Positions 1 to 64,000 of a stretch of 64,000 nucleotides of DNA are shown one piece after another; position 1 is the stretch's first letter, and each line of letters opens with the position of its first letter. Origin of the DNA: Streptosporangium album (GTDB lineage: Bacteria > Actinomycetota > Actinomycetes > Streptosporangiales > Streptosporangiaceae); the NCBI RefSeq assembly GCF_014203795.1, contig NZ_JACHJU010000004.1, positions 1-64,000 on the forward strand, given 5' to 3'. The position numbers were made by a program, and so were the translations under genes. The notes below the pieces were generated by a model, which had not been told where the DNA came from, searched no databases, and worked only from the letters and a program-made list of their open reading frames with translations.

Positions 1-13447
<13,447 letters not shown>

Positions 13448-13456
13448 CGGGGCGTA

Positions 13457-13461
13457 CCTCC
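13457..13461 (-). promoter_or_regulatory. Ribosome binding site of PKS A
   Basis: GGAGG on the minus strand, 9 nt before the ATG at 13447 and inside the 39-nt gap after PKS B. It fixes the start of PKS A. The gap is too short to suggest a separate promoter. Confidence 0.8.
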
Positions 13462-13486
13462 GAAGTGCTCCGATACGAACCGGGTA

Positions 13487-16400
13487 TCACAGATCTCTGA
13501 GGTGACCCAGCTCGCTTTCGATGATGCCGAGAATGTCCTCGGCACTTGCCGATTCGAGCATGTCGTCGACCGCGAATTCACTAGTTTCCGAGCCGGTGCC
13601 GCTCACCTTGGCCAGCAACTGGCGGAGCCTGGTGGCGATGCCGTTCCGGGTGATCTCGTCGATCGAGTCACCGGCAAGCGCGGTCTCGAACCGGTCGAGG
13701 TCGGCCAGCAACGACGGCCGCGTCTCCTTGGTCTCCTCGGGAGCGACCTCTTCGAGAAGATGTTCCGCGAGGACCGTGGGAGTGGGGTAGTCGAAGATGG
13801 CCGTGGACGGGAGGCGCAGCCCGGTGGCGGTGTTGAGCCGGTTGCGCAGTTCGATCGCGGTGAGGGAGTCGAAGCCCAGCTCGCGGAACTCGCGCCGGGC
13901 TTCCACCGCCGCGGGGTCGGGGTAGCCGAGCACGGCGGCGGCCTGAGCCCGGACCAGGTCGACCAGCAGGCGGACCCGCTTGGGCCCGGTGAGCCCGGCC
14001 AGCCGCCGGGAGAGCGCCTCTGTCGCGCCAACGCTGCCCGCAGCGGAAGCCGTACGGCGGGCGCCGCGCACCAGGCCGCGCAGCAGCGGCGGGATCCGCT
14101 CCTGCGACAGGGACGGCGGGTTCAACCGCACCGGCACCACCAACGGCAGATCCGAACCGATCGCCGCATCGAACAAGGCCAGCCCCTGCTCGGTGGTGAT
14201 CGGCGGCATCCCGGCAGCCGTCATCCGCAGCACATCAGCCTGGGACATGCCGCCGGTCATCCCGGTCGCCTGCTCCCACAGCCCCCAAGCCAGCGACAAA
14301 CCCGGCAACCCATGCGCCCGACGCCTAGCCATCAACGCATCCAGCCACGCATTCGCCGCCGCGTAGTTGCCCTGCCCGGCACCGCCCATCACCCCGGCCA
14401 GGGAGGAGAACACCACGAACGCGGCCAGGTCATGATCTGCCGTGAGCTCGTGCAGGTGCCAGGCCGCGTCCACCTTCGGCCGTAGTACGGCATCCAGCCG
14501 CTCAGATGTCAGTGAGGCGATGGTCCCATCGTCCAGCACACCCGCCGCGTGAATCACCACGGTCAGGGGGTGCTTTACCGGGACCTGTGCCAGCAACGCC
14601 GCCGCCTGCTTCCGTTCCGCGACATCACACGCGGCGATCGTCACCTCTGCGCCGTGAGCGATCAGCTCGGCCTGCAGCTCCGCCGCTCCAGGAGCGTCGA
14701 GTCCCCGCCGGCTGGTCAGCAGCAGATGCCGCACCCCGTGCTCGGCCACCACGTGCCGAGCCACCTCAGCACCCAGACCACCCGTGCCGCCGGTGATCAG
14801 CACCGTCCCATCCGGATCCCACCGGCGCGGCATCGTCAACACGATCTTGCCCGTATGCCTGGCCTGACTCATGAACCGGAACGCCTCCCGGCCGCGTCGC
14901 ACGTCCCACGCCGTCACCGGCAACGGCCGCAACTCACCAGCCGCGAACAACCCCATCAGCTCGATCAGGATCTCGCGCAGCCGATCGGTGCCCGCATCCA
15001 GCACATCGAACCAGCGATAAACCAACCCCGGGAACCGGTCCGCGTCACGGATATCGAGCTTGCCCATCTCGACGAACCGGCCCCCCGGACGCAACAACCG
15101 CGCCGAGGCATCGACGAAATCCCCGGTCAACGAATTGAGGACCACGTCGATCCCCCGCTCCCGGCGGAACTTCTCCTCGAAGTCCAGATCCCGCGAGGAG
15201 GCGATGTGATCGTCCGGGATACCCAGCGACCGCAGCACATCCCACTTGGCCGGACTCGCCGTGGCGAACACCTCCACACCCAGCCGCTGCGCCAGTTGGA
15301 TCGCCGCCATCCCCGCACCGCCCGTGCCGGCATGCACCAGCAACGACTCACCAGCCCGCAACCCGGCCAGATCCATCAACCCGTAGAAGACCGTCAGGAA
15401 CACCACCGGGATCGTCGCCGCCTCCTCAAACGACATCCCATCCGGAATCTTCACCAGTAGCTGATCACCGGCCACCACAACCGGGCCGAAACCGCCCTCG
15501 ACCAGACCCACGACACGGTCCCCGGGCTGCAGGCCGGCAACTCCGGGACCCACCTCCAGGACCACCCCGGCCGCCTCACCACCCATCAAGCCGACCTTGT
15601 CCTGGAACCAGCCCAGCGCATTCAGCCCATCCAGCAGATCCCGGAAGTTCACCCCCGCGGCATGGACCTCAATCCGCACCTGCCCAGCCGCCAACGGCGC
15701 CGCAGCCTGCGGGAACTCCAGCAGCTCCAGCGCATCCAGACTCCCCTTAGCCCGACTGCCCAACCGCCACGCCACCCCACCCGACGGCGGCAACAACCCC
15801 GCCCCCGACCCCAGCACCGCCAACCGCAACACCCGAACCTGCCCAGCCCGCACCGCCACCTGCGGCTCACCCGAAGCCAGAACCCCAGCCAGCGTCTCCA
15901 GCCCCAGACCCGCGCCCCCATCCAGCACAGCCGGCCCCGCGCCCGAACCCACATCCAGAAGCACGAACCGGCCCGGATTCTCCGACTGCGCCGACCGCAC
16001 CAGCCCCCACACCGCCGCAGCGGCCAGATCCGCCACCGCCTCACCCTCGCCCGCCGCCACCGCACCGCGCGTCACGAACACCAGCCGCGAAGCCGCAAAC
16101 CGCTCATCGGCCAGCCACTCCTGCAACAGACCGAGCGCCGAAGCGGCCACCTCGTGCGCACCTGCCACCGCATCCATCCCCTGCCCGGCCACCCCGGCCA
16201 GCACAGCACCGGGAACCGGCCCGGCCGAGGCCAGCGCCGACAGATCCGGATGAACCTCGACCGGCCATGCCTCCACAAGATCCGGCCCCAGCCCCTCCAG
16301 ACCGGCCACCGTCACATCCGCCGCAGGCAGGTCGGCGAGCGTGCTCCACTCCAGCCGGAACAGCCCATCCCGCTCCGACACCCGACCACCCGCAGCGGCG

Positions 16401-19400
16401 AGCTGGTCCGGCGAGAACGGACGCAACACCAGCGACCCCACCGACAACACCGACTCACCGGCAGCGTCCACCGCCGCCAGCGACACCGACTCATCACCCG
16501 TTCTGGCCAGCCGTACTCGCAGCACCGACGCCCCACCCGCGTGCAGGCACACCCCACCCCATGAGAAGGGCAGCCGCCCGCCCTCCACCGGCTCCAACCC
16601 GGCGAACGGAATCGCATGCAGCACCGCGTCCAGCAAAGCCGGATGCATCCCGAACAGCCCCGCGCCCGACGCAGCCAGCTCAACCTCGACGAACACCTCC
16701 CCATCCCGGCCCTGCCATACCGACCGAAGCCCCTGGAACATCGGCCCGTACTCGAACCCGCCGGCGGCCAGATCCTCGTACAGCCCATCCAGTTCGATCG
16801 CCGTCGCCCCTTGCGGGGGCCACTGCGCCGAGTCGAACGGCGCGGCCGTCGGCATGCCGGTGGCGAGGGAGCCGCTGGCATGCTGCACCCAGGGCGCCTC
16901 ATCGCCGGCATCCGCTGGTCTGGCGTAGACGCCCAGATCGCGACGGCCCGACTCATCCGGCGCCGCCACCCACACCTGCACGGCCACCGCATCCCGCTCA
17001 CCCAGCACCAGCGGAGCCGTCAAGGTCAACTCCTCGACAACGTCACAGCCGACCTGATCACCGGCCCGGATCGCCAACTCCAGAAACCCGGTACCCGGGA
17101 AGATCACCGTCCCCGCCACCGCGTGATCGGCCAGCCACGGATGCGACGAGAGCGAGATCCGGCCGGTCAGCACCACCCCGTCCAACCCGGCCAGCCCAAC
17201 AGCGGCCCCCAGGAGCGGATGCCCGGCCGTCGCCAACCCCGCAGCCGTCACGTCTCCCACGTGCGAGCCCACGCGGTCAGGCCAGTAGCGCCGGTGCTGG
17301 AAGGCGTAGGTCGGCAGGTCCACCTTCCGGCCGCCCGGCAGCACGCCCAGCCAATCCACCTCCACGCCGCGCACGAACAGCTCAGCCGCCGACATCAGCA
17401 CCCGGTCCAGGCCACCGTTGTCACGGCGCAGCGTGCCGGCGATCACGGCCTCCACGCCGGCCTCGTCCGCGCATTCCTGCACGCCGATGGCCAGCACCGG
17501 ATGCGGGCTCACCTCCACGAACACCCGATGCCGCTGCTCCAGCAACCGCCCCACCGCTGGGGCGAAGCCGACCGTGCGGCGCAGGTTCTCACACCAATAC
17601 CCGGCATCAAGCTCAGGGCCGTCCAGCCACTCGCCGGTCACCGTCGAGAGCATCGGCACCCGCACCGGCTGCGGAGCCACCCCCGCCAAGACTTGGGCCA
17701 GCTCCTCGCGGATCAGATCGACCTGCGCCGAATGCGAGGCGTAGTCCACCGCGATCCGCCGCGCCCGATCGACCCGCCCGAGCAACTCCTCGACCGCCTC
17801 CACATCACCCGACACCACCACAGAGGCAGGGCCGTTGACCGCCGCGACCGACACCCGGCCGTCCCCAATAAGGTCGCGCACCTGCTCGACCGGCAGCGCC
17901 ACCGACGCCATCCCCCCCAGGCCGGCGAGTTTCTCGGCGATCAGACGGCTGCGCAGGGCCACCACCCGCGCGCCATCGACCAGCGACAGACCACCCGCCA
18001 CGACCGCTGCGGCGATCTCACCCTGCGAGTGCCCGACCACCGCATCGGGGCGCAGACCCAGCGACTCCCAGACCGCCGCGAGCGACACCATCACCGCCCA
18101 CGAGACCGGCTGGACCACATCAACGCGATCCAGATCACCCTCACGAAGAGCCTCCAGCAACGACCAGCCCACAAACGGGTCAAGAGCCGCCGCACACTCC
18201 GCCATCCGACCGGCGAACACCGGCGACTCCTCCAGAAGCCGACGGCCCATCCCCACCCACTGAGCCCCCTGACCTGGGAACACCCACACCGACTTACCGG
18301 AAATGTCGGCGACTCCCTGCACCGCACCAGCCGCAGGTTCACCAGCGGCGACCGAACCCATCCCCGCCGGCAGATCCCCGCCAACCACCACCGCACGGTG
18401 CTCGAACACCGACCGCGACGACACCAGCGAATACCCCACGTCCACCGGCCGCAGCCCACCCACATGCGCAAGCAGCCGACCCGCCTGCGCCCGCAACGCC
18501 TCCTCCGACTTCGCCGACACCACCCACGGCACCACGTCATCAGGCACAGCACCGCCTGCCGTACCAACAGGCTCCTCGACCTGCGGCCCCTGCTCCAGGA
18601 TCACGTGCGCGTTGGTGCCGCTGATCCCGAACGACGACACCCCGGCCCGCCACGGCCGCTCCACCTGAGGCCAGGGCCTGGCCTCAGTGAGCAGCTCCAC
18701 CGCGCCCGATTCCCAGTCGACGTGCGAGGAAGGAGCGTCGACGTGCATGGTCTTCGGCAGCAGGCCGTGCCGCATGGCCATGACCATCTTGATCACACCG
18801 GCGACACCGGCGGCGGCCTGCGAGTGACCGATGTTCGACTTGATCGACCCCAGCAGGAGCGGCCGCTCCCGATCCTGCCCGTAGGTCGCCAGCAGCGCCT
18901 GCGCCTCGATCGGGTCCCCCAGGACGGTACCCGTCCCGTGCCCCTCCACCGCATCCACCTCAGACGGCGTCAACCCGGCGCTCGCCAGCGCCTGGCGGAT
19001 CAATCGCTGCTGAGAAGGACCATTGGGCGCGGTCAACCCGTTGGACGCGCCATCCTGATTGACCGCAGACCCGCGAACCACGGCGAGCACCTGATGCCCG
19101 TGACGCTGAGCGTCGGACAACCGCTCCAGCACCACCACCCCGACACCCTCGGACCAGCTCACCCCGTCCGCCGCCTCCGAGAACGACTTACACCGCCCAT
19201 CTCCGGCCAGCCCACCCTGCGCGCTGAAGTCGATGAACGCACCGGGCGTGGCCATCACGGTCACGCCACCCACCACAGCCAGCGAGCAGTCACCGCCGCG
19301 CAGCGATTGGGTCGCCAGGTGGATCGCCACCAGGGAAGACGAGCACGCGGTGTCCACGGTGACCGCCGGACCCTCGAAACCCAGCGAGTACGAGATCCGC

Positions 19401-22400
19401 CCGGACAACACGCTTCCAGCGGTGCCGGTCCCCATGAAGCTCATGACCTCCGGCGGGAACTCGAAGCGCCCCGGCCGATAGTCGTGGCTCATCACCCCGG
19501 CGAAGACTCCGGTACGGCTCCCGCGCAGCGAGACGGGGTCGATCCCGGCCCGTTCGATCGCCTCCCAGGTCACCTCGAGGAGCAGCCGCTGCTGCGGATC
19601 CATCGCCAGCGCCTCACGCGGCGAGATCCCGAAGAAGCCCGGATCGAACTCGGCGGCCTCGTGCAGGAACCCGCCCTCCCGCACGTAGGAGGTCCCGCGG
19701 TTCTCCCGATCCGGGTTGAACAACGCGCCTAGGTCCCAGCCCCGGTTCGTCGGAAACTCGCCGATCCCGTCGCCGCCCTCAGTGACCAGCCGCCACAGGT
19801 CATCGGCCGAACGCACGCCACCCGGGTAGCGGCACGCCATGGACACGATGGCGATCGGATCGTCCGCGACCGGCGTGAGGCCGGCCTGGCTGATCACGTC
19901 AGCGTGCTCGCCGAGCAGTTCGGCCAGCAGGAACTCGGCCAGCACCGCTGGAGTCGGGTAGTCGAACACCAGGGTGGCGGGGAGACGCAGCCCGGTCGCG
20001 CTGTTCAGCCGGTTACGGAACTCGACAGCGGTGAGGGAGTCGAAGCCCAGCTCGCGGAACTCGCGCCGTACCTGGATCTCCTCCGCCGAACCATGTCCCA
20101 GCACCACAGCAGCGTGTGTACGCACCAGCTCCAGCATGGTCTGGACCTGGTCAGCCTGTCCCTGCCGGGCCAGCCGGCGCACCAGCTCGGAATCCCCGCT
20201 CACCGAAGCCGCAGACCGGCGAACACCTCGCACGAGTCCGCGCAGCAGATGCGGCACCCTGCCGTGCTTGCGCACCGCCGCCACGTCGAACCGCGCTGCC
20301 ACCACCAGCGCCTGTTCCGCCGCGGCAGCCGCGTCGAACAGGGTCACCCCCTGCTCTACCGTCAGCGGCAGCATCCCCGCTCGGGCCATTCTCCGCATGT
20401 CCGCCTGACCCAGCGCTCCCGTCATCCCGGTGTCCTGGGCCCACGGTCCCCACGCGATCGACACGCCGGCCAGGCCAAGCTCTCGCCGGTGCTCGGCCAG
20501 GGCATCCAGGAAGGCGTTCGCCGCCGCGTAGTTGCCCTGCCCCGCACCACCGAACGTCCCGGCCACCGACGAGAACAACACGAACGCGGCCAGATCCAGG
20601 TCACACGTAAGCTCATGCAGATACCAGGCCGCGTCCACCTTCGGCCGCAACACGGTCTCCAGCGCTTCGGGCGTCAGCGAGGCGATCGTCCCGTCATCCA
20701 GCACACCCGCCGCATGAACCACCGCGGTCAGCGCACGCCCGGACAACAGCGCCGCCACCTGGTCCCTGTCCGCCATGTCACAGGCGGCGATCTCGACGTC
20801 GACGCCGTGCGCGATCAGCTCGGCCTGCAACTCCGCCGCGCCCGGCGCTTCGAGCCCTCGCCGACTGGTCAACAGCAGATGACGCACCCCGTGCTCGGCC
20901 ACCACGTGCCGGGCGACCTCCGCACCCAGACCACCCGTACCACCCGTGACCAGGACCGTCCCGTCCGGATCCCACCGGCGCCCACCCGCAGAACCGGCCA
21001 CCCGCGCCAGCCTCGGCACCCACACCTCACCGTCACGGATCACCGCCTGCGGCTCACCAGACCCGACCACGCCAAGCAACGCCGAAACGGGAACCTCATC
21101 CACATCCACCAGAACGAACCGGCCAGGATGCTCCGACTGCGCACTGCGCACCAGACCCCACACCGCCGCCGCCGGAAGATCCCCAGCACCCCGCGTGACC
21201 ACCACCAGGCGCGACTCGGCGAACCGCCCATCGGCCAACCACTCCTGGAGCAGCTCAAGCGTCGAGGCGGTGACCTCATGCACACCCGCCACCACGTCCA
21301 GCCCCGGTCCGGCCACAGCCTCGGCCAGCACCACATCCGGAACCGGACCCGCCGCGGCCAGCGCCGACAGATCCCGGTGGACCTCAACCGGCCCCCACCC
21401 GGCCGCAGGATTCCCCACCAAGCAGACCGACGGCACCGGATCGGCCTCGGGGTGCGCCGCCAGCGGAGTCCACTCCAACCGGAACAGCCCATCGCGCTCG
21501 GTCGCCTGGCCACGGGCGACCGGCGAAGCCGGACGCAACACCAGCGACCCCGCCGAGAACACCGGATCTCCCGCAGCGTCCACCGCCGCCAGCATGACCG
21601 AGTCGGCAGCGGCCCGAACCAGCCGGACGCGCAACACCGAGGCCCCGCCCGCGTGCAGGCACACGTCGCCCCACGAGAACGGCAACCGCCCGCCCTCGGT
21701 TTCCTCCAGCCCGACAAGGGTCACGGCATGCAACGCCGCGTCCAGCAGGGCCGGATGCACGCCGAACGAAGCGGCGTCACCGGCCTGCTCAGGCAGCGCG
21801 ACCTCGGCGAACACCTCACCCTCAACACCACGCCAGGCGGCACGCAGCCCCTGGAACAGGGGACCGTACTCCAGCCCGTCCAACGCAAGCTGTTCATACA
21901 GCCCGTCCAGCTCGATCGCGGTCGCGTCCTGCGGCGGCCACACCGAGGCGGCGAACGGCACGGCAGCGGACGTGCCGGTAGCCAGGGTGCCGGTGGCATG
22001 CCGTACCCACGGCACGTCGTCGGCGGCCTCCGCAGATCGGGCGTAAACGTTCAGGCTGCGGTGACCCGTCTCCTGTGTGGCGCCCACCCACGCCTGCACC
22101 GCCACCGCGTCGTCCTCGCCGAGGACCAGCGGCGCGGTCAGCGTCAGCTCCTCGACCCGATCGCAGCCGACCTGGTCACCAGCTCGGATCGCCAGTTCGA
22201 GGAACCCGGTGCCGGGGAAGACGACCGTGCCGCCGACAGCATGGTCGGCCAGCCACGGGTGCGTCTCCAGCGACAACCGTCCGGTCAGCAGCACCCCATC
22301 GGAATCGGCCAGGCCGACCGCCGCCCCGAGCAGCGGATGCCCGGCCGCCGCCAGCCCCGCCGCCGCTACATTTCCCACCTGCGAACCCGCCCGGCCGGGC

Positions 22401-25400
22401 CAGTACCACTGGTGCTGGAAGGCGTAGGTCGGCAGGCCCACCCGGCGCGCACCGGGGAACACCGCCTGCCAGTCGATCGGCACGCCGTTCACATGCAGCC
22501 GGGCAAGCGCCTCGATGGCGGTGCTCGGCTCATCGCGATCCTTGCGCAGCACAGGCACCAGCACCGCGTCGGAGTCGAGAGTCTCGGCGGCCATCGCGGT
22601 CAGCACACCATCCGGGCCAATCTCCAGATACGCCTGCGCATCCAAAGCCCTGATGGCATCGGCGAACCGGACCGTGCCCCGCACCTGATCCACCCAATAG
22701 CCCGGCGAACGCACATCCCCGGTCGAGGTGGACACGATCGGGATCTGCGGCGACCTGTAGGTGAGCGTCTCAGCGACCGCGCGGAAGTCCTCCAGCATCG
22801 GATCCATCAGCGACGAGTGGAAAGCGTGCGATACCCGCAACCGCTTGGCCCGGAATCCCCGAGCCTCCAGAGCCGCGGCCGCTTCCAGCACCGCCTGCTC
22901 GGCACCCGAGATCACCGTGGACGACGGGCCGTTCACCGCGGCAACCGATACCCCGGTAAAGCCGGATATTTCCGCCTCACCAGCCTGCACCGCCACCATC
23001 GCCCCACCAGCGGGAAGCGCCTGCATCAACCGCGCCCGCGCCCCCACCAACGTGCACGCATCCTCAAGCGACAACACCCCGGCCACATGCGCCGCCGCGA
23101 CCTCCCCGATCGAATGCCCCACCAGCACATCCGGCTTGACACCCCAGGACTCCACCAGCCGGAACAACGCCGTCTCCAGGGCGAAGAGCGCAGGCTGCGC
23201 CCACCCTGTCCGATCCAGAAGCTCCGGCTCAGCGAACACCGACGGATCGAACTCCGCGACCACCTCGTCAAACGCCCGCGCGAACACCGGGAACCGCCCA
23301 TACAACCCCCGCCCCATCCCCGCCCGTTGACTCCCCTGACCGGTGAACAGCACCGCAAGCCGAGGCTCCGAGCCGGCCACTCCCCGGACCGCACCCGGCA
23401 GGTCCTCAGCCAACGCGCTCAGCCCGGCCAGCGCACTCTCGCGATCCCCGGCAACCACCACCGCCCGATGCTCGAAGCCAGAGCGCGTGGTAGCCAGCGA
23501 GAACGCCAGATCACCCAACCCCACGTCAGGCGATGCGTCCAAGAACGACGCCAACTGCCCAGCCTGAGCGCACAACGCCTGCTCGGTGCGGCCAGAGACC
23601 AGCACCGGCACCGGCGCCCCGCTGTCCCCCACGGGCGTCGGACTCTCCACCGGGCTCTGCTCGATGATCACGTGCGCGTTGGTGCCGCTGATCCCGAACG
23701 ACGACACACCAGCCCGCCACGGCCGCTCCACCGCAGGCCATGCCCTGGCCTCGGTCAGCAACTCGAGCGCACCGGCTGACCAGTCGACATGCGACGACGG
23801 CGCGTCAACATGCAACGACCTGGGCAGCACCTCGTGTCGCATCGCCATGACCATCTTGATCACACCCGCCACACCGGCGGCGGCCTGCGTGTGCCCGATG
23901 TTCGACTTGATCGACCCCAGCAGCAGCGGCCGTTCCCGATCCTGACCGTAGGTGGCAAGCAACGCCTGCGCCTCGATCGGATCACCCAACGTGGTTCCGG
24001 TCCCGTGCCCCTCCACCACGTCCACCTCGGCAGCCGTGAGTCCAGCGCTCGCCAGCGCCTGCCGTATCATCCGCTGCTGCGACGGACCATTGGGCGCGGT
24101 CAGCCCGTTGGACGCCCCGTCCTGGTTGACGGCAGAGCCGCGCACGACCGCCAGGACCTCATGCCCGTTGCGCCGGGCCTCCGACAGCCGCTCCAGCACC
24201 ACCACGCCGACGCCCTCGGACCACCCCACCCCGTCTGCCGCGTCCGAGTACGACTTGGAGCGCCCGTCGGCGGCCAGGCCGCCCTGGCCGCTGAAGTCGA
24301 TGAAGGACCCGGGCGTCGCCATCACCGTCACGCCGCCCGCCACCGCCAGCGAGCACTCGCCGACGCGCAGCGCCTGCGCGGCGAGATGGATCGCCACCAG
24401 GGACGACGAGCAGGCGGTGTCCACCGTCACCGCCGGGCCTTCCAGCCCGAAGGTGTAGGAGACCCGCCCCGACAGCACGCTTCCCGCGGTGCCCGACCCG
24501 ATGAAGCTCAGTACGTCGGGCGGGAACTCCAGCCGCCCCGGCCGATAGTCGTGGGTCATCAGCCCGGCGAAGACTCCGGTACGGCTCCCGCGCAGGGAGA
24601 GCGGGTCGATCCCGGTCCGCTCGATCGCCTCCCAGGTGACCTCCAGCAGCAGCCGCTGCTGCGGATCCATCGCCAAAGCCTCACGCGGCGAGATCCCGAA
24701 GAACCCGGCGTCGAACTCCGCCGCCCGGTGCAGGAACCCGCCCTCCCGGACATATGACGTCCCCCGGCTCTCCCGATCCGGGTTGTACACGGCCCCGAGG
24801 TCCCAGCCCCGGTTGGTCGGGAAGCCGGTGATCGCGTCGGTCTCGTCGATCACCAGCCGCCACAGGTCGTCAGCGGACCTGACCCCACCCGGATACCGGC
24901 ACGCCATGCCCACGATCACGATCGGGTCGTCGGCCGTCAGCGGCAGGATCTCCGGAACAGCAAGCTCCTCCCGCGTCCCCAGCAGTTCGGCCAGCAGAAA
25001 CTCCGCCAGCACGGTCGGCGTCGGGTAGTCGAACACCAGCGTGGCGGGCAGCCGGAGACCGGTCGCCGTGTTGAGCCGGTTACGCAGCTCGACCGCGGTG
25101 AGGCTGTCGAAGCCGAGGTCGCGGAAGCCGCGCCGCAACTCCACCGTGTCCGGCGTGGCATGCCCGAGGACCAGCGCCACCTCCGTCCGGACGACCTCCA
25201 CCACGGCGCCAAGACGCTCTGCCGTACCGAGTGTAGCCAGTCGTCGTGCCAGCTCGCCGACCGCCCGCCCGGCCGTCGAGCGTCGTACGGCAGGCAGCAG
25301 CCCGGAGAAGACGGGCGGCAGCTCCTCGTGCGCCCGCAGCGCCGGCATGTTCAACCGGACAGGCGACACCGCCGAGGCGCCACTCGCGAGGGCGGCGTCG

Positions 25401-28400
25401 AACATGACCACGCCTTGCGCCGGAGTGATCGGCAGCAGCCCGCTCGCATGCAACCGCTGGACGTCCGTCTGCGACAGCCCGCTCGTCATGCCGGCGTCCT
25501 GCGACCACGGACCCCAGACCAGCGATACCCCCGGCCGCCCGGCGGACCGGCGTTGCTGGGCCAGGGCGTCCAGGAAGGCGTTGGCCGCCGCGTAGTTACC
25601 CTGCCCGGCGCCTCCGAAGGTGCCGGCCACGGACGAGAACAGCACGAACTCCGCCAGATCCATATCCGCGGTGAGCTCGTGCAGGTGCCAGGCGGCATCG
25701 ACCTTGGGACGCAAGACCGTGTCGAGCCGCTCGGGGGTCAGCGAAGGGATGGTCCCGTCGTCCAGCACGCCCGCGGTGTGGATCACCGCGGTCAGCGAGC
25801 GTTCGGCGGCCAGCAGCGCGGCCACCTGTTCCCGATCCGCCACGTCGCAGGAGACGACCCTGACCTCCACACCCTCCGCGACCAACGAGTCACGCAACTC
25901 CACCGCGCCCGGAGCCTCCAGCCCCCGGCGACTGACCAGCAGCAACCGCCGGACCCCGCGCCCGGCCACCACATGCCGCGCGAACAGCGCCCCCAGGCCA
26001 CCCGTGCCACCGGTGATCAACACGGTGCCGTCTGGATCCCATGGCCTGGCTTCGTGCTCGCCCAGTGGCCGGCGGGCGAGCCGGGGTACCCGCGCCTCGT
26101 AGTCACGCACCGCCACCTGCTGCTCGCCGCACGCCAGGACGACGGGCAGCGCGGACAGGGCGGTCTCCCGCTCCTCCACATCGGCCAGCAGGAAACGGCC
26201 GGGGTTCTCCGCCTCGGCGCTGCGGACCAGTCCCCAGACGGTGGCCGCCGCCGGGTTCGTCACGGCCTCGCCGGCACCGGTCGCTATCGCGCCCCGCGTG
26301 ACGAACACCAGGCGCGAGTCGGCGAACCGCTCATCGGCCAGCCACTGCTGCAGCAGGCCCAGGACACGGGTGGTCACCTCGTGCGCCGACTCGACCGCAT
26401 CCGCGGACTCGGCCACGTCGATCTCGACGGTCACCAGTTGAGGCGCCCTGCCCGACGGCAGTTCCAGCGCATCGAGGTCGCCTCTGAGCTCGGCCACCTC
26501 CAGCCCCATCACGGCATCCACCGGGGAGACCGTCATCGGCACGGTGATCCAGTCGAGCTGGAACAGCGAGTCCCCGCGGTCGGAGGAAGCCGCGGCGAGC
26601 TGGTCGGCCGACACGGCGCGCAGCTCCAGCGAACGCACCGACAGCACCGGCGTCCCGGCGGGATCCACCGCGGTCATCGACACGGCATCGGCACCAGCCG
26701 TGGCCAGCCGCACCCGCAACGCGGAGGCGCCTCCGGCCCGGAGGCGCACCGCGCTCCAGGAGAACGGCAACCTGCCGCCACCCGACTCCAGGCCGACGAA
26801 CGGCAGCGAGTGCAGAGCGGAGTCGAGCAAAGCCGGATGCATGGTGAACAGCCCGGCATCGGCCACCTGATCCGGCATGGCGACCTCGGCGAACACCTCG
26901 CCGCCCTCGCCCTTCCACGCCGCCTTCAGCCCCTGGAACACCGGGCCGTAGCCGAGCCCGCTCGCGGCGAGCCTGCCGTACAGCCCGTCCAGGTCGATCG
27001 CGGTCGCGCCCTGCGGCGGCCACACCGCCGTGTCGAACGGCACCTCAACCGCGTCGAACGGCACGTCGGCCGTGCCGGTTGCCAGCGTGCCGGTCGCGTG
27101 CCTGGTCCACGGCGTGCCGTCCGCGGCCTCGGCCGGGCGGGCGTAGATGCCGAGCACGCGCCTGCCCGATTCGCCTCGGGCGCCCACCGACACCTGCACG
27201 ACGACTGCGTCGTCCTCGCCGAGGACCAGCGGCGCGGCCAGCGTCAGCTCCTCGACCAGATCGCAGCCGACCTGGTCACCGGCCCGAATCGCCAGTTCAA
27301 GGAAACCGGTACCGGGGAACAGCACCATCCCGCCGACGACGTGATCGGCCAGCCACGGATGTGACCGTACGGACAACACGCCCGTCAGCAGCGCACCGTC
27401 CGAGTCCGCGAAGTCGATGGCAGCGCTCAGCAGCGGATGCTTCGCCGTGGCCAGGCCTAGAGCCCGCGCGTCCCCGCCTCGTCTTCCGGTCGGCCAGTAC
27501 AGCTCACGCTGGAAGGCATAGGTCGGCAGCTCCACCCTGTGCGCACCGGGGAACACCGCCTGCCAGTCGATCGGCACCCCGTGCACGTGCAACTCGGCCA
27601 GCGCGGTCATGATCGCCTGCTCCTCGCCACGATCCTTGCGCAACACCGGCACCAGCACCGCATCCGAGCCGAGCGTGTCGGCGGCCATGGCGGTCAGCAC
27701 ACCATCCGGGCCGAGCTCCAGATACGCCCGGACACCCTCATCACGCAGAACGCCGACGGCGTCGGCGAACCGAACCGTGCCACGAACCTGATCCACCCAG
27801 TAATCCGGCGAGCCCAATCCCTCAGCCAGTTCCCCTGTCAGCGTGGACACGATCGGGATGCGTGGCGGGTGGTAGGTGAGCGTGCTAGCGACCGCTCGGA
27901 AGTCCTCCAGCATGGGGTCCATCAACGACGAATGGAAAGCATGCGACACCCGCAACCGCTTCGTCCGGAAACCCCGCCCCTCCAAAACAGCAGCCGCCTC
28001 CAGCACCGCCTGCTCACCACCGGAGATCACCGTCGAGGCCGGGCCGTTCACCGCCGCGATCGACACCCCGGACAGCAGCCCCGCGACCTCCTCCTCGCCG
28101 GCCTGCACCGCCACCATCGCCCCACCAGCAGGAAGCGCCTGCATCAACCGCGCCCGAGCCCCCACCATCGTGCACGCGTCGGCAAGGGACAACACCCCGG
28201 CCACATGCGCCGCGGTGAGCTCACCGATCGAATGCCCCGCCAGCACCTCCGGCCGCACGCCCCAGGATCCGACCAGCCGGAACAGCGCCGTCTCCAGCGC
28301 GAACAACGCCGGCTGCGCCCACCCCGTCTGATCCAGCAACTCCTCCCGGGCGAACACCGACGGATCGAACTCGGCAACCACCTCATCAAACGCCCGCGCG

Positions 28401-31400
28401 AACACCGGGAACCGCGCATACAGCCCCCGACCCATCCCCGGGCGCTGACTCCCCTGACCCGTGAACAGCACCGCCAGCTTCGGCTCAGTCCCCGCCGCCC
28501 CACGAACCACCCCGGCGCCGGAGCGACCCTCGGCGAGCGCCCCCAGCCCGGCCAGCACACCCTCGCGATCCCCCGCGACCACCACCGCCCGATGCTCGAA
28601 GGCAGACCGCGTCGTAGCCAGCGAGAACGCCACGTCAGCCAGCCCCACACCAGGCGATTCGTCCAGGAACGACGCCAGCCGCCCAGCCTGAGCACACAAC
28701 GCGCCGGCCGTACGGCCCGACACCAGAACCGGTCCCACACCCGCAGCCGGTGCCTGAGGAGCGCCGGTTTCCGCCACCTGCTCGATGATCACGTGCGCGT
28801 TGGTGCCGCTGATCCCGAACGACGACACCCCGGCCCGCCACGGCCGCTCCACCTGAGGCCAGGACCTGGCCTCAGTGAGCAGCTCCACCGCGCCCGATTC
28901 CCAGTCGACGTGCGAGGACGGAGCGTCAACGTGCATGGTCTTCGGCAGAAGGCCGTGCCGCATGGCCATGACCATCTTGATCACACCCGCCACACCGGCC
29001 GCGGCCTGGGTATGCCCGATGTTCGACTTGACCGACCCCAGTAACAGCGGCCGCTCCCGATCCTGGCCATAGGTAGCAAGCAGCGCCTGCGCCTCGATCG
29101 GGTCACCCAGCGTCGTCCCGGTGCCGTGCGCCTCGACGGCATCCACATCGGCAGGCGACAAGCCGGAGGCCGCGAGGGCCTGGCGGATCACCCGCTGCTG
29201 CGACGGACCGTTCGGCGCGGTCAACCCGTTGGACGCGCCGTCCTGGTTGACCGCAGAGCCACGCACGATCGCGAGCACCTGGTGACCGTTGCGGCGCGCG
29301 TCCGACAACCGCTCAAGCACCACCACCCCGAGGCCCTCAGCCCAGCTCGTGCCGTCCGCCGCATCGGCGAACGCCTTGCACCGCCCGTCGGGGGCCAACC
29401 CCCCCTGAGCGCTGAAGTCGATGAACACGCCCGGCGACGCCATCACCGTCACGCCACCGGCCAGCGCCAGCGAGCACTCACCCGACCGCAGCGCCTGTGC
29501 CGCCAGATGCATCGTCACCAAAGACGACGAACACGCGGTGTCCACCGTCATCGCCGGACCCTCCAGGCTCAGCGCGTACGACACCCTGCCCGAGAGCACG
29601 CTGCCCGCGTTGCCGGTCCCGAAGAAGCTCATCACGTCCGGCGGGAACTCCACGCTGGAGGCGTAGTCGTGATACGTGACGCCGGCGAACACGCCGGTAC
29701 GGCTCCCGCGCAGCGAGACCGGGTCGATCCCGGCCCGCTCGATCGCCTCCCACGACACCTCCAGGAGAAGCCGCTGCTGCGGATCCATCGCCAGCGCCTC
29801 ACGCGGTGAAATCCCGAAGAAGCCCGGATCGAACTCAGCGGCCTCGTGCAGGAACCCGCCCTCCCGCACATACGAGGTCCCCCGGTTCTCCCGATCCGGG
29901 TTGAACAAGGCCCCGAGATCCCACCCGCGATTCGTCGGGAACTCTCCGATCCCATCCCCGCCCGCGACCACCAGCCGCCACAGATCATCAGCAGACCGGA
30001 TCCCGCCCGGATAGCGGCACGCCATCGACACGATGGCGATCGGGTCATCCGCGACCGGCACGAGAGCCGTCGGGTTGATCACGTCGGTGTGCTTGCCGAG
30101 CAGTTCGGCCAGGAGGAACTCCGCCAGCACGACCGGGGTCGGATAGTCGAACACCAGCGTCGCCGGCAACCGCAGCCCCGTCGCCGTGCTCAGCCGGTTG
30201 CGCAGCTCCACCGCGGTGAGCGAGTCGAAGCCCAGCTCGCGGAACTCCCGCCGTACCTGGATCTCATCCGCCGACCCGTGCCCCAGCACCACCGCGGCCT
30301 GCGCACGCACCAGGTCGACCACGAACCGAACCTGGTCAGCGTGTCCCAGCCCGGCCAACCGGCGCACCAGCTCGGAATCCCCGCTCACCGAAGCAGCCGA
30401 CCGGCGAACACCCCGCACCAACCCGCGCAGCAGATGCGGAACCCAGCCCTGCGCCCGCACCGCCGCCACATCGAACCGCGCCGCCACCACGAACGCGCGG
30501 TCCGCCGCAGCAGCCGCGTCGAACAACGCCAGCCCCTGCTCGACCGTCAGCGGCAGCATCCCCGCTCGCGCCATTCTTCGCACATCCGCCTGGCCCAGCG
30601 TGCCCGTCATCCCGGCGTCCTGCACCCACGGTCCCCACGCCACCGACACCCCGGCCAGGCCAAGCCCGCGCCTGTGCTCAGCCAGCGCATCCAGAAACGC
30701 GTTCGCCGCCGCGTAGTTGCCCTGCCCCGCCCCGCCGAACGTCCCCGCCACCGACGAGAACAGCACGAACGCAGCCAGATCCAGGTCACGCGTGAGCTCA
30801 TGCAGATGCCAGGCCGCATCCACCTTCGGCCTCAGCACGGTCTCCAGCGCTTCCGGCGTCAACGAGGCGATCGTCCCGTCATCCAGCACACCGGCGGTGT
30901 GAATCACCGCCGTCAACGAACGCTCAGCAGCCAGCAAGGCCGCCACCTGAACCCGATCCGCCACATCACACGCGGCGATCGAGACCTCAACACCATGCGC
31001 GACCAGCTCCACCTGCAACTCCACCGCACCCGGAGCATCCAGCCCCCGACGGCTCACCAGCAGCAGCCGCCGCACCCCGTACTCGGCAACCACATGCCGA
31101 GCCACCTCCGCACCCAGACCACCCGTACCACCGGTGATCAGCACCGTCCCATCCGGATCCCACCGACGCTCACCCACAGAGCCGACCACCCGCGCCAGCC
31201 TCGGCACCCGCACCTCACCGTCACGGATCGCCACCTGCGGCTCGCCGGATTCGACCACTCCGAGCAGCGCCGATATGGAGATCTCATCCGCGTCGACCAG
31301 GACGAACCGGCCGGGGTTCTCCGACTGGGCGCTGCGCACCAGGCCCCGCACCGCCGCCGCCGGAAGATCAGTGGCACCCCGTGTGACCACCACCAGGCGT

Positions 31401-34400
31401 GACTCGGCGAACCGTTCGTCGGTCAGCCATTCCTGGAGAAGTCCCAGCACCCGGGCGGTCAGCTCGTGCGCCGACTCCACCACACCATCCGCCGGATCCG
31501 AGACCGCCTCGACCAGCACCACACCCGGAACCGCCCCAGCCAGCTCCGACAGACTCCGGTGCACCCAGGCCGGCTCCCCCGCAGGCGCCACGGGAACGTC
31601 GGCGAACGTGACCCACTCCACCCCGAAGAGCGCGTCCCGAGGTCGGGCACCAGGCTGGCCGGCCGACACCGGCCGCAGCACGACCGACCGCGCCGACAAC
31701 ACCAGCTCGCCCGCGGCGTCCACCGCGCTCACGGCAAACGCATCGTCGCCCGTCTTGTCCAGCCGCACCCGCACCATCGACGCGCCACTCGCGTGCAGGC
31801 GCACCCCCCTCCACGAGTACGGCACCCGCACTTCCTCGGAACCGTGCAGCGCATGCAGGGCCGCGTCCAGCAGCACCGGATGCATCCCGAAGGAACCCGC
31901 GCTCGACTCCAGTTCCTCGGACAGGGCGACCTCGGCGAACACCTCGCCGTCAGCACCGCGCCAGGCGGTCCTCAACCCCTGGAACGCCGGACCATGACTG
32001 AGCCCACTCACGGCGAGCCGCTCATACAGCCCGTCGAGCGGTATCGCGGACGCGCCCCGAGGCGGCCACACCGAGGCCTCGAACGGCACAACAGGCGGGC
32101 CACCAGCGGTCAGCACACCGGTGGCGTGCTCGACCCACGGTTCCTCGTCGTCCGCCTCGGCCGGCCGGGCGAAGATCCTCACATCCCGACGGCCGGACTC
32201 CCCCGCCGCGCCGACCCACACCTGCACCGCGACCGCGTCATCCTCGCGCAGCACCAGCGGCGCAACCAGCGTCAACTCCTCGACCACGTCGAACCCAACC
32301 TGGTCGGCCGCCCGAACGGCCAGTTCGACCAGCGCCGCGCCAGGCACCACGGCAGAACCCATCACCGCGTGGTCGGCCAGCCACGGGTGCGACCGCAGCG
32401 ACAACCGCCCGGTCAGCAGCACCCCGTCGGAACCGGCCAGGCCGACCGCCGCACCGAGCAGCGGGTGCCCGGCCGCGGTCAAGCCCGCCGCCGTCACATT
32501 CCCCACCCGCGAGCCCGCGCCATCGGGCCAGTACCGCTGTCGCTGGAAGGCGTACGTCGGCAGGTCGACCTGGCGCCCACCGGGGATCACGGTCGGCCAG
32601 TCCACCTCCACACCATGGACATGCAACTCACCCAGCGCCGACATGACCGCGAACTCCTCGTCGCGGTCCTTGCGCAGCACAGGCACCAGCACCGCATCCG
32701 AGCCGAGAGTCTCGGCGGCCATCGCGGTCAGCACACCATCCGGGCCAAGCTCCAGATACGCCCGGACACCCTGATCACGCAGAACGCCGACGGCATCGGC
32801 GAACCGCACCGTCCCACGAACCTGATCCACCCAGTAATCCGGCGAACTCAGGTTCTCGGCCAGCGTGGACACGATCGGGATCCTCGGCGGGTGATAGGTA
32901 AGCGTCTCGGCCACGGCCCGGAAGTCGTCCAACATCGGGTCCATCAACGCCGAGTGAAAGGCATGCGACACCCGCAACCGCTTCGTCCGGAAACCCCGCC
33001 CCTCCAAAACAGCAGCCGCCTCCAGCACCGCCTGCTCGACACCCGCGATCACCAGGGACGACGGGCCGTTCACCGCGGCAACCGATACCCCGGAGGGCAG
33101 CCCAGCGACCTCCTCCTCGGACGCCCGCACCGCCACCATCGCCCCACCAGCGGGAAGAGCCTGCATCAACCGAGCCCGAGCACCCACCAACGCGCACGCA
33201 TCGGCCAACGACAACACCCCAGCCACGTGCGCCGCGGCAAGCTCACCGATCGAATGCCCCGCCAGCACATCCGGCCGCACGCCCCACGACTCCACCAGCC
33301 GGAACAGCGCCGTCTCCAGAGCGAACAACGCCGGCTGCGCCCACCCCGTCTGATCCAGCAACTCCTCCCGGGCGAACACCGACGGATCGAACTCGGCAAC
33401 CACCTCATCAAACGCCCGCGCGAACACCGGGAACCGCGCATACAGCCCCCGACCCATCCCCGGGCGCTGACTCCCCTGCCCCGTGAACAGGAACGCGACC
33501 TTGCCCCGCTGCCCGCTCCGCCCCACCATGACGCCCGCGCCCAGCCGCCCCTCGGCCAGAGCCCGCAGCCCGGACAGGACCTCATCACGATCAGTGCCAA
33601 GCACGGCCGCCCGATGCTCGAAGGTCGCCCTGGTCATGACGAGGGAGGAGGCCAGGTCACCCAGTTCCAGTCCGGGCTCACTCTCGACGTGGGACGCCAG
33701 CCGCTCGGCCTGCGCACGCAACGCCTCTGCTGTACGACCGGAGAGCAGCACGGAAGCTGGCCCCCCGCCACCCACCGCAGCCGCCGGAGGCTCGACCGGG
33801 CCCTGTTCGATGATCACGTGCGCGTTCGTGCCGGTGAGCCCGAACGACGACACACCCGCCCGCCACGGCCGGTCGCCCCGGGGCCAGGGCCTGGCCTCGG
33901 TGAGCAGCTCGATCGCCCCCTCTGACCAGTCCACATGCGACGACGGCGCATCCACGTGCAACGTCCTGGGCAGCACACCGTGCCACATGGCCATGACCAT
34001 CTTGATCACACCGGCCACACCGGCCGCGGCCTGCGTGTGACCGATGTTCGACTTGACCGACCCCAGCAACAAGGGCCGCAACCGATCCTGACCATAGGTC
34101 GCCAGCAGCGCCTGCGCCTCGATCGGGTCACCCAGCGTCGTCCCGGTCCCGTGCCCCTCCACCACATCCACGTCAGCCGGGGTAAGCCCCGCACTGCCCA
34201 GCGCCTGCCGGATCACCCGCTGCTGCGACGGACCGTTCGGCGCGGTGAAGCCGTTGGACGCGCCGTCCTGGTTCACCGCCGACCCGCGCACCACCGCGAG
34301 GACCCGGTGACCGTTGCGCTGGGCGTCCGACAGCCGCTCCAGCACCAGCATGCCCACACCCTCGGACCAGCCCGTGCCGTCGGCGCCGTCGGCGAACGCC

Positions 34401-35164
34401 TTGCACCGCCCGTCGGCGGCCAGCCCACCCTGGCGGGAGAACTCCACGAAAGCCCCGGGGGTGGCCATCACCGTCACGCCGCCGGCCAGCGCCAGCGAGC
34501 ACTCGCCCCCGCGCAGCGCCTGCGCCGCCAGGTGCAACGCGACCAGCGACGACGAGCAGGCCGTGTCGACCGTCACCGCCGGGCCCTCCAGGCCCAGGGT
34601 GTAGGAGAGCCGGCCGGAGGCCGCGCCCGCACCGACGCCGGTGCCGATGCTGCCCTGGAGGTCGGCCAGCGAGTTGACCAGCAGGTAGGAGTAGTCCTGG
34701 CCGCTAAGCCCGACGAAGACTCCGGTACGGCTGCCGCGCAACCGTCCGGCGTCGATCCCGGCCCGCTCGACGGCCTCCCACGCGACTTCCAGCAGCAGCC
34801 GCTGCTGCGGATCCATCGCCAGCGCCTCACGCGGCGAGATCCCGAAGAAGCCCGGGTCGAAGTCCGCGGCGCCACGGATGAAGGCGCCCTTGTCGGTGTC
34901 GCTCCTGGCGCCCTGATCCTGCAGCAGGCTCAGATCCCAGTCGCGGTCGGACGGGAAACCCGAGGTGGCGTCGCGGCCTTCCGCGACCAGCCGCCACAGA
35001 TCCTCAGGGGAGGACACCCCGCCGGGGAACCGGCAGCTCATCGCCACGATGGCGATCGGCTCGGTGGTGACCGCGACCAGCTTCTGGTACTGGCGCCGTA
35101 GCCGTTCGGCCTCCTTCATGGAAGTCCGCAGCGCCTGTACGACCTGCTCGCTGGGCGTATCCAT
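13487..35164 (-). CDS. Type I modular PKS B, four complete modules
   Basis: A 7,225-residue assembly-line PKS. An N-terminal docking helix (begins [13 protein letters not shown]) is followed by B1, B2 and B3, each KS-AT(malonyl)-DH-KR-ACP, then B4 = KS-AT(methylmalonyl)-DH-ER-KR-ACP. A C-terminal acidic docking tail (about 13700-13490, ending ELGHLRDL) closes the protein. It predicts a conjugated triene followed by CH2-CH(CH3). The frame stays open upstream to 35551, but the ATG at 35164 is chosen. It has CGGAGG 5 nt upstream, it begins a standard docking segment, and any longer form would overlap the divergent glycosyltransferase start. There is no loading module or thioesterase, so this is an internal subunit. 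Its C-terminal tail and the N-terminus of PKS A look like a docking pair, as expected for consecutive genes. All catalytic motifs inspected are intact. Confidence 0.97.
13750..19863 (-). other. PKS module B4 (KS-AT(methylmalonyl)-DH-ER-KR-ACP)
   Basis: Fully reducing module, predicted to add CH2-CH(CH3) after the triene. KS is about 19863-18590. The AT is about 18290-17300, with GHSQGE near 18027 and YASH near 17738. DH is about 17223-16340, with [10 protein letters not shown] and LLDAVLH. ER is about 15830-14850, with HAAGVNFRD. The residue usually compared with the stereo-diagnostic Tyr falls in ALGWF, so it is Phe rather than Tyr. The KR (about 14825-14270) has LDD and is B-type. The ACP Ser codon is 13865-13867. 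Confidence 0.92.
14646..15577. repeat. Exact 932-bp direct repeat, copy 2 (ER-KR of module B4)
   Basis: Partner of 2991-3922. Differences resume at 14645 (c versus g at 2990) and 15578 (a versus g at 3923). Confidence 0.88.
19905..24929 (-). other. PKS module B3 (KS-AT(malonyl)-DH-KR-ACP)
   Basis: Third alkene-forming module. KS is about 24929-23655 with DTACSSS. The AT is about 23355-22420, with GHSIGE and HAFH near 22822, so malonyl. DH is about 22341-21470, with [10 protein letters not shown] and LLDAALH, both catalytic residues present. KR is about 20965-20405 with LDD (B-type) and an intact Ser/Tyr/Asn set. The ACP Ser codon is 20036-20038. Confidence 0.92.
24980..30047 (-). other. PKS module B2 (KS-AT(malonyl)-DH-KR-ACP)
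   Basis: Second alkene-forming module. KS is about 30047-28780. The AT is about 28480-27580, with GHSIGE and HAFH near 27938, so malonyl. DH is about 27440-26590, with [10 protein letters not shown] and LLDSALH. KR is about 26035-25480 with LDD. The ACP Ser codon is 25103-25105. Confidence 0.92.
28299..28456. repeat. 158-bp exact repeat, copy 1 (AT of module B2)
   Basis: Identical to 33321-33478 (offset 5,022, in frame). It covers the start of the malonyl AT domain. Shorter identical runs recur elsewhere in the AT and KS of B1-B3. Confidence 0.8.
30095..35062 (-). other. PKS module B1 (KS-AT(malonyl)-DH-KR-ACP)
   Basis: First alkene-forming module of PKS B. KS is about 35062-33805. The AT is about 33500-32545, with GHSIGE and HAFH near 32960, so malonyl. 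DH is about 32467-31640, with [10 protein letters not shown] and LLDAALH. KR is about 31160-30605 with LDD and an intact catalytic set. The ACP Ser codon is 30221-30223. Confidence 0.92.
33321..33478. repeat. 158-bp exact repeat, copy 2 (AT of module B1)
   Basis: Partner of 28299-28456. It lies at the same place in the AT, in the same frame. Confidence 0.8.
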
Positions 35165-35169
35165 CCAAG

Positions 35170-35174
35170 CCTCC
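35170..35174 (-). promoter_or_regulatory. Ribosome binding site of PKS B
   Basis: GGAGG on the minus strand, 5 nt before the ATG at 35164. It decides the start against the longer open frame that reaches 35551. Confidence 0.8.
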
Positions 35175-35237
35175 GTGCATGGGCGAAGAGCATGCAATCC
35201 TCCGGTGAAGGTAGGTCGGTGGCGACTCGGCAAACGC

Positions 35238-35281
35238 CTAGTCTTCGGACAACTCGGCGGCGGGAAGACCGGAAAGACTAG
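35238..35281. repeat. Interrupted 8-bp inverted repeat in divergent promoter region
   Basis: CTAGTCTT at 35238-35245 and its perfect reverse complement AAGACTAG at 35274-35281. The arms are separated by 28 bases, with centres 36 bp apart. It is a possible operator for a pathway regulator or a cruciform-forming element. No regulator gene is in the window. Confidence 0.5.
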
Positions 35282-35338
35282 TGATCCCCCTAAGTGCGTC
35301 CGCCGTACCGTGCGGAGCGGTAGTCCGGCTCCCGCGTT

Positions 35339-35343
35339 GGAGG
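35339..35343 (+). promoter_or_regulatory. Ribosome binding site of the glycosyltransferase
   Basis: GGAGG, 5 nt before the ATG at 35349. It selects this start over an in-frame extension reaching back into PKS B. Confidence 0.8.
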
Positions 35344-35348
35344 TACGC

Positions 35349-36704
35349 ATGGTGGACGAAGGTCGCAAGCCACTGCTGATCGTGAGCAATGCGGGCGTCG
35401 GCGTCTTCAATCCTCTGCGCGTCCTGGCCGCCGAGCTGGCCAGGCGTGGTACGGAGAACCTGTGGTTCGCGTCCGACGAGCCCCGCAGGGCCGACGTCGA
35501 GAAGATCGACGAGGGAAGCGGCGTCCGTTTCGCCTCGCTGGGCGCGATCAACCCCCACTACTCCCCCGTCGACTGGGACGACGAGACTTACCGGCAGATC
35601 ACCCAGCGCTCCCGGTGGAAGGCGCACCGCGCGGTGGTGCGGCGCGGGTTCGGCGCGCCGGGGACGCGAGAGAAGTCCCAGGCGATCGAGGCCGTGGTCG
35701 ACGAGCTCGAACCAGCTCTCATGATCTTCGACAGCGTGAACCTGCCCGCGCTCGTGGCGGCGCTCAAGAGGAAGATCCCGTCCGTCCTCAGCTCGCCTTT
35801 CATGCCGAGCAACCTGCTCATGCCGCGCGGGTTCCCCATGCTGCACACGGGTCTGCCGTTGCGCATGTCGTTCACGCAGAAGGTCCGCAACCGGGTGTTC
35901 AGGCTCAGGGCCGGGCTGATGCTCCTGCACCCGTCGATGCTGAAGCACGTTCTCGACACCGTCTCACGGGTGCGGAAGGGCCTGCTCCCGCGGGAGGCGC
36001 TCAGCCTGCGGGCGAAGGTCGACCATGCGGATCTCGTCCTGTGTTACACGGTCTTCGGGCTGGAGTATCCCCTGCCGGTTCCGGAGAAGTTCCACCTGGT
36101 CGGTGCCATGATCCCGCCGTTGCCAGAGGCACCGGACGACGGCGACCTGTCGCGCTGGCTCGATGCCAACCCCTCCGTGGTCTACGTCGGGCTCGGCACC
36201 ATCACCCGGCTGACCCGCGACGAGGTGCACGCGATGGTGGAGGTCGCGCGGAGGCTGGACGGCGAGCACGCGGTCCTCTGGAAGCTGCCGGACGAGCAGC
36301 AGCGCCACCTGCCTCCCAGGGACGAGCTGCCGGCGAACCTCAGGATCGAGAGCTGGCTGCCCTCGCAGCTGGACGTGCTGGCCCATCCGAGTGTGAGGCT
36401 CTTCTTCAACCACGGCGGCGGCAACGCCTTCCACGAGGGTCTGTACTTCGGCAAGCCGCAGGTCATCAGGCCACTCTGGGTCGACTGCTACGACCAGGCG
36501 ATCCGCGGCGTGGACAGCGGGGTCAGCCTCACGGTGGACGATCCGCAGACCGTCGACGTCGAGGACGTGTTCGGCAAGATCACCCGCGTGCTCGGCGCCC
36601 CTTCCTTCCGTGAACGCGCCGAGTATTTCTCCCGCGAGCTGCGGGAGGCGGGCGGCGTCAGAACGGCCGCCAATCTGGTCTTGGGCCACCCGGCGCTGAA
36701 ATGA
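35349..36704 (+). CDS. GT1/UGT-like macrolide glycosyltransferase
   Basis: A 451-residue GT-B fold glycosyltransferase predicted to move an activated sugar onto the macrolide in the cytosol. The N-terminal acceptor half opens with a beta strand and small loop ([14 protein letters not shown]). The C-terminal donor half has the family-1 signature: [12 protein letters not shown], then H355-GGGN with EG, FGKP and a later D-Q pair that normally contact the nucleotide sugar. Layout and length resemble UGT-like mycosaminyltransferases of polyene clusters (NysDI, AmphDI, PimK). That comparison is from recognition, not an alignment. It is first in a plus-strand unit with the P450 and ferredoxin, which in polyene clusters act on the same head region. 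No sugar-biosynthesis gene is in the window, so the donor is inferred. Another deoxysugar or hexose is possible. Confidence 0.9.
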
Positions 36705-36716
36705 CCGCTCATGACC

Positions 36717-36722
36717 GAAGGG
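36717..36722 (+). promoter_or_regulatory. Ribosome binding site deciding the P450 start
   Basis: GAAGGG, 6 nt before the ATG at 36729. The earlier in-frame ATG at 36711 has no Shine-Dalgarno-like sequence, so the shorter start is preferred. The choice changes only six residues. Confidence 0.5.
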
Positions 36723-36728
36723 CACCGC

Positions 36729-37904
36729 ATGTCCAGCACCGAGATGTCCAGCATCGAGTTCCCCACGCGGCGGCACGGGCAACTGTCGCCCCCTGACGAG
36801 TACGCCGTGCTCCGGGCTCAGCCGGGCCTGGTCAGATCGGCGCTGCCGGGTGGCAGCACCGTATGGCTGGTCGCGCGCCACGAGGACGTGCGGGCCGTAC
36901 TGACCGACCCCCGGATCAGTGCCAGTCCGCTGCATCCGGGGTTCCCGACGATCGGGCGCAACGGGACCGTGCCGCCGCCCGACCAGATCCCCGGGTGGTT
37001 CGTCGCCTACGACCCACCCGAGCACACCAGGTTCCGCAAGGCGCTGATCCCCGAGTTCACCGTACGGCGGGTCAGCGAGCTGCGCCCGACCGTCCAGCGG
37101 ATCGTCGACTCCTGCATCGACGCCATGCTCGCCGGAGGCACCGCGGCCGACCTGGTGTCCGCGTACGCGCTGCCGGTGCCGTCGCTGGTCATCTGCGAGC
37201 TGCTCGGCGTGCCGCGTTCCGACCGCGAGCTGTTCGAGTCGAGGACGCGCGTCCTGGTGACGCTCACCTCGACCGAGGACGAGCGCGACGCCGCCACCCA
37301 GGACCTGCTGCTCTACATCGCCAAACTGATCGCGATGAAGCAGCGTTTCCCCGGCAGGGACCTGCTCAGCCGGCTGCTGTCGGCCGGGACGCTGACCCCC
37401 AAGGAGATCTCGGGCGTCACGATGCTGCTGCTGATCGCCGGGCACGAGACGACGGCGAACAACATCGCGCTCGGCGTCCTCATGCTGCTGCTGAACCCGC
37501 AGTGGATCCACACGCCGGGCGTGGTCGAGGAGGTGCTGCGCTACCTGTCCGTGGCCGACCGGGTGGCGCTGCGGGTGGCCGTGGAGGATGTCGAGATCGG
37601 CGGGCAGCTCATCAGGGCCGGGGAGGGAATCGTCCCGCTCGGTGCCTCGGCCAACCACGACCAGGCCACGTTCGAGCGCGCGGACGAGTTCGATCCGACC
37701 CGTTCCGCCCGCCATCATGTCGCGTTCGGGTACGGCGTGCACCAGTGCCTCGGGCAGAACCTCGTCAGGATCGAGATGGAGACCGTCTTCGAGTCCCTGT
37801 TCCGGCGGATTCCTGGCCTCGAACTCGACCAGGCGGTGGAGGACCTGCCGTTCAAGTACGACGGCGTGCTGTTCGGGCTGCACGCGCTGCCGGTCCGTTG
37901 GTGA
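36729..37904 (+). CDS. Cytochrome P450, CYP105-like
   Basis: A 391-residue soluble bacterial P450 that oxidises the macrolide with electrons from the adjacent ferredoxin. Visible signatures are the I-helix A237-GHETT (proton delivery), the K-helix ExxR as E268-VLR271, and the heme loop FGYGVHQCLG with axial Cys340. The early DPPEHTRFRKALIPEFT block and RHHVAFGYGVHQCLGQNL are typical of CYP105. In polyene clusters a CYP105H member with its own ferredoxin (AmphN/AmphM, NysN/NysM, PimG/PimF) turns an exocyclic methyl into a carboxylate. PKS C supplies a matching methyl through module C3, so that role is inferred here. The segment between the I-helix and ExxR (LLLNPQWIHTPGVVEE) looks about eight residues shorter than usual. 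Gap to the glycosyltransferase stop is 24 nt; an alternative start is 36711. Confidence 0.93.
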   Translation: MSSTEMSSIEFPTRRHGQLSPPDEYAVLRAQPGLVRSALPGGSTVWLVARHEDVRAVLTDPRISASPLHPGFPTIGRNGTVPPPDQIPGWFVAYDPPEHTRFRKALIPEFTVRRVSELRPTVQRIVDSCIDAMLAGGTAADLVSAYALPVPSLVICELLGVPRSDRELFESRTRVLVTLTSTEDERDAATQDLLLYIAKLIAMKQRFPGRDLLSRLLSAGTLTPKEISGVTMLLLIAGHETTANNIALGVLMLLLNPQWIHTPGVVEEVLRYLSVADRVALRVAVEDVEIGGQLIRAGEGIVPLGASANHDQATFERADEFDPTRSARHHVAFGYGVHQCLGQNLVRIEMETVFESLFRRIPGLELDQAVEDLPFKYDGVLFGLHALPVRW

Positions 37905-37920
37905 CGTTGTGAGGGGTGTC

Positions 37921-38115
37921 ATGCGGGTGAATGTGAACGCCGAGCGCTGCATCGGCGCCGGCCAGTGCGTGCTCATCGCGCCCGAGGTCTTCGACCAGAG
38001 CGACAAGGGCACGGTCACGGTTCTGGCCGAGACCCCAGGCGACTCGGCCCGGGCCGTCGTGTGGCAGGCCGTCCGTTCGTGCCCGTCCAGATCCATCTCG
38101 CTCGCCGACGGCTGA
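37921..38115 (+). CDS. 3Fe-4S ferredoxin, P450 redox partner
   Basis: A 64-residue electron carrier, predicted to hand electrons to the P450 whose stop is 16 nt upstream. Cys10, Cys16 and Cys54 fit the three-cysteine pattern of actinobacterial 3Fe-4S ferredoxins (CIGAGQC and a late SCPS). EVFDQ follows the first pair as in that family, and length is normal. The ATG at 37921 has GAGGGG 4 nt upstream. A GTG at 37909 is in frame but has no comparable site. The stop codon lies in the loop of the terminator hairpin. A ferredoxin reductase is not in the window and is usually supplied from elsewhere in the genome. Confidence 0.93.
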   Translation: MRVNVNAERCIGAGQCVLIAPEVFDQSDKGTVTVLAETPGDSARAVVWQAVRSCPSRSISLADG

Positions 38116-38132
38116 GTGCCGCGGCGAGCGAG
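38097..38132. terminator. Hairpin terminator between convergent genes
   Basis: The outer stem is 11 perfect base pairs (38097-38107 with 38122-38132, right arm CGGCGAGCGAG). After one bulged A at 38108 an inner 4-bp stem (38109-38112 with 38118-38121) closes a 5-nt loop. It lies across the ferredoxin stop codon (38113-38115), just before the PaaK-like gene's stop at 38147 on the other strand. It could therefore end both transcripts. No U-tract follows, which is common in actinomycetes. Confidence 0.7.
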
Positions 38133-38146
38133 CGCATCCGGCCCGG

Positions 38147-39565
38147 TCAGGGTTGTGACAGCGGGATGACCTCACGGAACTTGCCGCTGGCGGACAACTG
38201 AGGCGGTTCGTCCGCCCGTTCGAGCGTGATGTCGCCGGCCTCGTGCTCTGTGAGCAACTGGGTGAGCTCGGCCCGCACCGCCTTCCACACGTGGTCGGCA
38301 TCGGCGTCGGCCGCCGCCGTCAGGCGCACCCGCAGGTTCGTGGGCGTGGTCTGGACGATCTGGAACTGCTCGATCCCGCCACCGGGAACGTGGTCCACCA
38401 GCGCGCCGATGGCCATCGGCGCGATGCTGACCGGCTCGCCCCGGCCGCCGGGGAAGGTGAGCACGTCGGCGGTACGGCCCTGCACCCTGACCGCAGGCCG
38501 CGGGTCCCCGCACGGACAGGGGTCGGGGCGGACCACGACGCTGTCGCCCAGGTCGTAGCGGAGTATCGGCTGGACCCGGTTGGCGAGGTTGCTCAGCAGC
38601 ACGGTGTGCGACGGCTCGCCCGGCGGGGTGGGCCGGTAATCGGCGTCGACGGGCTCCAGCACTGCCCAGTCGCTGTTGACGTGGTACCAGCCGTGGCCGC
38701 AGCCGTACGAGAGGAAGCCGCACTCCGTCGTGGAGTACGTTACGGCGATCCCGGCGTCGAAGGCGTCGCCGAACCGGCTGACGTCCTCTGTCGTCACGGT
38801 CTCGCCCGCGGCGAAGACCACCGCAGGCCTGATCCGCAGGCGGCCCTTCTCCTGCTGGCCGGCGAGCAGCGAGAGCACGCTCGGCGAGCTCATGATCATC
38901 GCCGGGCTGTACGCGTTGAGCTCGGCAACCAGTTCGGGCAGCGGCCGGTAGATCGAGATGATCCGCAGCAACCGGCCGGTCAGCTTCCGTTTCTGGAACC
39001 GGAGCGCCAGGGCCAGGCTGAGCCCGTGGCCGTTGGGCGCGCAGATCATCGCCATCCGCCCGCGCCGGGCCAGGATCCGCATGAGGACGCCGAGGTTCAT
39101 CCCTGAACTGGTGAGCGAGCCGAGGGCGACGTTCACCGCCATGTTGCGGTCGTCCAGCAGGAAGTACCCGAGCACGCCCGTGGTGCCGGAGGTGTGGGCG
39201 ACCATGTACTTGCCGAGGAACCGCTCGCCCACGAGCCCCGGGTCGTCCACGAACGTCTGGACCTGCTCGAACGTCACCTCGCGATCGGTGACCCAGTCGT
39301 CGAAGCGGTCCATCAGCGCCTGTTTGGTGGTGATCGGCAGCATCGCCGGATCGTCGACCCTGTCCGGCAGATCCCGGTAGAGCTCGCGGAAGTACGGCGA
39401 GGCGGCGCGCGCGAAGGTCACCATCTCAGCCAGATTGGCGCGCTGCCGTTCCTGGATGGCCGCTGGGCCGAGTTCGTGGGCGCGTCTGGAGTCGCGCCTG
39501 AGCTGACGGATGTCTTCGCCCATGATCGTCTGGTCCTGTCTCTGATGAGCGGGGGTGCATGTCAT
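38147..39565 (-). CDS. PaaK-like adenylate-forming enzyme (phenylacetate-CoA ligase family)
   Basis: A 472-residue member of the PaaK/coenzyme F390 synthetase branch of adenylating enzymes. It is expected to activate a carboxylic acid as acyl-AMP and transfer it to CoA or a carrier thiol. Visible motifs are the nucleotide loop AHTSGTTG at residues 123-130, an A5-like YSTTECG, LRYDLGD near the hinge, a Cys-rich CPCG as in PaaK proteins, and a C-terminal SGKFRE whose Lys is the likely catalytic one. The substrate cannot be read from sequence. The start ATG at 39565 overlaps the stop of PKS C as ATGA and has GGAG 4 nt upstream, so translation is coupled to the PKS. Possible roles are starter activation, acylation of the sugar or macrolide, or release of a stalled chain. 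No homologous step is known to me in the classical polyene pathways. An alternative start is the ATG at 39523. Confidence 0.9.
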
Positions 39566-42500
39566 GAAGCTCCGCCGTCGAGGGCCGCCCGCACGAGCTC
39601 GTCGAGCCCCATCGAGTCGATCGCGTCATCGGCGTCGTCCCCGGCGGGGGCTGCCTGGTCGCCGCCGGACAGGTGCAGCAGCGCGTCGAGCACGCCGATC
39701 TCCCTGAGCCTGGCCATGGACAGCGACGCGAACAGCGCCCGTACCCGGGCCTCCTCCTCGTCGACGATCGCGGCCCCCTCCGTGTCCGGCAGGAGTCGCG
39801 CGATCACGTGAGCGGCGAGGGCCTCAGGGGTCGGGTAGTCGAAGATGAGCGTGGACGGCAGCTTCAGCCCCGTCGCCGCCGTGAGCCGGTTGCGCAGCTC
39901 GATCGCCCCGAGGGAGTCGAATCCGAGGTCGCGGAACGGCTGGTCGGCGTCGATCGTCTCGCGGCCTGCGTGCCCGAGTACCATCGCGATCTGGCCGAGC
40001 AGCAGGTCGATCACCACGCCCCGCCGTTCCGCGCCGGGGAGGGCGGCCAGCCTGTTCCGCAGCGCGGACACCGGCTGCGTGTCGTCCGCCGCCGTCCCGT
40101 ACCGCTCGGTCAGTTCCCGGTAGCGGGGCAGCTCGCGCAGCAGCGGGCTGGGACGGCCGACGGTATACGAGCGGACGAACCGCTCGTGGTCGATGTCGGC
40201 GACCACACTGGCAGGTTCGCCTCCCGCGACGAGACCGCCCAGCGCGGCGACGGCGAGCCCGGGGTCCATCGGGCGCACGCCCATGCGGCGGGACGCCTCC
40301 TGCGCCGCGGCCGCGTCCGCCATGCCGCTGCCCGCCCAGGGCCCCCAGGCCACCGAGGTGGCCGCGAGCCCGCGATCGCGGCGCCAGCCGGCCAGCGCGT
40401 CGAGCACCGCGTTGGCCGCGGCGTAGTTGCCCTGGCCGAGGCTGCCGAGCGTGCCCGTGGCGGACGAGAACAGCACGAACGCCGGCAGGTCCAGATCCCG
40501 GGTCAGCTCGTCCAGCAGGAACGCCGAGGTCACCTTGGCGCGGAACACGGTCTCCAACCTGTCCTGAGTCAGCCCGTCCACCACGCCGTCGTCGACCACG
40601 CCCGCGGCGTGCACCACCGCGGTGAGCGGGTGCTCCGCCGGGATGCCGCCCAGCAGGGCGGCCAGCGCGTCCCGGTCGGCCGTATCGCATGCGGCCACGG
40701 TCACCCGGGTGCCCAGTCCCTCCAGCTCGTGGCGCAGCTCGGCGGCGCCCGGGGCGTCCGGGCCACGCCTGCTGACCAGCAGCAGGTGCTCGACGCCGGT
40801 CCCGGCCAGCCACCGGGCCACGTGCCCGCCGAGCGCGCCCGTGCCACCGGTGATCAGCACGGTTCCGTACGGCTTCCAGTCGCCCGACGGTCCGGCGTGG
40901 GCCCGCACCAGCCGCCTGACGTACGTGCCCGTGACCCTGACGGCGGCCTGGTCCTCGCCTGCCGCGCCTGACAGCAGGCTCGCCAGCCGTCGTACCGCTG
41001 CCCGGTCGACGCTGTCGGGCAGGTCGATCAGGCCGCCCCACCGCTGCGGCTGCTCCAGCGCGGCGACCAGACCGAGCCCCCACACGGCGGCCTGCGCCGG
41101 GCTTCGCACCGCATCGCCTGGACCGGCCGCGACCGCACCGCTGGTGAGGCACCACAGCGGCGCGTCCACACCGGCATCGCCTAGGGCCTGGAGGAGCAGC
41201 GTGGTCATCACCAGCCCCTCGGGAACGTCCGCGGCTTCGGAAGGCGTTCGCAGGGACAACAACGACACGACCCCGGCGTACGGCCCGGCATGCGCGCGGA
41301 GCCGCTCGGCCAGCGCGACCCGGTCCTCCGGTGTGGCGGTCAGGTCAGGCACCTCCAAGCGCACGACCTCGGCTCCTAAGAGCCCGAGCGCGTCCGGCAC
41401 CGCATCGGTCCAGGCGCCTGCCGCCTGTCGCGCGGGAAGCACCACCAGCCAGGGGCCGCTCGCGCGCCGGCCGGGCGGCTCCCCGATGAGCGGCTGCCAG
41501 GTGATCCGGTACCGCCAGGCGTCGATGGCGGATCCGTGATCCTGCCGCCCTGCCGTACGCACCGGCTCCGGCCAGAAGCGCTCGTGCTGAAAGGCGTACG
41601 TCGGCAGGTCCACGAACCCGGCCCCGGTCCCGGAGAACACAGCAGCCCAATCGGGGCTCAATCCACCCACGTGCAACCGGGCGAGTGCGGTGACGACGGC
41701 CTCGCGCTCATCGCGGTCCCTGCGCAGCAGGGGCACCAGCTCGACCTCGGCCTCCGGCGGGAGCATGTCGCCCGCCATCGCCGTCAGCGTGCCGTCGGGG
41801 CCGATCTCCACGTACCTGGTCACCCCGGCCTCGTGCGCCGCCCTGATCCCGTCGGCGAACCGGACGGTCCCGCGCACGTGCTCCACCCAGTAGTCCGGCG
41901 AGCACAGCTCGTCGGTGGCGAGTCCGCCGGTCACGTTCGAGATCACGGGGATACGCGGCGGCGCGTAGGTCAGCCGTTTCGCGACCGCCCGGAAGTCCTC
42001 CAGCATCGGCTCCATGAGCGGTGAATGGAACGCGTGCGAGACGCGCAGCCGCCGTGTCTTGCGCCCGCGCTCCTCCAGCACGCCCGCCACGTCGAGCACG
42101 GCGCGCTCCGCTCCCGCGATCACCACCGCCTCAGGCCCGTTGACCGCGGCGAGGGAGACCTCGTGCCCGTCAAGGAGCGGCAGGACCTCCTCCTCGGTGG
42201 CCTGGATGGCCACCATCGCGCCACCGGCGGGGAGCCGCTGCATGAGCGTGGCCCTGGCCGCCACCAGGGCGCACGCGTCCTCGAGCGACAGCACGCCCGC
42301 CACGTGCGCCGCGGCCAGCTCGCCGACCGAGTGCCCCGCCAGCACGTCAGGGGTGAGCTGCCACGATTCGAGCAGGCGGAACAGCGCCACCTCGACCGCG
42401 AACAGCGCCGGCTGGGTCCATCCCGTCTGGTCGAGCAGCACGGCCTCCTGCGTGTCCGCCGCGGCGAAGAGGATCTCCCGCAGCGGCCGGTCCAGCCGGA

Positions 42501-45500
42501 CGTCCAGGTGCGCCAGCACGGCGTCGAGCGCGTCGGCGAAGACGGGGAAGCGCTCGTACAGCTCGCGGCCCATCCCCGCCCGCTGGGCGCCCTGGCCGGT
42601 GAACAGGAACGCCGTCCTGCCCGCCCGTCCCACCCGGCCCTCGATCACGTGAGGCGCCGGGCTGCCGTCCGCGACCGCAGTCAGGCCGTCCAGGAGCTCC
42701 TCACGGCTCGCGGCCAGGACGGCGAGGCGCCGCCGGAAGCTCGACCGGGTCGTGGCCAGGGAGAGCGCGAGCTCGGCCAAGCCGATCTCGGAGTGGTCGG
42801 CAAGGTGGTCCAGCAGGCGCCGCGCCTGCGCCCGCACCGCCGTCGGGGTCTTGGCCGACAGCGGCACAGGAAGCAGGCCGGGGCGCACAACGGCCGGATC
42901 GACGCTCGCCTCGGTGGGAGGCGGCTCCTCGATGATCACATGGGAGTTGGTCCCGGTGGCGCCGAAGGACGAGATCGCGGCACGGCGCGGGCGCCCGGCG
43001 GCGGGCCACGGCCTGGCCTCGGTCAGCAGCTCCACCGCACCCGCCGACCAGTCCACATGCGCCGACGGCGCGTCCACGTGCAGCGTCTTCGGCGCGATGC
43101 CGTGCCTCATCGCCATGACCATCTTGATCACTCCGGCGACTCCCGCCGCCGCCTGCGTGTGGCCGATGTTGGACTTGACCGATCCGAGCAGCACCGGCCG
43201 CTCGCGGTGCCTGCCGTACGTCTCCAGCAGGGCCTGGGCCTCGATCGGGTCGCCCAGTTTCGTACCGGTGCCGTGTGCCTCCACCACGTCCACGTCGGAG
43301 GAGGCGAGCCCGGCGTCGGCGAGTGCCCGGCGGATCACCCGCCGCTGGGAGGGGCCGCTCGGCGCGGTGAATCCGTTGGACGCGCCGTCCTGGTTGACGG
43401 CGGAACCGCGCAGGATCGCGAGCACGCGATGGCCGTTGCGCCTGGCGTCGGAGAGCCGTTCGACCACGAGCATGCCGACACCCTCCGCCCAGCCGGTGCC
43501 GTCGGCGGCGTCGGAGAACGCCTTGCACCGGCCGTCAGGGGACAGTGCACCCAGCTCCCCGAACTCGATGAAGCCCACCGGGGTGGACATCACGGTCACG
43601 CCACCCGCCAGGGCCAGCGAGCACTCGCCCGAGCGCAGCGCCTGGGCCGCCAGATGCAGCGCCACCAGAGACGAGGAGCAGGCGGTGTCCACAGTCACCG
43701 CAGGACCCACCAGGCCGAAGGCGTACGACACGCGGCCGGAGATCACGCTGGCCGCCTGGGCCGTCTGCGCGTGGCCGAGATGATCGCGAGGTGGCTGGTA
43801 GTCGCCGCCGGTGGCGCCGACGTAGACGCCGACCTCGTCGCCCCGCAGGCCGGCGGGGTCGACACCGGCGCGTTCCAGTGCCTCCCAGACCGCCTCCAGG
43901 ACCAGCCGCTGCTGGGGATCCATCACCATCGCCTCGCGCGGCGAGATGCCGAAGAACCCCGGGTCGAAGTCGGCGACGTCGTAGAGGAAGCCGCCCTCGG
44001 CGGCCGCGCTGCGGCCACGTCCGTCGGGACCGCCCTGGGCCAGGACGGCGAGATCCCAGCCCCGGCCCGTGGGGAACGGGCCGACCGCGTCCGCCTCGTC
44101 CCCGACCAGCCGCCACAGGTCCTCTGGCGAGCGCACCCCGCCGGGGAACCGGCAGCTCATGCCGACGATGACGATCGAGTCGTCGATGGGCACGGCCGGG
44201 CGCGTGCCGGTGTCCTCGCCCGGCTCCACCTCACCGAGCAGCTGTCCCACCAGGTGCCCGGCAAGGTCCTCCGGTGTCGGGTGATCGAACACGAGCGTGG
44301 CGGGCAGGGCGAGCCCGGTCGCGGCCTTGAGCTGGTTGCGCAGGTCGACCGCGGTGAGCGAGTCGAAGCCGAACTCGCGGAAGGCCCGGCCGGCGTCGAC
44401 GGCGGCTCCGTCCGCGTGCCCGAGTACGGCGGCGGCCTTGGCCGTCACCAGGTCGAGGACGAGCCGGGTCCGCTCGGCCGCGGGCAGCCCCAGCAGGCGT
44501 TCCCTGAGCGCGGGCTCGCCGTCGTGAACCTCGTCGGCCACCTTGGCCTGCGGGATCTCGTCCAGCAGCGGCGTCGGACGCAGCGCGAGGAAGGCCGGGG
44601 CGAACAGCTCCCATGCCACGTCGGCGACCGTCATCGCGCTCTCTCCGCCGGCGACGACCCGGCCCAGGGCGCCCAGTGCGAGCTCGGGTGCCAGAGCGGG
44701 CAGGCCGTTCAGTCTCAAGTGCCTGTCCATGCCATCGCCTCCGGCCACGCCGCCGTCCGCCCATGCCGACCACGACACGGCGATCCCGGTCAGGCCTCTG
44801 GAGCGACGTGCTTCGATCAGGGCGTCCCTGACCGCCTCTGCGGCAGCGGACGCGGCGCGTCCGGCGACACCCCACACCCCGGCCACCGAGCAGAACAGGA
44901 CGAACGCATCCAGCTCCCGGTCGTGCAGCAAGGCATCCAGGTTGGCCGCTCCGGCGACGTGGTCCGTGACGGCCACGGTCAGGTCCGCCGGCTCGGTGCC
45001 GTCCAGAGTGGCGGGGGCGGCCGGTTCGTCGGCGTAGATCACCGCGTCCGGTGGGAACTCCGCCAGGACGGCCGCCAGCGCCTCCCGGTCCGCCGGGTCG
45101 CAGTACCTGACCGTCACTCGGGGGTCGGAGGGCTCGGCTGAACCGGGCCGCCCGGCCAGTACCACCCGCTCGGCGCCCGCGTCGGCCGCCCATCGGGCGA
45201 TGCGCTCCCCGGAGGCTCCGGTGTCCCCGGCGACCAGGACTGTGCCGCGAGGCCTCCAGGACCCGTCGCCGCCCGCCGCCGGTACGAGCCGCCGGCCGAA
45301 CACACCGGAGGCGCGCAGGGCGGCCTCGCTCTCGCCTCCGGCAAGCACACCGGCGAACCGGGCGATGACCCGCCGGTCGAGTGTCCCGGGCAGGTCGATC
45401 ATGCCGCCCCACCGTCCAGGATTCTCCAGCGCGGCGACCCGGCCAAGGCCCCAGACGGCGGCCTGCTCCGGATGCGGCGGCACGTCGGACCGGCCCACGG

Positions 45501-48500
45501 AGACCGCGCCTCGGGTGACACACCACAGAGGCGCGGCGACACCCGCGTCGCCCAGCGCCTGGAGAAGAGCCGCCGTCAACGCGACCCCGGCCAACTCCGC
45601 GCCGTCCGCCCGATTCCGACCCGGCAGACCGGCATCGTCCGTCCCGGCAAGCGCCAGCAGGGAGATCACACCGGCGAACGCCTCGTGTGCCCGCAGTTCC
45701 GCCAGCCGTACGGCCAGCGTCGCGCGGTCGGCACGCGTGACGTCCAGCCGCACCAACGCGTCGGAGCCGGCGAGTGCGGCGCCCACGATATCGAGCACCT
45801 CCGCCCCCTGCCCGGCGGGAACGGCCACCAGCCATCGCCCGGACGGACCGCCGGACGGCAGGCGGGCCAGGGGCTTCCACACCACCCGATAGCGCCACGA
45901 ATCCACGAGAGTGTGCTCGCGACGGGCACGGCGCCAGGACGACAGCGCGGGCACCAGCGCCGACAGCGAGTCCGCCTCCACCTCCAGCGTGGCCGCCACC
46001 GACTCCACGTCGGCCCGCTCGACCGCGGCCCAGAACTCCGCGTCCACCGGATCCGCCGCCTGGCCGCCGGCCACGGCTTCCGGCCAGAACCGCCGACGCT
46101 GGAAGGCGTATGTGGGCAGGTCGACGCGGCGCGCGCCGCATCCGGCGAAGAGGGGCCGCCAGTCGACCGCGAGCCCGTGGACCTGCAGCCGGACCAGCGC
46201 GTCCACGGCCGACGACTCCTCGCCGCGGTCCTTGCGCAGCAGCGGCACGACCAGCGTCCCCGCCTCGGTGCCGTCGCCCGCCAGGCAGTGCTGGGTCATC
46301 GCGGACAGTACGCCGTCCGGGCCGAGTTCGATGAACGTGCTCACGCCAGAGCCCCGCAGGGTGCGGACGCTGTCAGCGAAGCGAACTGCCTGCCGCGCGT
46401 GCTCGACCCAGTAGTCCGGCGAACAGAGCCGCTCGGCGACGGCGAGCTCGCCGGTCAGGCTGGATACGAACGGGATCGCGGGCGGCGAGAATCTGAGCCC
46501 GCGGATGGCCCGGCGGAACTCCTCCACCATGGGGTCCATCAGGGGTGAATGGAAGGCGTGGCTGACGGACAGCCGGGTGGCCTTGCGGCCCTCCGTCACG
46601 AACCGGGCGGCGATCTCGGTGACCGGTTCCTCGGCTCCGGCGATCACCACCGCAGAAGGCCCGTTGACCGCCGCGATCGAGAGCTCGCGGCCGTCGAGCA
46701 TCCGGAGCACCTCGTCCTCGGTGGCCTGTACGGAGACCATCGCTCCCCCCGCCGGCAGGGCCTGCATCAGGCGACCGCGGGCGGCGACCAGCGTGCACGC
46801 ATCGGCCAGCGTCAGCACCCCGGCGACGTGCGCCGCGGCGATCTCGCCGATCGAGTGCCCTGCCACCAGATCGGGCAGCAGCCCCCACGACTCCGCCAGG
46901 CGGAACAGGGCCACCTCGACGGCGAACAGCGCGGGCTGCGTCCACTGCGTCTGGTCGATCAGCTCCGCCTCGGGCGATCCGGTCTCGGCGAACAGGATCG
47001 TCCGCAGCGGGCGGTCCAGCTCGACGTCGAGCTGGGCGAGCACCGCGTCCAGCGCACGGGCGAACACCGGGAACCTGTCGTACAGCTCCCGGCCCATGCC
47101 GGGGCGCTGGGAGCCCTGCCCGGCGAACACCATCGCCGACAGGCCGCCGATCGGCGCGGCCTCACCCCGCGCGATCTCCGTCACGCCGTCGGCACCGGCC
47201 AGCAGCACCGCGCGGTGGCGGAACATGGACCTGCTCGTCAGCGAGTAGCCGACGTCAAGCGGGTCGAGGGCACGACCGGCGGTCACGACCCGCTCGACCT
47301 GGGCTCGCAGCGCCTCAGGGGTCCGTCCGGAGACCACCCACGGCACGACGGCCGCCTGCCTGCGCTCCCCGGCCTGCGACTCCTGGCCCCGCACTTCTGC
47401 GGGCGCCTCTTCGAGGATGACGTGGGCGTTGGTTCCGCTGATCCCGAAGGCGGAGACACCCGCCCGCAGCGGCCTGCCGTACCGCGCCCAATCCCTAGCC
47501 TCGGCCAGCGGCTCGACCGCCCCTGACGACCAGTCCACGTGCGACGACGGCACCTCGGCGTGCAACGTCCTGGGCAGCAGGCCGTGCCGCATGGCGAGGA
47601 CCATTTTGATCACACCGGCGACGCCCGCCGCCGCCTGCGTGTGGCCGAGGTTGGACTTGATCGACCCCAGCCACAGCGGGTGGTCCCGGTCCTGGCCGTA
47701 GGTCGCGAGCAGGGCCTGGGCCTCGATCGGGTCACCGAGAGCTGTGCCGGTGCCGTGGGCCTCGACCGCGTCGACCTCGGCCGGTGACAGCCCCGCTGCG
47801 GCCAGCGCCCGGCGGATCACCCGCTGCTGCGACGGGCCGTTCGGTGCGGTGAGTCCGTTGGACGCGCCGTCCTGGTTGATCGCCGACCCGCGCACGATGG
47901 CGAGAACCGGATGGCCGTTGCGCCGGGCGTCCGACAGGCGCTCGAGCACGAGCATGCCGACGCCTTCCGACCAGCCCGTGCCGTCCGCCGCGTCGGAGAA
48001 CGCCTTGCACCGCCCGTCGGGAGCCAGGCCGCCCTGGACACTGAACTCGACGAACGAGTCTGGGCTGGACATCACCGACACGCCGCCCGCGAGCGCCAGC
48101 GAGCATTCGCCGCCGCGCAGGGCTCGGGCGGCCCAGTGGAGAGCGACCAGGGAGGACGAGCACGCGGTGTCGACGGTGACGGCGGGGCCCTCAAGCCCCA
48201 GCGTGTAGGACAGCCGACCGGACATGACGCTCGCCGTGGTGCCGGTGGCCACATGTCCGCGCACGTCCTCGGCCGAGGACTTGAGCAGGCCGATGTAGTC
48301 CTGTCCGTTGGTGCCCACGAACACACCGGCGTCGCTGCCCCGCAGGCCCATGGGGTCGATGCCGGCCCGCTCCAGTGCCTCCCACGACACTTCGAGCACC
48401 AGGCGCTGCTGCGGGTCCATGGCCAGCGCCTCGCGCGGTGAGATCCCGAAGAACTCGGCGTCGAACTCGGTCGCGTCGCTGAGGAACCCGCCCACTGTGG

Positions 48501-51500
48501 TCGCCGACAGCCCGGCGGCAAGAGCCTTCAGGTCCCAGCCCCGGTCGCCGGGGAAGGCGGAGATGCCGTCCCCGCCGTCGGCCAGCATCCGCCACAGCTC
48601 CTCGGGAGAGCTCACGCCACCGGGGAACCGGCAGCTCATGCCGACGATCACGATGGGATCGCCGTCCTCGGCGGCAGCCCGTACGGCGGGCACCAGGGTC
48701 TCTCGCTCGCCGAACAGCTCGCCCAGGAGGAAGTCCGCCAGCACGCCCGGGTTGGGCTGGTCGAACAGCAGCGTCGTCGGCAGGGCCAGACCGGTGGCGG
48801 CGGCGAGCGCGTTGCGCAGCTCGACGGTGGTCAGCGAGTCGAAGCCCAGATCCTTGAACGGGCGGTCGGGTGCGATGCCGTCGGCGTCGTCGTGCCCGAG
48901 CACCGCGGCGACCATGCCGCGCAGCAGGTCGAGCACGGCCCTGCTCCGCTCCGATGGGGACAGACCGGCCAGCCGCCGGTGGAACGCGGGCTCTGCCGTA
49001 CCTGCTTGATCTGCCGCCCTGGCCAGCTCGGGAAGGTCACTGACCAGCCGGATCGCCCCGAAGACGCCCGCGAATCGGGTCCAGTCGACGTCGGCAACGG
49101 TCAGCGTCGTGTCGCCGTGCTCCATCGCCTGCCTCAGCGCGACGACCGCCAGGCCGGGAGGCAGAGGCTCAAGACCGGCCCGGCGCAGCCGGTTCGCCAC
49201 GGTGTCGTCCGCGGCCATGCCGGACCCGGCCCACGGTCCCCAGGCGATCGACGTCGCCGTGAGCCCACGGGCGCGGCGGTACTCCGCCAGCGCGTCGAGC
49301 ACGGCGTTCGCGGCGGCGTAGCCGGCCTGGCCGGGCGAGCCGAAGGTCGCGGACGTGGACGAGAACAGCACGAACGCCGACAGGTCCAGGTGCTCGGTGA
49401 GCTCGTGCAGGTTGAACGCGCCGACCGCTTTCGATCGCAGGACCGTGGAGAGCCGCTCGGGTGTGATGCCGTCCAGCACCCCGTCGTCGAGCATGCCCGC
49501 CGTGTGGAAGACCGCGGTCAGGGGCAGGTCCTGCGGGATCCCGGCGAGCATCGCGGTCAGGGCGTCGCGGTCGGCGACGTCGCAGGCCACGACGCTGACC
49601 CGGGCGCCGAGGGCGGTGAGCTCGTCCCGCAGCTCGGCCGCGCCGGGCGCATCGGGTCCACGGCGGCCGACCAGCAGCACGTGCGCGGCACCGCCGCGCG
49701 CCGCCCAGCGGGCGACCTGCGATCCGATGCCACCGGCGCCGCCCGTGATCAGGACGGTGCCGGCACCGAACAGCCCGGCCTGCGCAACGTCCGCGCGAAG
49801 CGGCGCGTGCACCAGGCGGCGGCCGAAAACCCCAGAGGAGCGTACGGCAAGCTGATCCTCGCCACCGGTCAGCGCATCGACCAGACGTGAGGTCGTGACC
49901 GAGTCCAGGTTCTCGGGCAGGTCGACGAGCCCGCCCCACAGGTGCGGCTGCTCCAGCGCCATGGACCGGCCGAGCCCCCACACGGCGGCCTGCACGGGCC
50001 TGGTGACCGGCTCGGAGCGTCCCACCGACACCGCGCCGCGGGTCACGCACCACAGGGGCGCCTGGGTCCCGGAGTCGCCGAGCACCTGAGCCAGCACGAC
50101 CGTCGCCGCCAATCCGGCGGGTACCCCGGGATGGTCGGCCAGCTCCCGCTCGTCCAGGGCCAGCAGCGACACGATCCCGGCTGGCTGCGGTCCGGCGGAG
50201 CACAACTCCCGGATCCGCGCGGCCAGCACTGCCCGATCGGGTTCGCCGACCTCGATCCGGTCGCCACCCAGCGCATCCGCCAGCGACGCCGCCCACGCCT
50301 CGCCCTCTGGCACCACCACAAGCAATCGGCCACGCGCGCCTGGTGAGGACGGCGGCAGCGGCTTCCAGACGGACCGGTACCGCCAGCCGTCCACGGCGGA
50401 GCGCTCCTTGCGGCGGCGACGCCACGAGGACAGCGCGGGAAGCACGGCCTCCAGTGTCTCGCCACCGACCCCCAAGTCCGCGGACAACGCCGTCACGTCG
50501 CCGCGCTCAACGGCGTCCCAGAAGCCCGCATCCGCAGCATCGGAGGCGGCGGGCACAGCCTTGGCGTCCGGCCAGAAACGCCGCCGCTGGAAGGCGTACG
50601 TCGGCAGGTCGACCGCCTCGGCGCCGGTGCCGTCGAAGAACTCCCGCCAGTCCACGGCGACGCCACGGACGTGCAGCCGGGCCACCGCGTCCGTGACGGC
50701 CCGCCGCTCGGCCCGGTCCCGGCGCACCAGCGGAATCGTCCGCACCTCGGGACGGTCGGCGAGGTATTCGGTGACGACGGCCGTGAGCACGGCGTCGGGG
50801 CCGAGTTCGAGGAAGGTGACGACGCCCTGCTCGGCCAGGGCGCGCACGCCGTCGCCGAAGCGGACGGGCCGCCTGATGTGCTCCACCCAGTACTCCGCCG
50901 AGCGGAGCAGATCGGCGTCCGCCTGTTCGCCGGTCAGGTTCGACACGATCGGGATCTGCGGGGGCGCGTACGACAGTCCGCTCGCGACCCGGTGGAAGTC
51001 GTCGAGCATGGCGTCCATCCGCGGCGAATGGAAGGCGTGGGAGACCTGGAGCCGCTTGGTCAGCCGCCCTTCCGCCGCGAAGTGCGCGGCGATCTCCAGG
51101 ACGTCGTCCTCCTCGCCTGACACGACCAGCGACACCGGGCTGTTGACCGCCGCGATCGAGACCCGCTCTTCGCGCCCGGCCAGCAGCGGGAGCACCTCCT
51201 CCTCACCGGCCTGGACGGCGAGCATCGCCCCGCCCGCGGGCAGCGCCTGCATCAGGCGGGCACGGGCGGCCACCAGGGCGCACGCGTCCGGCAGGGAAAG
51301 CACGCCCGCGACGTGCGCCGCGGCGATCTCCCCGACCGAATGTCCCATGAGGTGATCGGGCTTGACCCCCCAGGACTCCAGCAGGCGGAACCCGGCCACC
51401 TGGAAGGCGAACAGCGCCGGCTGCGTGTAACCGGTCTCGTCCAGCAGTACGGCGTCCGCCGTACCGGCTGGGGCGAACAGCACCTCCCGCAGCGGGCGGT

Positions 51501-54500
51501 CCAGGTGCGCGTCCAGGTGGGACAGCACCTCGTCGAGCGCCTCTGCGAAGGCGGGGAAGCGGTCATACAGCTCGCGGCCCATCTCGGCTCGCTGGCCGCC
51601 CTGCCCGGTGAACATGAAGGCCAGGGACCCGCGGACGACGGGGACGCCGGTGAGCCGGCCTTCGGCTAACGACCGCAGCCCCTCGACGAGCTCCTCGCGG
51701 TCCCACCCGGCCAGCGCCGCTCGGTGGTCGAGGTGAGAGCGCGAGGTCGCCAGCGAGAACGCCACGTCCGTGAGGTGGAGCTCCGGCGACTCCTCCAGCA
51801 GGGACAGCAGCCGCCCCGCCTGGTGACGCAGTGCCCGGCCGTCGACGCCGGAGACGAGCACGGGGACGACGACCGGCTCGGTCTGCCGTACCCGGGCAGC
51901 CGCCGGAGGCGCCTCCTCCAAGATCGCGTGAGCGTTGGTGCCGCTCAGGCCGAACGACGACACCGCCGCCCGGCGCGGACGCCCGGCGCGCACCCATTCT
52001 CTCTGCTCCGTGAGCAGCGCGATCGCGCCGCTCGACCAGTCCACGTGCGACGACGGCGCGTCCACGTGCAGCGTCCTGGGGAGCAGGCCGTGCCGCATCG
52101 CCATGACCATCTTGATCACGCCGGCGACGCCCGAGGCCATCTGGGTGTGGCCGATGTTGGACTTGACCGAGCCCAGCAGCAGCGGGTCGTCCCGGTCCTG
52201 GCCGTAGGTCGCGAGCAGGGCCCGTGCCTCGATCGGGTCGCCTAGCGCGGTGCCCGTCCCGTGTCCCTCGACGGCGTCGACCTCCGCCGGCGAGACTCCC
52301 GCGTTGGCCAGGGCCTGCCTGATCACGCGCTGCTGAGCCAGGCCGTTGGGCGCGGTCAGTCCGTTCGACGCGCCGTCCTGGTTGATCGCCGACCCACGGA
52401 TCACCGCGAGGATCGGGTGCCCGTTGCGCTGGGCGTCGGACAGCCGCTCCACCAGCAGCAGGCCGACACCTTCCGCCAGACTCATTCCGTCGGCGCTGTC
52501 GGAGTAGGCCTTGCAGCGGCCGTCGGGGGCCATGGCCCGCTGGCGGCTGAACCCGATGAAGGCATCGGGAGTGGACATCACGGTCACGCCACCGGCCAGG
52601 GCCAGCGAGCTCTCGCCGTCGCGCAGCGACTGGCAGGCCATGTGCAGCGCCACCAGCGACGACGAGCAGGCCGTGTCGAGCGTGACGGCCGGACCCTCCA
52701 GGCCCAGCAGGTACGACACGCGTCCGGACAGGATGCTCGGCACGGTGCCCGTGACCAGGTGACCTTCCAGGCCCTCGCCCTGGCCGGCCATGGCGGTGCC
52801 GTAGTCCGCGTAGCTGGCGCCGATGAAGGCGCCGGTCAGGCTCCCGCGCAGGGACGTGGGGGCGATCCCGGCCCGCTCGACGGCCTCCCATGCCGTTTCG
52901 AGCACGATCCGGTGCTGCGGATCCATCGCCAGCGCCTCGCGGGGCGAGATCCCGAAGAAGTCCGCGTCGAACTCCGCCGTGTCGTGGAGGAAACCGCCCT
53001 GCGTGGAGTACGTCTTGCCCGGTCGGCCCGGATCGGGGTCGTAGAGCCCTTCTGCGTCCCAGCCACGGTCGGCGGGGAATCCGGAGATCGCGTCGACACC
53101 GTCGAGCACGACCTGCCACAGGTGCTCCGGCGAGTGGACTCCGCCCGGATAGCGGCAGGCCATGCCGATGATCGCGATCGGCTCGTCCGCACCGGACCGC
53201 ACCTGGCCCGCCACGGCCACCGGTCCTGCCACGGACCCGGCGATCTCGGCGCGCAGGAACGCCGCCAGCGACTCCAGGTTCGGATGGTCGAACACGACCG
53301 TACTGGGCAGCGTCAGGCCCGTCGCAGCGGCCAGCCGGTTGCGCAGGTCGACCGCCGTCACCGAGTCGAAGCCCAGGTCGCGGAAGGCCCGCCGGTCGGC
53401 GACCGCGTCGGCGGAGGTGTGCCCCAGCGCGGTCGCCGCCTGTGCGCGCACCAGCTCCGCCAGGAGCCGGTCCCGCTCGGCCGCTGGCAGCCCGCGCAAA
53501 CGGGTGACGAACTCCCCCACCCCTGCGGTCGAAGCCGGTTTCTCAGCCAGATCCCGTACGGCGGGCAGTTCGTCGAACAGGCGGCTCTGCCGTACGGAGG
53601 TGAAGACCGGGAAGTAACGCTCCCAGTCGATGTCGGCGATCGCGAGCACCGGCTCCTCGCCCGCCAGCGCGTGCCCCAGCCCTTCGAGCGCCAGGTCGGG
53701 CTCCATGAACACGAGCCCGCTGCGCAGGATCTGCTCGGGATCGACCCGGCCCAGCTCCCGGTCGTCCGACCAGATGCCCCAGGAGATCGAGGTGGCGGGC
53801 AGCCCGCGAGAACGCCGGTTCTGCGCCAGCGCGCCGAGGAAGGCGTTGCCCGCCACGTACGCGGCGTGCCGGCCGCTGCCCCACATGCCCGCCATCGAGG
53901 AGAACAGCACGAAGGCGTCGAGCTCGTCGGTGTCCAGTAGTTCGTCCAGGTGCCGGGCGCCGAGCACCTTGGCCCGCACGACCTCGGCGAACGCCTCCAA
54001 GGTGATCTCGTTCAGTGAGTGCAGCTCGATGGAGGCGGCGGCGTGCACCACCGTACGGATGACGTGGCCCTCCGCCCGCAGCTTGGTCAGCAGGCCGGCG
54101 AGGGAGTCGCGATCGGACACGTCGCACTTCTCCACCGTCACGGCCGCGCCCAGCTCGGCCACCAGTTCGGGGGCTCCCGGGGCGTCCATGCCGCTGCGGC
54201 TGACCAGCACCACGTGCTCGGCTCCCCTGCCCGCGACCCAGCGGGCCACGTGCGGGGCGAGCGTTCCCGTGCCGCCGGTTATCAGGGTAGTCCCGCGCGG
54301 TGTCCATCTGCGCTCGGGCTCCCGGTCCGCCGCGGGCACCACGCGGCGGGTAAACAGGCCGGAGGGTCTGATCGCGAGCTGGTCCTCGTCACCGCCCGCG
54401 AGGGCGCTCGCCAGGCGCCGCGCCGCGCGCTGGTCGAGCGTCCCTGCGGGCAGGTCGATCAAGCCGCCCCACCGTCGCGGATGCTCCAGCGCGGCTGTCC

Positions 54501-57500
54501 AGCCCACGCCCTGGACCTGCGCCTGGACGGGGTTGGTGACCGGATCCGCCCGGCCGGTGGAGACCGCGCCATGGGTGAGGCACCACAGCGGCGCGTCGAT
54601 GTCCGCATCGCCCAGCGCCTGGACGAGCGCGACGGTCAGCGCCAGTCCTGCGGTCAGCTCCGGGTGGCGTTCCGCTGGCTGTTCAGCCAGGGCCAGCAGG
54701 GATACCACGCCGGAGACAGGCTCGGTGAACGCCCGCGCCAGCACCTCTCGGTCGAGGTGCGACTCGTCGAGCACGATCCTGTGGACCCGGGCCCCATGCG
54801 CGGTCAGGGCGTCGGCCACGTCCTCGTCCGCCACGCCCTCGGTCGTGACGAGCAGCCACGTGCCCGCCAGCGAGACGGAGGCCAGGCCGGTCACCGGACG
54901 CCACTCGACGCGGTAACGCCAGGAGTCCAGCGTGGACCTGGCCCGCTGCCTGCGACGCCACGACGACAGCGCGGGCAGGACCGCGGCCAGTGCCTCCTGG
55001 CCGACGTCCAGCCCGGAGGCCAGCGAGTCGAGGTCCTCCTGCTCCACCGCCGTCCAGAACCGCTCGTCCACCGAGCCGGGTTTCCCCGGCTCGGCGCGCT
55101 GGATCCAGAACCGCTCCCGCTGGAAGGCGTAGGTGGGCAACTCCACGCGGCGGGCGCCGCTTCCGTCGAAGGCCGCCCGCCAGTCGACGGGCAGACCGCG
55201 CACGAACACCTCGGCCAGGGAGGTCAGGAAACGCTCCGCGCCGCCCTGGTCGCGCCGCAGCGTCCCAGCGACGACCGTGCCCTCGGCGGAGCCCTCGGTC
55301 GTCTCCTGGATCGCGCCTGTCAGCACAGGGTGCGGACTGACCTCGACGAATGCCCGGTGCCCTTCGTCCAGCAGCCGGCGTACGGCCAGCTCGAACCTGA
55401 CGGCCTGCCGCAGGTTGCGGTACCAGTAACCGGCGTCCAGCTCCGTGCCGTCCAGCCACTCCCCGGTCACCGTGGACAGGAACGGCACCCCGGCCCGCTC
55501 AGGCGTGATCGCCGCCAGTGCCCTCGGGAGCTCCTCCTGGAGCCATTCGACATGGGCCGAGTGCGAGGCGTAGTCGACCGCGACCCGGCGGGCTCGCACG
55601 CCCTCCCCTGTCAGCCGCTGCGACAGCTCTTCGATCGCATCGAGGTCGCCGCTCACCACGACGGAGCGCGGCCCGTTCACCGCGGCGACCGAGATCCGTT
55701 CCTTCCAGGGGCTCAGCCGCTCCTCGACGTCCCGCTCCGGGAGGGAGACCGACATCATCGCTCCGGCGCCGGCCAGCCGTCGGGCGATGGCCTGGCTGCG
55801 CACCGCCACCACCAGCGCGGCGTCCTCCAGCGACAGCGCGCCCGCCACGCAGGCGGCGGCGATCTCACCCTGGGAGTGCCCGATCACCGCGTCAGGCTCC
55901 ACGCCGTGGGCACGCCACATCGCCGCGAGCGAGACCATCACGGCGAACGACACCGGCTGCACGACGTCCACGCGCTCCAGCGACGGCGCGCCTTCGGCCT
56001 GGCGCAGCACGTCGATCAGCGACCAGTCGACATACCTGCTCAGGGCCAGGGCGCACTCGGCGATGCGCTCGGCGAACACCGGGGACTCCTTCAGCAGGCT
56101 CGCGCCCATGCCCGCCCACTGCGCGCCCTGACCGGGGAACACGAAGACCGTCTTGCCCTCGACGTCCGCCACGCCCTGGACCACGCCGGGCGAAGGTTCG
56201 CCCGCGGCCACCGCCCGCACAGCGGCGGTGAGAGCCTCGCGCTCGCCGCGCACCACGACAGCGCGGTGCTCGAACGCCGACCTCGACGTCACCAGCGAGA
56301 AGCCCACATCGAGCGGATCGTGCTCGTCCACGTGCGCGGCCAGCCGCCCCGCCTGCGCGCGCAGCGCCTCCGCCGTCCTGCCCGACACCACCCAAGGCAC
56401 CGGGCCGTGACGGTGGTCACCATCGACGGCCCCGGCTGGAGTCTCCGGGGCCGGTGCCTGTTCGAGGATCGCGTGGGCATTCGTGCCACTGATCCCGAAC
56501 GACGACACGGCGGCCCGGCGCGGACGCCCGGTCTCCGGCCACGCCACGGCCTCGGTCAGCGGCTCGACCGCGCCCGAGGCCCAGTCCACGTGCGACGACG
56601 GCGTGCCGACGTGCAGGGTCTTCGGCAGCAGCCCGTGCCGCATCGCCATGACCATCTTGATCACGCTCGCCACACCCGCCGCGGACTGCGTGTGGCCGAT
56701 GTTCGACTTCACGGACCCGACCAGGAATGGATTCTCCCGGCCCTGGCCGTACGTCGCGAGAAGGGCCTGAACCTCGATCGGATCGCCCAGGGCCGTGCCG
56801 GTGCCGTGTGCGTCGATCGCGTCGACCTCGGCCGGGGACAGCCGCGCGCCCGCCAGCGCCTGCCGGATCACCCGCTGCTGCGAAGGACCGTTGGGCGCGG
56901 TCAGCCCATTGGACGCGCCGTCCTGGTTCACCGCGGAACCGCGCACCACCGCGAGGATCGGATGCCCGTTGCGCCGCGCGTCGGACAGCCGCTCCAGCAC
57001 GAGCAGTCCCGCGCCTTCCGCCAGGCTCATCCCGTCGGCCGCGTCGGAGAACGCCTTGCACCGGCCGTCGGCGGCCAGGGCCCGCTGGCGGCTGAACGCG
57101 ACGAAGGAGACCGGAGTGGTCATCACCGTCACGCCGCCCGCCAGCGCGAGCGAGCTCTCGCCGTTGCGCAGCGACTGGCAGGCCAGGTGCATCGCCACCA
57201 GCGACGACGAGCACGCCGTGTCGACGGTGACCGCGGGTCCTTCCAGTCCGAGCACGTACGACACGCGGCCGGACAGCACGCTCGGGATGGTGCCGGTGAC
57301 CTGGTGCCCTTCGGCGTCGGGGGCGTTCGAGCCGTACTCCTGGTAGCTGGAGCCGATGAACGTGCCCGTCGGGCTGCCGCGCAGCTCGGAGGGCTCGATC
57401 CCGGCCCGTTCGATGGCCTCCCACGCGGTCTCCAGCAGCAGGCGCTGCTGCGGGTCCATGGTCAGTGCCTCGCGCGGCGAGATCCCGAAGAATCCCGGGT

Positions 57501-60500
57501 CGAAGTCACCGGCGTCGTGGAGGAAGCCTCCGTCGAGGGAGTACGTCGTGCCCGAATGATCGGGGTCTGGGTCGTAGAGCCCTGCCGTGTCCCAGCCGCG
57601 GTCGGCAGGGAATCCGGAGATGGCGTCGGCCTCGTCGGTCACCAGTTCCCACAGATGCTCAGGCGAGCCGACGCCGCCGGGGAACCGGCAGGCCATCCCG
57701 ATGATCGCGATCGGCTCGTCGGCGGGGCCGGCGGCGACGGTCCGCGCGGCGTCCGCGTCCGCCTCCTGCACGACCTGCGCCCGCAGGAAGTCCACCAGCG
57801 CGGCCGGGGTCGGGTGATCGAACACCAGCGTGCTCGGCAATGCCAGGCCGGTGACCGTGACCAGGCGCTTGCGCAGTTCCACCGCGGTCAGGGAGTCGAA
57901 ACCCAGCTCGCGGAACGCGCGCCGCTCCGCGACCGCCTGGGCCGAGGCGTGCCGCAGCACCGCCGTCACCTCGGTGCGCACCAGTTCCAGCAGCGTGCGC
58001 CGCTGATCCTTCTCGCTCATGTCGCGCAGCTTCGCGATGAACGCCGGATCGCCTGCCGCGCTCTCGCGCTCTGCCCTGACCTCGGCGAGTTCGCTGAACA
58101 GGTGGCTGCGCCTGGCCGAGGTGAACACCGGATAGAACCGGTCCCAGTCGACGTCGGCGACCGTCACCACGGCATCCTCACCGCCGACCGCCCGGCTCAG
58201 CTCCCTGATCGCGAGAACGGGCGGCAGGAAGGCCAGCCCGCGTCTGAGTAAGTAGTCGGCCATGGTCTCCTCCACGGCCATCCCGGCTTCCGCCCACGCG
58301 CCCCAGGCCACCGACGTCGCGGCGACACCGCGCGCCCGCAGGTGCTCGGCCAGCGCGTCGAGGTAGGCGTTGGCCGCCGCGTAGGCGCCCTGTCCCGCAC
58401 CGCCCCAGACGCCCGCGACCGAGGAGAACAGGACGAAGAAGTCGAGCTCGCGATCTCCGGTCAGGTCGGCCAGGTTGGCGGCGCCCGCCACCTTCGCGGT
58501 CATCACGGCGGCGAGCTCGGCGGCGTCCGCCTGATCGAGTGGGGCGACGGCCTGGCTCACTCCGGCCGCGTGGACGACCCCGGTGAGCGGGTGGTCGGCC
58601 GGGATGGCCTCCAGCACGGCGGCCAACGCCTCGCGGTCGGCCACGTCGCAGGTGACGACGCTCACCTCAGCGCCCAAGGCGACCAGCTCGTCGCACAGCT
58701 CAATCGCCCCTGGGGCGTCCATGCCCCGGCGGCTGGTCAACACCAGGCGCGCGGCGCCGCCGCCGCTCGCCAGCCACCGCGCAGTGGCCGCTCCCAGCGC
58801 GCCGGTCCCACCGGTGATCAGCACCGTGCCGCCAGAACCCGGCACCCTGCCGGACGAGCGCTCCTGGCCGGGGGTGACCGGACGGCGCCGCAGCCGGCGG
58901 CCGAACACGCCCGTTGCGCGGACCGCGACCTGGTCCTCGCCGTCCATTCCCGCCAGCACGCCGGCCAGGCCGGGCGCTGCCCGCCCGGCGACGACGTCGG
59001 GCAGGTCGATCAGGCCGCCCCACCGCTTCGGGTGCTCCAGGGCCGCAACCCGGCCCATACCCCACACCTGCGCCTGGAGCGGGCTCGTCACCCGGTCTCC
59101 GGCAGTCGCGGACACGGCGCCACGAGTGAGGCACCACAGCGGCGCGTCGATCTCCGCATCCCCCAGCGCCTGCAGGAGCGCGACCGTGAGCGCCAGACCG
59201 TCCTCCGCCGGCATCGACACCACGCCGGAGATCTCACCCAGCCCTCTGAGCCGGTCGGCGAGCGCCGCCCGGCCGCCGTCCGTCCCGTCCACCGGGAACC
59301 GCTCCACCCGCGCCCCGTGACCCTCCAGCGCGCCGACCACGTCGCCGTCCGCGATCCCGTCCGCGGTCACGACCAGCCAGGTCCCCTCCAGTACGGCGAG
59401 CGGAGGCGTACGGCGCGGCAGCCACTCCACGCGATAACGCCACGAGTCGAGCGTCGAGGCCTCACCCCGGCTCCGCCGCCACGACGACAGGGCGGGAAGC
59501 AGGGTGTCCAGCGAGGACGGGTCCTCAAGGGACAGCCCGAGGATCGCGGCCACGTCCCCGGCGTCGCCACGCTCGACCGCCTCCCAGAGCCGCGCGTCCG
59601 CCGGATCCCCTACCTGTCTCGCGGCAGGCTCAGGCCAGAACGACTCGTGCTGGAACGCGTACGTGGGCAGCTCCACCCGGCGGCCCCCGCGAGCCAGGAC
59701 CCGCCAGTCGACACCGACGCCGTTCACGTGCAGCTCGGCCAGCGCGGTCATGAGGGCGACGCGCTCATCACCGTCGCCGCGCAACACGGGCACCAGCAGC
59801 GCGTCCGCCTGTTGGGGGAGGGCGTCCTGGGCCATCGCGGTGAGCACGCCGCCCGGCCCGATCTCCAGGAACGCGGTCACACCGGCCTGGTGTAACGCCA
59901 GTATCCCGTCGCGGAACCGGACCGCCTCCCGCACGTGCCGTACCCAGTAACCGGACGTGCACAGCTCGTCCGTGGCGAGCGCACCGGTCACGTTGGAGAC
60001 GACCGGGATCCGGGGCGGGTGGTAGGTCATCGACTCGGCGACCGTCTGGAACTGCGCGAGCATCGGCTCCATGAGCGGAGAGTGGAACGCGTGCGACACC
60101 CGCAGCCGCTTGGTCCGGCGATCCCGTGCGGCCCACCCGGCCGTGACGGCCAGCACCGCGGACTCGGCTCCGGCGATCACCACTGACATCGGGCCGTTGA
60201 CCGCCGCGACGGACACCTCGGACTCCCGCCCGGCCAGCGATGCGAGAACCTCCTCCTCGGTGGCCTGAATCGCCACCATCGCGCCGCCTGCCGGGAGCGC
60301 CTGCATCAACCGGCCCCGCGCGGTCACCAGCACGCAGGCGTCCTCCAGCGTCAGCACCCCGGCGATGTGCGCCGCGACGAGCTCCCCGATCGAGTGCCCC
60401 ACCAGCGCGTCAGGGCGCACACCGTACGACTCGACCAGCCGGTAGAGCGCGACTTCGAGGGCGAACAGCGCCGGTTGTGTGTACTCCGTACGGTCAAGTA

Positions 60501-63500
60501 GCCCGGCGTCAGAGAAGAGAGCCTCGCGCAGCGAGGGATCCAGGTGGGACAGCACCTCGTCGAGGGCCTGGGCGAACACCGGGAACCGCTCGTAGAGCTC
60601 CAGCCCCGTCCCCACCCGCTGAGCGCCCTGGCCCGTGAACAGGAACGCCGTCCTCCGATCGTCCATGACCTGGCCGCGTACAGCTCCCGCCCGCCCCGTG
60701 GCCAGCGCCCGTAGCCCGGCCAGCGCCCCGTCACGGTCCTCCGCCAGCACGGCCGCGCGATGCTCGAAGGCCGAACGGGTGGTCGCCAGCGAGAACGCCA
60801 CGTCGGCCAGGTCCACGTCGGGACGCTCTTCCAGGTGGGAAAGCAGCCGCGCGGCCTGTTCCCGCACCGCCTGCTCCGTCCTGCCGGAAACCGGCAGAGG
60901 CAGGCCCGTCACCTGCCTCACGACCGGGAGCGTCCCGGCGCCGCCGTCCTGTTCGATGACGAGGTGGGCGTTGGTGCCGCTGAAGCCGAACGACGACACG
61001 GCGGCCCGGCGCGGGCGGCCCGTCTCAGGCCACTCGCGCGCCTCGGTCAGCAGTTCCACCGCTCCGGCCGCCCAGTCGACGTGCGAAGACGGCGCGTCCA
61101 CGTGCAAGGTCTTGGGCACGATGCCGTACCGCATGGCCATGATCATCTTGATCACGCCCGCGACGCCCGCCGCTGCCTGCGTGTGCCCGATGTTCGACTT
61201 GATCGACCCGAGCAGCAGGGGCCGGTCCTCCGGCCTCTCCCTGCCGTAGGTCGCAAGCAGCGCCTGCGCCTCGATCGGATCGCCCAGGGTGGTCCCGGTT
61301 CCGTGTCCCTCGACCACGTCCACCTCGGCCGGGGACAGGCGTGCTCCGGCCAGGGCCTGGCGGATCACCCGCCGTTGGGAGGGGCCGTTCGGCGCGGTCA
61401 GGCCGTTCGACGCGCCATCCTGGTTGATCGCCGATCCGCGCACGACGGCGAGCACTTCGTGCCCGTTGCGCCTGGCGTCCGACAGGCGCTCCAGCACCAG
61501 CACGCCGACGCCCTCGGCCCAGCTCACCCCGTCGGCGGCATCGGCGAACGACTTGCACCGCCCGTCCGCCGACAGCCCGCGCTGCCGGGAGAACTCGACG
61601 AACGCCCCCGGCGTCGCCATCACGGTCACGCCACCGGCCAGCGCGAGCTCGCATTCGCCCGCGAGCAGCGCCTGCGTCGCCAGATGCACCGCCACCAGCG
61701 AGGACGAGCAGGCCGTGTCGACCGTCACGGCCGGTCCCTGCAGGCCAAGCGTGTAGGAGACCCGCCCGGAGACGACGCTCGCGGCGGTCCCCGTGCCCCG
61801 GTAGCCCTCGAACTCGCTCGCGCCGAGCATCCCGCTGTAGTCGGAGTACATCACCCCGGCGAACACGCCCGTCGAGCTGCCCCTGAGCGAGACCGGGTCG
61901 ATCCCGGCCCGCTCGACCGCCTCCCAGGAGGCCTCCAGGAGCAGCCGCTGCTGCGGGTCCGTCGCCATGGCCTCCCTCGGGCTCATCCCGAAGAAGTCCG
62001 CGTCGAACTCCGCCGCGTCATGCAGGAACCCGCCCTGCCTGGTGTACGAGCTGCCCGCGTGGTCGGCGTCCGGATGGTAGATCGAGCCCAGGTCCCAGCC
62101 ACGGTTGACAGGGAAGCCGGTGATCACGTCACGACCCTCGGCCACCAGCCGCCACAGGTCCTCCGGTGAGGTGACGCCCCCCGGATAGCGGCAGCTCATC
62201 CCGACGATCACGACCGGGTCGTCGGCGACCGGCATGACGGCAGCGGGAACGGCCACGTCGTGCTGCGCACCCAGCACCTCGTCGAGCAGGAACTCCGCCA
62301 GCACGACCGGCGTGGGGTAGTCGAACACCTGCGTCGCGGGCAGGCGCAATCCCGTCGCCCGGCTCAGCCCGTCGCGCAGTTCAAGCGCGGTGAGGCTGTC
62401 GAAACCCAGCTCGCGGAACTCCCGCCGGGCGTCGACGAGGTCCGGCGAGGCGTGCCCCAGCACCAGCGCCACCTGGGTCCGCACGATGTCGAGCACGGCC
62501 CGCAGCCCGTCGGCGCGCTCCATTCCGGCCAGCCACCGGACCAGCGCTCCGCCGGCCGCCGCGGACCCCGAGGCCGCCGACCGGCGCGCCGCCCTGACCA
62601 GCCCTCGGAGCAGGTGCGGCACCTCGCCGTGCGCACGCACCGCGGCGAGGTCGATCCTGACCGGAGCCACGACCGGCCGTCCTGCCCGTACGGCGACGCC
62701 GAACAGCGCAAGTCCCTCGTCTGCGGTGAACGCCGACATCCCGGCGCGGGCCATCCGCCGTGCTTGGACGTCGTCCAGCGCTCCGGCCATCCCGGTGTCC
62801 TGCGCCCATGGTCCCCACGCGAGCGACACCCCGGGCAGCCCTTCTGCCCTTCGGTGCTCGGCCAGCATGTCGAGGAACGCATTGGCCGCCGCGTAGTTGC
62901 CCTGGCCTGCGGCTCCCACCGTGCCCGCCACCGACGAGAGCAGGACGAAGGCGGCCAGATCCAGCTCGCGGGTGAGCCGGTGCAGATGCCAGGCCGCGTC
63001 CACCTTCGGCCGCAGCACCGCGTCCAGCCGCTCGGCGGACAACGACGGCATCGTTCCGTCGTCCAGCACCCCGGCGGCGTGGATGATCGCGGTCAGCGGG
63101 TGCTCCGGATCCACGAGAGCGAGCAGCGCCGCCAGTTGGCTGGGTTCGGCCACGTCGCAGGCGGCGATCGTGACGTCGGCTCCCCTGGCGACCAGGTCGG
63201 CCCACAGCTCCACCGCGCCAGGCGCGTCCATGCCCCGGCGACCGGCCAATAGCAGATGCCGTATCCCGCGCTCGGCCACCACGTGCCTGGCCAGCAACGT
63301 CCCCAGAGCACCGGTGCCACCCGTGATCAGCACGGTCCCCTCGGGATCCCACGCCCGGCCATCCCTGGACTCGCCGTCCGGATCGTCACCGACCCGCGCC
63401 AGGCGGGGCACCAGAATCTCGCCCTGACGGATCGCCGCCTGCGGTTCCCCGGAAGCAAGCACAGCGGCCAGCGCCTCGGGCGACGCCTCGTCCAGGTCCA

Positions 63501-64000
63501 CCAGCACGAACCGGCCCGGGTTCTCCGACTGCGCGCTGCGGACCAGACCCCACACCGCCGCTGCCGCGAGATCGGTGAGCGAGTCCCCCTCGCGCGCCAC
63601 CACCGCGCCCCGAGTGATCACCACCAGGCGGCCGTCACCGCTGGGCTCATCGGCCAGCCATTCCTGCACCAGGTTCAGAACCCGCGCGCTCAGCTCGTGC
63701 GCCGACTCCACCACCCCGGCCGCCGGATCCGAGACCATCTCCGCCAGCACCGCGTCCGTCACCGCCTCGGCCGGGACACGGTGCGGCAACCCGGTCCACT
63801 CCACGGCGAACAGCGCGTCTCGGCCGCTGGGAAGGTCACCGGCCGAGAACGGCCGCAGCACCAGTGACCGCGCCGACAACACCGGCTCCCCCGCGACGTC
63901 CACAGCCGTCACGGAAACCGAGTCGTCGCCGGTCTTGACCAGGCGTACTCGCAACACCGACGCACCGGAGGCGTGCAGGCGCACCCCACCCCACGAGAAC
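39562..64000 (-). CDS. Type I modular PKS C, AmphI/NysI-like, 5' end beyond window
   Basis: At least 8,145 residues are seen. With the missing KS-AT-DH of its first module the protein would be near 9,600 residues, the size class of the six-module AmphI/NysI. Order: C1 = (DH end)-KR-ACP; C2 = KS-AT-KR-ACP; C3 = KS-AT(methylmalonyl)-KR-ACP; C4 = KS-AT-KR-ACP; C5 = KS-AT-KR(inactive)-ACP; C6 = KS-AT-KR-ACP, then an acidic C-terminal docking tail ending near 39565. Only C3 uses methylmalonyl; the others seen use malonyl. The predicted products are alkene, OH, methyl+OH, OH, ketone, OH. The frame runs off the right edge; an in-frame GTG at 63984 is not a start, because the DH motif FSWGGV continues upstream of it. 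There is no thioesterase, so another subunit must accept the chain. The PaaK-like gene overlaps its stop. Confidence 0.97.
39570..39573 (-). promoter_or_regulatory. Ribosome binding site of the PaaK-like ligase inside PKS C
   Basis: GGAG on the minus strand, 4 nt before the ATG at 39565 and within the last codons of PKS C. Together with the ATGA stop-start overlap it indicates translational coupling. Confidence 0.6.
39785..44183 (-). other. PKS module C6 (KS-AT(malonyl)-KR-ACP)
   Basis: Leaves a beta-hydroxyl. KS is about 44183-42920 with DTACSSS. The AT is about 42620-41580, with GHSVGE and HAFH near 42030, so malonyl. No DH. The KR (about 40868-40310) has VDD at the B-type position and intact Ser/Tyr/Asn. 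The ACP Ser codon is 39913-39915 (LGFDSL). Followed by the C-terminal docking tail. Equivalent to module 14 of AmphI/NysI (C11-OH) if the orthology holds. Confidence 0.9.
44232..48662 (-). other. PKS module C5 (KS-AT(malonyl)-inactive KR-ACP)
   Basis: Predicted to leave a ketone. KS is about 48662-47415. The AT is about 47135-46085, with GHSIGE and HAFH near 46550. The KR region (about 45250-44730) keeps the fold but is degenerate. The nucleotide loop reads AGDTGASG instead of GGTGALG. The catalytic Lys of AKVAGAANL is His, the catalytic Tyr is Ser (44848-44850) and the catalytic Asn is Glu (44836-44838). The catalytic Ser is kept. The ACP Ser codon is 44359-44361. Equivalent to module 13 of AmphI/NysI, which also leaves a ketone. 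Confidence 0.9.
48712..53183 (-). other. PKS module C4 (KS-AT(malonyl)-KR-ACP)
   Basis: Leaves a beta-hydroxyl. KS is about 53183-51920. The AT is about 51620-50580, with GHSVGE and HAFH near 51033, so malonyl. The KR (about 49760-49215) has LDD (B-type) and Pro at the position used to mark B2 (FGSPGQAGY). The malonyl unit gives no alpha-methyl for it to set. The ACP Ser codon is 48835-48837. Confidence 0.9.
53238..57717 (-). other. PKS module C3 (KS-AT(methylmalonyl)-KR-ACP)
   Basis: Adds the only methyl branch made by PKS C and leaves a hydroxyl. KS is about 57717-56460. The AT is about 56155-55110, with GHSQGE near 55875 and YASH near 55566, so methylmalonyl. The KR (about 54300-53740) lacks LDD and has [11 protein letters not shown], with Trp and His as in A2-type KRs, which give an L-hydroxyl with an epimerised methyl. 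Tyr and Asn are present (YVAGN). The ACP Ser codon is 53362-53364. The methyl is the predicted P450 target. Confidence 0.92.
57765..62219 (-). other. PKS module C2 (KS-AT(malonyl)-KR-ACP)
   Basis: Leaves the first hydroxyl after the polyene. KS is about 62219-60955. The AT is about 60655-59640, with GHSIGE and HAFH near 60087, so malonyl. The KR (about 58835-58270) has no LDD but has [11 protein letters not shown], with Trp but Gln at the His position, so A1-type (L-hydroxyl). The ACP Ser codon is 57892-57894. Equivalent to module 10 of AmphI/NysI, whose C19-OH carries the sugar. Confidence 0.9.
62268..64000 (-). other. PKS module C1 (end of DH-KR-ACP, rest outside window)
   Basis: The right edge cuts inside the [16 protein letters not shown] is the DH C-terminal block seen in all DH modules of PKS A and B and absent from C2-C6, so a DH is present, although its catalytic His is outside the window. 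The KR (about 63350-62780) has LDD (B-type) and an intact catalytic set. The ACP Ser codon is 62395-62397. Predicted product: the alkene that closes the polyene just before the polyol head. Confidence 0.85.

Follow-up and report, generated by a model that had tools for sequence, protein, structure and literature searches.

An AmphI/NysI-type hexamodular polyketide synthase of Streptosporangium album in a probable meijiemycin-type giant polyene polyol pathway

The stretch of Streptosporangium album DNA analyzed here (the window, 64,000 nucleotides) comprises bases 1-64000 of contig C4 in a 9.02-Mb genome of 14 contigs, labeled G000, and ends within a large polyketide synthase gene, PKS C. From the window alone, an earlier note had assigned to PKS C the head of an amphotericin/nystatin-type molecule, the head being the sugar- and carboxyl-bearing part of these antifungals. 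Is PKS C really a counterpart of AmphI and NysI, and what kind of molecule does its head belong to? Our data make it highly probable that PKS C is an AmphI/NysI-type hexamodular synthase in a giant, probably linear polyene polyol pathway of the meijiemycin type.

On the minus strand, 39562-64000 is one unbroken open frame that runs on to contig C4:67371; its first in-frame start, the ATG at contig C4:67365, yields a protein of 9267 aa, and the 5' end of the gene lies 3.4 kb outside the window. The gene and its modules are as follows.

39562..64000, on to contig C4:67365, minus strand: PKS C, six-module AmphI/NysI-type PKS (frame, HMM map, trees, alignment)
contig C4:64001-67266, outside the window, minus strand: KS, AT, and most of the DH of module C1 (domain residues)
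62275..64000, minus strand: 3' part of module C1, i.e., end of DH, KR, and ACP (domain residues)
57772..62220, minus strand: module C2 (KS-AT-KR-ACP), hydroxyl, the putative equivalent of the glycosylated one (HMM map, trees)
53242..57717, minus strand: module C3 (methylmalonyl AT, KR), adding a methyl branch with a hydroxyl; its KR is closest to AmphI 4l4x (HMM map, PDB match, AT motif)
48715..53184, minus strand: module C4 (KR), hydroxyl, KR of the module-6 type (HMM map, trees)
44239..48660, minus strand: module C5, ketone, with a dead KR at about 44725-45252 (HMM map, KR motifs)
39793..44181, minus strand: module C6 (KR), hydroxyl (HMM map, trees)

Domains were mapped with HMMs made from the domains of PKS A, B, and C, the thioesterase (TE) HMM coming from contig C8. 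The map gave KS-AT-DH-KR-ACP for module C1 and KS-AT-KR-ACP for each of modules C2 to C6, matching the six modules and reductive loops read previously; an extra 39-bit DH-like stretch in module C4 was taken as noise. Also as read before, module C3 carries the only methylmalonyl AT (GHSQG, with the AT motif YASH) and module C5 the only dead KR, whose NADPH motif, catalytic Tyr, and catalytic Asn are all lost and which scores 130 bits against 270 to 318 for the other five KRs. Module by module, the predicted logic of PKS C is alkene, hydroxyl, methyl plus hydroxyl, hydroxyl, ketone, and hydroxyl. The meanings of the YASH, KSQ, and LDD/W motifs are general background. The 5' flank, to which the earlier note had pointed as a check, contains the missing KS-AT-DH, completing one module and adding no others. 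Since the next gene upstream encodes a GDP-mannose dehydratase, no module precedes C1 in PKS C; together with the end of the frame and the HMM map, this gene excludes a protein with many more 5' modules.

For comparison, NysI was read from Streptomyces noursei strain A-2-1. That stretch is unannotated, and the labels NysA, B, J, K, L, M, N, and D are our assignments from gene order and size, frames of 1366 and 3192 aa presumably being NysA and NysB. Trees were built from 194 KS and 181 KR domains, leaving out contigs mil440, mil385, mil443, and Acat94 as well as short domains. In the KS tree, all six PKS C modules join the NysI module of equal number in the smallest shared clade. The KS clades of modules 1 (10 members), 5 (13 members), and 6 (13 members) contain their own module number only, with support of 0.964, 0.942, and 0.998, respectively; those of modules 2 and 4 also take in a few other modules, and module 3 is found only in a joint clade with module 4. 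In the KR tree, four of the six (modules 2, 3, 5, and 6) join the NysI module of equal number, the module-5 clade being exclusive to that module (12 members, support 0.995). The module-1 KR shares with NysI only a 97-member clade, and in each of the four close proteins, those of G000, G012, and both Acrocarpospora, the module-4 KR falls among KRs of module 6. Judged by this branching, the KRs of PKS C modules 1 and 4 have a history other than that of their NysI equivalents. The clustering with NysI that had been proposed as a check therefore holds for every KS and for the other four KRs and fails for these two.

Over 9097 alignment columns, PKS C is 62.5% identical to NysI; identity is 65.4% to the protein of Streptomyces sp. 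NBS 14/10 and 81 to 84% to those of close relatives, the C protein of Acrocarpospora macrocephala being at 83.8%. The solved AmphI domain 4l4x, which we take to be KR11, is the top PDB match both of the C3 KR (650 bits, next 408) and of the C5 KR (375 bits, next 327). By tree position and alignment, PKS C is an orthologue of NysI. The proposal of an AmphI/NysI counterpart is borne out, on the NysI side by the trees and the alignment and on the AmphI side by comparison with this single solved domain.

The C5 KR reads GDTGASG at the NADPH motif, with Ser in place of the catalytic Tyr and Glu in place of Asn. Catalytic Tyr and Asn are absent from 13 of 13 module-5 KRs (PKS C and 12 comparison proteins), by differing substitutions, and are kept in 62 of 62 KRs of the other modules. 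The order of PKS C with its degenerate module-5 KR recurs, over the stretches compared, in each of the 12 other proteins, which were picked from the matches, chiefly for long frames and not at random, and of which 4 are incomplete (milb, hoyn, aure, and Nx). On these sequence comparisons, the order and the dead module-5 KR are far from a chance arrangement.

When named genomes were scanned with the region of the dead KR, at least 55 loci were found; among the matches listed, the best segments reach 76% identity in A. macrocephala, 73% in A. catenulata, 52% in NBS 14/10, 50% in S. milbemycinicus, and 47% in S. noursei. A tblastn search of plasmids with that region returned 146 records, none at 60% identity or above, the best 15 of the 146 lying at 45-46%. 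Within the family of the window genome, Streptosporangiaceae, which also includes Acrocarpospora, a match at E <= 1e-120 occurs in 5 of 341 genomes: G000 itself, its congener G012, and three genomes from a second genus, two of which (G037 and G039) are the Acrocarpospora ones, as their match positions are identical.

Between PKS C and PKS B lie genes for NysDI-, NysN-, and NysM-like head-tailoring enzymes, with one further gene adjoining PKS C.

38147..39565, minus strand: PaaK-like adenylate-forming enzyme, its first ATG overlapping the PKS C stop
37921..38115, plus strand: NysM-like ferredoxin, 64 aa (46% and 53% in two comparisons)
36711..37904, plus strand: NysN-like cytochrome P450, expected to convert the C3 methyl to a carboxyl (70% over 368 aa; Pfam p450)
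35226..36704, plus strand: NysDI-like glycosyltransferase, its frame open from 34917 and its exact start codon uncertain (55% over 437 aa versus S. noursei, 52% in a second comparison)

The GDP-mannose dehydratase directly 5' of PKS C, just outside the window, is NysDIII-like (77%); beyond it come a PAS-LuxR regulator and then LuxR-type ATPase regulators. Contig C8 carries an aminotransferase of the NysDII type (71% identical to the S. noursei enzyme and likewise 71% to that of NBS 14/10), a type II TE, and a P450 that shares 43% identity with the one at the NysL position. The head carboxylation and glycosylation set N, M, DI, DII, and DIII is present in full, DII being the member on contig C8. 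The PaaK-like gene was looked for in the clusters of relatives and not found there. Because of the spacing between the C5 ketone and the hydroxyl made by module C3, four carbons away, a six-membered hemiketal between the two is the most likely outcome; nystatin carbon numbering is taken here as general background. In PMC8944477, a hexamodular AmphI-type protein with AmphN, DI, DII, and DIII is described as typical of polyenes with a hemiketal, carboxylated, and glycosylated head, and sequence identity as not distinguishing mycosamine from perosamine, the sugar expected for the meijiemycin type.

The head is of the nystatin type; the remainder of the assembly line is not. Two further synthase genes fill the window.

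13487..35551, minus strand: PKS B, four modules, predicted acceptor of the PKS C chain; its start is likely near 35164
1..13447, minus strand: PKS A, of which the contig edge leaves two whole modules and a portion of the third

Contig C8 opens inside an ACP, followed by two modules and the TE, tailoring genes, and a KSQ loading module with six polyene modules. The KSQ loading module (DTGQSS, YASH) is fused to gene D; KSQ loading is likewise found in NBS 14/10. We assign contigs C4 and C8 to one cluster because an AT is 100% identical over 876 bases between module A2 and the TE module of contig C8, ER copies are 95-96% identical between the two contigs, and the same gene order is found in G012. 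The order D-C-B is supported by the chain ends, since the N- and C-termini of C and the N-terminus of B resemble, by eye, those of NysI and NysJ. PKS genes on contigs C6 and C10 were considered as parts of the same line and rejected; C10 carries a TE of its own, and the genes on both contigs score lower against the window-derived HMMs and differ in their AT motif.

Could the product nonetheless be an ordinary amphotericin/nystatin-like macrolide, with a short NysJ/NysK-type end after PKS C and a large ring? In favor are the nystatin-like PKS C, DI, N, M, DII, and DIII, a module D3 with an ER like the third polyene module of nystatin, and docking ends from C to B that resemble those from NysI to NysJ. 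However, at least nine modules follow the head here, with a gap between contigs C4 and C8, versus 4 in S. noursei; the relatives have 20 (G012) and 21 (A. macrocephala), and the line does not end in the four modules of the NysJ/NysK type. In G012, all 32 extension modules lie on one contig (6 in D, 6 in C, 4 in B, and 16 more), and A. macrocephala has 27 modules from C to the TE. At the start of the line, the loading module is fused to D, unlike the NysA/NysB arrangement of a separate loading protein and a two-module protein ahead of the polyene protein, and no NysB-like protein was seen on contig C4 1-115000 or contig C8 1-100000. The TE is 62% identical to that of G012, 53% to NBS 14/10, 52% to S. 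milbemycinicus, and 42.5% to NysK, hence nearer to meijiemycin-type TEs than to NysK. Given these features, an ordinary macrolide is very improbable, and a nystatin-like product end is rejected on the module numbers after the head in the domain maps of this genome and its relatives. The earlier claim of an amphotericin/nystatin-type head holds, with the correction that the rest of the molecule is not nystatin-like.

The tails themselves differ among relatives. Since the D3 ER is present here and absent from G012, a diene and a tetraene are predicted here and a heptaene in G012. Tyr replaces the catalytic His in several post-head DHs of G012 and in two DHs of A. macrocephala, so that part of their tails should be polyol, while the B1 DH of the window genome keeps its His.

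Meijiemycin is a linear polyene polyol, and PMC8944477 describes the NBS 14/10 and S. milbemycinicus clusters as closely related to its own. The same paper also names relatives of the cluster, known in incomplete form, from Streptosporangium album DSM 43023, A. macrocephala, and A. pleiomorpha. The combination found here, a hexamodular head protein with amino-sugar genes and a TE gene followed by the KSQ loading/polyene protein, is that of the meijiemycin type as represented by NBS 14/10 and S. milbemycinicus, in both of which the TE gene and the KSQ loading/polyene protein stand in the same order. We place the cluster in this group, in which a nystatin-type head is joined to a giant meijiemycin-type chain.

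The closeness of its TE to meijiemycin-type TEs is a hint of linear release. Cyclization by the TE onto a chain hydroxyl would instead give a giant polyene macrolactone with the same head, an outcome we regard as quite unlikely: the TE at the end of the line has an intact GHSAG motif and the chain bears several hydroxyls, but the line starts with KSQ-propionyl followed by six DH modules with intact DH motifs, so no hydroxyl is predicted near the chain start, and meijiemycin is linear (PMC8944477), its presumed relatives sharing the gene order.

A different doubt concerns whether the line works at all in this strain. An in-frame TAG interrupts gene D at contig C8:21020-21022, in its first extension KS, and would keep any chain from reaching PKS C; none of the three relatives read (G012, A. 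macrocephala, and NBS 14/10) has a TAG at that codon. Against a silent or broken line, the frames of PKS C and B are stop-free, as is that of A up to the contig edge, and the TAG could be a miscall of one base in a draft assembly. We consider an inactive line unlikely, if a fair way from negligible, and retain the giant, probably linear polyene polyol as the expected product.

Considering these data, we propose a model for the pathway. First, the NysC-like protein D on contig C8 would pass a polyene chain to PKS C, which would add the last alkene and five further units, namely, a hydroxyl, a CH(CH3) with a hydroxyl, a hydroxyl, a ketone, and a hydroxyl. The C5 ketone and the C3-made hydroxyl would then close the six-membered hemiketal. 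The C3 methyl would be oxidized to a carboxyl by the NysN-like P450 and the NysM-like ferredoxin, and the NysDI-like transferase would glycosylate the hydroxyl made by module C2 with mycosamine or perosamine as the GDP-derived amino sugar. The chain would pass to B and A, which may build a long tail in which saturated and methyl-branched units occur alongside alkenes; the tails of relatives would contain hydroxyls as well, from dead DHs. Finally, the TE module would free the chain, and the product would probably be a giant linear polyene polyol of the meijiemycin type rather than a macrolide of the nystatin type.

How the head has fared within this line was examined at the DNA level with 457 domains of the four close clusters (G000, G012, A. 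macrocephala, and A. catenulata), leaving out short domains, the DH-like stretches in head modules except C1, and a pair of Acat94 frames that belong to another PKS; some polyene domains are without a counterpart, as gene D of A. macrocephala is cut by the end of its contig and the G000 sequence is interrupted by a gap. In modules C2 to C6, none of the 15 domains in any of the four genomes is nearer to a copy in its own genome than to another genome, and the nearest cross-genome match is at the same position for 60 of 60 domains. Outside PKS C, the nearest copy is in the same genome for 29 of 60 domains in G000 and 73 of 108 in G012, with own-genome copies up to 100% identical over 876 bases. 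The counts in A. macrocephala (11 of 103) and A. catenulata (10 of 110) are low, probably because these two genomes are very close. The boundary runs through a single protein: in module C1, own copies are nearest for one of four domains in G000, three of four in G012, and one of four in each Acrocarpospora, the AT, DH, and KR (99.6% for the KR) of G012 C1 being nearest to other modules of that genome, which is true of no domain from C2 onward. Fisher tests of head versus rest gave 2.6e-4 for G000 and 3.2e-7 for G012, with domains that are not independent.

This pattern fits the model of concerted evolution of PKSs, with escape through divergence, put forward in PMC4256081, where AT but not KS domains are reported to branch cluster-specifically in pimaricin, nystatin, and amphotericin. 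The sparing of the head may reflect either selection or sequences too different to recombine. We tentatively suggest, as a possibility somewhat short of an even chance, that modules C2 to C6 and the tailoring genes form an insulated pharmacophore cassette found in macrolides and giant linear polyenes alike, the rest of the line being rewritten by concerted evolution. A head conserved in a fast-changing line suggests which modules swap freely and which do not, and the contrast between head and rest bears on the re-engineering of such synthases.

Clusters of this type are already in print, and the PKS C cluster is an uncharacterized member, no new class of system. NysI shares with PKS C six modules, the same reductive loops, a methylmalonyl AT in the third, and a dead KR in the fifth; its KSs are orthologous position by position, whereas the KRs of modules 1 and 4 differ in history, and NysI is followed by the three-module NysJ, PKS C by at least four modules in B and then a long tail. 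For AmphI of Streptomyces nodosus, the solved domain 4l4x is the nearest in the PDB to both the C3 and the C5 KR. The NBS 14/10 and S. milbemycinicus clusters, like that of the window, have the hexamodular head protein, the DI-N-M block, and the TE-to-KSQ/polyene order; the window cluster has more DH and methylmalonyl tail modules than these and, compared with NBS 14/10, a methylmalonyl instead of a malonyl loading AT and a C protein only 65% identical. A. macrocephala, with a C protein 83.8% identical, has the same cluster order, but differs from the window cluster in modules B3/B4 and in having an ER in its first polyene module.

The six-module head synthase PKS C and the genes that follow it differ in base composition. 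Modules C2 to C6, which make up the head (window 39562-62220), have a GC content of 0.72-0.74 and a coding-strand GC skew of 0.01-0.08, whereas the tail modules of PKS B and PKS A (window 1-35551) lie below the head in GC content, at 0.69-0.71, and show a strong skew of 0.15-0.23. Beside PKS C lies one further gene:

38147-39565, (-) strand, PaaK-like adenylate-forming enzyme, matching Pfam AMP-binding only below the cut-off

The stop codon of PKS C and the first ATG of this gene overlap as ATGA, and homologues place a possible true start about 14 codons further downstream. While homologues of the enzyme occur in 47 of the 341 genomes of the family, the four other genomes with a PKS C orthologue yielded none at E <= 1e-30. 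The enzyme is a candidate modifier that could act on the head carboxyl or on the chain end.

The contig ends at window position 1, inside the AT of PKS A's third module. Since the visible part of this AT matches those of module A2 and of the TE module on contig C8 at 100% identity, the break was probably caused by an exact repeat. Also on C8, outside the window, the loading and polyene gene D carries an in-frame TAG (C8:21020-21022, locus L005) within the KS of its first extension module. The three relatives compared, the related genome G012, Acrocarpospora macrocephala and Streptomyces sp. NBS 14/10, have no stop at the matching position; the TAG is either a sequencing error or real. In G012, frame breaks interrupt AT regions of the giant genes A and D (C1, near 6577000 and 6665000); these breaks may likewise be real or assembly errors.

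S. album also has another large type I PKS cluster, its second, split across at least two contigs (C6:421338-433884 and C10:1-29321), with differing AT motifs and a TE of its own. In Streptomyces noursei A-2-1, a hexamodular head protein additional to NysI lies close to the low-numbered end of the record (G020 C1:144546-170000); accompanied by its own downstream PKS genes and TE, this locus is another polyene cluster.

The DH of B1, the first module of PKS B (window 13487-35551), retains its His in S. album, but has Tyr at this position in G012 and A. macrocephala; the products may differ here. The KR of C4 (module at window 48715-53184) is placed with module-6 KRs, a grouping seen in S. album, G012 and both Acrocarpospora species, and apart from module 4 of NysI; by this placement, we infer that it is the product of an old domain exchange.
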